From Paraburkholderia ginsengiterrae (GTDB lineage: Bacteria; Pseudomonadota; Gammaproteobacteria; Burkholderiales; Burkholderiaceae), in contig NZ_LXKA01000044.1 in the NCBI RefSeq assembly GCF_001645125.1, positions 62,001-126,000 on the forward strand: a stretch of DNA of 64,000 bases. The letters are read 5' to 3'. Position numbers and translations under genes: made by a program. Positions 1 through 64,000 of this stretch are shown here, one piece after another; positions within the stretch are counted from its first letter, which is position 1; each line of letters starts with the position of its first letter. A model generated the notes under the pieces. That model was given only the letters and a program-made list of their open reading frames with translations, was not told the origin of the DNA and made no database searches.

Positions 1-214
1 GACTTCCATCCGATTTATATGACGCGAACCGATGGCTTTGTCAGGTGACGGGATCGGCTCCTGGGCTTAAGGTCGGGAGGGAGGTAGCGGGTATTAAACT
101 GGCCCGTGTTACGTTCCGAGCGCAGCGGTAGCAATATCTCTTTAGGGTCTCGGCCGTGCATACTTGCAACGGTCAACCGCGGACTAGCCAGCTTACCCAT
201 TAAAATTGGGTGAC

Positions 215-1720
215 CTACCACCCGTACTTGAGCTCGATGCCGGCGTAGTCGGCGTTGTGCCCGCCCGCCTGACGAATCGAATTCCCCACCTGGAAATGCA
301 CGGCTTCGATCGCACCGATGAGGTTCGCCGCAATCGTCCAGTCAGCGCGCAACTGCACATACATCCCCGTCCACAGGCTGCCCCTGCCCGCCGTGCCGGG
401 TACAGCCTGATTCGCCTGCTGATACACGGCGTCGCCGGTAGTCTCGCGCCACTGGAAGCCGAGCGCGCCGAGCAGCGCGAGACTGGCCGTCGGCTTGAGC
501 GTGATGGACGGTTTGATATGAATGAGGTTCGCATAGCCCGTATAGCCCGCGAGCGTGAAGTAGTAGCCGTTTGAAAACAGCGAGTTGAAGGTTTCGATTC
601 TTCCGTCGTGCGGGTGCCGGTCGCCTGAAGCCGCGTCGACCTGCACGGCAACTTGCGGCGACCAGGGCATATCGAGCTTGTAGCCGGCGATCGAGCCGAT
701 CGCCCACGCGAATATCGTGTTGTCTCCCACCGTTCCGGTCTGCAGCATTCCTTCGAAGTCCCAATTGAAGCGACCTTGTGTGCCGGAGTAGCGCAAATCC
801 CAGACATCGCGGCGCTCGGCGCCGCTTGCATCGAGGAATCGCGCGTTGCTGCGGTTGTAGCGGGACCAGTAGCCGGACAGATCGCCCGGTCCTACGGACT
901 GGCGCTCGAAACGCACGCCGCTGAACGTGAGGCCGCGATTCGAGACGTCGTCGAACACGGTTGCGTCGCGGTACTGCACGGGCTGCGTCGCGTAGGCGAT
1001 AAAGCGCCACTTCTGATATTCGTAGTCGGCCCAGACGGCATCGTACGCCTGGCGCACGTTCGGGCCGTCACGCACAGAAATGAAACGCTGCAGGTCGAAC
1101 GCCATTTCCTGGCGGCCGACACGAAACTTGAAGGTGCCGCCGCCGAGCGCGCCGGTGTAGGTGACAAACGCCTGTTCGAGATCGAGCGGGTTCTTGTCCA
1201 CCGGCGTGACCACGTTCTTGCCCCACGCGCGTGCATCCTCGATCTGCACAAAAAACTGCCAGTGCTCGCCGAGATGCGCGTCGGCATGAACCTCGACGCG
1301 CTGGATCAGATACGTATCCGACTGCGTGCCGATGCCGAACAGCGAAGCGTTATTGCTTTCGACGCGCTCGCGCATATTCACGCCGAGTGACAGATAAGAT
1401 GCAGGGTCGCCGCCGAGCGGAATGTACTTGAGGCCGTCGAGCGGTTCGCGCGGCACGCACGGATTCGCGAGCACGGACCAGTCTTCCTGCCAGCGGTTGA
1501 ACATGACGACGGGCCGCTTCGCAGTGCAGGCGCCTGCCGCTGTGCCACCGCTCGCAGGCGCTGCTGTATCGGCGGCATCCGCCGCGAGGCTCATTGCGGT
1601 TGCGGGTTGCGCGGCCGGATCCGCGAAGACCGCGTCCGCAGCCGTCAGCAAAAGACCCGTGAAGGCCACGACATGGGTGGCCTTTTCGAATCGATGCCCG
1701 CGCATTGCAGTCGACACCAT
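215..1720 (-). CDS. Alginate-export-family outer-membrane porin
   Basis: A protein of about 501 residues with an N-terminal signal sequence (hydrophobic stretch VVAFTGLLLTAADAVFA), followed by a long alternating beta-strand pattern rich in Gly and aromatic residues and ending in Trp, as expected of an outer-membrane beta-barrel. The middle part (lines such as RVGRQEMAFDLQRFISVRDGPN) resembles the alginate-export (AlgE-like, PF13372) porin family, which in many proteobacteria serves as a substrate-specific diffusion channel and not in alginate export. I chose the ATG at 1720, since GAGGGG lies six bases upstream; a longer start at 1735 exists. It is the last gene of a minus-strand operon that begins at 6901, so it probably imports the compound handled by the upstream hydrolases. 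Substrate unknown. Confidence 0.8.
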   Translation of the reverse strand: MVSTAMRGHRFEKATHVVAFTGLLLTAADAVFADPAAQPATAMSLAADAADTAAPASGGTAAGACTAKRPVVMFNRWQEDWSVLANPCVPREPLDGLKYIPLGGDPASYLSLGVNMRERVESNNASLFGIGTQSDTYLIQRVEVHADAHLGEHWQFFVQIEDARAWGKNVVTPVDKNPLDLEQAFVTYTGALGGGTFKFRVGRQEMAFDLQRFISVRDGPNVRQAYDAVWADYEYQKWRFIAYATQPVQYRDATVFDDVSNRGLTFSGVRFERQSVGPGDLSGYWSRYNRSNARFLDASGAERRDVWDLRYSGTQGRFNWDFEGMLQTGTVGDNTIFAWAIGSIAGYKLDMPWSPQVAVQVDAASGDRHPHDGRIETFNSLFSNGYYFTLAGYTGYANLIHIKPSITLKPTASLALLGALGFQWRETTGDAVYQQANQAVPGTAGRGSLWTGMYVQLRADWTIAANLIGAIEAVHFQVGNSIRQAGGHNADYAGIELKYGW

Positions 1721-1811
1721 GATTCCCCTCGCCATTGTCCGCGTGGGATTATCTCTATCCGCCGGTCACGACGGCGGGCGAAGCTGAGGCCGTTTCCGCT
1801 GGCCCGCCATA

Positions 1812-2507
1812 TCAGGCGTGCCCTGGCGTGACGGCGCGCTCCTGTTCTCCAGTGGTCAATGCGAGCACGACAAGCGCGCACGCCGGCGCAATCAGCGCCC
1901 AAAATCCCGCGTAGCGGTAACCCAATGCACCAACCGCCGCGCCGATCGCGAATGCAACGATGGCGGGCATCATCGTCGCGAACCTTGCGCGCGCCGTTGC
2001 GCGCATGCTCTCGGTGGTGCCCGCCGAGAGCATGTCGACCACGTCCAGGATTGCTTGCGTGACGTTGCCCGTCATCACGGTACTGGGCACGCTGGAGCGC
2101 TTGATGAGCTTCGGATGCGCGTTCTGCATGCCCATCGCGAACGCGCCGACGATACCGGCCACCGTCACCGAAAGGCTTTCAGGCTGGCTGATTGGCGTCG
2201 CCCAGACGCCGGCGAGGCAGTAGCCGAACATGAGCACGGCCTGAACGGCATGAAGCAGGCGCGCGCCGTGGCGCGCATGCTGTTCGGACAACGACCGTAT
2301 GAGCATGGCACTGACGACCACTCCGCCGATGAACGCGGGAAACACAATCAGCTTCAGGAGTACGCCGCGGCCAAAACCCGCAATGCCGGCGCCAATTAGC
2401 ACGAAGTTTCCCGTCACGTGCGCGGTGAACAGCCCGAACAGCGCGACGAAACTCAGCGTATCGACAAAGCCGGCGATCGCGGCGAGGATCGTATCTTCGG
2501 ATTTCAT
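1812..2507 (-). CDS. DUF1275 (YoaK-like) membrane protein
   Basis: A 231-residue integral membrane protein with about six hydrophobic segments. The start (TILAAIAGFVDTLSFVALFG, then LFTAHVTGNF) and the later VMTGNVTQAILD segment are the two pseudo-repeated TGN motifs of the DUF1275/YoaK family, whose function is unknown. Its ATG overlaps the TGA of the upstream glyoxalase-like gene (ATGA at 2504-2507), which indicates translational coupling. The reading frame extends further upstream, but that part is antisense-like low-complexity sequence inside the neighbour and was rejected. Likely an inner-membrane transporter or accessory protein of this operon. Confidence 0.8.
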   Translation of the reverse strand: MKSEDTILAAIAGFVDTLSFVALFGLFTAHVTGNFVLIGAGIAGFGRGVLLKLIVFPAFIGGVVVSAMLIRSLSEQHARHGARLLHAVQAVLMFGYCLAGVWATPISQPESLSVTVAGIVGAFAMGMQNAHPKLIKRSSVPSTVMTGNVTQAILDVVDMLSAGTTESMRATARARFATMMPAIVAFAIGAAVGALGYRYAGFWALIAPACALVVLALTTGEQERAVTPGHA

Positions 2508-3418
2508 TGCGCCGATTTCGCGTGAATCTCGGCGATATAGCCGCCCGGGAACTCGACGATCGCGGCGTCGCGCCCGTCCGAAGTAAACGCCGGCACGAGC
2601 ACCTGCACGCCCGCGGCCTTCGCCTTCTCCAGCGTTGCGGCAAGATTCGGCACTTCGTAGCCCGTCACTTCCCGCCCGAACGGATAGGGCAGACGGCCAT
2701 CGGTCACGAGCACGGTCATCTTGCCGAAGCCCGATTCGATACGAACGCGGCGATATGTGTCGTTCGGCCGGCCAATCTCGATACCGGGCGCATTGGCGAC
2801 ATCGGACACAACCTTGCCGTGCGAGAACTTCACGAAAGCGTGAACCAGCTTGCGCATGTTTTGCGGCGACACATAGACACGGTTCTCGGGAATGGTTTGC
2901 AGCGCATCGTAATGTGGCGCCTGGGTATGCCAGTAGAGCTGCATCTTGAGGCCGCCTGGCCACGAGATGATGGCGTCGCGGCCGATCGGATCGGGGAACG
3001 TATCGACGATCACGTCCGCGCCGAGTGCGCTCGCGGACTTCATCGCCGCGTCCATGTCGGTCACGAGGTAGCCGGTGCGCTCCTCGCCGAAGGGATACGG
3101 AATGGGCGTCTTGAAGCCGAACACGGAAATCGTGCCCGACGGCGTAAACACGAGCTGCGAAATCGTCTGGCTCGGCGTTGGTGTAACCTGGAATACGCCC
3201 TGCTTCGACTTGCTGCCGCCAAACGTTGCCACGAAGCTGTCGGCGAAGCGATCAAAGTCGTCCGCCGCAACGTACACGTGCGTCGTATCGTATTGCGGAC
3301 CGACTGCGACGTACGGCGGCAGGACCGCCTGCTTGGGTGGTGTCGCGAATGCAACTGGCGCGGCGACAAAACTGCTCGCGATCATCACGGCGAGCAGAGC
3401 AGAGCGAATCGTGTTCAT
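2504..3418 (-). CDS. Secreted glyoxalase/VOC-like protein
   Basis: About 304 residues with a signal peptide (IRSALLAVMIASSFVAAPVAFA), then two related half-domains that both contain the sequence PYPFGxExTGYxV. This internal duplication of the betaalphabetabetabeta type fits the vicinal-oxygen-chelate (glyoxalase/bleomycin-resistance) superfamily. The ATG at 3418 was preferred because AAGGA lies eight bases upstream; an in-frame ATG at 3442 has no such site. A periplasmic VOC protein within an operon that also encodes an amidohydrolase, an isochorismatase-like hydrolase and a porin suggests periplasmic binding or conversion of a small organic molecule. The exact reaction cannot be read from the sequence. 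Confidence 0.7.
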   Translation of the reverse strand: MNTIRSALLAVMIASSFVAAPVAFATPPKQAVLPPYVAVGPQYDTTHVYVAADDFDRFADSFVATFGGSKSKQGVFQVTPTPSQTISQLVFTPSGTISVFGFKTPIPYPFGEERTGYLVTDMDAAMKSASALGADVIVDTFPDPIGRDAIISWPGGLKMQLYWHTQAPHYDALQTIPENRVYVSPQNMRKLVHAFVKFSHGKVVSDVANAPGIEIGRPNDTYRRVRIESGFGKMTVLVTDGRLPYPFGREVTGYEVPNLAATLEKAKAAGVQVLVPAFTSDGRDAAIVEFPGGYIAEIHAKSAQ

Positions 3419-3458
3419 GACCGTATTTCCTTGTTGTTTCATCGTGCTGTCTGATCAA

Positions 3459-3905
3459 TCAGGTGTGGCTTTCGCCGGCCGCACCTTTGGCGTCGCCGAG
3501 CATGGTCGCGAGCACGAGCGCCGCGATCAATCCCAGATGCTCGAAAAAACTGTTGAGCGCCATGAAGCGCGCAGCGCCGGTCTGGTTCCAGAAGTCATTG
3601 GCGACCAGCATGGCGACGACCGTCAGCACGCCCAGGCCGCCCGCGCCAATCCACGTGAAGCGGCGAAATACGACGCATAGCGATCCGCCGATCTCGATCG
3701 CGACCGCGAGCGCCGCCCAGAGCGCGGGCGGGTGCAGGCCGAAATGCGCCTGCTCCGCGATGGCGCTGTCGAAATGCAGCGCCTTGTTAAAGCCGCCGAC
3801 CAGCCACGCGGACACGAGCGCGAGGCGCACGAGCGGCCCGACCCATGGCTGCGCAAGCAGCGCGCGGACCCACGCCGGGTTGCTGCGGCCGGACCATGCC
3901 GTCAT
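3459..3905 (-). CDS. DoxX-like membrane protein
   Basis: A 148-residue protein with four predicted transmembrane helices (around residues 25-45, 60-82, 85-103 and 120-140). The first helix with LVSAWLVGGFNKALHFD and the overall layout fit the DoxX/DoxD family, small quinone-pool or redox-associated inner-membrane proteins. Its ATG lies one base beyond the stop codon of the amidohydrolase gene (3907), so it is co-translated with it. The family assignment rests on topology and the first-helix pattern, so it is moderately sure. Confidence 0.65.
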   Translation of the reverse strand: MTAWSGRSNPAWVRALLAQPWVGPLVRLALVSAWLVGGFNKALHFDSAIAEQAHFGLHPPALWAALAVAIEIGGSLCVVFRRFTWIGAGGLGVLTVVAMLVANDFWNQTGAARFMALNSFFEHLGLIAALVLATMLGDAKGAAGESHT

Positions 3906-3906
3906 G

Positions 3907-5808
3907 TCAGATGGCCCAGCAGGAGCAACCGAGCGCGCCCCAGAAGCCCTTCGCGTCTACGGTCGGCAACGCGCGGTCCCATGCGAGCGCGTGCGCGTGG
4001 CCATGCAGATTGCAGGCGCTCGCGCACCCGCACAACGCCGTGGCAGCCGCACGCTGAAGCGGCGCGCCTTCGCTGCGCTGACTTGCGTCCCCGCGCCCCC
4101 AGCCGGCAAAGCCGCCGTACTTCCGCACCGGTGACCAGTCCGGCATCGCCGCCGGAATCGGCGCATCGTGCTGCGAGAACGGGCCCGCGCCCCAGACGAT
4201 CTTGCCTCCCACCACTGTGAGCAACGCGGTGGTGCCGGCGATGTCGTCCTCGGCGCACGCGAAGTAGTCGCGGTCCGGCACCATCAGGTCCGCGAGCTGG
4301 CCGACCGCGATGCGGCCTTTCTTGCCTTCTTCGTTCGAGAACCAGGTGACGTACTCGGTCCACATGCGCAGGGCCGTCTCGCGATCGAGCAGGTTGCGCT
4401 GCGGATACATCCGCAGGCCCGCGACCGTCTTGCCGGTCACCAGCCACGCGAGCGACACCCAGGGGTTGTACGACGCAACGCGCGTCGCGTCGGTGCCGGC
4501 GGAGACCTTGATGCCCTTCTCCAGCATCTTCGCGACTGGCGGCGTGGCTTGCGCCGCCTCCGCGCCATAGCGCTCGACGAAGTACTCGCCCTGGTAAGCC
4601 ATCCGGTGCTGCACCGCGATGCCGCCGCCGAGCGCCGCGATACGGTCCATCGAACGCTCGGAGACGGTTTCCGCATGATCGAAGAACCAGTTGAGGCCGG
4701 CGAGCGGAATGTCCTTGTTCACCTTCTCGAACACGTCGAGCGCGCGGCCGATGGTTTCGTCGTACGTAGCGTGCAACCGCCACGGCCAGCGATTCTGCGC
4801 GAGCACGCGCACCACACCTTCAAGTTCGCCCTCCATCTCGGGCGCCATGTCGGGTCGCGCCACGCGAAAGTCCTCGAAGTCGGCAGCCGAATAGACGAGC
4901 ATCTCGCCCGCGCCGTTATGGCGGAAGTAGTCCGTGCCGTCGTGATAGCGGGACGTGCTGGTCCAATTCACGAAGTCTTCCTTCTCGGCCTTCGGCTTTT
5001 GCGTAAACAGGTTGTAGGCGACTCGCACCGTCATCTCGCCCGCTTCATGCAGCTTGCGGATAACCTCATAATCCTCCGGGAAGTTCTGCGAGCCGCCGCC
5101 CGCATCGATCGCGCCGGTCACGCCAAGGCGGTTGAGTTCGCGCATGAAATGGCGCGTCGAGTTGTACTGATACTCGGGCGGCAGCTTCGGCCCTTTGGCG
5201 AGCGTCGCGTAGAGAATCGATGCGTTCGGATTCGCAAGCAGGAGGCCGGTGGGATTGCCCGCGCCATCGCGCAGGATCTTGCCTCCCGGCGGCTCCGGCG
5301 TGTCCTTCGTATAGCCGACCACGCGCAGCGCGGCCGCGTTGAGCAGCGCCCGGTCGTACAAATGCAGGATGAACACGGGCGTATCGGGTGCGACCGCATT
5401 GAGTTCCTCGATGGTCGGCAGTCGCTTCTCCTCGAACTGATGCTCGGTAAAGCCGCCCACCACGCGCACCCATTGTGGCGCGGGCGTGATCGCGATCTGC
5501 TGCCTGAGCATTTCCATCGCCACGGCGAGCGAGCCCACGCCGTCCCAGCGCAGCTCCATGTTGAAGTTGAGGCCGCCGCGGATCAGATGCAGGTGATTGT
5601 CGATCAGGCCCGGCAGCGCGGCCCGGCCGCCCAGGTCGATGACCCGGGTCGAGCCGCCCGCAAGCGGCATCACGTCGGCATCGCTGCCGACCGCGACGAA
5701 GCGGCCATCGGCCATGGCCACCGCGGAGGCGACCGGGTTCGAACGGTCCAGCGTCGTGAACCGTCCGTTATGCAAAACTAGATCGGGTTGGGTGCCGGTA
5801 GCGCTCAT
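3907..5808 (-). CDS. YtcJ-like metal-dependent amidohydrolase
   Basis: A 633-residue amidohydrolase-superfamily enzyme. Visible metal-site motifs are the first-strand HxH (GLIDNHLHLIRGG, near residue 73), a later WRLHATYDE and FFDHAETVS (third and fourth His ligands) and SAGTDATR (the Asp that activates water). The N-terminal beta-sandwich residues (DLVLHNGRFTTLD) and C-terminal LADLMVPDRDYF close the fold. This layout is that of the YtcJ/exoenzyme-regulator-like branch, which hydrolyses amide or similar bonds. The tail is unusual: about 40 residues with several Cys and His (CGCASACNLHGHAHA). GGGAGG stands nine bases before the ATG. It is central to the operon from 6901 to 215; substrate unknown. 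Confidence 0.85.
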   Translation of the reverse strand: MSATGTQPDLVLHNGRFTTLDRSNPVASAVAMADGRFVAVGSDADVMPLAGGSTRVIDLGGRAALPGLIDNHLHLIRGGLNFNMELRWDGVGSLAVAMEMLRQQIAITPAPQWVRVVGGFTEHQFEEKRLPTIEELNAVAPDTPVFILHLYDRALLNAAALRVVGYTKDTPEPPGGKILRDGAGNPTGLLLANPNASILYATLAKGPKLPPEYQYNSTRHFMRELNRLGVTGAIDAGGGSQNFPEDYEVIRKLHEAGEMTVRVAYNLFTQKPKAEKEDFVNWTSTSRYHDGTDYFRHNGAGEMLVYSAADFEDFRVARPDMAPEMEGELEGVVRVLAQNRWPWRLHATYDETIGRALDVFEKVNKDIPLAGLNWFFDHAETVSERSMDRIAALGGGIAVQHRMAYQGEYFVERYGAEAAQATPPVAKMLEKGIKVSAGTDATRVASYNPWVSLAWLVTGKTVAGLRMYPQRNLLDRETALRMWTEYVTWFSNEEGKKGRIAVGQLADLMVPDRDYFACAEDDIAGTTALLTVVGGKIVWGAGPFSQHDAPIPAAMPDWSPVRKYGGFAGWGRGDASQRSEGAPLQRAAATALCGCASACNLHGHAHALAWDRALPTVDAKGFWGALGCSCWAI

Positions 5809-5845
5809 GTGCGTTTCCTCCCTGTGCTCACTTTGCTCAGTTCAA

Positions 5846-6013
5846 TCAGAAGCCCAACAACCGCCGCAGTGTCGGAATGGCCTGCACGCCGATCACCATG
5901 CCCAGCAAGCCGATGAGGGCAATGAGTGGCGGGGCGGGCGAACGGACCTTGATCACGCTGTAGATCACGCCTATCAGTACGCCCGCACCCAGTGACACCA
6001 GATACGGTTCCAT
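5846..6013 (-). CDS. XapX-domain small membrane protein
   Basis: A 55-residue protein with two short hydrophobic helices separated by the VRSPAPP turn characteristic of XapX-domain proteins. The inner ATG at 6013 is chosen (an alternative ATG at 6037 adds eight polar residues), because the translated start MEPYLVSLGAGVLIGV aligns with the start of the second XapX gene at 7183. It lies 37 bases upstream of the amidohydrolase. The role of XapX proteins is not established; they are found next to transport or hydrolase genes. Confidence 0.75.
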   Translation of the reverse strand: MEPYLVSLGAGVLIGVIYSVIKVRSPAPPLIALIGLLGMVIGVQAIPTLRRLLGF

Positions 6014-6214
6014 ATGATTACTCTCTGATAAATCCATAAGGGGAACAGGGCGGTTCAGTTGCTCGGCGAAGTCAGGATCTGTGACAGCGTGGCGCCTGCG
6101 TCAAAGCGCTCGAACTCCACGGCGTCGTGCTCCTGAATGCCCCAACGTCGTTCGGGCCGGGCTTAACGCACCGCGCGCGTCGCGGCGGTGCGCAATCTTC
6201 TCGACAGGCGCGTC

Positions 6215-6901
6215 TTACTTCGCCGGCACGGCCGGCAGCGCCTCATGCGGCGTAGCCGTGCGCTGCGGCGCCTTGTGGACCATCGTGTAGGCATAGTCGA
6301 TGCCCATACCGTATGCGCCCGAGTGTTCTTTCGCGATGGCCATGACTTCGTCATAGGTCTCGCGGCGTGCCCAGTCGCGCTGCCATTCGAGCATGACCGG
6401 TTGCCACGTGACCGGCACGACGCCCGCCTGGATCATGCGCTGCATCGCGAAATCGTGAGCGTCCTTCGACGTGCCGCCCGACGCATCGGCCACCATGTAG
6501 ATCTCGTAGCCGCCTTCGAGCATCGCGCTGAGCGAAAATGTCGCATTGCAGACTTCCGTCCACAGACCCGACACGATCACCTTCTTGCGCCCGTTCGCGG
6601 CCAGCGCGTCACGCACTTTCTGGTCGTCCCACGAGTTCATCGACGTGCGCTCGAGGAGCTTCATGCCCGGAAACACGTCGAGCAGTTCGGGATAGGTAAA
6701 CCCCGAGAAGCTTTCCGATTCGACGGTCGTGATAATGGTCGGAATCTTGAACACCTTGGCCGCCTTGGCCAGCGCGACAACGTTGTTCTTCAGCACCTGG
6801 CGGTCGATCGACTGCACGCCCAAGGCCATCTGCGGCTGCTGATCAATGAAGATGAGTTGGCTGTTCTGCGGGGTGAGTACTTCAAGCTTCGGATTGCTCA
6901 T
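6215..6901 (-). CDS. Isochorismatase-family (YcaC-like) hydrolase
   Basis: A 228-residue cysteine-hydrolase-fold protein. Asp20 (in LIFIDQQPQMALG) and Cys118 (in GLWTEVCNATFSL) occupy the positions of the catalytic Asp and Cys of the isochorismatase-like family, and the sequence is closest in style to YcaC-type hydrolases of unknown substrate. The ATG at 6901 has AAGGAG eight bases upstream; a longer in-frame start at 6988 was rejected for that reason. First gene of the minus-strand operon. The C-terminus after residue 200 (APQRTATPHEALPAVPAK) is low-complexity. It probably acts on an amide or related compound also processed by the downstream amidohydrolase. Confidence 0.85.
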   Translation of the reverse strand: MSNPKLEVLTPQNSQLIFIDQQPQMALGVQSIDRQVLKNNVVALAKAAKVFKIPTIITTVESESFSGFTYPELLDVFPGMKLLERTSMNSWDDQKVRDALAANGRKKVIVSGLWTEVCNATFSLSAMLEGGYEIYMVADASGGTSKDAHDFAMQRMIQAGVVPVTWQPVMLEWQRDWARRETYDEVMAIAKEHSGAYGMGIDYAYTMVHKAPQRTATPHEALPAVPAK

Positions 6902-7070
6902 GACGTGTATCTCCTTCAATGCGGAGAAAATGAAGGCCCCCTCGCCGGCGTGAGCGCGAGGAGTCCGAGATCCATTGCGCTGGGGCATACGTCAACCAGC
7001 CTTAATATTTAATACCAAAGCCGGCGAAAGAACACCCCAAAAATTGAGTACGATTCCGAGAATTGCACCT

Positions 7071-7084
7071 TTAAGTGAACTTAA
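7071..7084. promoter_or_regulatory. Candidate operator between divergent operons
   Basis: A 6-bp inverted repeat TTAAGT-GA-ACTTAA in the 281-base divergent gap between the hydrolase operon (start 6901) and the XapX/antiporter genes (start 7183). An AT-rich TTAATATTTAA lies about 60 bases to the left. Dyad placement between divergent promoters is typical of a regulator binding site. No protein can be assigned. Confidence 0.35.
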
Positions 7085-7182
7085 CTACTCTGCCCTTACT
7101 CGATCGGACCCGAAACACCTTTGAACCATCTGTTGCGCAGTGCCTGTCGCCGTCCGACCGTCAAGTCAGGGAGACTCGCATC

Positions 7183-7458
7183 ATGAAACCGTATCTCTTC
7201 TCGTTCCTTGCCGGCATTCTTGCCGGCATCGTTTACAGCGCGATCGGCGTGCAGTCGCCAGCCCCGCCCACCGTCGCGCTGGCGGGCCTGCTCGGCATTC
7301 TGGCCGGCGAGCAGATTCTTCCCGTCGCACGTCGAATGCTATTGGGCGTCAAGCTCAAGGCGGCATGGAGCGAAGCGAAATGCAGCCAGCACATGTTCGG
7401 CCCACTGCCCGGCGGTCACGTTGCCGATGCAGCCGCCAAGGACAAGCACCCATCGTGA
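7183..7458 (+). CDS. XapX-domain small membrane protein (second copy)
   Basis: A 91-residue protein whose first 55 residues (MKPYLFSFLAGILAGIVYSA, then GVQSPAPP and a second helix) parallel the XapX protein at 5846-6013. The remaining 36 residues (LKAAWSEAKCSQHMFGPLPGG onward) are an extra soluble tail. The ATG at 7183 has GGGAGA eight bases upstream; a longer frame from 7075 has no support. It is 49 bases upstream of the Na+/H+ antiporter on the same strand, so probably in one transcript with it. Confidence 0.75.
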   Translation: MKPYLFSFLAGILAGIVYSAIGVQSPAPPTVALAGLLGILAGEQILPVARRMLLGVKLKAAWSEAKCSQHMFGPLPGGHVADAAAKDKHPS

Positions 7459-7507
7459 CTCATCGTCCTGCACACCATTGCGCGCTGCGCAATCCGCCTG
7501 CACGCGC

Positions 7508-9088
7508 ATGAACAACGTCGAACTCTTTCATTACCTGCTGTTGTTGATCTGCGGCGCGGGCGCGCTCACCTGGCTCGCCGAGCGCGTCGCGATCCCCCCC
7601 GCCGTCGTGTTGCTGCTCGGTGGCTGCGTAATCGCGGTCGCGGGCAAGCGCGCGCCCGACATGGACCCGAACCTGCTGCTCGCGGCCGTATTGCCGCCAC
7701 TCCTTATGTCGAGCTCGTTCTACACCGCATGGAAGGAATTCCGCGCGGAGCTCGGCACGATCGTTTCCCTCGTGCTGGGCGCGGTCACGGTCACGACCGC
7801 CGCGGTCGCCGTTGCCGTGCATGCGTTCAACCCGGGCCTGCCATGGGCCGCCTGCTTCGCGCTGGGCGCGATCGTCTCGCCGCCCGATGCGGTGGCCGCG
7901 AAGGCGATCCTGCAGCGCCACCCGCTGCCGGCGAGGCTCGTCGCCGTGCTCGAAGGCGAGAGCCTCGTGAACGACGCGTCGGGCCTGCTGCTCTATCAGG
8001 TGGCGGTCTCGGCCGCGCTTGCCGCGACTATCACGGTCGCGAGCGCAACGGGCCTGTTTTTTTCGCTGACACTGATCGGCGTCGTGGTCGGCCTCGCGTG
8101 TGGGGAGGCGATGTGCTGGGTGCTGCAGCGCCTCTCCGATGCCATGCTCGGCATCGTCGTGACCTTCGTGATGGCCTGGGCGAGCTACGGGCTTGCAGAT
8201 GCGGTCGGCGGCTCGGGTGTGCTGTCTGTCGTGACCTGCGGGCTCGTGTTAGGCATCCGCCAGCATCGCGTGTTCGATGCCGCCATGCGCATCAAGGCCA
8301 AGGCGACCTGGGAGGCGATCGTGTTCGCGCTCGACGCGCTCGTCTTTATCCTGATCGGCCTCGCGCTGCACGGCATCCTCGCGCGCGTGAATTATGAAGT
8401 CGCCGTCTTGATGGCCGGCTTGCGGGTCGCGCTGCCTGCCACAGTGGCTGCGATTGCAGTCCGCCTTCTGTGGGTGTTTGCCGCGATCTGGCTGCCGAGC
8501 CGCATGCTCGCGAAGCGTACGGGCAGCCAGCCGTGGTCGGCCGGCGAGGCCGTCGTGCTGGGATGGGCCGGCATGCGCGGCGTGGTAAGTCTCGCAGCCG
8601 CGCTCGCGTTGCCGGGCAATTTCCCGGGCCGCGACCTGATCGTCTTCAGCACCTTTCTGCTTATCATTGCGACGCTCGTCGTGCAGGGCGGCAGTCTTGC
8701 GCCGCTCATCCATCTGCTGAAGCTGCGCCCGCTCGCGCGGCAGACCATGTCCGAGCACGAGACGCGCGCGCGCACCTTCGGGGCTTCGCTCGCCGTACTC
8801 GAAGAGATGGACAAACAGGCGTCCGGTTTCGAGCGCGTGGCGCTCGAGCGCCTGCTCGCCGAATACCGGATCCGCGTCACAGCGAATGAAGACGCGTATG
8901 CGCTGGGAGCGGAACGGGTCGAAGGCCGCGCGCACTTTCTGCGTATCGAACTGAAGCTGGTCGGCACGTCACGCGAGGCGCTCCTTGGCCTGCATCGCGA
9001 CGGCAAGGTCGATGATGGGGTCTTGCATCGCATCGAATCCGAACTCGATCTCGAAGAGCTTCGCCTGTTGCGCCTACTCGAACCGTAA
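7508..9088 (+). CDS. CPA1-family Na+/H+ antiporter
   Basis: A 526-residue inner-membrane exchanger with about eleven hydrophobic segments to residue 410 and a cytoplasmic helical tail of about 115 residues. The acidic signatures of the family are visible: IVSPPDAVAAKAIL (the transport-site Asp region) and LEGESLVNDASGLLLYQ (the ND motif of the CPA1/NhaP branch), followed by the WAGMRGVVSLAAALALP segment. It exchanges cytoplasmic Na+ or K+ for H+. The ATG at 7508 is chosen by homology of the first helix (ELFHYLLLLICGAGALTWLAER); the frame is open upstream but encodes the shadow of the XapX gene. GC content is like its neighbours. Confidence 0.9.
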   Translation: MNNVELFHYLLLLICGAGALTWLAERVAIPPAVVLLLGGCVIAVAGKRAPDMDPNLLLAAVLPPLLMSSSFYTAWKEFRAELGTIVSLVLGAVTVTTAAVAVAVHAFNPGLPWAACFALGAIVSPPDAVAAKAILQRHPLPARLVAVLEGESLVNDASGLLLYQVAVSAALAATITVASATGLFFSLTLIGVVVGLACGEAMCWVLQRLSDAMLGIVVTFVMAWASYGLADAVGGSGVLSVVTCGLVLGIRQHRVFDAAMRIKAKATWEAIVFALDALVFILIGLALHGILARVNYEVAVLMAGLRVALPATVAAIAVRLLWVFAAIWLPSRMLAKRTGSQPWSAGEAVVLGWAGMRGVVSLAAALALPGNFPGRDLIVFSTFLLIIATLVVQGGSLAPLIHLLKLRPLARQTMSEHETRARTFGASLAVLEEMDKQASGFERVALERLLAEYRIRVTANEDAYALGAERVEGRAHFLRIELKLVGTSREALLGLHRDGKVDDGVLHRIESELDLEELRLLRLLEP

Positions 9089-9248
9089 AGGCTACGCGCC
9101 GGGCGCGTCACCTTCGGAGCTTCAATGCACGGACTGCTTCGACGCAGCCGTCGCCCGAAGCGCGCCGCGGCCAGGTTCATGGATTGAGCGGTCCGTGGGT
9201 CAGAATTCGGCGGAAATCAACACACCGCCCTTTGAAATACCAGACGCC

Positions 9249-10232
9249 CTACGTGCGGCTCCGTTTTCGCGACCCTTTGCCCTCGCGCTTCTCCGCGGCT
9301 GCCGCCATGCGCTGTCGTGCAACGTCGCGCACGGCTTCGATAAAGGCCCGGCCGACGGGCGACGGCTGCGTATCCGAGCGGCGGATCAACCCAACCGGTT
9401 CACCGGTTCCAGCAAACGGCAACGGCAAACGCACCAGCATGCCGTGCGCAAGCTCGTACTCCACGGCGCTCAGCGGCACGAACCACACCGCGCCGTTTTC
9501 CAGCGTCAACGCCCGGCCTGTGGAGACCGACAGCACTTCGACGAACGCCGACAGGGGCGGCACGCCCCACGCACTCAACAAGCTCTCCGCCGATTGCCGG
9601 ATCAACGTGCCGAAGGGCGGCAGCACAACGGGAAAATCTTCCAGCGACGTGGCCGGCAAACCCGCACCGGACGCCAGCGGATGCCCCGCCCGCACCACCG
9701 CGATCAACGGCTCGCTGAACAGTTGCTCGAAACTGAGCCCGACCATCCGCTCCGGATCGGCCAGACGCCCGATTGCAAATTCGATCGCGCCCGCTTTCAG
9801 GCGCTCGAGCAATTCCGGGTTGGCGCCCGTCGCCAGACGCACAATCACGCGCGGCCAAAGCGCGGCGAACTGCTTCAGCGCCGGCGGCATCAACGCCGCC
9901 GCGACCGTTGGCAAGATGCCGATCTCCAGTGTGGCAGCGGCCGCGCCTTCCGCTCGCGCGAGCAGGTCGACGCCTTGCCGCAGCGCGCTCACGCAGGCAC
10001 TGGCGTGCGGCATGAAGAGCTGCCCCTCGCGGGTCGGCACGGCGCCGTGGCGGCCGCGCTCGAACAGCTTCACGCCGAGAATGTCCTCGAGTTCGGTGAC
10101 TGTCTTGGAGACGGCAGGCTGTGTGATCGACAGGCTGTCAGCCGCTCGCTGGACGCTGCCGAACTGCGCGACGGCCAGAAAGCACTGAAGATGACGGAAT
10201 TTGACGCGGCTGTCCGCGAGGCTGCGTTGCAT
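9249..10232 (-). CDS. pcaQ: LysR-type regulator of the pca genes
   Basis: A 327-residue LysR-family activator: winged helix at residues 12-70 (FRHLQCFLAVAQFGSVQRAA, ITQPAVSKTVTELEDILGVKLFERG), then the substrate-binding domain. It is divergent from pcaHG, the classic arrangement of pcaQ, the beta-carboxy-cis,cis-muconate/gamma-lactone-responsive activator of the protocatechuate branch in Agrobacterium, Sinorhizobium and Burkholderia. The identification therefore rests on both sequence and neighbours. No clear ribosome site precedes the ATG. The C-terminus is basic (EKREGKGSRKRSRT). The intergenic region carries a candidate site for it. Confidence 0.85.
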   Translation of the reverse strand: MQRSLADSRVKFRHLQCFLAVAQFGSVQRAADSLSITQPAVSKTVTELEDILGVKLFERGRHGAVPTREGQLFMPHASACVSALRQGVDLLARAEGAAAATLEIGILPTVAAALMPPALKQFAALWPRVIVRLATGANPELLERLKAGAIEFAIGRLADPERMVGLSFEQLFSEPLIAVVRAGHPLASGAGLPATSLEDFPVVLPPFGTLIRQSAESLLSAWGVPPLSAFVEVLSVSTGRALTLENGAVWFVPLSAVEYELAHGMLVRLPLPFAGTGEPVGLIRRSDTQPSPVGRAFIEAVRDVARQRMAAAAEKREGKGSRKRSRT

Positions 10233-10272
10233 AACGGCAGGTTATACGAAAAGGGTGAAAACGTCATTTTTC

Positions 10273-10293
10273 ATAACCTTCCGGGTTGGTTAA
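10273..10293. promoter_or_regulatory. Candidate PcaQ site upstream of pcaHG
   Basis: Half-sites ATAACC (10273-10278) and GGTTAA (10288-10293) form an imperfect inverted repeat in the 108-base pcaQ-pcaH gap, with an extra GGGTT between them. The published Sinorhizobium PcaQ operator has the same half-sites but a four-base spacer, while here the spacer is nine. It is a plausible but non-canonical operator for divergent control. Confidence 0.45.
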
Positions 10294-10340
10294 AGTCCTT
10301 CCATCACGTCGTACCCCACAATTCCTCGAAGGAGACACTG

Positions 10341-11045
10341 ATGGACGATTCCCTTCTCAGCGCGCGCGACTTCGCGTCCCACCCGGCCTATATCTATCCC
10401 GGCTACGGTTCGTCGGTTAAACGCGGCCCCACGCGTCCGCTGATTCCGCTGAAGGAAAAGCTGCGCGACCAGCACGTGCCGGTCTATGGCACGGAAGATC
10501 TCGGCGAACTCGACCACGATCTCACGCGCAATGCGGTGCGCAACGGCGAGCCGCTTGGCGAACGCATCATCGTGACGGGCCGTGTGCTCGACGAGGGCGG
10601 CCGCCCGGTGCGCAATACGCTGGTCGAAATCTGGCAGGCGAACGCCGCCGGCCGCTATGTGCACAAGGCCGACCAGCACGACGCGCCGCTCGACCCGAAC
10701 TTCCTCGGCGCGGGCCGCTGCATCACCGATAACGACGGCCGCTACCGCTTCCTGACGATCAAGCCAGGCGCGTATCCGTGGGGCAATCATCCGAATGCGT
10801 GGCGCCCGAACCATATCCACTTTTCGCTGTTCGGCGACCATTTCGGCTCACGCCTCGTCACGCAGATGTATTTCCCTGGCGACCCGCTGCTGGCCTTCGA
10901 CCCGATTTTCCAGGGCACGCCGGAGCACGCACGCGACCGCCTGATCGCGAATTTTTCGCTGGACACCACGCAAGAGGCCTATGCGCTCGGCTACGACTTC
11001 GACATCGTGCTGCGCGGCCGCAACGAAACGCCGATGGAGCGCTAA
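10341..11045 (+). CDS. pcaH: Protocatechuate 3,4-dioxygenase, beta subunit
   Basis: A 234-residue intradiol dioxygenase subunit that cleaves protocatechuate to beta-carboxy-cis,cis-muconate, the first step of the beta-ketoadipate pathway. All four Fe(III) ligands are recognisable: Tyr106 in NAAGRYVHKAD, Tyr145 in KPGAYPW, and His158 and His160 in RPNHIHFSLFG, with the Tyr-to-His spacing of 13 seen in characterised PcaH. The ATG at 10341 has GAAGGAG seven bases upstream; the frame is open upstream but only antisense to pcaQ. pcaG follows after three bases, so the alpha and beta subunits are co-translated in equal amounts. Confidence 0.95.
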   Translation: MDDSLLSARDFASHPAYIYPGYGSSVKRGPTRPLIPLKEKLRDQHVPVYGTEDLGELDHDLTRNAVRNGEPLGERIIVTGRVLDEGGRPVRNTLVEIWQANAAGRYVHKADQHDAPLDPNFLGAGRCITDNDGRYRFLTIKPGAYPWGNHPNAWRPNHIHFSLFGDHFGSRLVTQMYFPGDPLLAFDPIFQGTPEHARDRLIANFSLDTTQEAYALGYDFDIVLRGRNETPMER

Positions 11046-11048
11046 GCC

Positions 11049-11636
11049 ATGACCACTCTCAAGCAAACGCCTTCGCAAACCGTTGGGCCCTACTTCGCGT
11101 ACGGTCTGTGCCCGCAGCAATACGACTTCGACTTCAAGAGCCTGTTCACGCCCGTTCTGGCCGACCGCGAGGCGGCCGGCGAACACATCACGATCGTCGG
11201 CCAGGTATTCGACGGCGACGGCAAGATAATTGGCGATGCGATGCTCGAAGTCTCGCAAGTGGACGCGAATGGCCACTACCCGGAATCGCGCGAGGAAGTC
11301 CTGAAGACAGGTTTTCGCGGCTTTGCGCGCGTCGGCACCGGTACGGATCCGCACAAGCGCTTTGTCGTGGAAACGGTGAAACCCGGCCGCGCCAGCCCGG
11401 ACGAAGCACCGCATTTGAAGGTAACGCTGACGATGCGCGGCATGCTGCTGCACACCTTCACGCGCATTTATTTCGAAGACGAAGCTGCGGCCAACGAGAA
11501 AGACCCCGTGCTGGCAGCGGTTCCAGCGGACCGGCGCGGCACGCTGATCGCGCGCCGCGAACCGGATGTGGCCAACGTGTACCGCTTCGATATCCACATG
11601 CAGGGCGATAAGGAAACCGTATTCTTCGACCTGTGA
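11049..11636 (+). CDS. pcaG: Protocatechuate 3,4-dioxygenase, alpha subunit
   Basis: A 195-residue partner of PcaH. It starts with the TPSQTVGPYFAYGL segment typical of PcaG and ends in a DIHMQGDKETVFFDL tail. It lacks the full metal-ligand set, as expected of the non-catalytic alpha chain that completes the active-site pocket. It follows pcaH by three bases and is followed by a factor-independent terminator at 11724-11747. The other pca genes (pcaB, pcaC, pcaD, pcaIJ, pcaF) are not in the window, so the rest of the pathway must be elsewhere. Confidence 0.93.
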   Translation: MTTLKQTPSQTVGPYFAYGLCPQQYDFDFKSLFTPVLADREAAGEHITIVGQVFDGDGKIIGDAMLEVSQVDANGHYPESREEVLKTGFRGFARVGTGTDPHKRFVVETVKPGRASPDEAPHLKVTLTMRGMLLHTFTRIYFEDEAAANEKDPVLAAVPADRRGTLIARREPDVANVYRFDIHMQGDKETVFFDL

Positions 11637-11723
11637 TGCGGTTTTTCTATACTTTCAGATAGCTTTCACCTACACTGGTCATGATCCGTCTTGCGACTGG
11701 ATCGCGAAACTCCGAGTAGTTGA

Positions 11724-11747
11724 GCCCGCCTTGCGCGGGCTTTTTTT
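11724..11747 (+). terminator. Rho-independent terminator after pcaHG
   Basis: GCCCGC and GCGGGC form a 6-bp stem with a five-base loop, followed directly by seven T residues on the plus strand. It lies 88 bases after the pcaG stop codon. Confidence 0.85.
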
Positions 11748-11817
11748 CGGCTTTTGTGTCTGCAGCAGCTCGCCCATCAGTTGGGACATCGAAGCAATCT
11801 GACGCCCCACTCCCCAT

Positions 11818-12081
11818 TCAACAGCGGAAATGTTCGATGTTCTGTCCGGCGTACGTGGCGCGCTTAAGCCAGTCCGGCTTCTCGCCACGACCGTCCCACG
11901 TATTTCCGTAGGCGTCGCGGTACATGATCACCGGGACCGCGGCTGCGTCGGCTTCGATCGACTCGGCAAGCGCTTCCAGCGTAATGCCGTATTCGTCCAT
12001 GCGGCGGCGGATCCAAACGACCAGACGCTCACGCGCATTCCCGTCGAAGTCGAACGACTGTTGTTCTTCTCGCTTTTTCAT
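11818..12081 (-). CDS. Short H-NS-type DNA-binding protein
   Basis: An 87-residue protein whose C-terminal part (YRDAYGNTWDGRGEKPDWL, residues about 53-72) matches the AT-hook-like DNA-binding core of H-NS/MvaT-family C-terminal domains (YRDxxTGxTWxGRGxxPxWI). The usual N-terminal oligomerisation domain is reduced to about 45 residues. This suggests a small, perhaps non-oligomerising, nucleoid-associated protein; similar short forms are common in Burkholderia. No good ribosome site precedes the ATG. It is convergent with the pcaHG transcript, whose terminator lies in the gap. Confidence 0.65.
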   Translation of the reverse strand: MKKREEQQSFDFDGNARERLVVWIRRRMDEYGITLEALAESIEADAAAVPVIMYRDAYGNTWDGRGEKPDWLKRATYAGQNIEHFRC

Positions 12082-12443
12082 AACGTATCGGTATCGCGGC
12101 TACTCAAGCTCGCGTTGGAACCAACAAAGATATTGTTAAATAACTCGAAACCGAGGCTTAATTCAGACGGCTCGAATGCAAATCGGACTCACGACGCCTT
12201 TCCTGATGCGGAGCGAATCGCACCTGGAAACATGCTCAGTCAATCTTGGATAATGGGGATTCGCCGGCAACCGGTTCGAACAGCGCCCGTCGCTCGTGTT
12301 TCGCCCCGTGCCCCGAGGCTGCTGCAGCGTATGGAAAGTCATTCTAGCATTCAAGTTCTTTTGCTTGACGTAACGGATTGTTGTCTACAGTGCCGGGCTT
12401 TTCATTTAGCATTGGACGCATTAGCGCATAGGAGACCCACGAC
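12082..12443. other. Intergenic gap without recognised gene
   Basis: This 362-base stretch separates the divergent H-NS-like gene and the LysE gene. It is AT-richer near 12120-12160 and probably holds both promoters. I found no RNA gene, repeat or operator in it. Confidence 0.5.
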
Positions 12444-13079
12444 ATGCCCGCTTCAACCGCCATTATCACCATCCTTGCCGCGCTCCTGCTGGGCGCCATG
12501 AGCCCAGGACCGAGCTTTGTCATCGTCGCGCGCAACTCGATCGGACTATCGCGCGGCGACGGCCTCGCCACCGCGCTCGCCATGGGCATTGGCGGCGTCT
12601 TCTTTAGCGGTATTGCGTTGCTCGGGCTCTATACGCTGCTGGCCACCGTCGAGTGGCTCTACATCGGCCTGAAAGTGGCGGGCGGTCTCTACCTGATCTA
12701 TCTTGCGTCGAAAATCTGGCGCGGCGCCGCCAAACCACTCGCATTCGACGCGGCACAAGCCGCCACGACCAACGCACGCAAATCGTTCTGGATCGGTTTG
12801 AGCACTCAACTCAGCAACCCGAAGACAGCGGTCTACTACGGCAGTATCTTCGCGGCCCTGCTTCCGCAACATCCGCCGCTGTGGTGCTACTTTGCCTTGC
12901 CGCCGGCCATCTTCACTATCGAAGCGGGCTGGTACACGATCGTGGCGCTGTGCTTTTCGAGCAAGCGTCCCCGCGAAGTCTATCTGCAATGGAAAGCCTG
13001 GATCGATCGCGTCGCCGCGAGCGCAGTGACCGCGCTTGGATTGCGCCTGATCCTGACGGCGCATAAGGTGGGTATCTGA
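12444..13079 (+). CDS. LysE/RhtB-family amino-acid exporter
   Basis: A 211-residue protein with six predicted transmembrane helices. The beginning (ILAALLLGAMSPGPSFVIVA, with the family motif SPGPxFxxVxRN at residues 19-30) and the later STQLSNPKTAVYY (SNPK motif) are characteristic of the LysE/RhtB translocators that export amino acids or homoserine-like compounds by proton antiport. The ATG at 12444 has AGGAG nine bases upstream. It is a single-gene unit followed by a strong hairpin. Substrate unknown. Confidence 0.88.
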   Translation: MPASTAIITILAALLLGAMSPGPSFVIVARNSIGLSRGDGLATALAMGIGGVFFSGIALLGLYTLLATVEWLYIGLKVAGGLYLIYLASKIWRGAAKPLAFDAAQAATTNARKSFWIGLSTQLSNPKTAVYYGSIFAALLPQHPPLWCYFALPPAIFTIEAGWYTIVALCFSSKRPREVYLQWKAWIDRVAASAVTALGLRLILTAHKVGI

Positions 13080-13101
13080 ACTAGCGCTGCCGCCTGGCTG
13101 T

Positions 13102-13131
13102 CCGCTTGCCGCGTCGCGGCACGGCAAGCGG
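13102..13131 (+). terminator. Hairpin after the LysE gene
   Basis: CCGCTTGCCG (13102-13111) and CGGCAAGCGG (13122-13131) form a perfect 10-bp stem with a ten-base loop, 22 bases after the exporter stop codon. No T tract follows, so it may be a 3' stabilising structure and not a classical terminator. Confidence 0.5.
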
Positions 13132-13376
13132 GCAACCAGGGCCTTACCGTCATGTGCCTGGCGCAGGAACTTCACGGCGCTTGAAAAAACAGTTACAAGT
13201 TATTGGTTGACGCCAACACACCGTGGCAGTTATCGTGTCGCCAGAGTTTCAAGAAGTCCGATAGCTGTTCATCAATGTCTCGCTCCCCCCAGCGGTATTC
13301 GTTGTCCTCTCCCTCCTTGACGCTTCTTCCGCTCGTTCACAGAGCACATCATTCTATTTTTACTCAAGGTTTCATC

Positions 13377-13580
13377 ATGGATACCGGTACCGTTAAGTGG
13401 TTCAACGACAGCAAAGGCTTTGGCTTCATCACCCCGGACAAGGGCGGCGACGACCTGTTCGCGCACTTCTCCGAAATCGGCGGCAGTGGCTTCAAGACGC
13501 TGGCTGAGGGTCAAAAGGTGAGCTTCGAAACGAAGCAAGGCCCGAAGGGTCTGCAAGCGGCTAACATCACGCCGCTGTAA
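13377..13580 (+). CDS. cspA: Cold-shock protein (CspA family)
   Basis: A 67-residue single cold-shock domain. RNP1 (KGFGFITPD, residues 13-21) and RNP2 (DLFAHFSEI, residues 26-34) are complete, giving a single-stranded nucleic-acid-binding beta-barrel that acts as an RNA chaperone. The ATG at 13377 gives the standard start ([10 protein letters not shown]). The 297-base gap upstream contains a T/C-rich leader, consistent with the long regulated 5' leader of csp genes. A perfect 8-bp hairpin follows the stop codon. Whether it is cold-induced or constitutive cannot be told. Confidence 0.95.
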
Positions 13581-13592
13581 GTTTGAAGGGCT

Positions 13593-13614
13593 CGGTGTCC
13601 GGCAACGGACACCG
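13593..13614 (+). terminator. Hairpin after the csp gene
   Basis: CGGTGTCC and GGACACCG form an 8-bp perfect stem with a six-base loop, 13 bases after the stop codon. The T tract is missing, so terminator function is likely but not certain. Confidence 0.5.
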
Positions 13615-13871
13615 GGTTGCAGCGACATCCTCGCGGAGCTTTGTCTCCCACAGTTGGCGCAATCGCTTTTTAGCCGCGTTTTATGCGAGCGGCTTGCCTA
13701 AGCGCCAAACGCCTCGTTGCACCTCATTCTCCCCTCCGGCTTCAACGCCCATTTTTCGCTTTTCCGACTGCGTCACGATTCGGCTCGCAATGGCTTGAAT
13801 CTGCTTGTCCGCGTGACTCGTGCAAGGGTCCGCAAGGCAGCTGCGCACTCGAACACTATTAAAAAATTAAA

Positions 13872-14096
13872 ATGCAAAACAAATCTGCTCACTACTACAA
13901 CGGCTATGCCGTCAAACCCTCGGCGCATCGTTTGCCCGACGGTACTTTTTCATCCAACCTGCTGCTCGAACGCGCCAACAGTGCGCGCACCGATGGGCGC
14001 TACCAGTTCTATTCGCTCGACTACTTCACGAACGAAGAACAGGCCCTGCAGCATTCCGCACGTTGGGCCCGGCACTGGGTCGATACGCGCGGCTGA
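13872..14096 (+). CDS. Small protein of unknown function
   Basis: A 74-residue polar protein, rich in Tyr, Arg and Ser (MQNKSAHYYNGYAV, later YQFYSLDYFTNEEQALQHSARWARHW). No signal peptide, membrane helix or known domain is visible. The ATG is preceded by an A-rich stretch and no clear ribosome site. It has coding-like composition and a plausible helical end. It lies 290 bases downstream of the cold-shock gene on the same strand. I do not recognise it. Confidence 0.5.
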   Translation: MQNKSAHYYNGYAVKPSAHRLPDGTFSSNLLLERANSARTDGRYQFYSLDYFTNEEQALQHSARWARHWVDTRG

Positions 14097-14171
14097 GCGC
14101 GCATTGCGCCGAATGACACGTCGGACGTTGCGCGCCATGCAGCGCGCCACGCCGTCACGCGCGCTGCGGCG

Positions 14172-15803
14172 CTACGATTTTCCTTCTGCCTTGAGCCGCG
14201 CGCGTAGTTCGAACTTCTGAATTTTTCCCGTCGACGTCTTCGGCAATTCGCCGAAGCGCACCGCTTTCGGCAGCTTGTATCCCGCAAGAAACTGCCGGCA
14301 ATGCGCGATGATCTCTTCGGCGCTCACCTGGGCGCCTTCCCTGAGTTCGACGAAGGCGCAGGGCACCTCGCCCCATTTCGGATCGTCCATCGCCACCACA
14401 GCGGCCACCGACACCGCAGGGTGCCGGTACAGCGCGTCTTCGACCTCAATGCTCGAAATGTTCTCGCCGCCCGAAATGATGATGTCCTTGCTGCGATCGC
14501 GAATGCGGATATAGCCGTCGGGCATCCGCACGCCTAAATCGCCGGTATGAAACCAGCCGCCCGCGAAGGTGGCTTCCGTAGCGCGTGCGTTCTTCAGATA
14601 CCCCTTCATGCAGATGTTGCCGCGGAACATGATCTCGCCGATCGTCTCGCCGTCGTCGGGCACGGGTGCGAGCGTGTCCGGGTCGAGCACGGTCACCGCT
14701 GCCTGAAGGTGATAGCGCACGCCTTGCCGCGCATTCAGCTCGGCGCGCGCGTTGTCGTCGAGCGCCTCCCACGCTTCCTGCTTCGCGCAGACGGCGGCGG
14801 GGCCGTAGGTCTCGGTGAGTCCGTATACATGAGTCAGGTCGAAACCGATCTCTTTCATCTTCGCGATCACCGCGGATGGCGGCGCCGCGCCGGCGACCAT
14901 GGTCGACACGCGATGCGTGATGCCCTCGCGCCATTCGGCCGGCGCATTCGCGAGCGCGCTCTGCACAATCGGCGCACCGCAATAATGCGTGATGCCCTCG
15001 CGGCGAATCAGGTCGAACACGGTCTTCGCGTCGAATTTGCGCAGACAGACGTTGACGCCCGCACGCGCGGCAACCGTCCACGGAAAGCACCAGCCGTTGC
15101 AATGGAATAGCGGCAGGGTCCAGAGGTAGACCGCATGCTTGGGCATGTCCCATTCGAGGATGTTGCTGAGCGCATTCAGATACGCGCCGCGATGATGGTA
15201 GACCACGCCCTTCGGGTCGCCGGTCGTGCCCGAAGTGTAGTTCAGCGCAATGGCGTCCCACTCGTCGGCCGGCGTGGTCCATGCGAATTCGGGGTCGCCG
15301 GATTGCAAAAACGCTTCATAGTCCGTCGCGCGCGTAAATTGCGCGGCGTCGGCAGGCATGGCGTCCGCCACGCTGATCACGCGTAGCTCCGGGAATTCCA
15401 GCGTGGCGCGATGAGCGACCTCGCCGTATTCCGTATCGACGATCAGCGCCTTCGCCTCGCCATGCCGCAGCATGAACAATAGCGACGACACGTCGAGCCG
15501 CGTATTCAGCGTATTGAGCACCGCGCCGGCCATCGGCACGCCGAAGTGCGCTTCTATCATCGGAGGAATATTGGGCAGCAGGGCGGCGACCGTATCGCCG
15601 CGCTCGATGCCCGCCTCGCGCAACGCACTGGCCAGACGCCGCGCGCGCTCAAAGGTCTCGCGCCAGTTGCGGCGAATCTCCCCATGGACGACCGCCGGCC
15701 GCTCGCCGTAAACTTGCGCGGCACGCACGATGAAATCGATTGGCGTTAGCGGAATATAGTTGGCCTCACGGCGCTCGAGGCCCTCTTCGAACATGTGCTT
15801 CAT
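14172..15803 (-). CDS. Medium-chain acyl-CoA synthetase (AMP-forming)
   Basis: A 543-residue member of the adenylate-forming superfamily that activates a carboxylic acid as an acyl-AMP, then forms the CoA thioester. Visible motifs: the phosphate loop LNYTSGTTGDPKGVVYHH (about residue 188), YGLTETYG, the GWFHTGDLGV core, RSKDIIISGGENISS and the C-terminal lysine region KTSTGKIQKFELR. The ATG at 15803 has AGGAG eight bases upstream. It is divergent from a Crp/Fnr regulator, with a perfect palindrome between them, so that regulator may control it. Chain-length preference cannot be read from the sequence; 'fatty-acid-CoA ligase' is the family label. Confidence 0.9.
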   Translation of the reverse strand: MKHMFEEGLERREANYIPLTPIDFIVRAAQVYGERPAVVHGEIRRNWRETFERARRLASALREAGIERGDTVAALLPNIPPMIEAHFGVPMAGAVLNTLNTRLDVSSLLFMLRHGEAKALIVDTEYGEVAHRATLEFPELRVISVADAMPADAAQFTRATDYEAFLQSGDPEFAWTTPADEWDAIALNYTSGTTGDPKGVVYHHRGAYLNALSNILEWDMPKHAVYLWTLPLFHCNGWCFPWTVAARAGVNVCLRKFDAKTVFDLIRREGITHYCGAPIVQSALANAPAEWREGITHRVSTMVAGAAPPSAVIAKMKEIGFDLTHVYGLTETYGPAAVCAKQEAWEALDDNARAELNARQGVRYHLQAAVTVLDPDTLAPVPDDGETIGEIMFRGNICMKGYLKNARATEATFAGGWFHTGDLGVRMPDGYIRIRDRSKDIIISGGENISSIEVEDALYRHPAVSVAAVVAMDDPKWGEVPCAFVELREGAQVSAEEIIAHCRQFLAGYKLPKAVRFGELPKTSTGKIQKFELRARLKAEGKS

Positions 15804-15883
15804 CGCATCGTCTCCTAAGGCGCCGACCGCGCCGTCGATTATTCTGATTGATGAACTAGCCTACCAAGCGTCATGGTGAACTG

Positions 15884-15903
15884 TCTGTCATTCAAATGAC
15901 AGA
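15884..15903. promoter_or_regulatory. Perfect palindrome, candidate regulator site
   Basis: TCTGTCATTCAAATGACAGA is a 9-bp perfect inverted repeat around a 2-base centre. It lies in the gap between the divergent acyl-CoA synthetase (start 15803) and Crp/Fnr regulator (ATG 15972). It is near the size expected for a dimeric Crp/Fnr-type operator. It differs from the consensus TTGATN4ATCAA and TGTGAN6TCACA boxes, so its own regulator is the most likely binder. Confidence 0.55.
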
Positions 15904-15971
15904 GTGGCGTGCCCGAACGCTTCGATGCGCGCCTGAACCCACCCACACCCCACTCGCCCTGCAAGCCGCTT

Positions 15972-16718
15972 ATGACCGACGCACCGCTGACCGCCTCCGT
16001 AGACGCCCGCCCGCACCGGCCGGAACGCGTCGCGCACGCCGATCTGCCGCGGTTGTTCGGCACCTGCGCATGGTTTCGGGCACTTGCTGCCGAGCATCAG
16101 GCGATGGTGCTGGCGAGCGCGCACGCGGAGCATCTGGAAGGCGGGGCGTGGATCGCGCGCCGCCAGGAACCGTCGGACTACTGGATCGGTGTGCATTCCG
16201 GTCTCATCAAGCTTGCCATCTATAGCGCCTCGGGCCGCAGTTGCACGCTGTCCGGCGTGCCGCACGGCGGGTGGTTCGGCGAAGGCAGCGTGATCAAGCG
16301 CGAACTGCGCAAATACGACGTTGCGGCGATTCAGCCTTCCCTCGTCATGTTCGTGCCGTCAGACACGTTCCATGCTTTGCTCGAGTCGAGCCTGCCGTTC
16401 ACCGGCTTCGTGATCCGGCAACTGAACAATCGGATGGGGGAATTCATCGCGTCGATTCAGAATAGCCGGTTGCTGGATGTGGACGCACGAGTCGCGCAGT
16501 CGCTCGCGCAACTGTTCAACCCGGATCTCTATCCGGACACGGGGCGCACCCTCACAATTTCCCAGGAAGAAGTCGGTCTGTTGGCAGGTGTATCGCGCCA
16601 GCGGATCAATCAGGCGCTGCAAAACCTCGAGCGGCTGCAGATTCTGCGCCTCTCGTACAACCAGATCGACGTGCTCGATCTCGAACGCTTAGGCGCGTTC
16701 GGCCGGGAGCAGATCTAG
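15972..16718 (+). CDS. Crp/Fnr-family transcription regulator
   Basis: A 248-residue protein with an N-terminal cyclic-nucleotide-binding-like beta-roll (HAEHLEGGAWIARRQ to GVPHGGWFGEGSVIKR, residues about 45-110), a dimerisation helix (VIRQLNNRMGEFIASIQNS) and a C-terminal winged helix (ISQEEVGLLAGVSRQRINQALQNLERLQILRL). The beta-roll lacks the Arg-Ser phosphate-binding pair of CRP and the N-terminal Cys cluster of FNR, so the signal is not cAMP or a 4Fe-4S cluster of that kind. I prefer the ATG at 15972; a GTG at 15909 in frame begins only five bases after the palindrome. Divergent from the acyl-CoA synthetase, which it probably controls. Confidence 0.82.
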   Translation: MTDAPLTASVDARPHRPERVAHADLPRLFGTCAWFRALAAEHQAMVLASAHAEHLEGGAWIARRQEPSDYWIGVHSGLIKLAIYSASGRSCTLSGVPHGGWFGEGSVIKRELRKYDVAAIQPSLVMFVPSDTFHALLESSLPFTGFVIRQLNNRMGEFIASIQNSRLLDVDARVAQSLAQLFNPDLYPDTGRTLTISQEEVGLLAGVSRQRINQALQNLERLQILRLSYNQIDVLDLERLGAFGREQI

Positions 16719-16736
16719 CCGTTCAGAATGAACGAC

Positions 16737-17090
16737 CTAAACGGCGCGCGCATCGCTCCTGCGCGTGATGGGGCGCTCCAGCACCGCATCTGTGCCGAAC
16801 AGCGCGAAGGCAATGCTGGCCAGCACGCCTGACTTCTTCCAGCGCAGGTAATAGCGGTGCGCCGTTTGATACGGCGCATATCGGTCGGGCATCGCGCTCC
16901 AGGGCGCGCGCGCGTGCAACACCCACATCACGCTATTCATCACCCAGCGGATATCGATGCTGGGGCGGCCGCGCCGCGGGCCGTGCTCCTGCATTTCGGG
17001 CAGTAGCGGCGCGATGCGATGCCATTGCTCATCGGTCAGATCCCGAATGGGCGGCGAGTGGGGCGAGGGATTCGAAGCGGGAATATTCAT
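16737..17090 (-). CDS. Lone DUF4096 (IS5-type transposase N-terminal) protein
   Basis: A 117-residue protein containing the DUF4096/IS402-type N-terminal domain (LTDEQWHRIAPLLPE, GPRRGRPSIDIRWVMNSVMWVLHARAPW, YLRWKKSGV). The catalytic DDE half is missing, and no second reading frame for it lies downstream. No flanking inverted repeats or target-site duplications are visible, so this is either a decayed insertion sequence or a domesticated DNA-binding protein. The inner ATG at 17090 is used; the frame is open to 17156. It lies 18 bases from the convergent Crp/Fnr gene end. Confidence 0.6.
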   Translation of the reverse strand: MNIPASNPSPHSPPIRDLTDEQWHRIAPLLPEMQEHGPRRGRPSIDIRWVMNSVMWVLHARAPWSAMPDRYAPYQTAHRYYLRWKKSGVLASIAFALFGTDAVLERPITRRSDARAV

Positions 17091-17238
17091 GCAGTGAACA
17101 TGCACACTTGCCGCGCTCCTTGCTGGCAACGCGGCGAGACAGGGTCGATCAATCAATGAATTTCAGACTAACCCAAGCACGCTTTCGCGAAGGTTAACTC
17201 TTGTTAGAAGAAGTCTCCGCAGCGAAATCCGCGCGCAT

Positions 17239-17268
17239 AAAAAAAGGTGCCGCGAGCGGCACCTTTTT
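17239..17268. terminator. Bidirectional terminator between porin and DUF4096 gene
   Basis: GGTGCCG and CGGCACC form a 7-bp stem with a four-base loop (CGAG), flanked by seven A on the left and six T on the right. It can end transcription in both directions; it lies 27 bases beyond the stop codon of the minus-strand porin gene at 17296. Confidence 0.8.
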
Positions 17269-17295
17269 TGCACTACAACCAGCTTCTGTTAAAGC

Positions 17296-18429
17296 TTAGA
17301 AGCGGTGACGCAGACCGACCGTAGCAGCCGTCTGGTTCTTCGACGACGACGGCAGTTGCGTCACGTCGCCGCTGTAGATCGAAGCGACACCGCCGTCGCC
17401 CATTGCGTGCTGGTACACGGCTTGAGCGTAGACGTCCGTGCGACGCGACAGCGCGTAGTCAGCCTGCAGGCCGATCTGGTGGTAGCGCACCGACTCCGAA
17501 CCGCCGTTTGCGCCAACGCCGTAGCCCTTGCCGTCCGTGAACGTGTAAGCAACGCCCAGGCCCAGAGCCGGGGTCACGTTGTACTTGCCGTTGACTTCGT
17601 AGTTGTTGGCGCGCAGCGATTGATGGCCAACCGTGAAGTTGTCCGAACGCGATTGCGTCCATGCCAGACCGACGGTAGCCGGGCCGAATGCGTACGAACC
17701 AGCAGCGCCGAATTCACGCTGACGGAAGTTGCCGACGTTGCCAGCCAGCGCGTTGACGTACGAGCCGTCCGAAGCGCCGTTGTTAGCCGCGCCCGGGTTG
17801 TTTTGCTGTGCGTAAGCCGCGCCCAACTTCAGGCCTTGCCACTGGTATGCAGCACCGACGCTGTATTCGCGGTTGTTTGCGAATGCGCCAGCCTGGTTCG
17901 AGAAGCCGTACGTGCCGCCGAACTGGAAGCCAGCGTAGTTAGCGCTCGCGTACTTGATCGAGTTGTTGACTGCGTAGCCGCCGTTCGTGCTCAGGTTGTC
18001 GTTGTTGAACGGGTGCGCGAAGTACGTACCGCCCCAGCTGCCCGTTGCGGTCAGCGGTGCCAGGTAGTCTTGAGCTGCGTCGTATTGACGGCCCAGCGTG
18101 ACCGTACCGAATTGCGCGCTCGACAGACCGACGAACGCTTGACGGTTGAACATGCCGTTGTTGTTAGCGAACTTGCCGTTGTTGATGTTGAAGCCGCTTT
18201 CCAACGTGAAGATTGCCTTCAGACCGCCGCCCAGATCTTCCGAACCGCGCAGGCCGAACATGCTCTGGTTGATGCCGCCGCTACCTGCTGCCCACTTTGC
18301 GTTGTGGTTGACGTTGCTCGTGTACGTCAGGCCCGCATCCAGCAGACCGTACAGGGTCACGCTGCTTTGTGCGTGTGCGACGGAAGCGAACGATGCGGCA
18401 ACCGCAACGACGATGAGACTCTTTTTCAT
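17296..18429 (-). CDS. Gram-negative porin (Burkholderia type)
   Basis: A 377-residue outer-membrane porin. The signal peptide (KKSLIVVAVAASFASVAHA), the mature start QSSVTLYGLLDAGLTY, the PLTATGSWGG loop region and a C-terminal Phe (GLRHRF) are hallmarks of the general diffusion porins of Burkholderiales (OpcP/Omp38 type), which form 16-stranded trimers. The ATG is preceded by AGGAG at nine bases. Base use is high in strongly preferred codons, as in abundantly expressed porins. A bidirectional terminator follows. It forms non-specific pores for small hydrophilic solutes. Confidence 0.95.
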   Translation of the reverse strand: MKKSLIVVAVAASFASVAHAQSSVTLYGLLDAGLTYTSNVNHNAKWAAGSGGINQSMFGLRGSEDLGGGLKAIFTLESGFNINNGKFANNNGMFNRQAFVGLSSAQFGTVTLGRQYDAAQDYLAPLTATGSWGGTYFAHPFNNDNLSTNGGYAVNNSIKYASANYAGFQFGGTYGFSNQAGAFANNREYSVGAAYQWQGLKLGAAYAQQNNPGAANNGASDGSYVNALAGNVGNFRQREFGAAGSYAFGPATVGLAWTQSRSDNFTVGHQSLRANNYEVNGKYNVTPALGLGVAYTFTDGKGYGVGANGGSESVRYHQIGLQADYALSRRTDVYAQAVYQHAMGDGGVASIYSGDVTQLPSSSKNQTAATVGLRHRF

Positions 18430-19467
18430 GCGTGGTACTCCTGTTCGATAAATTTACGCGGGGAGCGGGACTTGCCTCAGCAGCGCGTGCATCACACACT
18501 CAGCCGCCCTGATTGCTGAACCGCATCGGCTCAGCCGGGCACCCTCGAAACGAAGCGTGAGTGTAGGGGGACACCCTGGTACCAACGCCCGCAATTCACG
18601 CAACAGGATTTTTCGGAATTAGCAACAATCCTTGAGGCTTTGCTATTAAGCCTTTGTTTTTGCACCATTTATTGCAAGATACAGCGCATGCAGCACATGC
18701 TCTTAACACAAGTATTTTGCAACTTTTCAATATTGCGAGTTGTGTGCATGCAACAGTGTTTTAATATGCCCGACGTAATCGGGTCGGAACCACTAAAAAT
18801 CAGAAGGCACTGATTGCTCGAAAATGAGGCAATTGCTGCGGTTCATTTCCGTGTGGAGTAAATTTATTTTAGAAATTCGGGAACTTAATCGGATATATAT
18901 TGTCACGTTTTGCTGCGACATTAATCTTTCCCGGTACGTCGCCAATGGGCGTCCCTAATGGAATTCGGCCAATCAAGTCTTTCAAGGCGTGAATAACGTA
19001 ATTGGTTCGCTTCAACTTCACGCGCCACAGCGGTCTGGCTCAACGGCACGTCTGCCTTGCGGATGCGGGCCACGACGGAATGCGTGTGACGACTCCCTCA
19101 TTGCCGGGCACGCCGATATAAATTCCGCCGTCAGGCCGTCTGATGGAACGCACACAGCAGCCCAATTCCATTTGCGGCAGCGTGGCCAATTTCGTGCGCC
19201 ATTAGGGGAAGCTTTCAGCACGGGCTTTGTCCGGTGGTGAACTGCGGCGCCGGCCGCCGCGTGACATGACTCGTGCTGAAAGCGGATGGCAATTAAATCA
19301 AACAGCCTTCCGTATTTAGATAACGGCGCGGTCATTCCTCTTTTCACACGGAGTTTCCCTAATATCCAGCGACCTCGGCCTTGCCCTTCGCCGCGCGATC
19401 GCCGGACCACCCGCTCGTTCCCGGTAGAAACGTCTGGCGTGGGCGGATCAGTTCGCGCCTACGGCGA
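18430..19467. other. 1-kb gap upstream of the porin, with an inverted repeat
   Basis: No convincing gene. The left part (18600-18950) is AT-rich and is the porin promoter region. At 19211-19283 there is a long hairpin-forming segment (see separate entry). Small open frames here lack coding pattern and ribosome sites. Confidence 0.5.
19211..19283. repeat. Nested inverted repeat in the 18.4-19.5 kb gap
   Basis: Outer arms GCTTTCAGCACG (19211-19222) and CGTGCTGAAAGC (19272-19283) are a perfect 12-bp inverted pair 49 bases apart. An inner perfect 6-bp stem (GCGGCG at 19244-19249, CGCCGC at 19255-19260) sits inside. Such nested stems can be the remains of a mobile element end, an intergenic repeat unit or a structured RNA. 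I cannot tell which. Confidence 0.6.
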
Positions 19468-20376
19468 TCAACTTGTTTGAGCGAGGAACAGCCGGATTTC
19501 CTCGGTAAGCCATTCGCGCAGCGCACACACCTTAGGGTCGTTCCTGCTTCCAATGCGATAGACGAGGTCATGGCCGCGCTCGGCCTTGAGGCGAAACTGT
19601 GGGAACGGCGCTACCAGACGTCCGGCGGCAATGTCATCGGCGACGATCACGCTGCGCCCCAGCGCCACGCCTTCGCCGCGGATTGCCGCCTCGATGGCCA
19701 TGCTCCCGTGACTGTAGGTCGGACCACGAGCGCTACGAATGCCATGCACTCCCGCCAGCGCAACCCATTGCTCCCAGTTGGCCAGCATGCGGTCCTCGTG
19801 CAGCAAGGTACAACCGGCGAGGCTCACCACGGACGACAAGCCGCCCATTTTCGCCCGGTACCCGGGACTGCAAACCGGGGTCACGGTCTCTTCCAGAATC
19901 CGCTCAGCAAGGACGCGCGGATACCGGCCGCTCCCGTAGCGGATGGCCACATCCACCTCGCCGTCGTTCAGATCGACATACGTGTCGGTCACGTCGAGGT
20001 GAACGTCGAGTTCAGGGTGAAGCGCCTTTAGCCGATGCAGTCGCGGGGCGAGCCACTTATTCGCAAAGGAAACGCTCGCGTTGATCTTCAGACGCGCCAC
20101 CGGCTCGCGGGCACGAAGACGTTCGGACTCCTTTGTCAGTTCTCCCAGCACGCGGGTAACGGCCAGCAGAAACTCGGCGCCCGCTTCGGTCAGCACGATG
20201 CGCCGGGTCAGGCGCTGAAACAGCGCGACGCCAAGATGGCTCTCGAGCGTCTTGATGTGCCGGCTCACCGCGCCGTGGGTGACGTGCAGTTCCTCGGCAG
20301 CCAGCGTCATGCTCAACAGCCGTCCGGTAGCTTCGAAGGCACGCAGCGTTTGCAAAGGAGGGAGGCGGTCGAACAC
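19468..20376 (-). CDS. LysR-type regulator (GcvA-like)
   Basis: A 302-residue LysR-family regulator of the GcvA/AmpR-like branch: N-terminal winged helix (FDRLPPLQTLRAFEATGRLL, LHVTHGAVSRHIKTLESHLGVALFQR, residues 2-60) and a GcvA-type effector domain (LKINASVSFANKWLAPRL, DVAIRYGSGRYP). The start codon is GTG. It is divergent from the membrane protein at 20561 with a 184-base gap, which suggests it controls that gene. Confidence 0.85.
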   Translation of the reverse strand: MFDRLPPLQTLRAFEATGRLLSMTLAAEELHVTHGAVSRHIKTLESHLGVALFQRLTRRIVLTEAGAEFLLAVTRVLGELTKESERLRAREPVARLKINASVSFANKWLAPRLHRLKALHPELDVHLDVTDTYVDLNDGEVDVAIRYGSGRYPRVLAERILEETVTPVCSPGYRAKMGGLSSVVSLAGCTLLHEDRMLANWEQWVALAGVHGIRSARGPTYSHGSMAIEAAIRGEGVALGRSVIVADDIAAGRLVAPFPQFRLKAERGHDLVYRIGSRNDPKVCALREWLTEEIRLFLAQTS

Positions 20377-20560
20377 AGTCGAAACACGTGTGAGTTGTAC
20401 TCACGCATTATATGACGACAAATGGTTTGTCAGCCGCGGCGGCAGCCGTCAAGATTTGCTGGCAGCCGCGAGGTGCCAGTCGCAGGAATGCGCGGGGTGG
20501 CGCTTCAATTATGTTTGCGGTGGGAATCTCATTGCCATTCTTATTGATGTTTCTCCGATC

Positions 20561-21340
20561 ATGGATCTACTAATTTTCAAACTTGTCTTTACGCCGCTGT
20601 TGCTATTGGGTGCGAGCATCGCCGCGCGCCGCTGGGGCGAAGCGATCGGCGGGTTTCTGGTGGGGTTGCCGCTCACATCGGGGCCGATTTCGGTATTCCT
20701 GACACTGGAACATGGACCGGCGTTCGCCGCTCAGGCCACGGCGGGATCGCTTATCGCAACGATTGCGCAAGCGGCTTTCTGCTTTGCCTATTGCAGACTG
20801 GCGCCCCGCGGATGGTGGGTGGCTCTCGCTGGCAGCAGCGCGACGTTCGGCGTGGTCGCGAGCTTGCTTCAATGGAGCGAGCTATCGCAAGCGGGGCTCT
20901 TTCTCATTGCTGTCCTGGCCGCCGTGCTCGTGCTCAATCTCATTCCCAGCGGCACAACCAGAACCAGCAAACTCAATCCGCCGTGGTGGGACTTGCCTTC
21001 GCGCATGACGCTGATTGCCGGCCTCGTGATTGGCGTGACACTGATCGCGCCTTACGTGGGACCGGAAGCGAGTGGCGTATTCGCGTCGTTCCCGTTCATG
21101 GCAATCATTCTTGCGGTGTTTGCTCACCGCATGATCGGCCATGAAGCGGCGCAGCAGTTGATCCGCGGCATGCTGGCGGCACTTCCTGGCTTTGCGGCGT
21201 TTTTCTATGTGCTAAGCCTGACGTTGCCGCGGCTTCACGTGCTTGCCGCGTACGGCTGCGCGATTCTCTGCACGCTCGCAATACACGCCGTCTCCTTGTA
21301 CCGGATGCGGCTCCCGGCCCCCTTGCCCGCAGCAGAGTAG
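20561..21340 (+). CDS. Multi-spanning membrane protein of unknown function
   Basis: A 259-residue integral membrane protein with about eight hydrophobic segments (for example LLIFKLVFTPLLLLGASIAA, FLIAVLAAVLVLNLIP, LIAGLVIGVTLIAPYVG). The motif AIGGFLVGLPLTSGPISVFLTLEHG in the N-terminal third is conserved in appearance, but I cannot tie it to a named family. The ATG at 20561 gives a clean N-terminal helix. It is divergent from a GcvA-like LysR gene, which often controls a neighbouring exporter. Confidence 0.65.
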   Translation: MDLLIFKLVFTPLLLLGASIAARRWGEAIGGFLVGLPLTSGPISVFLTLEHGPAFAAQATAGSLIATIAQAAFCFAYCRLAPRGWWVALAGSSATFGVVASLLQWSELSQAGLFLIAVLAAVLVLNLIPSGTTRTSKLNPPWWDLPSRMTLIAGLVIGVTLIAPYVGPEASGVFASFPFMAIILAVFAHRMIGHEAAQQLIRGMLAALPGFAAFFYVLSLTLPRLHVLAAYGCAILCTLAIHAVSLYRMRLPAPLPAAE

Positions 21341-21366
21341 CCATAGACAACAGACGCGCCCGGGCG

Positions 21367-21690
21367 TTATTTGCCACGTGCTACAGACACCAGCTTTTTC
21401 ACGCGTCGCGCCATGTTCACGAATACGCCATCGGACTCGTGCACAGCCTGTCGTCTGTGCGGCATCTGCTGAACGTCATGCCAGTCTTCTTGCAGCGCGC
21501 GCGCGTGATCGGCGGGGTTGAATGGCCATTCGACCACCACCGCTCTCAAAACGGCCGCGCGCTGGCCCGTCTCGGCGCCGTCTATATAAGCGTTGATTGC
21601 CAGCGCCTCGCGCTCAGCCGCTCGCTGGGAATCGACCGCAATAAAGTCGTTGAGTCCTTCGATATGGACGCACCATAACTGTTCGCTCAC
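21367..21690 (-). CDS. Small protein coupled to the ATP-grasp gene
   Basis: A 107-residue soluble protein of unknown function (starts MSEQLWCVHIEGLNDFIAVD, then AAEREALAINAYIDGAE and later VVVEWPFNPADHA). The GTG at 21690 is the start, because GGGAGA lies four to nine bases upstream and the stop codon of the ATP-grasp gene (21702) is eleven bases before it. It is thus the last gene of the manC / sugar transferase / ATP-grasp operon. The alternating Glu/Ala helix pattern suggests a small globular or DNA-related domain; I do not assign one. Confidence 0.6.
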   Translation of the reverse strand: MSEQLWCVHIEGLNDFIAVDSQRAAEREALAINAYIDGAETGQRAAVLRAVVVEWPFNPADHARALQEDWHDVQQMPHRRQAVHESDGVFVNMARRVKKLVSVARGK

Positions 21691-21701
21691 GTCCTGTCTC
21701 C

Positions 21702-22760
21702 CTATATCACGCGTAGCCGCTCCCACTTCAGATCTGAAAAGCAGGGACCTTGCGTGGCTTCACTGAACTTCACGTCATTGTGTTCGCCGTTCCATTCCAT
21801 GACCTGAACGTTTTCATCCGCGTCGACGGTCACATCCCATCCTATGCATCGTGCGAAAGGAATCTTCTGGTGCAGGTCGAGCACCATCGCAACACATTGA
21901 GAAAATGCGGGGATTTTCACGCCGGAGAAGCGGACTCCGGAATCGGGATGCATCTCGGTCGCACCCCAGTCATTCATATAACCCTGACGAGCCAGTTCAC
22001 CGGTAGTCAGATCAACCGGCACACAGATATCGTGATCGCTCTGAACGTGGGTATCGTTCGCTCGTCCCAGCCGAAAAAAGCAGGCCCGGATAGAGATACG
22101 GCCGGCGTCGTCAACGACCGTCGTAAAGCGCAGCGTGGCTACCGGTTTTGAAGCAAAAGCATCGAACGCGTGGTGCTGCGCGATGAATTTTTGAATCACT
22201 CCGTTGCCAAGCGATCTGATGGTTTCGCGGTCGAAATTCCCTTTATCAAAGATGTGGACGCCCTTGCCCTGCCCCGAGCCGTCCAGCTTGAATACGATTC
22301 TGTCGCACTGCCCAAACACGAAGCTCTCGAACTCACGCGCTGGAATCACGATGCGTTCGTCCGTGAAAAACAGGCCATTGGCAAAATAGGCGATATCCGG
22401 AAACGCATCGCTGCCGAAGATCAGCCGCGACATCGACTTCAGGTCGGACAACTTGCCGTAAGACCCCTTCATGCTCGGCACTACCACGCTCCCGTAGTAG
22501 TTGTCCGGGATCCAGCCTTCCTTGAACGTTCCACTGAACACCGTATAGACGCGAAGCCACGGCGCGTAGATAGCGCTTCCGAACACATCGCGCGCGTAGG
22601 TATCGGCCAGCTTCAAGTTCTCCGGATCGGCCTTGCCGTTCTTCTTCTCCAGACATTGAAGGACTCGCCCGGCCTGGGCGCGATGATCCCGGTGAAACTT
22701 GAATTGTCCCGCCCTTTTTAGCGACCGCCTGACCGCGCGCTCAACATCGAATGACATCAT
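21702..22760 (-). CDS. Sugar-transfer-associated ATP-grasp enzyme
   Basis: About 352 residues. The conserved core (IVFKLDGSGQGKGVHIFD for the nucleotide-binding loop, LRFTTVVDD, and the metal-binding end VQVMEWNGEHNDVKFSEATQGP) fits the sugar-transfer-associated ATP-grasp family (ATPgrasp_ST, PF14397). Members lie in polysaccharide clusters and are thought to ligate a carboxylate to an amino or hydroxyl group, but the reaction is not established. It follows the undecaprenyl-phosphate transferase gene by 75 bases in the same operon. Start unclear: GTG at 22766 or ATG at 22760/22757, all within three codons. A second, different ATP-grasp enzyme lies at 38316. Confidence 0.75.
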   Translation of the reverse strand: MMSFDVERAVRRSLKRAGQFKFHRDHRAQAGRVLQCLEKKNGKADPENLKLADTYARDVFGSAIYAPWLRVYTVFSGTFKEGWIPDNYYGSVVVPSMKGSYGKLSDLKSMSRLIFGSDAFPDIAYFANGLFFTDERIVIPAREFESFVFGQCDRIVFKLDGSGQGKGVHIFDKGNFDRETIRSLGNGVIQKFIAQHHAFDAFASKPVATLRFTTVVDDAGRISIRACFFRLGRANDTHVQSDHDICVPVDLTTGELARQGYMNDWGATEMHPDSGVRFSGVKIPAFSQCVAMVLDLHQKIPFARCIGWDVTVDADENVQVMEWNGEHNDVKFSEATQGPCFSDLKWERLRVI

Positions 22761-22835
22761 CTCCACCCTGCGACTATGGCAGCAGATTCCAATGCGCTGC
22801 TCGCTGTACCGTAATACTGAGGCCTCGATCTAAGC

Positions 22836-24218
22836 TTAGTAAGCGTTAGGATGATGCAGCCCCTTGAATACGGTCGCTAATATGATTTTTACGTCGAGTC
22901 TGAATGACCAGTTCCTGAGGTAATAGAGATCATGCGCGACACGGCCCTCCATCTTCTCGATGCGATCGGTCTCGCCACGAAAGCCGTTGATCTGCGCCCA
23001 CCCGGTAATGCCAGGCTTGATGCGGTAACGATGAATGTAGCCGGAGACAATGTTCTGATAGAGATCGTCGTGCTCAAGCGCATGAGGCCGAGGTCCCACC
23101 ACCGACATGTCGCCGCGCAGCACGTTGAAGAACTGCGGCAGTTCATCAAGGCTCGTGCGGCGAAGGAATCCTCCCACTTTGGTGATACGCCGGTCGCCGC
23201 GTGTCGCCTGCTCGAGCACGCCGTGCTGCTGTTCATGCAGACGCATGGTGCGATACTTGTAGATCGTGAAGACGCGCCCATCCGCGCCTTTGCGGCGCTG
23301 CTTGAAAAATACCGGTCCGGGTGAGCTCAGCTTGACAGCAATCGCGCAAGCCAGCATGACAGGCGATACCGCGATCAAAGCGCCAAGTGCAAAAAGACGG
23401 TCAAACAATTCCTTCTGCACCAATGCATTGGGCGGCAACGGCGACGCCGCTAAATTGATGGCCGGTACACCCAGCAGGTCCGTGACACTTCCTTCAAACA
23501 GAGCCAGCGTACGCACGTCGGGCATAAAGCGTATGTTGATCAGATCATTGCGAAACTCGTTGACCAGCTTGAGTATCGTGCGCTCCTCGGTTAGCGGCAG
23601 CGCGAGCCACACTTCGCCAATGTGCTGTTCACGAACGTAACGGGCAAAGCTTGCATGCTCATCGAAGACACGCACCGCTGCCGTGGGAACAGCCGTGGTA
23701 TCGGACCGCACCTTATACAGCGCGTTGGGGCGAAAGCCGGCGGCCGGATTCATCTCCATCTTGCGAATGATCTCATCGCAATGGTCTCCGCACGCCGCCA
23801 TGGCCACCCGCTGCAAATTCAGGCCAGCGTTACGCGCCCGGCCGAGCAACACGTGCGTGGCCATGCGGCAGGCAATCATCAACCCGCCGGAAATACCTGT
23901 CCAATATACAAACCAGAGACGCGAAACGAAGTCGATACGATGCAGCGAGAACATCAGTGCCATCGCACAAGCCTGTACGATCAGCCAGCCGAGGGCGACT
24001 TGCCCCGTCAACACCCTTTTGGATCGTCCGCGCCAGGATTCGTACACGCCGACTGCCGGAAACACAGCCAACGAAAACGCTGCGGCGAAAGCCACGAACG
24101 CAAAATAGAACCCCCGTTGAGAAGCATCGTCGAAGCGAATCCTGGAGGCCACGAGTGCGCCAGCCAGGATCATCGTCACGTCGAACAGTCTTGCCATCAG
24201 GCCCGTAATCAATCGCAT
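22836..24218 (-). CDS. wcaJ: Undecaprenyl-phosphate sugar-1-phosphate transferase
   Basis: A 460-residue initiating enzyme that transfers glucose-1-phosphate (or galactose-1-phosphate) from UDP-sugar to undecaprenyl phosphate. Four or five N-terminal transmembrane helices (residues 10-115), a central cytoplasmic domain and the C-terminal catalytic PHPT domain (FFKQRRKGADGRVFTIYKYRTM, then RTSLDELPQFFNVLRGDMSVVGPRPH) are clear. It is closest to the BceB/WcaJ glucose-type branch of Burkholderia EPS, but specificity is not proven. The ATG at 24218 has AGGGGG nearby. The gene lies downstream of manC in the same operon. It anchors repeat-unit assembly at the inner membrane. Confidence 0.9.
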   Translation of the reverse strand: MRLITGLMARLFDVTMILAGALVASRIRFDDASQRGFYFAFVAFAAAFSLAVFPAVGVYESWRGRSKRVLTGQVALGWLIVQACAMALMFSLHRIDFVSRLWFVYWTGISGGLMIACRMATHVLLGRARNAGLNLQRVAMAACGDHCDEIIRKMEMNPAAGFRPNALYKVRSDTTAVPTAAVRVFDEHASFARYVREQHIGEVWLALPLTEERTILKLVNEFRNDLINIRFMPDVRTLALFEGSVTDLLGVPAINLAASPLPPNALVQKELFDRLFALGALIAVSPVMLACAIAVKLSSPGPVFFKQRRKGADGRVFTIYKYRTMRLHEQQHGVLEQATRGDRRITKVGGFLRRTSLDELPQFFNVLRGDMSVVGPRPHALEHDDLYQNIVSGYIHRYRIKPGITGWAQINGFRGETDRIEKMEGRVAHDLYYLRNWSFRLDVKIILATVFKGLHHPNAY

Positions 24219-24258
24219 CGCAGCCCCCTGGAGCATGCACCGGTTAACCGGCGCTGAT

Positions 24259-25773
24259 TTAGCCGCAACGTCCGTACTGATCGTCAAATCTGACGATGTC
24301 GTCTTCGCCGAGATACGTTCCCGACTGAACCTCGATAATCTGAAGCGGAACGCAGCCAGGATTTTCCAGCCGGTGACGTATGCCGAGCGGAATGTAGGTC
24401 GACTCGTTTTCACCGAGAAGGAATTGCTCTTCCCCACGCGTGACCATGGCTGTGCCGCTCACGACGACCCAATGCTCCGCGCGGTGGTGGTGCATCTGCA
24501 ATGACAGGCGCGCGCCTGGCATCACGACGATTCGCTTCACCTGAAAGCGGTCACCATGATCGATCGAATCGTAGAAACCCCACGGCCTGCGGACTTTTCT
24601 ATGCGCGTCGGCTTCCGGCGACTTCTCGCGCTTGATGCGCGAAACCAGTCCCTTGATGTCCTGCACGTGCGAACGGTCGACCACCAGCACGGCATCGTCG
24701 GTATCGACCACGATCGTGTTGTTCGTGCCGACACAGGCAACCAGCCGGCCCCCCTGCGAGCGTGCGTAAGTGGCGGTTGCGCCTTCGAACAATACGCGCC
24801 CGTTCGAAGCATTGCCGCACTCGTCCTTTTCCATCGCCTGCCAGACCGCATCCCACGACCCGAGATCCGACCAACCCGCTTCAAGCGGTACGACGATGGC
24901 GCTGAATGGCGGATCGGGCTTTCCTACCTGCTCCATCACCGCGTAATCGATCGAATCGGATGGCGAACGAAGGAAATCCGCGGCCTCGGGAATGACGCAT
25001 TCATCCGTTTTCTTGGCGCCTCGATATGCTTCGACACACGCAGCGTGCATCTCCGGCTGGAACCGCTCGATCACGGCGAGCCAGACGGACGAACGAATCA
25101 CGAACATGCCGCTGTTCCACCAGTAGTTGCCGGAACTGACATATTGCGCGGCGAGTTCCGCGGCAGGCTTCTCGACAAAACGCTCCATGCGACGCGCGCC
25201 ATCCGGAAACGCCTCACCCAGGCGGATATAACCGAATCCCGTGTCGGCGTGATCGGGTGGAATGCCCAGCGTGGCGATCTCGCCCTTCAACGCATGACGT
25301 GCCGCAATTTCGATCGACCGATGAAGCGCCTCGAGATTCGCAATCGCGTGGTCCGCGGGCATGGCAACCAGGATGGCATCCTGCCCATCCTCGCATGCAG
25401 CGAGCGCGGCAAGCGTGAGCGCGGGCGCAGTGTCACGACGAGCGGGCTCGACGATGATGCGAGCATTCACCCCAATTTCGCGAGCCTGCTCGTAGGTCGC
25501 GAAGTAATGCTCCGCCCCGCATACGATGAGAGGATCCGCCGCGATCTCCCATGTCGTGCTGAAGCCCGCCATGCGTCCCATGGTGGCCTGTAGCAATGTC
25601 TGGTTGCCGATTACGTCGATCAGCTGTTTCGGAAACTGCTCGCGCGACACCGGCCACAGGCGAGTACCCGATCCGCCTGCAAGTATCACCTGCACGAGTG
25701 GGGGATAGTCCGCGACAACCTGATCCGCCACTTCGTTATCCGTCTGGTCAGCAACTACCGTAACCTTGCTCAT
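24259..25773 (-). CDS. manC: Mannose-1-phosphate guanylyltransferase / mannose-6-phosphate isomerase
   Basis: A 504-residue bifunctional enzyme. The N-terminal nucleotidyltransferase domain has the signature LAGGSGTRLWPVSREQFPKQ (from residue 31) that binds GTP, and the C-terminal cupin has a type-II phosphomannose-isomerase pattern (HHHRAEHWVVVSGTAMVTRG, later TYIPLGIRHRLENPG). It makes GDP-mannose for the EPS. The ATG has AAGGAG seven bases upstream. It is the first gene of a four-gene minus-strand operon (manC, wcaJ, ATP-grasp, small protein). The manA/manB, gmd or ugd genes needed for precursor supply are not here, so they must lie elsewhere. The polymer therefore probably contains mannose or a derivative. 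Confidence 0.93.
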   Translation of the reverse strand: MSKVTVVADQTDNEVADQVVADYPPLVQVILAGGSGTRLWPVSREQFPKQLIDVIGNQTLLQATMGRMAGFSTTWEIAADPLIVCGAEHYFATYEQAREIGVNARIIVEPARRDTAPALTLAALAACEDGQDAILVAMPADHAIANLEALHRSIEIAARHALKGEIATLGIPPDHADTGFGYIRLGEAFPDGARRMERFVEKPAAELAAQYVSSGNYWWNSGMFVIRSSVWLAVIERFQPEMHAACVEAYRGAKKTDECVIPEAADFLRSPSDSIDYAVMEQVGKPDPPFSAIVVPLEAGWSDLGSWDAVWQAMEKDECGNASNGRVLFEGATATYARSQGGRLVACVGTNNTIVVDTDDAVLVVDRSHVQDIKGLVSRIKREKSPEADAHRKVRRPWGFYDSIDHGDRFQVKRIVVMPGARLSLQMHHHRAEHWVVVSGTAMVTRGEEQFLLGENESTYIPLGIRHRLENPGCVPLQIIEVQSGTYLGEDDIVRFDDQYGRCG

Positions 25774-26400
25774 TTAAAGCTCCTTTACATTGAATCCAGG
25801 CGGCGAACAAAAAACTCACGTCCGTGCACAATGCATTGCACTTTCAATTGCGCCGTCGGCTTCTTGTGTGATCAATGACAGGACAACCGTGTCAGGCGGG
25901 CAAAGCCCGCCATTCAGTTCACGGTGACTTAGGTGCACGCGCCGTGCCACCCATCAAGCTCGACGCGCAAAGCGTGGACAGCATCGCGGTTCGATCGCAG
26001 CGGCATCATGTTCAACAGCAACGACGCGCATCGACGTTCTACCGGCAAGCTGGTGCCACAGAGCAGTACTTGATGATCTCCATCATAGTCACGACTACGT
26101 TGCACCACAGCATTTCTGGCGCGAACCGTTGATGTTTTGGCTCTGATCGTTAGAGTTCCTTTTCTCAAGCGAACTAAACAGGCGTGATTTCGAGGCTTGA
26201 TGAGATAAGCAGGTTGGAGATTCACCAATAACCGTGGTACCTTTCACGTGACCGAGTTGATGCTTTGCTTCGAAAAACAAAGCATCATTTTCTTCTGTTG
26301 TCCGTAATATGCTGGTTTTTGGCGTTCAGTTCCATGTTCCCCCTGCGAGCGTGGAAAGTTCTTCAACAAACTGTGCGCCATCCGCTTATCTGGAGCCGCA
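25774..26400. other. Divergent gap between manC and the polymerase gene
   Basis: A 627-base gap holding the promoters of the manC operon and of the wzy gene. A perfect TCACGTGA dyad lies near 26244. Frame 26260-26400 encodes a plausible membrane helix that may be a lost 5' part of wzy (see finding). No RNA gene is visible. Confidence 0.5.
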
Positions 26401-27690
26401 ATGGCTTATATATCTCTATTCGCACTATTCCTGACGGTCACCAATCTGGTGCCAGTGAGTGCGGCTGGGTTGGTCCCTCTCGTCTTTCTTCCGTGGCGAT
26501 TTTTTGGACGCACCTACCCCACGTTTATGACGCCGCTTGCCGCGTTCACCGTTTTTGTGGTGATTTCAACGCTGCTCTACGATCCCGGCTCGTTCCTGGA
26601 ATTTGATTTCTATCGGCGCGACGGCAATTATTTCATCTCCTATGCGCCCATTTTTGCCGGTTGCCTGTACACGCACCGCTGGGATCTGAATAAAGTTCTT
26701 CGCACGTTCTTTGTGTTCGCGGTGCTGATCAACCTGCCGCCCTACGCGTATTACATCATCCACAACGGCCTATTCAGCATCTTCGCGCATGCCGACGACA
26801 GTTTCGGCAGCTATTTCATCGCGCGCAATGCGGCAGGTGGCTTCTTCGCCATGCTGTTCTGTTTGGGGGTCGCATGCTATCTGCAGAGGCGCAGCAAGTT
26901 GCTGCTGGCCCTGCTCGTCGTCAATGCGCTCATGCTGTTTTCCACCTATAGCCGAGGCTCACTGCTGGGCACGCTTGTCGTCCTGCCCTACCTCTACTTC
27001 GGCCGCAAGCGGTGGATACTGGCGACCCTGATCGCCTGCCTTCTGCTGGGCTCCATCGCGATGGCGATCTACCATACGGATCCGAGAGTGGACTATATGG
27101 GCTATCCCTTCACCATCGAGAATCAGAACGCCAAAGTCGCCAATCTGGACATCCGCTATGAATGGCTATGGCCGCGGGCCCTTGCGTACTTCCAGCAGAG
27201 CCCGGTCGTGGGCCTCGGTTTCGGCTCGTTCGACGATCACATCGGCAGCGTGACTTCCTACTTCAATCTGCTGGGCATCCCTTCGGACATGATCATCGAG
27301 CACAGCGACTCGCATGCCCACAATTCTTACCTGAACTTCCTTGCGGAGCTCGGTGTAACCGGTCTTGCCCTCATGCTGCTCTTCTACTGGAGGCTGATTG
27401 AATGGAGCAAACACGGCGCAGCCGCCGCTGCGCTATTTGGCGGCGGACAGAACTTCGCCGCGTTCAGGTTCGTTGAGATTTCGTCGGTTTGCCTGCTGGT
27501 CATGGCCGCGACCGAACATCGCCTGGTGTCGCCATCGAATGTGCTGATCCTTGCTCTCGTCATCTCCCTGCTGCTGGCAGCGCGGTCGGTCAACGCCGCC
27601 GCAATCGATTATCTCCAGCGAGGGGCAAACAATGGATCCGCCGGCGCATTTCCGCTCATGACTCGACGTCAGCGGGGTGACGCTGGTTAA
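26401..27690 (+). CDS. wzy: Wzy-like polymerase / O-antigen ligase family protein
   Basis: A 429-residue protein with about ten transmembrane segments and a large periplasmic loop carrying the Wzy_C-type pattern (IEHSDSHAHNSYLNFLAELGV, near residue 300), typical of the O-antigen polymerase / ligase family. Within a Wzx/Wzc cluster it is most likely the EPS polymerase that joins lipid-linked repeat units in the periplasm. The ATG at 26401 has GGAG six bases upstream. The N-terminus may be incomplete: a frame ending just before it encodes a further helix (finding). Its 3' end overlaps the convergent glycosyltransferase gene by 35 bases. Confidence 0.8.
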   Translation: MAYISLFALFLTVTNLVPVSAAGLVPLVFLPWRFFGRTYPTFMTPLAAFTVFVVISTLLYDPGSFLEFDFYRRDGNYFISYAPIFAGCLYTHRWDLNKVLRTFFVFAVLINLPPYAYYIIHNGLFSIFAHADDSFGSYFIARNAAGGFFAMLFCLGVACYLQRRSKLLLALLVVNALMLFSTYSRGSLLGTLVVLPYLYFGRKRWILATLIACLLLGSIAMAIYHTDPRVDYMGYPFTIENQNAKVANLDIRYEWLWPRALAYFQQSPVVGLGFGSFDDHIGSVTSYFNLLGIPSDMIIEHSDSHAHNSYLNFLAELGVTGLALMLLFYWRLIEWSKHGAAAAALFGGGQNFAAFRFVEISSVCLLVMAATEHRLVSPSNVLILALVISLLLAARSVNAAAIDYLQRGANNGSAGAFPLMTRRQRGDAG

Positions 27691-28846
27691 CGCGTAGCGG
27701 ACCCATGGCAGGATAAGGAAGGAAGTGTTCGAGGCCGCCATAGGGAAGCCGCGAGTCGACAAAGTCCGTGAGCGCGGCGCGGAAATTCTCCGAGGAGAAG
27801 CGCTCCGCGTTTCTACGGCATGCGCGGGGGTCGAACAAGCCGACATTGCGCTCAAACCGGCTTACCGCGGCCAGCAAAGATTCCGGCGTCTGTTCACCAA
27901 AGAACACACCAGTTGGCCGCTCAAGCGGCAGTCCGACAACGGACTCAAGCGCACCGCCTCTGCCGAATGCAATGACCGGCGTTCCGCATGCCTGAGCTTC
28001 GACGACGGAGATACCGAAATCCTCCTCCGCGGCAAACACAAACGCACGAGCACGCCGCAAATGATCGATCAGCGCATCGAACGGCTGATGACCCAGGAGT
28101 GTCACGTTCTCGCCCGCCACAGCCTTGATCTTCTTCATCTCGGGACCATCGCCAATCACCACGAGCCGGCGCTCAGGCGTCTGTGAAAAAGCCCGTACGA
28201 TCAGATCGATGCGTTTGTACGGCACCATGCGCGACGCCGTTACGTAGTAGTTGTCTTTCTGCACGCACATCGACATGTTTGCCAGATCGACGGGTGGGTA
28301 AATGACCGTTGCGTCACGCTGATAGGTCTTTCTGATCCGCCGGGCGATGAACTGCGAATTCGCCAGAAGGTGGTCCACGCCATTGGCCGAGCGCGAGTCC
28401 CATCCACGAATGTAGTGAAGCAGCACGCGCGCCATGAGGGACTTGATACCGGTGTTCAGATGGGCTTCGTTGAGATATTGATGCTGCAGGTCCCACGCAT
28501 AGCGAATGGGGGAATGGACATAACTGATGTGGACCTGGTTCGGTCCGGTAAGCACACCCTTCGCAACCGCGTGCGAACTGGAAATCACCAGATCGTAGCC
28601 GGACAGATCGACTTGTTCGATCGCGAGCGGCATCAGCGGCAGGTATGCACGGTAGCGCTTGCGCGCCAAAGGCAACTTTTGAATAAAGGAGGTTTTGACG
28701 GATTTCCCCTTCACACAGTCACGGTCCTCCAGAAAATCGACCACCGAGAAGATGTCCGCTTTCGGGAAACATTCGATGATATTTTTCAGTACCTTCTCCG
28801 CGCCACCCGAAACCACCAGCCAATCGTGAACAATAGCGACCTTCAC
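27656..28846 (-). CDS. GT4-family glycosyltransferase
   Basis: A 396-residue GT-B fold enzyme. The N-terminal acceptor domain begins MKVAIVHDWLVVSGGAEKVLKNI; the C-terminal donor domain has EDFGISVVEAQACGTPVIAFGRGGALESVVG (residues about 280-310), the E-x7-E motif of retaining GT4 enzymes. It adds a sugar, plausibly mannose, to the lipid-linked repeat unit. It is the last gene of the operon that starts at 36315 (kinase, GT1, glycosidase, GT2, flippase, GT4). It follows the flippase by 53 bases. Confidence 0.85.
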   Translation of the reverse strand: MKVAIVHDWLVVSGGAEKVLKNIIECFPKADIFSVVDFLEDRDCVKGKSVKTSFIQKLPLARKRYRAYLPLMPLAIEQVDLSGYDLVISSSHAVAKGVLTGPNQVHISYVHSPIRYAWDLQHQYLNEAHLNTGIKSLMARVLLHYIRGWDSRSANGVDHLLANSQFIARRIRKTYQRDATVIYPPVDLANMSMCVQKDNYYVTASRMVPYKRIDLIVRAFSQTPERRLVVIGDGPEMKKIKAVAGENVTLLGHQPFDALIDHLRRARAFVFAAEEDFGISVVEAQACGTPVIAFGRGGALESVVGLPLERPTGVFFGEQTPESLLAAVSRFERNVGLFDPRACRRNAERFSSENFRAALTDFVDSRLPYGGLEHFLPYPAMGPLRVNQRHPADVES

Positions 28847-28899
28847 TTCGACCTCCCGTGAGATTTAAAGCTGACATCCTTCTTCTTCCACCATCCGGT

Positions 28900-30216
28900 T
28901 CACTCGCCCTTTGCAGAACGTGTCTCAGGCCGCAGCCCGCATGCCACCCGGACCATGCCCAGCGCTCGCGTGCCTCCCGGCACGAGGCTAATCAGTTCGA
29001 GCCGAATCACGACGCCCATCAGCATGACCGATAACATCGCCTCGCCAATCACCCGGGCTAGTGCAATTCCCGTGGCGCCGTATCGAGGCGCAAGAATGAG
29101 CGCTGCGACGAGATTGATCAGGCCCGAGGCGATGCCCACGACGGCCAGCTGGCGATCCTTCTTGCGCGGCACGAATACGTAACCCGCCACGAACTCGTTA
29201 AACGCCGCGAACGGAAACATCCACGCAAAAATCTGCAGAACGTGCGCGCTGGGTTCAAACGCGGCGCCAAGGATCAAGGGCAGCACGAAAGGCGACAGCG
29301 CCATCGCACCGCAGAAAATCAGCAGTCCGTACGCCATCAGCAGGGCCGCGCCGTGCCGGGTCGTTTGGTGCGCACCCTGCACGTCGCCCTGTGCGAGCTG
29401 CCGCGTGATGGTGGGAATGAACACCTGAGCGGCCGGCCCCATCAGCGCGAGCGCGATCGTCGCAAAGCGCTCAGCCGCGCCGAAATAGCCGACCTGTTCG
29501 GGCGTGGACAATAGGGTCAACAGATAGGTGGACGACGCCGTGAATACGACCGAGCCGGACGAGTAAAGGAAAAGCATCGTCGAGTTGCGCACGAGCGGAA
29601 CGATGCCTGCCAACCTGAGACGCGGCCAACCCAGTTGATAGATCGTCAGACCGTAAGAGATGACCGAGGACGCCACTCCTGCAACCAGCAGGCTCGCAAG
29701 TACCCATACCGCGTCATCGGGTCCTTTTACGAGGGTCAGCACCAGCACGAGGCTCAGGAGAAAACCGAACACCTCAATGACAATAGGAGTTCGAAACTGG
29801 TGACGCCCCTGGAACATCCAACCGAGGTTCATGCCGGAGACGATGCCCAGCAGCGTAGCCAGCACGCCGATCAGCGGGCGTTGGGACAGGACCGGTGAAC
29901 ACATCGTAGCAATCAGGCCGATGCAGCCGCCCACCAGGCCATGCACGATGCGCGCGCTCACATGCAGCGAGAAAATGTCGTTGCACTCCTCCACCGATTG
30001 CGCTTTCGACACGTCGCGCATACCAACAGGGCTAAAGCCGTAGTTGACGAGCATCCATATCACGTTCATCAGCGACATCGACGCCAGCACGCGTCCGTAG
30101 CCGGCCACACCGAGCATCCTGCCGTAGAACGGCACCACGATGATGAGGTACACGTACCTCATCAAATAGCCGGCGTAGACAAATCCGACAATCCGAACGC
30201 TCTTTTTTCTATCCAT
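28900..30216 (-). CDS. wzx: Wzx-type lipid-linked repeat-unit flippase
   Basis: A 438-residue membrane protein with about twelve transmembrane helices spread evenly, of the polysaccharide-transporter (MOP/PST) superfamily. The start YAGYLMRYVYLIIVVPFYGRML and the GRVLASMSLMNVIWMLVNYGFSPVGMRDVS segment are typical of Wzx. It moves undecaprenyl-PP-linked repeats to the periplasmic face. The ATG at 30216 has GGAGGA five bases upstream; the frame extends to 30348, but that stretch overlaps the upstream glycosyltransferase gene. Confidence 0.9.
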   Translation of the reverse strand: MDRKKSVRIVGFVYAGYLMRYVYLIIVVPFYGRMLGVAGYGRVLASMSLMNVIWMLVNYGFSPVGMRDVSKAQSVEECNDIFSLHVSARIVHGLVGGCIGLIATMCSPVLSQRPLIGVLATLLGIVSGMNLGWMFQGRHQFRTPIVIEVFGFLLSLVLVLTLVKGPDDAVWVLASLLVAGVASSVISYGLTIYQLGWPRLRLAGIVPLVRNSTMLFLYSSGSVVFTASSTYLLTLLSTPEQVGYFGAAERFATIALALMGPAAQVFIPTITRQLAQGDVQGAHQTTRHGAALLMAYGLLIFCGAMALSPFVLPLILGAAFEPSAHVLQIFAWMFPFAAFNEFVAGYVFVPRKKDRQLAVVGIASGLINLVAALILAPRYGATGIALARVIGEAMLSVMLMGVVIRLELISLVPGGTRALGMVRVACGLRPETRSAKGE

Positions 30217-30244
30217 GCAGTCCTCCGTGTACGCGTGCTGAACT

Positions 30245-31255
30245 TCAGCGCCCAGCCACGCGACGGCGGGCAAGCGGGTTGGCGATATAACGCACCACAA
30301 AGTCAGAAAGTGGCGAGTAAGGGACAAGACACATGCTTGAAAGCACAAGCGTGCCGAGTTTCTTCTTGAGGCTCCAGAATGGATTCGCCACGATGGTGTG
30401 TAGATAGTGACTGGAATCCCGCATCATCCACCGCCACCGTTCGATGAGCGTCGCCCGATACACACCCGAACAGAAGCGAGCCTTCTCGAGTGCAAAGTCG
30501 TGGAACGTTGGCGAAAGCTCCACCTGGAGCCGGGCTCTCGCGATGTTCCGCAGTATTGCCCATCGCTGGTTGACAGCTTCGGGCGCTCTATTGAGTTGCT
30601 CGGAGTTCGCGAACGCCACCGTCGCACCTCCCGCGTTGTGTACGCGATAGCCTCCCAACGACTGTCCAACCGCAGCGACACGGCCTACCAGCGCCACACC
30701 GTAGATCGCGTAGAAGTCCGCGCCGTAACGATTGATGTCCGCTTCCGGTACCGGAAAAATGCGTCTAAGCGCGCTCACGCTGTAGGCATTGCCCGAGGCA
30801 GGCGGCGACGGATACAGCCAGCCGCCCAGCAACAGCTTTCTGCAATCCGCGGGCGGTTCGTTGTGGGGCACATAGGCACCTGTAGGCGCGCCCGTGCCGT
30901 CCATGACGTCGAGGCGAAACTGGACCTTTGCACAGTCACCGGCTGCGAAGAACCGCATCACTTCTGAGACGGCACCTGGATACAGGACATCGTCGGAATC
31001 GAGAAAAATCACATATTCCGTATCAAGTATCTCGATCGCCTGGTTATAGGCGGAAACCTGGCCACCGTTATCCTTGAGCAGCGACGAGACGCGTGTGCCG
31101 AACTTCTCGATGATCGCGCGCGACCCGTCGGTCGAACCATCGTCGATCACCAAGACGTGCGTCGCCGGATAGTCTTGCGCGAGCGCCGACTCAATCGCAG
31201 TGGCCAGATATTGCGCGTAGTTGTAGTTGCAGATTACGACAGTGACGTGGTTCAT
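30245..31255 (-). CDS. GT2-family glycosyltransferase
   Basis: A 336-residue GT-A fold enzyme. Sequence features: VVICNYNYAQYLATAIESAL, LVIDDGSTDGSR and the metal-binding FLDSDDVLYPGAV (DxD) in the N-terminal half. It transfers an activated sugar with inversion. The start at 31255 is chosen by the protein start MNHVTVVICNYNYAQ; ribosome site weak. It lies 120 bases downstream of the glycosidase gene and 28 bases before the flippase gene. Confidence 0.85.
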   Translation of the reverse strand: MNHVTVVICNYNYAQYLATAIESALAQDYPATHVLVIDDGSTDGSRAIIEKFGTRVSSLLKDNGGQVSAYNQAIEILDTEYVIFLDSDDVLYPGAVSEVMRFFAAGDCAKVQFRLDVMDGTGAPTGAYVPHNEPPADCRKLLLGGWLYPSPPASGNAYSVSALRRIFPVPEADINRYGADFYAIYGVALVGRVAAVGQSLGGYRVHNAGGATVAFANSEQLNRAPEAVNQRWAILRNIARARLQVELSPTFHDFALEKARFCSGVYRATLIERWRWMMRDSSHYLHTIVANPFWSLKKKLGTLVLSSMCLVPYSPLSDFVVRYIANPLARRRVAGR

Positions 31256-31375
31256 GATATTTCGACGCCATCCAAAGATTCGATCATTCGCCTTTCGACG
31301 ACGGTGAAACGACTCACACATGCTGCAAGCGTTCAAGCCACTGAGGCTGAACCTCGCCTTCATTGATTCCGTTTT

Positions 31376-32836
31376 CTACGCAACGCCGCGAATCACCAAG
31401 TAGGCAAGATGCTTGGGCGGTTTGTTGTCGGCTCCATTGACTCGATCCGGCACCCTGAAGCGGATCTTCAGCGCCTGGTCTTGCCACGCCAGAGCAACAT
31501 CGTCGCGAGCGCTCGCCGTACCGGTGAGTGCGTCGACGAACTCCACCCTTGCATTGCGTGGAGACTGCAGCTTGATTCCCCCCACGCTGACGGTTTGCCA
31601 ACCCGGATCGGCGCTCACCTGCATGACGACGTCGTGGCCCGAACGCAAGGCACTTCCGGAAGCCCCTGAATCGAACTGCAACGGCTTCGAAAAGCTCGCT
31701 AACGATCCGTTCGCAATCTGGTTCAGCACGACCAGGCTCCGCCCGGATGCGTTGTATGTCCGCCTCGGTGGACCGCGATGCGTCAGGCGGAAAGACTCAT
31801 ACCCATCCCAGTGGTACACCATCGATAGATACTTGTTCGGGTCGTCCCAGTTTCTATCGAGCGCCCACACCGCGAAGTCGAAAAAATAGCGTGGCAAATA
31901 GTGCGGATCCTTCATGTACGCGTCGCCGATTTCCGTTTGCCAGACACCCCGCGCCGGTCCGTTCCTGACGTACTGCTGATACAGCGAATCCAGCTCGGCA
32001 ACCTGGAGGTAGTGCGTGTCGATGTAATCGACCCAATCCAGCATTCGCTCCTTCAGCGTCGGGCTCCTGTACTCAAGCCATTTCCTGAAGTTATCGAGGC
32101 CGCCCTGATCCGGCCAGCCACCGTAGACAACGTACGCGTGATATTTGCGAATGATGCGCGCCGCCGGAATATGAATGCGCTCGACGTAGTCCTGCATGGC
32201 ATGCTCGTACGGTTTCGAGGTCTTCACGTTTCCGTCGGCGTCCGGGCCATTCCAGAAGGTCGCCTGAGCCAGTCCGCCCGACAACCTGCCCGCTGCCTCA
32301 TTCCAGATCTGGAAATAGCGCAGGTTGTAAGGCGGCGCCGAATAGGTGCGAACCACTGCGTCGACATAGCGTTCCCATGCCTCCACGTCTACCGGCGCCG
32401 AATTGGAATCACCAGGCACACTCGCATTCCAGCCCGGCGTGTAGCCGAGTTGCAGGAGCGAGCCGATGCCATGGCGGTCATTCGCGATCAATGCGGGCGG
32501 CAAGTCACTGTCGAATGCGGAACTGGTCTTGTCGATGCGCATAACGTCTTGTGGGCCATCTGGCTGACCAGGACCTACCGAACCGCGCCCCCAGCTAATA
32601 CCCATTGCGCGCCACATCTGAACATCGCCGGCGGCGCCCGCCCAGCCGTTCGCGCCGATCAACTCCGCTATCCTGCGGCCACGCCCGCCGGGAAAGCGGG
32701 ACTCGGGCGTCAATGACGGCGCTGTCTTACTACGAGCGAGTGGAGTCCACGCTCCTGCGAGTGCCGCAAGTGCGCGCAACGCTCGCCGTCTGCCGGCGAT
32801 GCTCGTGAATCTGTCCCTCCGCCTCACTCTAAACAT
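31376..32836 (-). CDS. Putative clan-A glycoside hydrolase of the EPS locus
   Basis: A 486-residue protein. The N-terminus is Arg-rich (RRRALRALAALAGAWTP), possibly a Tat-type signal. The TIM-barrel part carries YFQIWNEAAGR with Glu180 as the acid/base candidate (the N-E pair of clan GH-A) and GVWQTEIGDAY with Glu302 as the nucleophile candidate, and a C-terminal beta domain. This resembles GH39/GH5-type glycosidases. Within the EPS operon, three bases downstream of a GT1 gene, it is probably a secreted polymer-trimming or chain-length hydrolase, not a biosynthesis step. Family assignment comes from motif positions only. Confidence 0.65.
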   Translation of the reverse strand: MFRVRRRDRFTSIAGRRRALRALAALAGAWTPLARSKTAPSLTPESRFPGGRGRRIAELIGANGWAGAAGDVQMWRAMGISWGRGSVGPGQPDGPQDVMRIDKTSSAFDSDLPPALIANDRHGIGSLLQLGYTPGWNASVPGDSNSAPVDVEAWERYVDAVVRTYSAPPYNLRYFQIWNEAAGRLSGGLAQATFWNGPDADGNVKTSKPYEHAMQDYVERIHIPAARIIRKYHAYVVYGGWPDQGGLDNFRKWLEYRSPTLKERMLDWVDYIDTHYLQVAELDSLYQQYVRNGPARGVWQTEIGDAYMKDPHYLPRYFFDFAVWALDRNWDDPNKYLSMVYHWDGYESFRLTHRGPPRRTYNASGRSLVVLNQIANGSLASFSKPLQFDSGASGSALRSGHDVVMQVSADPGWQTVSVGGIKLQSPRNARVEFVDALTGTASARDDVALAWQDQALKIRFRVPDRVNGADNKPPKHLAYLVIRGVA

Positions 32837-32839
32837 GGA

Positions 32840-33955
32840 TTAGCCCGTCGACGCGCTGGGTGCAAAGTTCGACAACTGATCGCCGGCACGGCCGTACAGG
32901 ATCTGCAGTACTTTTCGCGCCGAGTACTCCCAGCGAAACGCACGCGCATGAACCACGCCCAGTGTTCGATAACGTTGCCGCAACTTCGCATCAGCCATCA
33001 TCTCCGAGATCTTCGCCGCGATATCGTCCGCCGACGTCGCGTCGCAGTACATGGCGGCATCGCCGCACGCTTCCGGCATGGATGTCCGCGACGAAGCGAT
33101 CACCGGGCATCCGCAGTACATCGCTTCGAGTGGTGGCAATCCAAATCCTTCGTACAACGATGGGAAAACGAGGCAGGCTGCATTCTCATACAGCGACTTC
33201 AACTCGCCATCCGGCACGAAACCCGCCCACACAATCTGGCTGGAATGAGCCCGTTGCTCCACTTCCTCGCTATTGAAAATACGCTTATTGCGGCCACCAA
33301 CAACGACGAACTTCAGATCCCTCAAGTGCCCAAGCTTTTCGGTCGCGTCCAGAACACGCTGCAGATTCTTTCGCGGATCGAGGCTGCCGACGATCACGCA
33401 ATACGAGTCCCTTTCCAGAGCCAAACGCTCGAGGACTGCTGGATTCGCTATGACCCGGTCCAGATGATCCGCGCCGGGCGTGATTACCGCGACACGTGAC
33501 TCATCGATCTTCAGGTGATGGCAGATCCGCTTCTTCGAGTAATCCGAAACCGTCAGAATCAAAGGCTTCGTTCGACGCAGCATGGCGAAGCAAACGCGGT
33601 ACCAAAGCCTGAACTTCCGCGAGAAGCCTTGAGGTACATCGTAGATCGCCATGTCGTGAACCATTACGACCTGTCCGCGCTTGAACATCGGATTGGTATT
33701 GCACAGATTGAGAAGCGTCATCCCTCTCGCAGCAATGGGCAGCGTGATCTGCTCCCAAAGCGTGCCGCGCAACCATGGATAGCACCGCTTGCGCTTAAGG
33801 TGTGCGCCCGGCTCAACAACGTTCTGCGGCACAAAGACGTCCAGTTCTCCTCCAGGCGCTGTGCTCATCTGCATCGCCCTGGCAAGTTCATACGCCACGC
33901 GTTGAACGCCGGTGACCGCCTGTGAGGTGAACTTTCCATTGATTGCAAAGGCCAT
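32840..33955 (-). CDS. GT1/GT4-type glycosyltransferase
   Basis: A 371-residue GT-B glycosyltransferase. It begins [29 protein letters not shown] and has the donor-site [24 protein letters not shown] (E-x7-E type). Its N-terminal GVQR motif resembles mannosyltransferases (WbaZ/WsaF-like). The ATG at 33955 has CGGAGA nine bases upstream; a TTG at 33982 and the overlap with the kinase stop (33979) were rejected. It adds a sugar to the lipid-linked repeat unit. Confidence 0.85.
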
Positions 33956-33978
33956 CAGTTTTCTCCGTTCGACGGCCA

Positions 33979-36315
33979 TCAATGCGTTGCTTCGGCATCG
34001 CCGAAATCGCTGGCATAGTTCGTCACGTAGCTGTAATTTCTCGTGCTTCTCAGGACAGGGATGCCATTGAAAACGGCACCGGCAATGCGCCCTTCGGCGC
34101 GCTCCATCTTCTTGATGGTGTCCGAGATTTCCTGCTCGCCTTGCATGCCCGAGCGCAACACGAGCAGGGACGAACCCGCTTCGCTCGCGATAATGGAGGC
34201 GTCAGTGACGGCGAGAAACGGCGGCGTATCGATGATCACCATGTCGTACTGGCCGGCGAGCCACGCCAATAGATCCTTGAAATAGGGGTTCATCAGCAAC
34301 GCGGCGGGGTTCTCCGGCCGTACGCCGCACGACATGAATGTCAAACCATTGATGCCTGTCGAGCGTAATGCGTGACGTGCACCGAGCCGGCCCGACAGCA
34401 CCTCGGAAAGCCCGCCACGGTTGCTTTCGCCGAACAACGAGGCGAGGTGGCCCCGGCGCATATCGGCGTCGATCAGGAGGACGCGCGAGCCGATCTCCGC
34501 GTGCAGCATCGCGAGGTTCGCCGCAACAAAGCTCTTTCCCGCGGCTGGCGTCGGTCCGATCACCATCAGAAGGTTGTTGCGCGCGTGCGCAAGATCGCGC
34601 GCCACTGCTGTGCGCACGTCACGAAGCGCCTCGACCGACGTGTCGTTCGGATATCGCGCGGCGAGAACCTTCGTGTGCTCGATCACACCGGGCTCTGCTA
34701 CACCCGCGTCGGCAGCACGGTCAACGTTACGGATATCGTCCGCGCCGCGTGACAATGGCTGACTGGCACTCCCTCTCATGCCTGGCAGTGCTTTACGGAC
34801 GGCGCCGAGACGGTCGAGCAGCGATTGCTGCTGACTGAACAGGATCTCCCCAAACACTGGCACGCTCATGCGACTTTCCACGTACCTCGGGTCGGTCACT
34901 CCGGTCATCACGTGGCGGCGCATAAAGACCAGCATGACGCCGGACAGAAGCCCAAGTACCAGGCCGCCCGTCAGCACGAGCGGGGGTTCTGGCTTAACCG
35001 GACGATGCGGCGTGACTGCGGCGTCGACGATATGCGCGCCGCCCGTCGTGCTCGCGCGCCGCACCTGCAATTGCTCGGCTTTCTGAACCATCCCGAGGTA
35101 AATCGTTTCCGCAACTTTCTGCGCGCGGAGGAGATCGACGCTCTGACGTTCGGACGACGGCATGCCATTGAAATGGCCGTCGAACTGCCCCTTCGCGGCC
35201 TTCAGTTGCGAGAGTTGCTGGTCGACTGTCTGCACCCAGCGGCTATCCGGCGTGTAGCGCTCCAGCAATTGCGTACGCTGTATCTGCAGGCTGGCGATCT
35301 GCTTGTCGAGGTCCAGCCCACCCTGGAGATAGGCTTGTGCTTCGCTCGTGGGCTGCATGGACTGCGCCGACCCACGGAACTGCTTCAACGCATCCTCAGC
35401 CTTCCTGAGATCCGCGAGCAAACGGGGGAGTTCGCCATTAATGAACGCCAGCGTGGTCGTATCATTGGCTTGCCGGGCCGCAATTGCATAAGCAAGGTAC
35501 TGATCGCCCAATGCATTGGCGATCTCGGTAGCCTTCTCCCGACTCTTGTCCGTGTACTCTACTTGAATGAGGCCCGAGTCTTTCGTCTTGTCGCCGACCT
35601 TCACGAGGTTTCCAAAGCGCTTGACGGCATCGATCTCGTTCCAGCGAATGACCTCAAATTTCGTACCCGGCCGCGCGTCCAACTGCTTTACAAGCATCGA
35701 AACGCCGTTGTTCCGGACAGCTGTGCCCGCTACCCCTTTTACAAGCAGCTGATCTGACGGACCCCGCAATTCGTACGCGCCATTGCCGAGAGCGATCAGT
35801 GTCAGTTTCTCTTCCTCCAGATCCTGCGGCACATCCAGCGATCCGACCTGAACGTGCTCTCCGCCCCACGCGAACGACTTCAGTCCGAACCACGGCGCCG
35901 ACGGCTGTCCTGGCGTTGCAAAATTGGCTGCGATGTCTCCCAGCAGCGGCACCGTGTGCGGCGTCACTGACACGTCCAGGCGATATTTCTGGATGACCGG
36001 CTCGAGCACCGCGCGGCTGCGGATCACAGCCATTTCAGTCGCCGTCTGTGGTGCGGGCGGCGGAAGGCTCTCCTGATTCTGCAGGGCGAGACCGAGCGCA
36101 TTAGGTTCTGGCGGGTCGACACGCAACAGCACGTCGGCTGAGTATATCGGCGTGGCAATGAGCAGATAAGCCACCGCCAGGGTCAGCACGACGACCGCCG
36201 TACCGACGATCTCCCAAATGTGATCCCGCATCAGTGTAAGCATCGCGCCAGCACTGAGCTGACCACGATCCGTGCCAGAGGAGGGATAGAGCGAATTTGC
36301 AGGGTAGTAGTCCAC
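33979..36315 (-). CDS. wzc: Polysaccharide-biosynthesis tyrosine autokinase (Wzc/BceF type)
   Basis: A 778-residue inner-membrane kinase. It has an N-terminal Wzz domain with transmembrane helices near residues 37-53 and 447-465, and a C-terminal BY-kinase domain with Walker A GPTPAAGKS (587-595), Walker A' VLLIDADMRRG (612-622) and Walker B MVIIDTPP (692-699). A terminal Tyr cluster (Tyr761, 763, 767) offers autophosphorylation sites. It controls EPS chain length and export. I take the GTG at 36315, where AAGGA lies eight bases upstream; the frame open to 36444 has no site. The cognate tyrosine phosphatase and OPX exporter are not in the window. Confidence 0.9.
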   Translation of the reverse strand: MDYYPANSLYPSSGTDRGQLSAGAMLTLMRDHIWEIVGTAVVVLTLAVAYLLIATPIYSADVLLRVDPPEPNALGLALQNQESLPPPAPQTATEMAVIRSRAVLEPVIQKYRLDVSVTPHTVPLLGDIAANFATPGQPSAPWFGLKSFAWGGEHVQVGSLDVPQDLEEEKLTLIALGNGAYELRGPSDQLLVKGVAGTAVRNNGVSMLVKQLDARPGTKFEVIRWNEIDAVKRFGNLVKVGDKTKDSGLIQVEYTDKSREKATEIANALGDQYLAYAIAARQANDTTTLAFINGELPRLLADLRKAEDALKQFRGSAQSMQPTSEAQAYLQGGLDLDKQIASLQIQRTQLLERYTPDSRWVQTVDQQLSQLKAAKGQFDGHFNGMPSSERQSVDLLRAQKVAETIYLGMVQKAEQLQVRRASTTGGAHIVDAAVTPHRPVKPEPPLVLTGGLVLGLLSGVMLVFMRRHVMTGVTDPRYVESRMSVPVFGEILFSQQQSLLDRLGAVRKALPGMRGSASQPLSRGADDIRNVDRAADAGVAEPGVIEHTKVLAARYPNDTSVEALRDVRTAVARDLAHARNNLLMVIGPTPAAGKSFVAANLAMLHAEIGSRVLLIDADMRRGHLASLFGESNRGGLSEVLSGRLGARHALRSTGINGLTFMSCGVRPENPAALLMNPYFKDLLAWLAGQYDMVIIDTPPFLAVTDASIIASEAGSSLLVLRSGMQGEQEISDTIKKMERAEGRIAGAVFNGIPVLRSTRNYSYVTNYASDFGDAEATH

Positions 36316-37292
36316 TGGATTGATCCTTCCATATTCGATGAGCAGAACGGCGAACGGATACCGCTGCGCCACACCATCAGTTCGAGATCTGGCACCGCCG
36401 CCGACAGTGGATTCGACACGGCCTGCGGCACCTCGTAGTGACATGCAGGGTCAGGTTGGATGACTTCAGTGCATTCGTACTACTAATGTTTAATCGAGAA
36501 ACCTAAAGCCCGGCTTCATTGCGGGCCGCGAACAATGCAGCCACGCTGCCTTGCCAACAGGCGCATATATACCAATCGAACTACCTGATATCGACAATGC
36601 CGGCATTCACATGCGCGGACATCTCTGAGAAGGCTTTGCCGGCCGATCACAGCTTCGTGCGATCGCGCATGCTGACCAGTCAAGGCCTTCGGCGGTTTTG
36701 GAGAACGGCAATTGGTATGTCCCTGCCCACAGCGGCCGGACAATGTCTTAAAGCAGATTACTCGACAAACAGAATAATTCAACCAACCAGCAGAGCAAAC
36801 CCATCCATTCATGTTGCAGTGAAGCATAGAACAAAAAATCACGTCATATCGCGAACGGCATAAATTCGGGTATTAATGGCCGATTTAGTTGATCGTATTA
36901 CAGATGGAATCGCTTCAGAAAGCGTTGTTGCGACCTGTAAGCGCTGTAACAGAGTTGTACAGATGAAGTGCGGCGCCGTGACAGAAGCTTAGCAACTGTC
37001 TCTCCCCGAGAACGCTCGTTCTACCCTGATCACCTTGCGCAAACCCTTGCCAGACCGGCCTTAACGACCCACCACCGGCATCAATCCGGTGCAAGGCCGC
37101 TCACTGGAAACGGAAAAAGTTTCGGGCCAGAAGTAGAATTAAAGCGCTTATTCATGGAATTTCAAGTAAGAATTCCACAAGCCATGACAATTACGCCAAA
37201 ACACCCTGAAATTCCGGCCAAATTCGTCTCGCAATTCTCGCTGCACTAATCTCTTCACGTATTGTGATTGCGTATTTGGAGAAATTAGCCAT
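36316..37292. other. Divergent regulatory gap of the EPS locus
   Basis: A 977-base gap between the kinase operon (minus) and the GlxA/AraC regulator (plus). AT-rich around 36780-36920. It contains repeats of CTGTA (see separate entry). No gene of credible length is present. It very probably carries both EPS promoters. Confidence 0.6.
36935..36962. promoter_or_regulatory. CTGTA repeats, candidate EPS operator
   Basis: CTGTAA occurs twice nine bases apart (36935-36940, 36944-36949), and the second copy is part of an inverted pair CTGTA (36944-36948) and TACAG (36958-36962). The placement in the EPS divergent gap suits a binding site, perhaps for the regulator encoded to the right. Short elements like these can occur by chance. 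Confidence 0.35.
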
Positions 37293-38306
37293 ATGACTTC
37301 CACCAGTAATTTCGCGTCGCGCATCAATGAGCGTCAGAATGGGTTGAAAGCGGCGAAACACATTGGCCTCCTGATCTTCCAGGATTGCTCCATGCTGAGC
37401 ACCGGAGCCGTCAGCGATGCTTTCCGCCTTGCCAACGAGTTCGAAACCACGAGGGGTGACGAGCGTCCGTATCGGATCTCGGCGCTGTCAGACAAAGGCG
37501 GTCTGGTGACAAGTTCATCGAGCCTCCTGATCTGGACCCAGAGTCTCGAACGATTCAGCCTTGCCGATTTCCATGCGTTCTTTGTCGCTTGCCGTGACAC
37601 CGCGGAGACCGCGGAGTCCAACGGGCGCTTTCTTTCATGGATCTCTCGCCACGGATCAATTGCATCGCGTGGTATTCAGCAAGGAGCGAGTCTTGCCGTT
37701 GTGTGCAAGAACCCGCTGCAATCGACAGTGCCCGTCTTTTTCTTCGATGACGGGGGCGGTGGCGCAAGCAGCGGCAGCAGCGCGACGCCCACTGACCTTG
37801 CACTTGCGCAGATCGAGCACGACCTGAATTCGGACATCGCGCGAAAGATTGCCCGAGCGCTGCAAACGATCTACGTCGAGCGGGACAAGCCGGAACTGGA
37901 CGATGCGAGCATCATCACGACAGCCGACAAGATTCGCGAGTCAGCACGCTGGATCAAGGAAAACTACAGCAAGGCGATCTCAGTGGCCAAGGCGGCCGAA
38001 TCCGCCGCCATGAGCAAGCGCAATTTTCAACGTCGTTTCAAATACGAGTTCGGTATAACCCCGCTCGAGTACCTGCTGCGCACGCGCTTTGAAGTTGCCT
38101 GCACGTTGCTCAGAGGTACCGATTTGCCGGTCGACAAGATCGCGCGACGGTGCGGAATGGGCGACGGCAATCGACTCGGCCGGCTGTTCAAGGAGCGATA
38201 TGGCGTGTCGCCCACACAATTCCGCGCGCAGCAGCACATCGAGTCCGAGGAGCGACGGCTCACGCCTGAGGAGGTCTGGGTTACCTCGAGTGAGATCGAG
38301 CGATAA
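37293..38306 (+). CDS. GlxA-type AraC-family regulator
   Basis: A 337-residue regulator with an N-terminal DJ-1/PfpI-like sensor domain (HIGLLIFQDCSMLSTGAVSDAFRLAN, residues about 25-190) and a C-terminal double helix-turn-helix of the AraC family (SVAKAAESAAMSKRNFQRRFK and VDKIARRCGMGDGNRLGRLFKERYG, residues about 225-310). The first helix-turn-helix mediates DNA contact. It is the first gene of the plus-strand block (ATP-grasp, GT, propeller), and divergent from the autokinase, so it is the best candidate for the local EPS regulator. GGAGAAA precedes the ATG. Confidence 0.85.
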   Translation: MTSTSNFASRINERQNGLKAAKHIGLLIFQDCSMLSTGAVSDAFRLANEFETTRGDERPYRISALSDKGGLVTSSSSLLIWTQSLERFSLADFHAFFVACRDTAETAESNGRFLSWISRHGSIASRGIQQGASLAVVCKNPLQSTVPVFFFDDGGGGASSGSSATPTDLALAQIEHDLNSDIARKIARALQTIYVERDKPELDDASIITTADKIRESARWIKENYSKAISVAKAAESAAMSKRNFQRRFKYEFGITPLEYLLRTRFEVACTLLRGTDLPVDKIARRCGMGDGNRLGRLFKERYGVSPTQFRAQQHIESEERRLTPEEVWVTSSEIER

Positions 38307-38315
38307 GCGCACTGA

Positions 38316-39368
38316 ATGTCCGACCGCAGCTTCGCGGCTCCATCAGCCATGGATCGAGACATGACGACCAGCGACTCCGCGCAGTTCGACCTGGAGTCCA
38401 CCTCATCCAAATTTCCGCGCAAGGAAGCACCACTGCCCGAAATGATCGTAGAGGAACAGGTGAGCCACCCGTCGAAGGATCTGCATCGGCCAACGCAGCA
38501 GTCGGTTTCCATGATCAGGCGGTTCAAGGAGGCCGGCAAATGCATGCTGCCCGATGCCGTGTTTCTGAGTCTGCTACATCACAAGTGTATTGGCCGATAT
38601 CCGAATCTTTTGCACCCGGCCACTTTCAACGAAAAGATCCTGCAACGAAACCTCAGACCGGATCCCCGCTACATCGGTTTGGCCGACAAACTTTCGGTAC
38701 GCGCATATGTAGCCGCCAAGATTGGGGAGAAGCATCTGATACCGCTGATTTCAACGCCAGATGTATTGACGCGGGAAGTCTTCGACGCGCTACCTGCTTC
38801 CTTTGTCATGAAGGCGAACCACGGCAGCAATTTCGTCGAGGTTGTGCGAAACAAGTCCGAGACCTCGTTCGAACAGTTGCAGCTTCTCGCTGAACGGTGG
38901 CTGTCTACTGACTTCTACTACATTGCACGTGAACGCCATTACCGCGAGATCAAGCCACGTATCTACTTTGAGCAGCTCCTTCTGGACCATTCCGGCCAGA
39001 TACCGGCTGATTACAAAGTGCATTGTTTTGGCGGCCGGCCGGGACGTCCCATCATCTACATCCTGGTGATATCCGACCGGTTCGGCAACGCGACGCACGG
39101 CGATGTCTACGACGCCGACTGGAATCATCTCAACGTGGCGATCGGGCACTACAAACGGAGCACCGGACCCGCTCCGCGCCCGAAGAACCTGCAATCCGTG
39201 CTGGACATCGCAGCCACCCTATGTGAAGACTTTGACTATGTCCGCGTGGACCTGTACGCGCCGGACAACCAGGTTTTCTTCGGCGAACTTACCTTCACGC
39301 GGGGTGCAGGTGTGTTGCCTTTTACACCCGACAGTATCGACTACGAGTGGGGGCGATTGCTGAGCTGA
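38316..39368 (+). CDS. TupA-like ATP-grasp enzyme
   Basis: A 350-residue protein. The C-terminal 270 residues match the TupA-like ATP-grasp family (PF14305): ATFNEKILQRNLRPD, LADKLSVRAYVAAKIGE, ASFVMKANHGSNFVEVV, and the FFGELTFTRGAGVLPFTPDSIDYEWG terminus. TupA was described in teichuronopeptide biosynthesis of an alkaliphilic Bacillus; homologues in EPS clusters are thought to attach amino acids or other carboxylates to the glycan. The first 60 residues are polar and divergent. It starts 9 bases after the regulator gene. Function here is inferred. Confidence 0.8.
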   Translation: MSDRSFAAPSAMDRDMTTSDSAQFDLESTSSKFPRKEAPLPEMIVEEQVSHPSKDLHRPTQQSVSMIRRFKEAGKCMLPDAVFLSLLHHKCIGRYPNLLHPATFNEKILQRNLRPDPRYIGLADKLSVRAYVAAKIGEKHLIPLISTPDVLTREVFDALPASFVMKANHGSNFVEVVRNKSETSFEQLQLLAERWLSTDFYYIARERHYREIKPRIYFEQLLLDHSGQIPADYKVHCFGGRPGRPIIYILVISDRFGNATHGDVYDADWNHLNVAIGHYKRSTGPAPRPKNLQSVLDIAATLCEDFDYVRVDLYAPDNQVFFGELTFTRGAGVLPFTPDSIDYEWGRLLS

Positions 39369-39437
39369 GCAGGTATTGTTTTTGCGCGCGCTTCGGCCGA
39401 TGTCTTTGCGCCTTTCAAATCAACCGGAGAAGCACCG

Positions 39438-40556
39438 ATGACGCAAGCTGCCAGTAATGCACGCAATCCGATCGATGACACGGCGCCCGAAAGATCACGC
39501 CCGCGCGTGATGATGTGCCCTTTCACCAACCCCACGAATCGCTATATAAAGATCCAGAAGGATCTCTATAGCTCGATCGGTTACGACGTCGTGCCGCTTT
39601 CCATCAAGGGGTTGCTCAAAGGCGGTTTTCTACAACTGTTCAAACCAAGCAACATCCTTGCTTTTCATTGGCTTGAGTACCGGCCATTCAAGCGGGACAA
39701 AGGCACGGCCCGCCTGAGCTTGACGGGGACGCTGCTATTCGCGTTCTACTGCACACTCATGTTGATCGCGCGGGCGAAGGTCGTCTATTTCATACACGAT
39801 CACGCTGTCCACGATACGGTTGGCTTCAACAGACGCTTATCGATGCGGATTATTGCGCTCGTTCGTCGCCTCGCGGACTTCCGCGTAGTCCATGCCCCGG
39901 ATTTCCAGGCCCAGTACAACGCACAATATCTGCCGCACCCACTCTATTGGGACGTGCCGGGACAGGCGCCTGCCACACCGAAGGAACACGGTGCGAAGCC
40001 GCTGTTTTCATTGCTCGGCGTGATTCGCCCATACAAGCAGATTGACGCTCTGCTCGATGTCTGGCCGAGCGAGTGCGCGCTGTCTATCGCCGGGCACGGC
40101 ACGCAAGCTTACCTTGCGACCCTGAACGAAATCATCGACAAACGAGCTCTCCGGAACGTCGTGCGACTGGACGCCAGGTTCCTGTCCGACGCGGAGTTCG
40201 CGCAAAGCATTGCCGATAGCGACGTGCTGATTCTGCCGCACACCGCCGACTCGATGCTGGTAAGCGGCGCGTTCTTCGAGGCCATCGGACGCGTGCCTTT
40301 GCTGATCTCGCGCGCGACACCGTTCATGGTGTCGGCAGCCAGGAAGTTCGACAACGTCGTGCTGTTCGACGACATCGCTGAGCTCCCCAGGGTTGTTCGA
40401 TCGATTAGCAAATCGTGGCCGGCGATTGTGCGCAACTCAGGCAATCTGGCTATCGATGAGTTCGGCTGGAATGCCTGTCGACGCCGCTACGGGCAGTTCT
40501 TTGAAGCCGTTGAGGGTCACCGCCGCGATTCGGTCGAGAAACCGGTTGTTTGGTAA
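39438..40556 (+). CDS. GT-B glycosyltransferase
   Basis: A 372-residue protein with a GT-B-like layout: N-terminal domain ending near residue 180 with an internal hydrophobic segment (LTGTLLFAFYCTLMLIARAKVVYF), then a C-terminal donor domain (LFSLLGVIRPYKQIDALLDVW; VLILPHTADSMLVSGAFFEAIG). The pattern is close to GumK/AceK-like and WcaL-like enzymes, with no clear family number. GGAG lies eight bases before the ATG. It probably adds a side-chain sugar. Confidence 0.75.
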   Translation: MTQAASNARNPIDDTAPERSRPRVMMCPFTNPTNRYIKIQKDLYSSIGYDVVPLSIKGLLKGGFLQLFKPSNILAFHWLEYRPFKRDKGTARLSLTGTLLFAFYCTLMLIARAKVVYFIHDHAVHDTVGFNRRLSMRIIALVRRLADFRVVHAPDFQAQYNAQYLPHPLYWDVPGQAPATPKEHGAKPLFSLLGVIRPYKQIDALLDVWPSECALSIAGHGTQAYLATLNEIIDKRALRNVVRLDARFLSDAEFAQSIADSDVLILPHTADSMLVSGAFFEAIGRVPLLISRATPFMVSAARKFDNVVLFDDIAELPRVVRSISKSWPAIVRNSGNLAIDEFGWNACRRRYGQFFEAVEGHRRDSVEKPVVW

Positions 40557-40650
40557 AGGCCCGGCAGACGTCGCGTGGCGACCGTCATCTCCGCAAAGTC
40601 ACCCGAATTATTTCAGCCTCAGTAAAACTCTGCCCAGGAGAAAGACCTGC

Positions 40651-41592
40651 ATGCCCACTTCACAACTGGTTCCGGTACGGCTCAAGGCTTTCCTGTATAG
40701 GTATGTCACCGAGCGTCCTACGGAAGATATCCTGTTCCATACACTTCGCCCAAAGTTTGTCTCAATGAAGATTCCGGGTGAATACCGCCCCTGTAATCCA
40801 ACATTGTGTTTTGATGGAACTGGATATGCCATCGTTGTCAGATCGGTTAACTATGAGCTCATGGAGAGCGGCGGAGTGAAGCTGCATGGTGAAGGCTACG
40901 ACACCATTAACTATATTGGCAATTTATCCACGAACCTGAATGTTCTGAACATGGCCTCTCTGGAAGACGCTGCTTTCAGGAATGTACCCGGTAGGTCGGG
41001 CGATGGATTCGAAGACTTGCGAACCTTCTTCTGGAAGGACGATTTGTGGAGTCTGGGCAGTGCGCGCAGCAACTCGGGCGACATCAACACAATGGCTCTT
41101 CAGAAGCTGTCTGGTCAACGCGTCGTGGAAAGTTACCTGATCGAGTCGCCAGTTGGTTCAAGCCGCGAGAAGAACTGGATGCCTTTCGTGTCCGACGGGA
41201 AACTCATGGCCGTACACACAATGAATCCATTGACGATTGTGGAGATCAGTGAGAATGGTGCGAAGGTGTCGCTTCGGAAGCCTTTGAAGGTACCGAAGGA
41301 TTTGCTGGGATCATCCCAGTTAGTCGAATGGAAGAACGGCTGGCTGTGCGTCGTACACGAGCGGAGCCGAGGCAAGAAACATCTTTATAAGCACAGGTTT
41401 GTCTATTTTGACCCGATCTGGGATGCTGTGCTTTCTGAACCGTTTTACTGGAAGGAATATGGCGTCGAGTTCTGCTGCGGATTAGCAGTTCACGATGGAA
41501 CCGTCGCGGTCGGGTTTGGCGTCAATGACTCGGAGGCGATCATCGCCCAGTTCAATGAGGCTGATATCGAGCGGATGTTGGAATGGAGTTGA
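40651..41592 (+). CDS. GH130-like beta-propeller protein
   Basis: A 313-residue protein. The sequence repeats a five-bladed propeller pattern with NPTLCFDGTGYAIVVRSVNYEL, FEDLRTFFWKDDLWSLGSAR and EKNWMPFVSDGKLMAVHTMNP, all typical of glycoside hydrolase/phosphorylase family 130 and related proteins. The usual GH130 catalytic Asp (in the E-D-x-R motif) corresponds to EDLR here, so the acid may be in place. GH130 enzymes split beta-mannosides by phosphorolysis, so a mannose-rich EPS would fit. AGGAG lies ten bases upstream. It ends near a shared hairpin before the convergent glycosidase gene. Confidence 0.6.
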   Translation: MPTSQLVPVRLKAFLYRYVTERPTEDILFHTLRPKFVSMKIPGEYRPCNPTLCFDGTGYAIVVRSVNYELMESGGVKLHGEGYDTINYIGNLSTNLNVLNMASLEDAAFRNVPGRSGDGFEDLRTFFWKDDLWSLGSARSNSGDINTMALQKLSGQRVVESYLIESPVGSSREKNWMPFVSDGKLMAVHTMNPLTIVEISENGAKVSLRKPLKVPKDLLGSSQLVEWKNGWLCVVHERSRGKKHLYKHRFVYFDPIWDAVLSEPFYWKEYGVEFCCGLAVHDGTVAVGFGVNDSEAIIAQFNEADIERMLEWS

Positions 41593-41633
41593 AGGTTGAG
41601 CGCTTTAGGCGGCCACGCTTGAGATGCACAGCG

Positions 41634-41667
41634 CCGGTCTCCTCTTAGGCGTTAAAGAGGAGACCGG
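41634..41667. terminator. Shared hairpin between convergent genes
   Basis: CCGGTCTCCTCTT (41634-41646) and AAGAGGAGACCGG (41655-41667) form a perfect 13-bp stem with an eight-base loop, between the convergent ends of the propeller gene (41592) and the glycosidase gene (41723). It has no T tract in either direction, so termination may need Rho or the stem may protect transcript ends. Confidence 0.65.
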
Positions 41668-41722
41668 GTTCACAATCCAGTCAGACGCCTGCCGGCTCGA
41701 TTGTGCGGCCCGGTTGTCCGGC

Positions 41723-43282
41723 TTAGTTATCCGGATTGCCGGAGGTGAAAGTCGTAAACGCACTGTACGACGGATTGATTGGCGAGCCGTTCATCATAAT
41801 GCCGAAAGTATCGTTGCCACTATCAAGCACGTAGTACATCACCGACTGTATGTTGTGGGTCTTTCTCGCTTGATAGAACTGACCCAGTTGCGTCGTGATG
41901 TAATTTGCCCGATAGGTTTCGGCCTGTTCCGGGCCCGTATTCCACTCGGTAATGATGAAAGGCACGCCGTATCGGGCCTTGCAGTACGTTGGCAGATCGA
42001 AGCCCGGACCCGCGCCATCGGTGCCGATGTTGAAGATATCGCCGTAGACTTCGTAATTGTGCCAGGTCGTGACATCCCAGCGAACCTTGGAATAGCCGCT
42101 GCTTCCGTCAGGTTGCGTACCCTCCCACAACGCGTCGGCTGCGCCGACATCGTTCACGCAGAAGTTGATGCCGCACTTCGCTGAAGACTGAACCGATTTC
42201 ACCCCGTCGATCATGCCGCGCATCACGCCCCGCATGACCGGCCAGTTTGTATTGTTGAAGTCGAGCGCCTTCGTTCCTGCGTTGGTGGAATCCAGAATGA
42301 TGGCGCCATCGCGCGTCAGCTCGTTGCCGCACTCATAGATGCTCACGCCATATGACATCAACGCACCTGCAACCGCTGAGCCCGCCGAATAGCCGGCGCT
42401 GTAGGCGGCAGACTCACCGCTGAAGAGTTTGCCGCTGCTGTCGTAGAGCCCCTGGTTAATCAATACGAGCAGCTTGATTCCAGCCGACTGGAAAGCTTGT
42501 GCCAGCTTGGCGACTGCATTGATCTGGGTGGGATCGGACGTGCAGCCGACACGATAGCTGGTGCAGCCCATCGCCTTCAGAATCGTGACCAGTTGCGTCG
42601 GCGAGTAGGTATAGTCGTAGTGCCCGTTGATACCGTAGAAGCTACCGGTGGTCGGCGCAACGGCGATACGCGGATCGGAGCACGCCAGCCATTGGGCGGG
42701 GACCTCCGCATTCGCGTAGAACTGACCACTCGTGTTGCAGTGATAGACCTTGCCGCCGTACCAGAGTACGAGCGACACGTTGAAGTTGATGCCGACGACA
42801 GTGCCGTTCTTGTAAACGACGCCGTTCACGAGCGTCCATTTCGAGCCCGCTTTATCCAGAATGTACGGCGCTGAAGGCAGAGTGGTGCCGTCCGCGGAAA
42901 CGCTGCCCTGTCGCGGATCGATGCAACTCACCCATGTCGAGTTGCTCCATTGGTAGAACTTACCCGCCGTGTTCTCGTGATAGATGCTGCCGTTGTACCA
43001 CAGCACGAGCGCCACATTGTAGTTGTTGCCTGCTTGCGCTCCGTTCTGATACAGCACCCCGCCCGACACCGTCCATACGGCACCCGAGCTGTCAGTAATC
43101 GAAGCTGCCGGCGGTATTGTCGTGCCGCTGGCGGATGCGGCGCTTGCGCGTGCCGTCGCTTGTGCGGCAGCAGATCCAGGCGTCCCGTTGCTGCCACCTT
43201 CCGAGCCTCCACCGCAGGCGCTCAAAAGATAACTTCCCCCGAGGGCCGCCAGGCCACCAATAAATTGACGTCGTCTTACCAT
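41723..43282 (-). CDS. Tat-lipoprotein glycoside hydrolase with tandem repeats
   Basis: A 519-residue protein. The N-terminus combines a Tat-like motif (RRRQF at residues 3-7), a hydrophobic stretch and a lipobox LLSAC with Cys23 as lipid site. Two tandem repeats follow (residues about 53-128 and 129-208; each with a GxxW, NGxxxGxNxNV, LVLWYxGxxYH pattern), then a clan-A catalytic barrel with the acid/base candidate Glu321 (SIYECGNELTRDG) and the nucleophile candidate Glu446 (PFIITEWNTGPE). It may be a surface-anchored glycosidase that trims the EPS. Substrate is unknown. It is convergent with the propeller gene. Confidence 0.7.
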   Translation of the reverse strand: MVRRRQFIGGLAALGGSYLLSACGGGSEGGSNGTPGSAAAQATARASAASASGTTIPPAASITDSSGAVWTVSGGVLYQNGAQAGNNYNVALVLWYNGSIYHENTAGKFYQWSNSTWVSCIDPRQGSVSADGTTLPSAPYILDKAGSKWTLVNGVVYKNGTVVGINFNVSLVLWYGGKVYHCNTSGQFYANAEVPAQWLACSDPRIAVAPTTGSFYGINGHYDYTYSPTQLVTILKAMGCTSYRVGCTSDPTQINAVAKLAQAFQSAGIKLLVLINQGLYDSSGKLFSGESAAYSAGYSAGSAVAGALMSYGVSIYECGNELTRDGAIILDSTNAGTKALDFNNTNWPVMRGVMRGMIDGVKSVQSSAKCGINFCVNDVGAADALWEGTQPDGSSGYSKVRWDVTTWHNYEVYGDIFNIGTDGAGPGFDLPTYCKARYGVPFIITEWNTGPEQAETYRANYITTQLGQFYQARKTHNIQSVMYYVLDSGNDTFGIMMNGSPINPSYSAFTTFTSGNPDN

Positions 43283-44286
43283 GGCAAATAATTTCCCGCT
43301 GTCGATAGAAAATACAGATATTGGGTTTTAAAGTCTTCGAGTGAGCACGCGCCTATAGACAACCCTGGTTGTTTTGCTATCCTAATTATTAGAAGAAGAT
43401 CTTCTTCATATCCTGGATGCAGCTCAAAGCCTGATTAAATGGTGCGAGGTGAAACCTGATCTGATGTGACAGTCCTGCGGACGAGCGTTACCGATCGCGA
43501 CCGCGAGCTGGTCTGCGCGTCCTACTGCTTTTAGCCGATGGGAAACAACGTGGCTGGGATGCCCACTGCTGCTCAAAGCGCTCTCACCACGTAATGCGCT
43601 AACGTTTCAGCAGACAAATAAACTTTCTGCCGCCACCCGCAATTTCTTCCGCGCACTCGTCGTGACCGGGGTAAATCGTACCCGGAATACCTGCTCTATC
43701 CCACAAGAAATAGTACTTTTCAGACAAATAGTAAGAATATTTCTAATAATTCGCCGCATCAACAAGATCCCCTCTTTCTCATGATGATCAGAGGATTGGA
43801 TGATCGCCAACTTTCTTACTTCGACCCTAAGAAACGTTCGTATTTTGTGTGGCGAGTTCGAGGGCGCCAGCAAGTCGCGGACAATGCACCACTCACGAGA
43901 GCGTCGTCGCTTACGCTTCGATAACAACCGTGATAGAAAAGACGCAAATTTTTCCTGATGAGAGAACCGCCAGTTGAGAAGTTCAAGCAGCACTTTCACC
44001 AGAAATATTTACTTCGTATTGCAGAACAACTTTCTATTGCCCGACGCGACATCTCATGCTCAAGAATGAGCTGCAATCAAGCTGTCACAGTTCACAGGGG
44101 GCCAGACCGGGCGTTACGAATATATTCCGCATTCGTGTGGATCCGGGCATCCGGCAAGTAAAATTGACCGTTGTTTCGTATCGCGCTACGCTGCCGTTGC
44201 AGCTCAACCTGCTTCCAATCTCTGAAGCACTTACGCGGGGCGGCCTCGCAAGCACGATCCGCTTATGCAGGAATCGGTACCCGGCC
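43283..44286. other. 1-kb gap with a perfect 16-bp palindrome
   Basis: AT-richer than the surroundings. GAAGAAGATCTTCTTC (43392-43407) is a perfect 16-bp palindrome, about 110 bases upstream of the glycosidase start. I see no gene with coding pattern; short open frames in the 43600-44000 region are unconvincing. Confidence 0.5.
43392..43407. promoter_or_regulatory. Perfect 16-bp palindrome upstream of the glycosidase
   Basis: GAAGAAGATCTTCTTC. It lies about 110 bases upstream of the start codon of the minus-strand lipoprotein glycosidase gene, so it may be an operator for it. A random occurrence is not excluded. Confidence 0.4.
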
Positions 44287-44889
44287 ATGAAAAGCGAACC
44301 CATCGAAAATCTTGTCATCACGGCCGCGGATTATTCGCCCGACGCAATCTTCCTCGTGAGTGAGCGGGGACGCATACGCCATGCCAGTGCCGCGTGCGAG
44401 GATATCTTCGGCTACGCACCGGGTGACTTCGTCGATCAGTTCATCATCGATTTCGTCGTACCGGCCGATCAGGACGCCACGCGCCTCGAAGCGAAAGAGG
44501 TATTGGCAGGGCGCAAGCGAGTAGGCTTTGAGAACCGGTATCGGCATAAAAATGGGAGCGACGTCTACGTCACGTGGTCAGCGCATTGGCTCGCGCACGA
44601 ACGATTGCGCGTCGGCGTAGCCCGCGACGTGACCGAATTCCGTCGGCGAGAGGCCTCGCCCGCAGCACTGCTGTCCATCCTTGCCCCTCACGAACGCAAA
44701 GTGGTTGAACTGCTGCTGACCGAGGCCACTGAGAAACAGATCGCCGAGCGGCTCGGTCTCGCCGCGTCGACGACTCATTCCTATATCACCGGGATTTTCC
44801 GCAAATACGGCGTGCGGGGACGTGCAGGTTTGATGAGCCTTTGGCTCAAGCATCTTTCTGGCGGTATCGCCCAATCTGGCGACAGGTAG
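44287..44889 (+). CDS. PAS-domain LuxR-type regulator
   Basis: A 200-residue protein with a PAS sensory domain (YSPDAIFLVSERGRIRHASAACEDIFGY, VGFENRYRHKNGSDVYVTW; residues about 12-125) and a C-terminal LuxR-type helix-turn-helix (LLTEATEKQIAERLGLAASTTHSYITGIFRKYG). The ATG at 44287 starts just before the PAS domain, and a longer frame to 44056 lacks a domain there. No ribosome site is clear. The signal is unknown. It is convergent with the NarL-type gene. Confidence 0.75.
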   Translation: MKSEPIENLVITAADYSPDAIFLVSERGRIRHASAACEDIFGYAPGDFVDQFIIDFVVPADQDATRLEAKEVLAGRKRVGFENRYRHKNGSDVYVTWSAHWLAHERLRVGVARDVTEFRRREASPAALLSILAPHERKVVELLLTEATEKQIAERLGLAASTTHSYITGIFRKYGVRGRAGLMSLWLKHLSGGIAQSGDR

Positions 44890-45181
44890 GCGCGACTGAT
44901 TCCGCGCGGAAGGATCGCGCGCGCGAGGCGCACCCGCTAGCCACGCGAGTACGCCTTGTGGAATGTTTTTTCACGCAGAGCCCGTCGGTTTTTTACTCGT
45001 ATTCCGGGCTTTTGTTGGGTTCTCTCAGGTTTCCGGCTATTTGAACTATCGCGGCCCGGCAAATCGCTTACGCCCTTGGCGACGCAGTCAAGCCCATATA
45101 TTGAAACCGATGCTACCCGAAACAGCGCACGCAACGCACCCTACTAATCAGAGGGGTGATGAGCTGCCCACAGTGCCTGCG

Positions 45182-45835
45182 CTACATCATGATGAATCCG
45201 TGCCGCATGCCCAGCATGACTGCTTCCGTGCGGCTGGTTGCGCCCAGCTTGCCGAAAATCGAGGAGAGGTGGAATTTCACGGTGTTCTCGGAGATGACGA
45301 GTTGGCGCGCAATATCCTTATTGCCAAGCCCTTCGGCAAGCATTGTCAGTACTTCGATCTCGCGTGGCGTCAGGGCTTCGACGTGCACCGCGGATTCCAT
45401 CGAGCGAGACGGCTTGTTCCCGGCCAGCAGCCTCGCAAACATCTCCGGTGGCAATACGCACAGACCCGCAACTGCGGCTTCGATCGCGGCGACAATTTCA
45501 CCATCCGTCGCGTCGCGCGGCAGAATCGCCATGACGTTGCCCGGCAACGCCTCATGGGTCCAGTCGTTGTCCGCCTCGTCGGTCAACAGAACGAGCGCGG
45601 GCGGCGCTTGATCGGCATCGAATCCGCACCCGAGCGGCTCGCCCGCCTCCGGCTCCAGGTCGATCACGATCACATCGGGCAACGAACCAGCAAGGCAGCG
45701 GGCAAGCGTGTCACCGTCGGCCGCACTGCCTGCGATCCCGAGTGCCGGAGTCGCGTCGACAAGCGCTTGCAAGCGTGCGCGCACCTGCGGCGCATCGGCG
45801 ATTACGGCGACCCGGATCGGGCTCGTGCGTGCCAT
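45182..45835 (-). CDS. NarL/FixJ-type response regulator
   Basis: A 217-residue protein. The N-terminal receiver-like domain has the phosphorylation Asp in SLPDVIVIDLEP, but the acidic pair near the start is IADAP, so phosphorylation is likely but not certain. The C-terminal LuxR helix-turn-helix is ALTPREIEVLTMLAEGLGNKDIARQLVISENTVKFHLSSIFGKL. The ATG at 45835 is preferred; a longer start at 45901 would overlap the protease gene, which ends at 45870. It lies downstream of the protease in one operon. No partner kinase is present. Confidence 0.85.
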   Translation of the reverse strand: MARTSPIRVAVIADAPQVRARLQALVDATPALGIAGSAADGDTLARCLAGSLPDVIVIDLEPEAGEPLGCGFDADQAPPALVLLTDEADNDWTHEALPGNVMAILPRDATDGEIVAAIEAAVAGLCVLPPEMFARLLAGNKPSRSMESAVHVEALTPREIEVLTMLAEGLGNKDIARQLVISENTVKFHLSSIFGKLGATSRTEAVMLGMRHGFIMM

Positions 45836-45869
45836 CTGTCCACCCGACGCTTGACTGGTTACCCTAACC

Positions 45870-46808
45870 TCACCGGCACGCGTTCCGTTGCGGGCGTTCA
45901 CCGAGAATAACGGCGCACTCCTGACGCTCCCCGCCGCGAATCAGCGTGATTTTCAACGGCTGTCCGACGCGCTCGGCACTCAGCACCGCGTGCAGGTCGT
46001 CGAAGTCCCGGCATGGTTCGTCATTCATTGCGATCAGCACGTCGCCAATCAGTATGCCGGCCTTTTCCGCTGGACCATTCGTTGCGAGCGAAACGATCAG
46101 CAAGCCGCGATCGGACGATAACGCCATTTTCTTGATCCACGCTTCCGACAGTTCCACGGGCTGCGTGCCGACGCCGAGGTAGCCGCGCGACACGTGTCCT
46201 TTGGTCAGCAGCTCGTCGGTGACGCGCGCCACGGTTGTTGCGGGAATCAGCATGCCGGCGCCACGCGCGAGCGCCGAGGTGCAGATGCCCACGACCTGTC
46301 CGCGCATATCCGCGAGCGCCGCACCCGAGAAACCCGGACGCAGGCCGCCGTCGAGCCGCACGAATGCATCCAGTTGCCCGCCCCGCCACGTGCGCCAGGG
46401 ACCGCCGACGGCGCCGACCACGCCGAAGTCCGCACTGGCGCCGAGCCCATCAGCCCGCGCGACCGCGAGCACCAGATGGCCTGCCTTGAGCGAGCCGGCA
46501 TCGCCGGACTCGACCGGATCGATCTCGATGCCGTCCAGTTTGAGCACGGCGAGGTCAGTACCCGTGTCCTGCCCCGCGAGAACCGCCGCGACGGTCCGGT
46601 TATCGGACAGCGTCACCTTGATCCCGTCTTCATGTCTGAGCGTGTGCGCCGCCGTCACGACGACGCCATGCCGCCAGATTACCCCACTCGAAGGAAGGCG
46701 ACGGCGGCCGTGCACCGCGACGACGCGCTGCCCCACGCGCTCGACGATGCCCGCCAGGTTATCGGAAAGGTCCAGCAAAGGATTTCCGCTGGAGGTTGAG
46801 GTTTCCAT
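45870..46808 (-). CDS. HtrA/DegP-like PDZ serine protease
   Basis: A 312-residue S1C-type protein: a trypsin-like domain (HGVVVTAAHTLRHEDGIKVTL with the catalytic His; TDLAVLKL with the Asp; and PGFSGAALADMRG where GFSGAAL is the Ser region) and a C-terminal PDZ domain (RGLLIVSLATNGPAEKAGIL, GDVLIAMN). No signal peptide is visible, so it may be cytoplasmic, or membrane-associated by another route. AGGAG lies eight bases before the ATG. It lies between MscS and NarL genes in one operon. It would degrade or chaperone misfolded protein. Confidence 0.85.
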   Translation of the reverse strand: METSTSSGNPLLDLSDNLAGIVERVGQRVVAVHGRRRLPSSGVIWRHGVVVTAAHTLRHEDGIKVTLSDNRTVAAVLAGQDTGTDLAVLKLDGIEIDPVESGDAGSLKAGHLVLAVARADGLGASADFGVVGAVGGPWRTWRGGQLDAFVRLDGGLRPGFSGAALADMRGQVVGICTSALARGAGMLIPATTVARVTDELLTKGHVSRGYLGVGTQPVELSEAWIKKMALSSDRGLLIVSLATNGPAEKAGILIGDVLIAMNDEPCRDFDDLHAVLSAERVGQPLKITLIRGGERQECAVILGERPQRNACR

Positions 46809-46948
46809 GTGATTTCTCCTGCCAGTTGAAACGCGCGAGGTTTGTGCATCGCGTCCATGTGGTCGCGATGCTTCGCCAGCAAAGTGCCGGCAAGCGCATT
46901 CAGAATGACAGGATGACAACAGGCGCGCACCACCCGAACGGGTAGTCC

Positions 46949-47758
46949 CTAAGCCGCCACCGGACAACCGGCCTGTTCGAGCGCCGTCTGCGCGTGCTCG
47001 TGAAGGTCGTCGCTGGCAAGCGACGCATCCGGCGTACGCACCCATGCGGCGATGCGCAAAGTGGCGCCGCCGTTGTCCAGATAGTCCGCAACGGTGACGA
47101 CAGGCGCGAGCGTCGAACCGCTGAGAACACGCGGCTCGTCGGCGACCATTTTCTTCAATTCTCCGATCGCCGCATCGACGTCCTTGCGCTGGGCGAGCCC
47201 GACTTCGACCTCGATGCGCTCGGTGCCGCCGCTGCTGTAGTTGATGACCGGATTGCTCCAGATCTGGCTGTTCGGTACGAACACGGCATTGCCGTCGCCA
47301 CGTTCGATGCGCGTAGTGAAAAGACCCACTTCACGCACAATGCCCGCAGCCGCCCCGCTGCCCTCGATTACATCGCCGACGCGAAATGGCCGCAGCATCA
47401 GCAGCATCATGCCGGCCGCGATATTTTGCAACGTACCTTGCAAGGCGAGGCCGATCGCGAGGCCGGCCGCGCCGAGCACGGCCAACACACTCGCTGTCGC
47501 GATGCCGACTTCGCTGAGTGCCGCGACGAAGACCAGCACTCGCACGGCCCATGTACTCATTGCCGCCAGCATCGGTGCCAGCGTGGGATCGGCATGCGTG
47601 CGTGCAAGCGCTCTGGCGAACAGCCCGCCGACGCGATTCGAAACCCACCAGCCGACGATCAGGATCAGCGCAGCGAGCGCAATGTGAATGACGTCGTTCG
47701 TCAACGTAACGAGCAACGACGGCTGAAAGTGCAACAGACGGGCAAAGAGGTCGTTCAT
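46949..47758 (-). CDS. Mechanosensitive channel of the MscS family
   Basis: A 269-residue channel. Three N-terminal transmembrane helices (VIHIALAALILIVGWWVSNRV; MSTWAVRVLVFVAALSEVGI; the pore helix ASVLAVLGAAGLAIGLALQG) lead to the Sm-type beta domain with FRVGDVIEG and the VFVPNSQIWSNPVINYS segment. It opens on membrane tension to release solutes. GGAG lies at suitable spacing before the ATG. The next gene of the operon (protease) starts 140 bases on. Confidence 0.92.
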   Translation of the reverse strand: MNDLFARLLHFQPSLLVTLTNDVIHIALAALILIVGWWVSNRVGGLFARALARTHADPTLAPMLAAMSTWAVRVLVFVAALSEVGIATASVLAVLGAAGLAIGLALQGTLQNIAAGMMLLMLRPFRVGDVIEGSGAAAGIVREVGLFTTRIERGDGNAVFVPNSQIWSNPVINYSSGGTERIEVEVGLAQRKDVDAAIGELKKMVADEPRVLSGSTLAPVVTVADYLDNGGATLRIAAWVRTPDASLASDDLHEHAQTALEQAGCPVAA

Positions 47759-47987
47759 TGTTCGTATTCACTCCGTTGTGCGGGAACAGGTTCTCCTGGC
47801 ACAAAGCAGCAGGATACGTTCCCGCCTTTTCGTGCCGTTGTGGCGGCACGTTACTTGCTGGCTTCATTGCATGTCGCAAGGAAAGGACCAGGCGACCGTA
47901 CGAAGCAATGTCTGGCTCGACGCTGCGCACTAACTAGCGCCAAACCACGTCGAAGAAACGTCAGACACGTTCCGGTTGGGAGGAATC

Positions 47988-48764
47988 ATGCAGAAGCACT
48001 TTGTCATCCGGGTCATCGCAGGAGGTGTCTGTCTGACAGCGTTCTCCGGCACGGCTTTCGCGCAGGTCCAGGCCTATACGAATGCGCCCGTGGACGTCTA
48101 CGCCGGTCCCGCACCGGATTACCCGGTCGTAGCAGAGGTGCCGGAAGGCGTGTCCCTCTCGGTGATGGGCTGCGTCGAGGGCTACACCTGGTGCGACGTC
48201 GCGGCGCCCGATTTGCGCGGATGGGTCTACGGCGGGAGTCTCAGCTATCCGTATCAGGGCGCGAATGTTCCGGTCATGACCTACGGCGTGCAGATTGGGC
48301 TGCCTGTGGTCGTGTTTTCGATCGATTCCTACTGGGGCCACTATTATCGTGGCCGCCCGTGGTACCACGATGCGCCGCGCTGGGCGAATCACCCGCCACC
48401 CGTGCGTGAAGGCCCCCCGCCCGCTCGCGGCGACGCCGGTCGACCACCGCCGCCACCGCCCGGTCGTGAGCCTGCGTATGGACGCGCTCCGGAAACGCCC
48501 GCGGAGCGTGGCGGTGCTCCCCAGCCCGGCGTGAATCGTCCGATGGGGCAGCCACCGCAGCGCGGCGGTCTTCAGCAACAGGTTCCGCCTCAAGCCCGAC
48601 CGCCGTCGCAACCTGGTTTTCAGCCAGGGCAAGGTCCGGCTCACGTGACGGAAGCACCGCCGCCACACGGTGGCAATCCACAGCCCCAGCAGCGCGGCGG
48701 AGAAGCACGCGGAGGAGAAGCACACGGCAGCAATGAACGCGAGAACCATCCGGACAACCATTAG
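47988..48764 (+). CDS. Secreted SH3-domain protein with Pro-rich tail
   Basis: A 258-residue exported protein: signal peptide (VIRVIAGGVCLTAFSGTAFAQ), then a bacterial SH3-like domain (TNAPVDVYAGPAPDYPVVAEVPEGVSLSVMGCVEGYTWCDVAAP, residues about 25-90) and a long Pro/Gly/Gln-rich tail with RGG repeats. The ATG at 47988 has GGGAGG six bases upstream. It is divergent from the MscS operon. Periplasmic or cell-surface location is likely. The SH3 fold suggests peptidoglycan or protein binding, but the function is unknown. Confidence 0.8.
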   Translation: MQKHFVIRVIAGGVCLTAFSGTAFAQVQAYTNAPVDVYAGPAPDYPVVAEVPEGVSLSVMGCVEGYTWCDVAAPDLRGWVYGGSLSYPYQGANVPVMTYGVQIGLPVVVFSIDSYWGHYYRGRPWYHDAPRWANHPPPVREGPPPARGDAGRPPPPPPGREPAYGRAPETPAERGGAPQPGVNRPMGQPPQRGGLQQQVPPQARPPSQPGFQPGQGPAHVTEAPPPHGGNPQPQQRGGEARGGEAHGSNERENHPDNH

Positions 48765-49466
48765 GCTGTGCTGGTACGCGCTTGCATCGCTAACATAAGC
48801 AGTGCTTGGCATATTGATCACGTTTTTTCACAGGCCTTGCTGCGACCAAATCCGTCCGAACAATCGGGGATGTCAGCGGAAAGCGGGGGACTTCAAGAGA
48901 AGCTGAGGCGCCCGGAAATCCCAATTGGATTAGGGTTCAAGCGGTGCGAATGAAACGCTTAGGAAGATAGTGGAAGGATCCGCGTAACTATATCCAAGCA
49001 CGTGCCGATATGACGCTGCACGATGATTTGAGAGGCTGACACCATCAGCGATAACGGAATGGGATATGACATGGACTAGTCGGCACGACAATTCTTGGCA
49101 CTTATCGGTTAGCAGGGATTCTTTCAGAATAGTCCTACGCGATGGAGGCACGGCTGGCACTCTCACGCGATTCGACGTACGCCTTGCGCACCCGCGCGTT
49201 CGTAGTTTGTTTGGAACAAGTGACACAAAAATCGTCCCAAATGGTGGGCCGGATGCATCGGGTTGCGACCCGTCACTTTGCTCCGCGAAGCCGGGCCCGG
49301 ACAAAGCGGCGCGCGGATGCGTCGATTCGGTCTCGACCAGTGGCTGGCGTGGGATAAAAAAGCTAATTGAGGTTTATGCAAAGCCTGAATCTACAAGCAC
49401 GACTCTGCGTTCACCACCGCCATCACCCAGACTGGTGTTGATGGCGAACGAAAATTTTGGGAAGTT
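48765..49466. other. Gap of about 700 bases, nothing recognised
   Basis: Small open frames here have no ribosome sites or coding pattern. I saw no RNA gene or repeat. Confidence 0.4.
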
Positions 49467-50177
49467 ATGAACACGTCAAAGAAAGTTGTCGTTGTTACCG
49501 GCGCATCCCAAGGCATCGGCGCGGAAGTCGTCAGGGCATTTCGAAAGCTCGACTACCGAATTGTCGCGACGTCACGTTCAATCAAGCCGTCAGACGACGC
49601 AAATATTGTGACCATAGCGGGTGATATCGGTGACCCTTCAACTGCGAGGCGTGTTATCTCCGAAGGTATAGCGCGATTCGGCCGGATCGATACGCTAGTG
49701 AACAACGCCGGCATTTACATCGGTAAACCATTCACCGAACACACCGCGGAAGATTACGCTGCGGTGACGAATGTGAACATTGCCGGTTTCTATCACATTA
49801 CGCAACTCGCCATCGCCGAAATGGAAAAGCATTCGAGTGGCCACGTGGTAAGCGTCACATCCGGCATCGACCAGAACGCGATCAGTGGTGTTTACTCGGT
49901 TCTAGCTGCTCTGACAAAAGGTGGACAGAATGCCGCCACAAAGTCGCTTGCCATTGAATACGCGAAGAAGGGCATTCGCGTGAATGCCGTCGCGCCGGGG
50001 ATTATCAAAACGCCCATGCACGCGCCGGAAACTCACCAGGCCTTGGGGGCTTTTCATCCCATTGGACGTATGGGCGAGACAAGTGATATTGCCAACGCCA
50101 TTCTGTACCTCGACTCGGCACCGTTCGTCACTGGAGAGATCCTGCACGTTGACGGCGGACAAAGTGCAGGTCGCTAA
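49467..50177 (+). CDS. SDR-family protein lacking the catalytic Tyr
   Basis: A 236-residue short-chain dehydrogenase/reductase fold. The NAD(P)-binding TGASQGIGAEVV motif (residues 11-22), NNAG (residue about 85), the Ser of VVSVTSGID and the C-terminal GGQSAGR are present. The catalytic Tyr-x3-Lys is altered: the Lys in SVLAALTKGG is there, but the residue four positions before it is Ala, not Tyr. Either the chemistry differs, or the protein acts as a non-catalytic partner. GGGAAG is upstream of the ATG. It is probably transcribed alone; ohr follows 406 bases on. Confidence 0.85.
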   Translation: MNTSKKVVVVTGASQGIGAEVVRAFRKLDYRIVATSRSIKPSDDANIVTIAGDIGDPSTARRVISEGIARFGRIDTLVNNAGIYIGKPFTEHTAEDYAAVTNVNIAGFYHITQLAIAEMEKHSSGHVVSVTSGIDQNAISGVYSVLAALTKGGQNAATKSLAIEYAKKGIRVNAVAPGIIKTPMHAPETHQALGAFHPIGRMGETSDIANAILYLDSAPFVTGEILHVDGGQSAGR

Positions 50178-50583
50178 GATCTGTACCAGCAATGCTCCTC
50201 GCACTTCCGAGGCATGCTGTACGACGCAGGGTGCTTTCATCGGAGTGACATAGAAACGTGGCATCAGCCTCTCTTCGCTCTCATTAGAGGCTACCCCGAT
50301 TTCATCCGTATACTGGGATTGGCGTCAAAATGGAAACATTACGAGTCTATCGACGGGTCTACCCTCCCGCTCCGCGCCCATCTACTATTGTTATCGACTC
50401 CGGGGTCCTCCGCCGTCTCATCATGAAACACCTTTGCAGGCTCACAGGTTCGAATAGATAACGCCACCTCGCCACCATTTGAGGCGGATGCTGTTCTGAA
50501 CATTATCCAAACCCGGCAACGCAAGCTTCGACCAATGGATGACGGACAGTCGAAATGTGAGTCACAGATGTCGAGAATACATC
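50178..50583. other. Gap of about 400 bases, nothing recognised
   Basis: No convincing gene, RNA or operator. The downstream end contains the ohr promoter region. Confidence 0.4.
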
Positions 50584-51084
50584 ATGGATAGCAAGAAACT
50601 GGAGCCGCCCCCGCTGTCTCTCCTCGACAAGTATCGCGGCCGGGAGTTCGATCCGCTGTACACAACGACTGTCGCCGTTTCCGGCGGCGAGACAGGGCAC
50701 GGCCGTGCGTCAGGCGTAGTTCGATCAGATGACGGAAAACTTGTTCTGGATTTGAGATTGCCCAATGAACTCGGCGGACCGGGTACCGGGACCAACCCCG
50801 AGCAATTGTTCGCCGCAAGCTTTGCAGCCTGCTTTCACGGAGTGCTGAACCTGCTCGGACATCGCGCTGCGATGGAGATCAACGATGCGATTGTGGAAGT
50901 GCAGGTTTCATTCGGTCGTGATCCTATCGACGGAGGCTATGGGTTAGTCATTGAAGTTCGGGTTCGCATACCGGGAATTGAGCGACGCGTGGTTGAAGAG
51001 TTGGTTCGAAACGCAGAGCGCATATGTCCGTATGCAAAAATGGCCAAACATGGGGCTATCAGTATCGCGACCATTGTTGACTGA
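50584..51084 (+). CDS. ohr: Organic hydroperoxide resistance protein (Ohr/OsmC family)
   Basis: A 166-residue thiol peroxidase fold. Both redox Cys are visible: the peroxidatic Cys in FAASFAACFHGVLNLL and the resolving Cys in RICPYAK, and the N-terminal domain contains TGHGRASGVVRSDDGKLVLDLR. It detoxifies organic hydroperoxides using lipoyl or thiol reductants. The ATG at 50584 is used; the 45-base extension upstream has no support. The LysR gene follows, but is 630 bases away, and no OhrR/MarR gene is seen nearby. Confidence 0.9.
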   Translation: MDSKKLEPPPLSLLDKYRGREFDPLYTTTVAVSGGETGHGRASGVVRSDDGKLVLDLRLPNELGGPGTGTNPEQLFAASFAACFHGVLNLLGHRAAMEINDAIVEVQVSFGRDPIDGGYGLVIEVRVRIPGIERRVVEELVRNAERICPYAKMAKHGAISIATIVD

Positions 51085-51716
51085 CCACGCCCATTTCGCA
51101 CCAACTCGATCGGATATGGCTGATCAACGCGGCATCAAATCGCCCTTCAACATGCTTTCCCTCACGCATCTATCCGTGGGACCTGCTTGCCTATCGCCAT
51201 GGCTAACGCGGATTTTTGCCGCACGCAAACTGCCCGGAGCGCTGCTCCAGAATTCGAAGGAATACTACTGACAGCTCAAATCGATGTATGAGGACCTCGC
51301 CCATTCGTAGGTACAAAGCCAGTCATTTGTTAAATGTTCTTTCCCATACCCAAGGCATAAATTTGTAGTCACGCGAACATCTTGCCGTGCCCACCAGAAT
51401 GGCCTCCTGTTTCACGTAATGCGTGGCATCCACCAGCAATGATTACGGTGGCGTATTTCCAACCGCTTTGCGGGACCTGTTGGAACAAAGGAGTGAGTTG
51501 GTGGAGGCGACCATGTCTGACAACGCTGAGATCGCGCATGCGTTGTAGCAGAGCAATGCGGCTCCAAAGACCTGGTTATGCAGAAAGAGCCAGCAGTCCT
51601 GCTTGTCGATTTCAGAATCAGTTGGAAGAAACACCTGGAACGCATGTGGCGGCACTAGGGATGCCGCAGTGAAACGGAACCCGAGTCGCCTTGGAATTCT
51701 CTTTTGGGATCGCAAA
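51085..51716. other. Gap of about 630 bases, nothing recognised
   Basis: It lies between ohr and a LysR gene. A 41-codon frame at 51423-51548 has a coding-like end but no other support. The LysR promoter region is at the right. Confidence 0.4.
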
Positions 51717-52754
51717 ATGAATCAATCGGACACATCGGAACGCTGCTTTCGCCTCGGTTTGCCGAATCGCGCCGACGCGCTGTCCACAAGCATCGCCGCG
51801 AGCTACGCGGGCATCATGGCATTCATGGCGGTGGCGACCGAGGGGAGTTTCGCCAAGGCTGGCGAACGTCTGGGCGTGGGCAGATCGGCCGTGAGCCGGA
51901 ACGTCCAGAAGCTGGAAATGCAATTGAGTACACGGCTGTTTCTGCGCACGACGCGCAGCACGCAGTTGACCCGCGAAGGCGAGCGGTTCTTCGAGAACTG
52001 TCATCAGGGTGTCACGCACATCGCTGAAGCCATGAACGATATGCTCGAGCTTCGCGAGGGGCCACCACGTGGCCTGGTCCGCATCAGCTCGACGGTGGGC
52101 TTCGGCAGGAAGGTGGTGGCGCCGTTGCTGGAAAAGTTCATGAGGGCCTTTCCCGATATCGCCGTCGATCTGCTGCTCGAAGACCGGCCGATGGACTTTG
52201 CCTCCGAGCAGATCGACGTGGCGTTCCGCTGTGGACGTATCGAGGATTCCAGCATCATCGCCAAGCAGTTGATTCCGATGCAGATGGCACTCTGCGCCGC
52301 ACCATCCTACGTGGAAGCGCACGGCCTGCCGAATACGCTGGACGAACTGTGCCAGCACGACTGCATCAACTTTCGCTGCCCCAGCGGCCGGGTGTTCGAA
52401 TGGGAGTTCAAGGTCGATGGCCGTGTGCGGAAATACCTGCCCACAGCCCGCCTCACCCTGAACGATGCCGACCTCGTTCTGCATGCGGTTCTACAAGGCT
52501 CCGGCATTGCGCAGTTGGCCGGCTATCAGATCCGCGATCACATTGCGGCCAAAGAACTCGTCGTGGCATTGGCAAGGCACGTGCCTGACGATGGTGGCCA
52601 CTATATCTGCTACCTGAGCCGGCAGCACTTGCCGACGCGCATTCGCGTCTTCATCGACTTTATGACCGAGCAGATCCGCGCGCTCAATCTGAATTGCTTG
52701 ACCGGATTCAACGCGGAGGCAGGCGGTTCGTTGGCAGCGGGGATGGTGGCATGA
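51717..52754 (+). CDS. LysR-type transcription regulator
   Basis: A 345-residue regulator. The HTH is at residues about 30-90 (MAFMAVATEGSFAKAGERLG, GRSAVSRNVQKLEMQLSTRLFLR) and the effector domain follows (VRISSTVGFGRKVVAPLLEKF; CSGIAQLAGYQI). The pattern is that of the CbbR/PcaR-type family that includes DsdC/GcvA-like regulators acting on neighbours. A truncated paralogue lies at 54198-54638. The ATG at 51717 has no clean ribosome site. Target unknown. Confidence 0.85.
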   Translation: MNQSDTSERCFRLGLPNRADALSTSIAASYAGIMAFMAVATEGSFAKAGERLGVGRSAVSRNVQKLEMQLSTRLFLRTTRSTQLTREGERFFENCHQGVTHIAEAMNDMLELREGPPRGLVRISSTVGFGRKVVAPLLEKFMRAFPDIAVDLLLEDRPMDFASEQIDVAFRCGRIEDSSIIAKQLIPMQMALCAAPSYVEAHGLPNTLDELCQHDCINFRCPSGRVFEWEFKVDGRVRKYLPTARLTLNDADLVLHAVLQGSGIAQLAGYQIRDHIAAKELVVALARHVPDDGGHYICYLSRQHLPTRIRVFIDFMTEQIRALNLNCLTGFNAEAGGSLAAGMVA

Positions 52755-52910
52755 TTCTGCGGCGGGACATCGAGGTGCCCCGCCCTATGCGTCTGTATGA
52801 TTGGGGGGCTGACCGCATCAAGTCGTATCATCGTAAAAATTGTCTTGGCTTTACGCGAGGCCGCGCGATGCCAAGGCTAACTCAAACAGTGGCTACTATT
52901 CCGCCTTCGC

Positions 52911-53309
52911 TCAGTTTTCCATGAAAGTCTCCTGCACCACTACCGAAAGGATCATCGCCATCGCGTTAGCGGGTGTTGGCCGACGGGAAGGTTTGTATAC
53001 TTCATCGCCGCGCCGGATCAATCTTCCGCTGATTGCGCATATGCCCTGGTGTCTCGCGATGCCGGCGCGCCACACTTGATCCCCATAGAAACAAAAGGTC
53101 GGATCGCTCCACGCGACTACGGCTGTAGTTGCTGTCGGACGGTCGATCACGCGGACTGACGCGCCGCGTAACAGATGCCCTGGCCCCGCCAATACACGAG
53201 CTGGCATACCAGTCGCAACTGGTCGTGTTAAGTGAGCCAAGCTATTTACATCCAGTGTTAGCAAACTGATTGTTTGTAACCACGGATCATCAGATCGAGT
53301 ATGCATCAT
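52911..53309 (-). CDS. DUF3331 protein
   Basis: A 132-residue protein whose middle (RPTATTAVVAWSDPTFCFYGDQVWRAGIARHQGIC, then AISGRLIRRGDEVYKP) matches the DUF3331 family, small Cys-containing proteins found mainly in Burkholderia. The two Cys (in FCFYG and GICAISG) may bind metal. Function unknown. It overlaps the possible small secreted protein upstream by some bases. Confidence 0.75.
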   Translation of the reverse strand: MMHTRSDDPWLQTISLLTLDVNSLAHLTRPVATGMPARVLAGPGHLLRGASVRVIDRPTATTAVVAWSDPTFCFYGDQVWRAGIARHQGICAISGRLIRRGDEVYKPSRRPTPANAMAMILSVVVQETFMEN

Positions 53310-53448
53310 GAACCCACGTTTCTATAGGAGCGCCCCAGTCCATATCGCAACATGCCGCACTCTGTAGCACGGCACTGCGCGCCGTGGCGGCTGTCACCAC
53401 TCCACTGATGGCAATCGCGATCAGCAGCGCGAGACAGGCGTAGCTCAA
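53290..53448 (-). CDS. Possible small secreted protein
   Basis: A 52-codon frame with an N-terminal hydrophobic signal-like stretch (LSYACLALLIAIAISGVVTA) followed by a polar mature part with two Cys. The start would be TTG at 53448 and no ribosome site is clear; the frame begins inside the 3' end of the TetR gene. I list it because it has a typical export-signal pattern and fills a gap, but it may be noise. Confidence 0.25.
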   Translation of the reverse strand: MSYACLALLIAIAISGVVTAATARSAVLQSAACCDMDWGAPIETWVHDAYSI

Positions 53449-54161
53449 TTGAGCCGCGCGCAGGTAGTGCTTTGTTCCAGCACGGCACTGGCCTCACGCA
53501 TTTCAATCCCGCATGTGTCAGGGGGTGAATGTTCCAAAGCTACTGATGAAATATAAGAGCGGCACATCGTCACAAATTGCTCACGAAGACGCTGCATGAG
53601 GTGGTCGGACGCACGCTGCTCGAAGGCAAGCCGTATCGATCCGACTAACGTCGAGGTCAGCATGAACGCAACGACAGGCAATTGTTCAATCTCAAAGCGG
53701 CTCGAACTCCCCAGCATGGCGACTGTGGCCGACTCTATCCGCCGAAAAGTCTCATTCACAAGATCTCTGGTATCCAGCTCCGGCCAAATCAGGTAGAACG
53801 CCTTGGTCTCCAGATCCCGCCCTGTCGATGTCGTAAAGAACGAGTCGACAAAGCCGACCACCATTCGATCGAGCGAATTTTTATGAAGCCCGAAACACGC
53901 GGTTTCGACAGCACTTGCAACTCGCTGCAGATGTCGCTGAGCAAAAGCGTAAAGAAGCGACTCTTTGTTTGCGTAGTACTGGTAGAGGGTACCGACAGAA
54001 AATCCAGCGCGATCCGCCACTCGCGTAGTGGTCAGCCTCTTCGGCCCGTCCTGCAAAATGACCTGCATTGCCGCCTCTAACACCATGTCGAGCGTGCTTG
54101 CAGAGCGAGCCTGACTCGGTACCTTTCTTGGATGCGATACGCTCGCCTTTCTCCGACTCAT
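53445..54161 (-). CDS. TetR-family transcription regulator
   Basis: A 238-residue protein with an N-terminal TetR HTH (MVLEAAMQVILQDGPKRLTTTRVADRAGFSVGTLYQYYANKESLLYAF, about residues 25-70) and an all-helical ligand-binding domain. The start at 54161 is chosen; the ATG at 54182 adds seven residues. It follows the truncated LysR gene by 36 bases. Target unknown; the closest neighbours are DUF3331 and a LysR remnant. Confidence 0.85.
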   Translation of the reverse strand: MSRRKASVSHPRKVPSQARSASTLDMVLEAAMQVILQDGPKRLTTTRVADRAGFSVGTLYQYYANKESLLYAFAQRHLQRVASAVETACFGLHKNSLDRMVVGFVDSFFTTSTGRDLETKAFYLIWPELDTRDLVNETFRRIESATVAMLGSSSRFEIEQLPVVAFMLTSTLVGSIRLAFEQRASDHLMQRLREQFVTMCRSYISSVALEHSPPDTCGIEMREASAVLEQSTTCARLN

Positions 54162-54197
54162 CTGCCGTGCCTCTGGACACAATCAAACATCAACTCA

Positions 54198-54638
54198 CTA
54201 CTCAGAGCGACCTCCGCGCCGTGCCATTACTGGAAAATATAGCTCTTGCAGCGCGCTTTTTTCACGGGAAGACACGTCGCCCCGAATCCACGCCCGCGTC
54301 ATTGGCGAGCATTCGCCCATTAGGCAAAAAAAGACTGCACTTTCAACACAGTCGTAGAGGAATTGTCCCTCACTCGTCAACGACATGCTCCGCTTCGTTC
54401 GTAGAAAGAGACGCGTGTCGAGCTGCGCCTCGAGTTTCTGCACGTTGCGGCTAACGGAGGAGCGACCAATTCCAAGTCGATCACCCGCCCGAGCAAAACT
54501 GCCCGCGTCGACAACAGCCAGAAAAGAGACAACACCGGCATAACTGCTCGCCAAACTCCCTGCGATCAGATCATGGGCGCCGCTCGCGGCGAAGCGTGGT
54601 AGGTAGTCTGTCATGGTGGCGCGAGTCGTGATGGTCAT
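54198..54638 (-). pseudogene. Truncated LysR regulator (HTH only)
   Basis: A 146-residue frame whose first 90 residues are a LysR HTH (SYAGVVSFLAVVDAGSFARAG, GRSSVSRNVQKLEAQLDTRLFLRTKRS). They closely resemble the LysR at 51717 (same phrases SYAG, FARAG/FAKAG, SRNVQKLE, TRLFLRT). After this the frame runs into an unrelated tail (EGQFLYDCVESAVFFC) and stops where the effector domain should begin. This indicates a 3' deletion or recombination. It may still make a DNA-binding peptide. Confidence 0.6.
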
Positions 54639-54793
54639 ACTGATTAGACGTACAGGCGCTGCGATTCGTGACGGTGTCCACCATTCTTCCGCGGCAATGA
54701 ACCGGTGCGCATCGCGCCTGAACTCTGACGATCATTCAGGTATGCAGATGGACCTGCCCATGCGCCGACTCAAGTAAAGGGGTCGCTGCCCAC

Positions 54794-55288
54794 TCAGCTG
54801 AGACTTTCCTCCTCCGGACCAAATGCCTTGTCAAGACCAAAAGCCTTGTCGAACGAGCCGGGGACCGGCTTGAACGCGACGTTCGCGCGGTTCCATGCGT
54901 TAATGGCCATCACTTCGAACGTGAGGTCCGACAGTTCCTTCTCGGAAAACTGGGCACGCACGTTCTCGTAAATATCATCGGGCACACCATGCTCAGGAAG
55001 CTTGGTCAACACCTCCGCCCAGGCAAGCGCGGCGCGCTCTCGAGCTGTAAAGAGCGTGGACTCGCGCCACGCCACAAGATGATGGATGCGCAGCTCGCGC
55101 TCGCCGCGAATACGCGCTTCCTTCACATGCATATCCAGACAAAATCCACAGCCATTGAGCTGCGATGCGCGGATTAACACGAGGCCACGGATTGACTCTT
55201 CGATTGTGCTCTCCTTCAGTAGCTCGCCAAGCTCAACGAGTTTCTTGACCAATGGCAGTGACTGCTGAAAGTAATTGATGCGCTGCAT
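54794..55288 (-). CDS. Carboxymuconolactone-decarboxylase-fold (AhpD-like) protein
   Basis: A 164-residue helical protein of the CMD/AhpD family, with the catalytic-type motif GCGFCLDMH (Cys47, Cys50, His54), the CxxC-x3-H of AhpD-like peroxidase/decarboxylase-fold proteins. The ATG at 55288 has GGAGAAG nearby. It is downstream of the ECF41-type sigma factor (55476-56357) on the same strand; CMD genes are the typical partners of ECF41 sigma factors. Probably a thiol redox protein. A C-terminal FDKAFGLDKAFG repeat is visible. Confidence 0.85.
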   Translation of the reverse strand: MQRINYFQQSLPLVKKLVELGELLKESTIEESIRGLVLIRASQLNGCGFCLDMHVKEARIRGERELRIHHLVAWRESTLFTARERAALAWAEVLTKLPEHGVPDDIYENVRAQFSEKELSDLTFEVMAINAWNRANVAFKPVPGSFDKAFGLDKAFGPEEESLS

Positions 55289-55475
55289 GAAAACTTCTCC
55301 GGCCAACGATATGCGAACACCCGGATATGCAGGTGCGACTGGCGGCAATGAGCCGCATGAACTTATCGTAGATGCGTGCGGTGTATCACGGTAGATACGT
55401 GTGCGAACTCACAGTGTTGTCCTCGATGCACCAATTGCCGGACCTACGTCACCCGCCGAGTGGAGTGATTGGTGT

Positions 55476-56357
55476 TCAGCCCTTCAGAAGTGCCGCGGCG
55501 ATGCGTGCAAGCTTGTCTGGGTTGCGCTGTACATGGATATGGACCATGTGCGCACCGTCCGTTTCGAACGATGTTGCCGATTCGAGTTTGTCTTCAATAA
55601 AACGCAGCAGAGCCCATTGACCGTTTAGCATCACCAATTTGACGCACTGTCTTCCGCGATAACGTAGCGACCACGCATAGAACAGTTGTGCGATACGCCG
55701 ACCGCCCGCCATCGGTCTCGGCAAGCTAGGGACCCTACCACCGCCGTCCCCAACCAGCATTGCGTCTTCAGCCAGCAACGCGTTGATTGCGGGAAAGTCG
55801 CCTCGCTCCATTGCCTGGACGAACATACGAAGTAAGTGAAGATGCGTCTCGTGTGGTACCACTTGACGTGGCCGTTCGTCTCGTAGCTGCGCCTTCGCAC
55901 GGCTTACCAGTTTGCGGCAAGCCGTCTCCGTCTTGCCGATCGCTCGTGCGACCTCATCATAGTCCGTATCGAATATCTCGCGCAGCAGGAATGCTGCCCG
56001 TGCTTCCGGCGTAAGCCGCTCGAGCAGCATCAAGAAGGCCACTGAAACATCATCGGAACGCTCCACGGCACCCTCTGGCGTCGCTCCGAATTCCGTCATT
56101 TGAGGTTCTGGCACCCATATGCTCGCGTAGCGTTCGCGTTGAATTTTCGCCTCACGCAGACGGTCAATCGAGATTCTCGTCGTAACCGAGACGAGCCACG
56201 CCTCTGGGTTATCGATTGCTTCACGGGCTGTCGTATGCCAACGCAACCAAACGTCCTGCACGATATCTTCCGCCTCGGCAACGGACCCTAGCATTCGATA
56301 TGCAATTTTATGCAATCGCGGGCGAAGACAATTAAACGTACCTGCATCGTCGTCCAT
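55476..56357 (-). CDS. sigJ: ECF41-type sigma factor (SigJ-like)
   Basis: A 293-residue sigma factor with sigma2 (RPRLHKIAYRMLGSVAEAEDIVQDVWLRW) and sigma4 (TPEARAAFLLREIFDTDYDEVARAIG) followed by a SnoaL-like C-terminal domain. The ECF41 hallmarks VPEP (linker), DGGGR and NPDKL (near the end) are present; in characterised ECF41 proteins the C-terminal domain acts as a fused anti-sigma/activator. GGAAGG lies eight bases before the ATG. It lies between a DedA-rhodanese fusion and a CMD gene, and a second CMD gene lies upstream. Confidence 0.88.
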   Translation of the reverse strand: MDDDAGTFNCLRPRLHKIAYRMLGSVAEAEDIVQDVWLRWHTTAREAIDNPEAWLVSVTTRISIDRLREAKIQRERYASIWVPEPQMTEFGATPEGAVERSDDVSVAFLMLLERLTPEARAAFLLREIFDTDYDEVARAIGKTETACRKLVSRAKAQLRDERPRQVVPHETHLHLLRMFVQAMERGDFPAINALLAEDAMLVGDGGGRVPSLPRPMAGGRRIAQLFYAWSLRYRGRQCVKLVMLNGQWALLRFIEDKLESATSFETDGAHMVHIHVQRNPDKLARIAAALLKG

Positions 56358-56387
56358 GAATAGACCTTCCCTCGTCGACGCTGCCAA

Positions 56388-57392
56388 TTAATGTGCGAAG
56401 AACTGCATCCCTTCTCCACTTGCGGCAGCGTGATTCGCCGCTACCGCCGGATCGACGCCGAAGCCTGCCGCGCGCCATGCACCGATGCCACCAGAAAGCG
56501 GCAATGCAAGCTTGACGCCAGCCTGTCGCAACCGCTTGGCCATCCAGGCCGCAGACACGTCATTCGGGCATGAACAATAGATAACGAGTGTCCGATTCGT
56601 CCCATAATGCTCGACAATCTGCTGTATGTTCCGTTCGTCGGCAAGCACTGCGCCAGGAACGACAAATGGATCGAGTATTCTTCGCTCGGCTGAGCGGATA
56701 TCGAACACGACAGGCCGCGAACTGCTCGCCAGCAGGGCATGCAACTCGCCCACGCTAATTCGCACCTTCTCGAGCGCTTTTTCCAACAGAACTCTCCGGC
56801 AACACCGATACAAAACGTAAAGCACTAGAGCGATGCCAATCGCAATCAAGGTACTCCAGCCAAAATGGGCGATCAGTGAGAAAACCACGTCGATCTGTGA
56901 CGCAAATGTCGCACCGATAGCCAACCCTACTGACGCCCATAGCGCAACGCCGGCACAATCGCACAAGATAAAGGACCGCAACCTTACAGCCATTGCACCG
57001 CACAGCGGCACGGCAACGAGCGACAGACCGGGCAAGAACCGCGCAACGAGCAGCACGCGGACTCCCCAGCGTCCAAAGAACCGTTCTGTCTTCCTGACGC
57101 ACGTGTCACGCGACAACGACAATTTGCAAACAATATGAAGAGTGCTTTCGCCGTACCGCTTACCGCCTTGAAACCAGACCATGTCGCCTGGAACCCCGCC
57201 AATCGTAGCGGCGCCTACTGTCGTTGCGAAATGCACCAACGTAAGCGACGAGCCATGTGTGGTAAGTGCGATGCCTGCGCCAACCGTAATCAATGTCGGT
57301 ATAGCAGGCAATGGCAGACCAAGCGAAGAACCAACCACATTCAGGAATACGACCAACATTCCGTACCGCGCAATCATTTCATGCGACAACAT
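56388..57392 (-). CDS. DedA-family membrane protein fused to a rhodanese domain
   Basis: A 334-residue protein. The first 200 residues form a DedA/VTT membrane domain (VGAATIGGVPGDMVWFQGGKRYG, FFGRWGVRVLLVARFLPGLSLVAVPLCG) and residues about 215-310 a rhodanese domain (PVVFDIRSAERR, active-site loop VIYCSCPND with the Cys in place). This arrangement is also known in other proteobacteria. It may couple membrane transport or redox quality control with sulfur transfer. It starts 43 bases downstream of the CMD gene and precedes the sigma factor by 30 bases. Confidence 0.85.
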   Translation of the reverse strand: MLSHEMIARYGMLVVFLNVVGSSLGLPLPAIPTLITVGAGIALTTHGSSLTLVHFATTVGAATIGGVPGDMVWFQGGKRYGESTLHIVCKLSLSRDTCVRKTERFFGRWGVRVLLVARFLPGLSLVAVPLCGAMAVRLRSFILCDCAGVALWASVGLAIGATFASQIDVVFSLIAHFGWSTLIAIGIALVLYVLYRCCRRVLLEKALEKVRISVGELHALLASSSRPVVFDIRSAERRILDPFVVPGAVLADERNIQQIVEHYGTNRTLVIYCSCPNDVSAAWMAKRLRQAGVKLALPLSGGIGAWRAAGFGVDPAVAANHAAASGEGMQFFAH

Positions 57393-57435
57393 GATGCTCT
57401 CCTGCTGGATTACGTGTAACCATCATGAAGATCGT

Positions 57436-57993
57436 TCATCGCTTCTCCCGAATCGAACTGACCGACACAGAGTCAGCACTGGTCGGCATCCCAACGGTGC
57501 AGCAACGAAGAACGTCATCGCCCGACCACAATTCATTGCCATTCCAGTACATAAACAAAGCGGCGATCTGTGCGTCGCTAAAGTAGTCTTGCAAGGCCAG
57601 CCACACCGCGTCCGGAACGGACAGCCGGAATACACCCGCAAGATGTTCCGCCCAGGACAGCACCGCTTCCTCACACGGAGAGAACACACCAGACCGGCGC
57701 CATGCTCCGACATGTTCCTCCTTCGCCATCGAAACCCCTACGGAACGGGCGCGGCACAGATAATGCCGGACGCACAGAAGACAGCCGTTGATCTGCGAGG
57801 CGCGCAAATCAAGAAGCGCGATGAGGTGCTCGTCAAGCGTGCTGCTTGCCCCTGCTTCGAAACACGCTACATTCACCAACGCCGCTGCGTGAGGAATCAG
57901 CCGAGCGAAGTCCTTATACGCCCGACATGAAGTGTATGAAGTTACCCTCTCGTACGCTTCACCGAATCTGACCGTTTCCATTCTGACTCGCAT
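57436..57993 (-). CDS. Second CMD-fold protein, altered CxxC motif
   Basis: A 185-residue member of the same CMD/AhpD family as 54794-55288, with GCLLCVRHYLC (Cys71, Cys74, His77): the CxxC is intact but the His is one residue closer than in the usual CxxCx3H. The family core starts near METVRF. I set the start at 57993; an upstream GTG (58038) or TTG (58056) cannot be ruled out. First gene of a minus-strand unit with the DedA-rhodanese protein and the sigma factor. Confidence 0.75.
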   Translation of the reverse strand: MRVRMETVRFGEAYERVTSYTSCRAYKDFARLIPHAAALVNVACFEAGASSTLDEHLIALLDLRASQINGCLLCVRHYLCRARSVGVSMAKEEHVGAWRRSGVFSPCEEAVLSWAEHLAGVFRLSVPDAVWLALQDYFSDAQIAALFMYWNGNELWSGDDVLRCCTVGMPTSADSVSVSSIREKR

Positions 57994-58089
57994 TAGCTCG
58001 GCGTTATGTGGTGGTCGAGGCAAGGATGATTGATTCACGTTTCCCTGACCAACCAAAATAGAATGACCCGTGGTGAGATTCTTTATGCG

Positions 58090-59361
58090 CTACTTCGCGC
58101 CCATCAGTTTTCCCTCTGACGCTCCTTTGGATTGCTGACTAGCATCTTTGTCCGGATCGTCCGTTTCGCTAAGCTCCTGCCGATAGCGGTGAACGTCCCG
58201 GGTAACGAAGCCAATCTCCCGGCTGGGAATATCGAACCATTCCGGGTGTTCAAACGAACGTCGGATATCCTCGAGGCCGCTCTCCCAATGCTCGCGCATC
58301 GTAGCTTTGCTGAACTCATAGTCCTTGTAATGTCCCTCGAATGTCTTGTTCTTGTAGATCAGGTGGACGACGTTTACAGCGCTCCCGTCCGCAACTTTCC
58401 GTGCCTCGCGAATTAACGGGTGGACGAACTGGATCTTTTCAGGAATGTGCTCGAGCAGCACCTTTATCATTTGCGCGTGTTTTTGCCTCTGTGACATGAA
58501 GGCAGTGATCGCCCTGGTACGGCTCGAATACTGAATATCTTTGGTTCGTTCACTGACGTCCAGAAGATCGCCTGGCAGTTTGCCTCGCGAACTCCACAGA
58601 TCAACCTGGAAAACGAGCGTGTCCTTATGCTGACTCTCTCTGATAATCTCAGTAAGTGGAGTATTTGAAACCAGCCCGCCGTCCCAGTAGAACTCTCCAT
58701 CGATCTCGACAGCTGGAAAACCTGGCGGCAGAGCACCCGATGCAATGAAATGCTCCGGAGCCAGCCGCATTGTCGAATTGTCGAAGTAGACGAGATTTCC
58801 CGTTCGCACATTGACTGCCCCAACGGACACACGAATGTCTCCGTTATTAACGCGATCGAAGTTTGCATACTTCAGGAGCGTTTCGCGTAATGCCGAGGTG
58901 TCGTAGTAGCTGACCTGATCGGGGCGTTCTTTTCCGTGCGTCGCGAATGACAATTGCATGCGTGGGGAAAAAAATCCTTCCTGACCTTCCAGCAAGGTAC
59001 GCGTTGCAGACCATGCGCTCAACCATTTGCGCCCGATGTCTTCCACCTCAGGCCAAACCGGAATGCCCGCAGCAGTTTGCGAGAAGAAGGTCGCCGGCTG
59101 ACTGATCGTATTCCAGAAGCCGCGCAGCGCATCGACACGGTCCGCAGGCGCGTTGCCTGCGATAATCGCCGTGTTCAATGCACCGATGGATATCCCGGAA
59201 ATGCGGGTCGGTTCGATACCAGACTCTGCCAGCCCCTCATATACACCGGCCTGATATGAGCCCAACGCCCCTCCCCCCTGGAGCACTAATCCGATTTCGT
59301 CATATGAGGGGAGCTTCAGGTGCTGGGGCTTCTGCAGCTTGTTACGCCGGCTCGCATTCAT
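58090..59361 (-). CDS. Patatin-like phospholipase
   Basis: A 423-residue serine hydrolase: oxyanion loop GLVLQGGGALGSYQAGV, nucleophile elbow GISIGALN (GxSxG) and the catalytic Asp in YWDGGLVSNTPL, followed by a C-terminal DUF3734-like domain. In Burkholderia and Ralstonia such genes lie with bdhA and adc and have been linked to polyhydroxybutyrate or lipid turnover. AAGGAG lies six bases before the ATG at 59361. It follows the dehydrogenase by ten bases. Confidence 0.9.
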   Translation of the reverse strand: MNASRRNKLQKPQHLKLPSYDEIGLVLQGGGALGSYQAGVYEGLAESGIEPTRISGISIGALNTAIIAGNAPADRVDALRGFWNTISQPATFFSQTAAGIPVWPEVEDIGRKWLSAWSATRTLLEGQEGFFSPRMQLSFATHGKERPDQVSYYDTSALRETLLKYANFDRVNNGDIRVSVGAVNVRTGNLVYFDNSTMRLAPEHFIASGALPPGFPAVEIDGEFYWDGGLVSNTPLTEIIRESQHKDTLVFQVDLWSSRGKLPGDLLDVSERTKDIQYSSRTRAITAFMSQRQKHAQMIKVLLEHIPEKIQFVHPLIREARKVADGSAVNVVHLIYKNKTFEGHYKDYEFSKATMREHWESGLEDIRRSFEHPEWFDIPSREIGFVTRDVHRYRQELSETDDPDKDASQQSKGASEGKLMGAK

Positions 59362-59371
59362 TCTCGTCTCC

Positions 59372-60154
59372 TTACTGCATGAACCAGCCATGGCTGACTA
59401 CGACGGATTGCCCGGTAAGCGCACTCGACTCGAAGCCTGCCAGGAATGCAACCGTGTTGGCAACGTCCGCAACCGAAGTGAATTCGCCATTGACGGTGTC
59501 CTTCAACATCACATCTTTCACAACCGCCTGCTCGGAAATTCCCAATGCTTTCGCCTGCTCGGGGATCTGTTTGTCAACCAGTGGCGTTCTGACGAATCCC
59601 GGACATACGACATTTGCCCGCACACCACGCGGACCGCCTTCCTTCGCGACAACACGGGCGAGGCCGAGAAGCCCGTGTTTGGCCGTCACATAGGCTGACT
59701 TGAGTTGCGACGCTTCGTGCGAGTGAACGGAGCCCATGTAGATCACCGCTCCACCTTTATTGGACGCGTACATATACTTGAGAGCGGCCTTGGTAGTGAG
59801 AAACGCACCGTCGAGATGAATTGCCAGCATCCTCTTCCAGTCCGCGAATGCATAATCTTCGATCCGGTTGACGATCTGAATGCCCGCATTCGAAACGAGA
59901 ACGTCGATACCTCCTAGCCGGCTCACCGTTTCGGCGACACCTGCGTTGACTGTTTCTTCGCTGGTCACGTCCATCGCGACGGCAATTGCATTGCCACCGG
60001 CGGCGACGATATCTTCTGCGACCCTCTGGGCATTCGCCAGATTCAGATCTGCAATCACGACCATTGCGCCGTCTGTTGCGAGCTTGCGCGCACACTGTTC
60101 ACCGATGCCGCTTGCCGCACCCGTAACAAGCGCGACCTTATCATTGAGTGACAT
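59372..60154 (-). CDS. bdhA: 3-hydroxybutyrate dehydrogenase (SDR)
   Basis: A 260-residue classical [11 protein letters not shown] nucleotide loop, NAG, catalytic Ser of [11 protein letters not shown], and [11 protein letters not shown] (Tyr-x3-Lys). The sequence [24 protein letters not shown] is typical of D-3-hydroxybutyrate dehydrogenases, which interconvert 3-hydroxybutyrate and acetoacetate with NAD. Its position with acetoacetate decarboxylase supports this. It is 17 bases downstream of adc. Confidence 0.9.
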
Positions 60155-60171
60155 AACCTCTCCGTATTGGC

Positions 60172-60951
60172 TTACTGGTTAACTGCGAGTTTCAACGACT
60201 CGGCCGAAACGAGGTAGTCATACACCACCTCGCCGACATCGAGTGTGAGATTTGCAATGACGTGACGCGCGCCAATAATCTTGCGAACAGGAAGATCCGC
60301 GACCGATGCAAGAGCGTGCGGATGCAGTTCGAGCGCTGCGGGACCTTCCCACGCCCCGATAACATCTACATCGCGTAGAAAGAAGCGGACCAGTTCGCAG
60401 ATTCTCAAGGAGCCGTCGACATGCGGAATGACTTTGAGAAGGTAATTGGGCGTACCGGCCAGCTTGCGACATTCGGCGGTCGTGTCCAATGCACGATACT
60501 TGTAGCCCATCGTCCCGGTCGCGACACGATGCGTCCCGTAGTCGAGCGTGCCAAGCAGTGTGTCCTTGCCATCGACGCATAGCCTCGGCGAAGCAAGTTT
60601 CTTTGGAAACCCCCAGATTTCCCGTCCACCTGCGATGGGACCTTCATCGTCGAGATACATCGAATGCGTGAAATTGGCGTGATTTCCATCCGAATCCAGA
60701 ACCGAGATGACCTGCCCGCTTTCCGTGTAGTCACCAAATCCCGAAGAATCAGGCATACGAATGAACTCGTAATGAACGATCGCCTTGTTGACCGTTAGTG
60801 GTTCTGGAACGACGGCCTTAAGTGCATCCATATCCGTCTCATACGAGATGATGAAATACTCCCGATTTATGAAACGAAAGGGCGGGCGCGGATAAGCAGG
60901 ATTGTGCACCGGCATCGCAAAAGCGCTCTTGCGGATATCGTCTTCTGTCAT
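60172..60951 (-). CDS. adc: Acetoacetate decarboxylase
   Basis: A 259-residue enzyme that converts acetoacetate to acetone and CO2. The Schiff-base Lys pair ([11 protein letters not shown], Lys117-Lys118) and the following [18 protein letters not shown] are typical. First gene of the operon adc-bdhA-patatin. Together with bdhA it consumes or produces ketone bodies from polyhydroxybutyrate. Confidence 0.92.
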
Positions 60952-61243
60952 GTATCAATTCCCGGTTGATAGGGCGCTGCGTAAGAAGCATCCCAATTTT
61001 TCCTCTGTCGCGGCCAACGAAGTTCGCGCGCGCAACAAGGTGAAGACTGCTATAGGATTTCGCAGGATTCTACGGTGTCGTGTCTTCTATCTTTGTCGCA
61101 GGTAGATTTAGCGGTCACCGTCAAGACATATCGTAGGCTTAGTCTTCGAACTGCAGTAGCCCTGCAGAGGAACTCAGCGTGTTGCCGGGGTAGCAACAAT
61201 CAACGACGCAGGCAGATACGTTCGAATGGTTTGTCATTTTGTA

Positions 61244-62047
61244 CTACTTCGACAAACGCAGCGCTTTCGAAAGCACCATGCCTCGCTGCGGGCTAATCAG
61301 CCATACCGCCGTGATAGCAACGTATAACCGGGAGGTTCTTGTCGTGATATCAGTCGGTTCGTCATCCGTAGGATCGCTATGATCGATCCGGTCGCTGAAA
61401 TAGGGAGGCACCAGATTCCCCATAATGGCAATCGCGAAGTCTCCATTCGCTTCGGCGTACACCTCCGGTGAAAGAATCACGCGTCCGTGAACAGTGGTTT
61501 TCCTATTTTTTTTTGCATCGATTTCAATTATTTCGATATTCTGAATAAACCCCTTGGACCTCGCTTCTGGCGCGACGACAAGTCTTCGACCACTTGGTCC
61601 GCGAATCGTCTTTCGCAGGACGATACCTGCGGGATCGTCGCCGGACAGATCGACGTTTACCGTCAACTGGTGTTTCTCTGCGTTGTACCGTATCCCGTAC
61701 GGGACGGCCACAACAAAAGTCAAATCTCGAGAGAGGTCAGCGCCCATCAAGTCGGAATCGGAGTTCCGTTGACTTGTAGGGCTATGTATCAGACCCAGGA
61801 CACGGTCGCCTAGTGAAGGTGCGCCAGTAGGTGTGCTCCGATTTACCATCCGATCTCGGATAGAAACTGGGTCGTCACCCAAGAAAGGATGCGCTGACGA
61901 AGAATTTGCAACTTCAGAATCTTTAGTTTCCGCCGCACGGGTCACCACTGCCGCATTTGCCTGCGCTCCCGCTTCAGCCAGTATAAATACACATGCGATA
62001 GCGCACGTGGCTTTGGATAAGATTCGTTTTGGTTTTAGATGAAACAC
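61244..62047 (-). CDS. Secreted protein of unknown function
   Basis: A 267-residue protein with a signal peptide (ATCAIACVFILAEAGAQANA), then a polar middle (SDSDLMGADLSRDLTFVVAVPYGIRYN), and a beta-rich region (LRKTIRGPSGRRLVVAPEARS, TTVHGRVILSPEVYAEANGDF). No family recognised. It lies 68 bases downstream of the bestrophin-like gene on the same strand. Lower GC and a different codon pattern from neighbours suggest possible transfer. Confidence 0.6.
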   Translation of the reverse strand: MFHLKPKRILSKATCAIACVFILAEAGAQANAAVVTRAAETKDSEVANSSSAHPFLGDDPVSIRDRMVNRSTPTGAPSLGDRVLGLIHSPTSQRNSDSDLMGADLSRDLTFVVAVPYGIRYNAEKHQLTVNVDLSGDDPAGIVLRKTIRGPSGRRLVVAPEARSKGFIQNIEIIEIDAKKNRKTTVHGRVILSPEVYAEANGDFAIAIMGNLVPPYFSDRIDHSDPTDDEPTDITTRTSRLYVAITAVWLISPQRGMVLSKALRLSK

Positions 62048-62115
62048 GAAAATACTCCTCGCACTCCAGCAGCGGCTCGCGCAAGACCGTTCTGGCTCGA
62101 TTCGGATATTCCAGA

Positions 62116-63123
62116 CTAAAGCACGACGATAGCCGCCTGGTCCGGCATAGGAGGCATTTCGGCATCACCAAGCATGTCCCGCAACTCGCGTTCGATAGTC
62201 CGGCAGAGCATTGAAATCGGCACATCGTTGGCACCCCCTTCAAACGGGTTCTCAGTGCTTTCCCCAACCTGCTCAAGCGAGGTGTACATCCACGAGACCA
62301 TGACGCTAAAAGGGACGACGAGCCAAACCATGTTGCCGTGCATGAGACCCGTTACGCTGTCGTTCAGCTTATTGAATTCCTGCAGTAGGCCAAAAGGAAA
62401 AAGCAGGCAAAAGAACCGCACGAATAGCATATTAATTGTCGCGTACTGGCGCGGGTAAGGAAAGTTCTTGAGCCGCTCAGCGCTACCTTGCAGATCAATC
62501 AACTCCCGGAGTGTCCTTTCCAGTTCCATGTAGAAGCTGCCGTTAATCTTCCCGGAGGCGAGCAACCGGCTGATAGCCGCACCTTGCAAACTTAGAACCT
62601 GCGTGGGTTTGCTTAAACTCGAAAGCACCTGCGTGGCTTCCGTCGATGGCAGATACAAGGGCAGCAGATCCTGAAGCTCAATTTCGCGCTCAGGAATGCT
62701 ATAGAAGCGTTGGTATTCGGCATTGAATGGTTTATCGGTGCTTTCCCAGATTCGCGGTTCCCTGAGCTCATAGCGTAAGGTCGTGAGCCACGCCAAATGG
62801 CGGTGCACCAGTTCTTTTGACACTTGCAGATCTACGGGGAAATCCCGGGCAACAATGCCCCAGAGCCGACTCGCACTCAGGATCGACGTCCAGATATGCT
62901 GCGCTTCCATTGCGCGATTGTATGTCTGGGCGTTTTTGAAGCCCACGATGAACGATGTAGCCGTTCCGAGCAGGACAACGACGGTGAGCGGCACGGATAG
63001 CCAGGTTAGACCCAGCGTTTTATAAAGAAAAACGGGCACCGATCCACAGATGAGAAGCCCGTAGATCTGCCTCCTGGTCCAGAACAGGAACTCGGAGAAT
63101 TTGTATGATTTTCCTAGATGCAT
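62116..63123 (-). CDS. Bestrophin-like ion channel (UPF0187)
   Basis: A 335-residue membrane protein with the bestrophin-family pattern: FLFWTRRQIYGLLICGSVPVFLY, IVGFKNAQTYNRAMEAQHIW and a late VPFSVMVSWMYTSLEQVGESTENPFEGGANDVPIS. The NPFEGGANDVP tail is the conserved UPF0187 motif. Bacterial members form pentameric chloride or cation channels. It seems to be followed by the unknown secreted gene on the same strand. Confidence 0.85.
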   Translation of the reverse strand: MHLGKSYKFSEFLFWTRRQIYGLLICGSVPVFLYKTLGLTWLSVPLTVVVLLGTATSFIVGFKNAQTYNRAMEAQHIWTSILSASRLWGIVARDFPVDLQVSKELVHRHLAWLTTLRYELREPRIWESTDKPFNAEYQRFYSIPEREIELQDLLPLYLPSTEATQVLSSLSKPTQVLSLQGAAISRLLASGKINGSFYMELERTLRELIDLQGSAERLKNFPYPRQYATINMLFVRFFCLLFPFGLLQEFNKLNDSVTGLMHGNMVWLVVPFSVMVSWMYTSLEQVGESTENPFEGGANDVPISMLCRTIERELRDMLGDAEMPPMPDQAAIVVL

Positions 63124-63218
63124 GACGAATATTCGCGCAAGAAAATTACTGGATTTAGCGTGATCAACCTTATTTAAATTTGAACCACTGCGAAGACAAG
63201 CGGCAGGCTACAAAGATC

Positions 63219-64000
63219 TCAATGCGCACCTGCCGCCGCACCAACTTCGCCTTTGTGAGGCTTGGTCATCCAGATCAGCGGAATGATCGCGATGAAGCTC
63301 ATTGAAGAAAGCCAGAAGATATCGTTCAGTCCGAGCATCGCGGCCTGCATATTCAGAGAATGCTCGAAGAACACCACCGCCTGCTCTGTGCTGCCACCGA
63401 GCGTCGTATGAAGCGTCGCGATGGCGTTCGTATAGCTGGGGTTGTTCACGCCTGACTGTTCAGCGAGTTGCGCATGGTGCAGGATCGTCCGGTCGTTCCA
63501 GCCTGTCGTGATCAACGACGTGCCGACACCTCCCGCGAACACGCGCACGAAGTTGGACAAACCGGCGGCCGCCGGAATCCTGTCGGGTGACAAGCCCGAC
63601 AGGATGATCGCGGTAAGCGGCGTAAAAAAGAGCGCCATGGGGATGCCTTGCAGCAACGTCGGCAGAATCAGCGTCCATTGATCGACGTCCGTCGTGTACC
63701 GCGAACGCATGAAGAACACGCCTGCAAAGCCGAGGAACGCGAGCGTCGCGAGCACACGTGCATCGGACTTCGGGATGATCTTTGCCATTACAGGCGCTAA
63801 CAGGACGGCGAAGATACCCAGCGGCGCCGTCACGAGACCAGCGTCCACGGAACGATAGCCGAGATAGCCCTGAATCCACTGCGGCAGGACCACGAGGTTC
63901 GAAAAGAACACCGCATATGCGATCGAGATCGCAATTGTTCCGCCGCGGAAGTTGCGTTGTGCAAAAAGACGAAGATCAACGATTGGGTTCTTCTCCGTGA
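63219..64000 (-). CDS. EmrB/QacA-type MFS exporter (3' part)
   Basis: A partial gene. The frame is open to the window end (beginning TEKNPIVDLRLFAQRNFRGG) and covers about 260 residues with about seven transmembrane helices, including FVRVFAGGVGTSLITTGW and the terminal MSFIAIIPLIWMTKPHKG typical of DHA2/EmrB drug exporters. The 5' part lies beyond position 64000. Confidence 0.85.
   Translation of the reverse strand, partial: TEKNPIVDLRLFAQRNFRGGTIAISIAYAVFFSNLVVLPQWIQGYLGYRSVDAGLVTAPLGIFAVLLAPVMAKIIPKSDARVLATLAFLGFAGVFFMRSRYTTDVDQWTLILPTLLQGIPMALFFTPLTAIILSGLSPDRIPAAAGLSNFVRVFAGGVGTSLITTGWNDRTILHHAQLAEQSGVNNPSYTNAIATLHTTLGGSTEQAVVFFEHSLNMQAAMLGLNDIFWLSSMSFIAIIPLIWMTKPHKGEVGAAAGAH

Follow-up and report, generated by a model that had tools for sequence, protein, structure and literature searches.

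Structure of the locus

We have analyzed a stretch of 64,000 nucleotides (hereafter the window) of the genome of Paraburkholderia ginsengiterrae (contig NZ_LXKA01000044.1, positions 62,001 to 126,000) that contains a probable Wzx/Wzy exopolysaccharide (EPS) gene cluster (Table 1). The initiating transferase, the flippase, the polymerase and Wzc were all found; no Wza was found in the locus, and five Wza genes are located on other contigs of the same genome. As an earlier, sequence-only reading of this DNA had proposed, the cluster carries two ligases of different ATP-grasp families, here called ST and TupA, and ST adjoins the initiating transferase, being the next gene after WcaJ. Both ligases are above the Pfam cut-offs and have complete catalytic residues. 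The span of 21702-22760 given there for ST is compatible with a possible ATG start (22757 would serve too), but the strand had to be corrected to minus: the open reading frame covers 21702-22766 on that strand, and the plus-strand frame has five stops. The true start of WcaJ probably lies inside its GTG-started frame, several relatives being called at ca. 459 aa. The glycosidase-like gene gave no match in Pfam or in a PDB sequence search. A search of PHROGs gave no match.

Table 1. Genes of the EPS locus (coordinates in the window)
Gene	Coordinates	Strand	Remarks
ST, ATPgrasp_ST ligase (PF14397), 351 aa	21702..22757 or 22760	minus	
WcaJ-type undecaprenyl-phosphate glucose phosphotransferase	22836..24437	minus	TIGR03023 488.8 bits, cut-off 410.75
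ManC, mannose-1-phosphate guanylyltransferase / mannose-6-phosphate isomerase	24259..25773	minus	
Wzy-type polymerase (Wzy_C)	26401..27690	plus	
GT4 glycosyltransferase	27656..28846	minus	
Wzx flippase (Polysacc_synt)	28900..30348	minus	
GT2 glycosyltransferase	30245..31363	minus	
Conserved gene, glycosidase-like, exported by look	31376..32836	minus	W-N-E and T-E-I-G motifs, by eye
GT4 glycosyltransferase	32840..33982	minus	
Wzc tyrosine autokinase / chain-length protein	33979..36444	minus	
AraC-family regulator	37293..38306	plus	
TupA, TupA-like ATP-grasp ligase (PF14305), 350 aa	38316..39368	plus	
Accessory gene, weak glycosyltransferase match below cut-off	39438..40556	plus	in 6/39 clusters
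Accessory gene, no family	40393..41592	plus	in the same 6/39 clusters as the 39438..40556 gene

The two ligases

ST matched ATPgrasp_ST with 94.3 bits (cut-off 31.4), over profile positions 113-265 of 278 only, and is the single PF14397 match in its 8.53-Mb genome. TupA matched ATPgrasp_TupA with 134.6 bits (cut-off 25) over positions 6-238 of 241, one of two PF14305 matches in the genome. PDB sequence searches gave nothing useful for either protein. The AlphaFold2 model of ST has a pLDDT of 92.3, and that of TupA, with 81.6, is confident from about residue 60 onwards, the first 57 residues being predicted as disordered. The best 50 PDB matches listed by Foldseek for ST included biotin carboxylases, D-Ala-D-Ala ligases, PurK, PsnB and tubulin-tyrosine ligases; among these matches the best E value was 9.3e-07, with TM-scores by query length of only 0.30-0.47. 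These structures, together with a conserved Lys, a Gly loop, an Asp and an E-x-N motif, indicate that ST is, by its model, an ATP-grasp fold protein.

The alignment of 57 ST sequences showed invariant columns at K157, G164, R210, D308, E321 and N323, and that of 16 TupA sequences from several phyla at K166, E219, D232, K234, R310, D312, E324 and T326. From general knowledge of ATP-grasp enzymes we take these to be the ATP and metal residues. The loss of such residues in one of the two proteins, an objection that the sequence-only reading had raised against itself, was not seen in these alignments, and in view of the invariant catalytic residues the idea that either ligase is a dead ATP-grasp enzyme was rejected. 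That reading was also right in reporting no aminosugar or amino-acid pathway gene, none being found among the locus ORFs scanned. Neither was a uronate gene among those ORFs, and in the window as a whole no uronate-forming, amine-forming or Wza gene was found. When 96 cluster stretches were compared with the UDP-sugar dehydrogenase and Wza ORFs of the window's own genome there was no real match; the 14 Wza matches obtained were rejected, all of them coming from one antisense ORF. UDP-sugar dehydrogenase genes are present elsewhere in the genome.

Conservation of the pair in the genus

Among 145 genomes of the genus, PF14397 was detected above the cut-off in 43 (14 further genomes, with a match below the cut-off only, were dropped), and in 40 of these 43 TupA was located within 60 kb of ST. 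The search for clusters with both Pfam families that had been suggested from the sequence found them in 39 of the 145 genomes, in the same cluster, on opposite strands and 15.6-20.5 kb apart. Chance co-occurrence is ruled out by these 39 syntenic clusters, and a pairing found genus-wide is not a one-off oddity. In one further genome (G014) the two genes were not accepted as a genuine pair: the ST there is 54% identical and is located outside the cluster. The cluster is also present in the close relative P. fungorum.

When the clusters were identified by their Wzy gene, a count by hand gave TupA within 15 kb of it in 53 of 56, and ST in 39, leaving 17 without it. TupA is near-constant in the cluster and ST is optional. 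The presence of one does not oblige that of the other, 14 of the 53 TupA-bearing clusters being without a local ST. A replacement for ST was sought in the clusters that lack it and only unrelated genes were found. On the WcaJ tree the state without ST requires three changes, i.e., there were at least three gains or losses of ST. The distances between ST sequences follow those of WcaJ (Spearman 0.83) and ManC (0.81), but their correlation with the TupA distances is only 0.56, and therefore there is no sign of a special co-evolution of the two ligases.

ST and TupA beyond the cluster

Among 399 genomes of the order only three, which all belong to the window's family, have a full-length ST; a further 22 matches were weak and partial. 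The clustered STs form one clade, nested in the ST tree among free-standing copies from Caballeronia, Trinickia, Inquilinus and other Paraburkholderia. The neighbors scanned around free-standing copies are genes for RuBisCO, peroxidase, chemoreceptor, transporter, kinase and regulator proteins (10 proteins at seven loci, and an annotated Caballeronia region), and in a Psychrobacter plasmid of 4.9 kb ST is the sole cargo. While some relatives have no glycan gene nearby, others are found in glycan clusters (Flavobacteria, Paracoccus and others). In other phyla ST often adjoins a distant TupA or an adenylating enzyme similar to PaaK/CapK; reading 10 kb around 32 ST loci, TupA was present in 12 and a CapK-like gene in nine, with no overlap. 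A single ancestral unit of ST and TupA was rejected, since having TupA nearby needs seven changes on the ST tree and, outside the family, the TupA next to ST shares only 28-38% identity with that of the window.

Interpretation

The reading that we prefer, with a probability of about one half, is that each of the two ATP-grasp ligases adds a decoration to the repeat unit while this is still in the cytoplasm, TupA making a uronate amide and ST a second, optional bond. The locus would be a conserved Wzx/Wzy EPS cluster with both ligases working on the growing repeat unit from the cytoplasmic side. Like Cj1438C of Campylobacter jejuni, TupA would use ATP to activate the carboxylate of a uronic acid on a lipid-linked glycan and would then join it to a small amine. 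ST would be a second ligase, added as an option at the WcaJ/ManC end of the cluster, and its bond may again be one of carboxylate to amine, an ester being less likely. That both enzymes act on this polymer, and the type of bond, we infer; uronate and amine would be supplied by genes elsewhere in the genome. Given the conserved pairing of two ligases, one near-constant and one optional, amide side groups on the polymer are probable. The sequence-only reading suggested two types of amide or ester group, e.g., amino acids. Two separate decorations, perhaps of amino acids, are one possibility; the data also allow that ST acts on the product of TupA, or outside the polysaccharide.

Action on the product of TupA, which we consider rather unlikely, would give a composite side chain: the group next to the sugar would be attached by TupA, and ST would link a second one onto it. 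ST would therefore depend on TupA, or elsewhere on the PaaK/CapK-like enzyme. All the 43 genomes of the genus with ST also have TupA, 16 have TupA without ST, and the 14 further Burkholderiaceae with ST all have two to seven TupA genes, mostly unlinked; however, of the 31 ST genomes outside the family 11 lack TupA altogether. Outside the family (four fragment rows being dropped from the proximity counts) 10 of 31 genomes have ST and TupA no more than 5 kb apart, compared with 5 of 89 for the initiating transferases of the same genomes taken as a control, but at 10 kb the control is near TupA in as many genomes (11/31) as ST. That TupA and CapK-like genes are never together within the 10 kb read around ST also speaks for a composite chain, although the counts ignore relatedness (Winogradskyella/Gelidibacter supply 6 of the 12 loci with TupA) and are to be read against the TupA background in Caballeronia and Trinickia, and the distances of the two ligases are weakly correlated. 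Doubtful as well, in our opinion, is a wider proposal that ST and TupA constitute a portable decoration module, in which ST would follow a carboxylate-activating partner to give a two-part amide side chain and its specificity would be swapped with the variable sugar cassette. The partner in such a module would be TupA in the window's locus and the PaaK/CapK-like enzyme elsewhere.

The free-standing copies beside non-glycan genes, the plasmid with ST as sole cargo and the position of the clustered clade inside the free-standing copies would all suit an ST that is a ligase for some other metabolite or envelope molecule, inserted by chance where the EPS operon ends. Its retention in the cluster through 39 genomes, where it tracks WcaJ and ManC, and its reappearance in glycan clusters of Flavobacteria, Paracoccus and others make this unlikely. 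Still less probable is that the product of the window's TupA is not a uronate amide but, e.g., an ester or a linkage with a non-sugar carboxylate. In its favor are the lack of a uronate gene among the locus ORFs and that, to our knowledge, the only tested relative is the one of Campylobacter; against it stand the catalytic columns common to the 16 TupA sequences and the UDP-sugar dehydrogenases elsewhere in the genome.

Whatever the bond made by ST, the cluster provides natural controls for the PF14397 reaction, near-identical loci being available with ST (39/56) and without it (17/56), nearly all with TupA. Amide groups alter the charge of an EPS and could affect biofilms and the contact with plants.

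Comparison with known systems

The TupA of Bacillus halodurans, involved in teichuronopeptide and the name-giver of PF14305, belongs to a Gram positive cell-wall polymer, unlike the EPS of the window. The window's ST exceeds the PF14397 cut-off and remains far below that of TIGR02291, the alpha-L-glutamate ligase-like family (23.3 bits against 314.2). The sequence-only reading held that neither ligase family has a settled reaction. This stands for ST, as no characterized member or reaction was found in the literature searched by the family names, and fails for the TupA-like enzymes: Cj1438C, of the HS:2 capsule of C. jejuni (Raushel group), is reported to form an amide at the C6 carboxylate of GlcA with ATP and either (S)-serinol-P or ethanolamine-P (PMC11800379). 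It too belongs to the TupA-like ATP-grasp family and to a polysaccharide cluster, but it is fused to a GT2 domain, whereas the window's TupA stands free beside the AraC gene; TupA-GT4 fusions similar to this GT2-TupA arrangement do occur in other members of the genus. The partner HAD phosphatase Cj1435 reportedly strips the phosphate from the amide; the window's locus yielded no phosphatase of this kind, and it differs from the Cj1438 system too in having a second ATP-grasp family. At the level of the polymer rather than of the genes, a comparable case is the biofilm EPS of Vibrio (VPS), in which glycine is reported to be amide-linked to a C6 carboxyl (PMC11637428), an amide-decorated EPS such as we propose here for Paraburkholderia.

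The two ligases

The ATPgrasp_ST ligase (ST, PF14397) covers its Pfam profile at 113-265 of 278 only, about the C-terminal two thirds; the N-terminal portion is particular to this protein. Profile searches of the window's own genome gave one match to PF14397 and two to PF14305, the family of the TupA-like ATP-grasp ligase (TupA). When both ligases were checked for residue loss, the ATP-grasp positions were found to be kept: K157, G164, R210, D308, E321 and N323 are invariant in 57 ST sequences, and K166, E206, E219, D232, K234, R310, D312, E324 and T326 in 16 TupA sequences, with roles that we take to be those general to the ATP-grasp superfamily. For the predicted structure of ST (mean pLDDT 92.3), the 50 PDB matches listed begin with ATP-grasp enzymes such as biotin carboxylases and D-Ala-D-Ala ligases, with TM-scores (by query length) of 0.30-0.47 over the 50. 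By this model ST clearly belongs to the ATP-grasp superfamily, and the matches do not point to one closest reaction. The TupA model has a pLDDT of 81.6, with residues 1-57 predicted to be disordered.

Location of the two ligase genes and of an adenylating enzyme found near ST
Feature	Position	Strand	Remarks
ST	window 21702-22757 (or -22760)	minus	exceeds Pfam cut-off; adjoins WcaJ
TupA	window 38316-39368	plus	exceeds Pfam cut-off; behind AraC gene
PaaK/CapK-like adenylating enzyme	L177:8642-9970 and relatives		beside or near ST, 9 loci

In a block otherwise on the minus strand, Wzy alone is read from the plus strand, and it shares 35 bases with the end of the adjoining GT4 gene (window 26401-28846). 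Two proteins without a Pfam match look glycosidase-like by eye, one encoded within the cluster (31376-32836) and the other after it (41723-43282), the latter with a lipoprotein-like start.

A near-constant TupA and an optional ST

Among the 145 genomes of the genus, PF14397 exceeded the cut-off in 43 and PF14305 in 59, and all 43 fall within the 59 (Fisher p 8e-24, uncorrected for relatedness and linkage). The search for clusters holding both families, proposed in the sequence-only reading, turned up 39, in as many genomes including the window's own, with ST and TupA on opposite strands and 15.6-20.5 kb apart. They have in common ST, WcaJ, ManC, Wzy, GT4, Wzx, GT2, the glycosidase-like gene, GT4, Wzc, AraC and TupA, with the exceptions of the glycosidase-like gene (absent in L043, 34% in L037) and the AraC gene (absent in L041); the TupA of L070 was taken from a flank. 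The two genes 3' of TupA in the window are accessory, being present in 6 of the 39. In one genome Wzy appears to be split into two pieces (G130:C8:73305-74443).

Wzy marks 56 clusters in the genus set. Counted by hand, 39 have ST in its usual place and 53 have a TupA no more than 15 kb from Wzy; contigs are unjoined in two of the other three (G040 and G077), and no TupA was found in the third (G120). A profile search of 168 ORFs from 18 stretches of the 17 ST-less genomes gave no ST match in the stretches, and four of these genomes carry an unlinked ST elsewhere. In a tree built from 52 WcaJ rows, with usable WcaJ from 13 of the 17 ST-less clusters, the no-ST state needs three changes, all three forced by well supported branches. 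Across clusters, distances of ST correlated at 0.83 with WcaJ, 0.81 with ManC and 0.77 with Wzy and Wzc, and those of TupA at 0.50-0.64 with other genes and 0.56 with ST. Since ST tracks WcaJ and ManC best and TupA correlates less, the distances indicate that ST moves together with the WcaJ/ManC end of the cluster and that the history of TupA is partly separate.

ST outside the genus

Named genomes were scanned for two ST motifs, which yielded 116 relatives, and the best 80 of these were kept (a scan of near relatives, no census). The nearest named ST is that of P. fungorum (86%), from which the organism of the window would probably be a Paraburkholderia. The clustered STs form a single clade (99/95) nested among free-standing STs, whose scanned neighbours have no shared theme, and neither has an annotated Caballeronia region. 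In the Psychrobacter plasmid L212 (NZ_MN657125.1, 4,864 bp), with three annotated genes for mobilisation, replication and an ST relative, the latter (41% identical) is the only cargo. All 14 searched Burkholderiaceae genomes with ST outside the genus have 2-7 TupA genes, beside ST only in the genome of L139.

At 32 loci outside the family whose DNA was read, TupA was found in 12 and a PaaK/CapK-like gene in 9, with no overlap, the absences being soft on short contigs. Any TupA was present in 20 of 31 searchable genomes; ST lay within 5 kb of it in 10 of the 31 and within 10 kb in 11. Initiating transferases, used as control, gave 5/89 and 12/89 at these distances (four fragment rows were dropped from the proximity counts) and, by genome, also 11/31 at 10 kb, so the closeness of ST and TupA is real at short range only. 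The flavobacterial loci L158 and L159 share 92-99.8% identity in three genes downstream of ST and 71% in ST itself, and the upstream part is swapped, with TupA in one and a CapK-like gene in the other, so that ST appears to be part of the cassette that is exchanged. An asparagine-synthase-like amidotransferase (L178:13462-15360 and relatives) was seen in Winogradskyella and Gelidibacter clusters with ST and TupA.

Proposed roles and known chemistry

The most likely reading, to which we give a probability of about one half, has TupA forming an amide on a uronic acid of the lipid-linked unit and ST adding a further, optional group. Among the locus ORFs scanned there was neither a uronate gene nor an amine gene, in agreement with the earlier statement that it lacks aminosugar and amino-acid pathway genes. 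On other contigs the genome has Wza genes, five in all, and five strong matches for UDP/GDP-sugar dehydrogenase; searched with the genome's own ORFs of both kinds, the window and 96 cluster stretches gave no true match.

The sequence-only reading also held that neither family has a settled reaction. For PF14397 a search under the family names found no paper. For the TupA-like family the statement is out of date: according to the part of the source available (PMC11800379), the TupA-like C-terminal domain of Campylobacter jejuni Cj1438 forms an amide at C6 of GlcA from ATP and (S)-serinol-P or ethanolamine-P, a step that must come before the next sugar transfer. Elsewhere in the genus TupA is fused behind a GT4 glycosyltransferase (L013:13-2250, L018:1480-3630). 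A sequential pathway, with ST acting after TupA, seems unlikely to us, and we consider it slightly less probable still that ST is unrelated to the polymer. Amide-linked groups do occur, judging from the portions available of the sources, as glycine in Vibrio VPS (PMC11637428) and as lactate in a Psychrobacter capsule.
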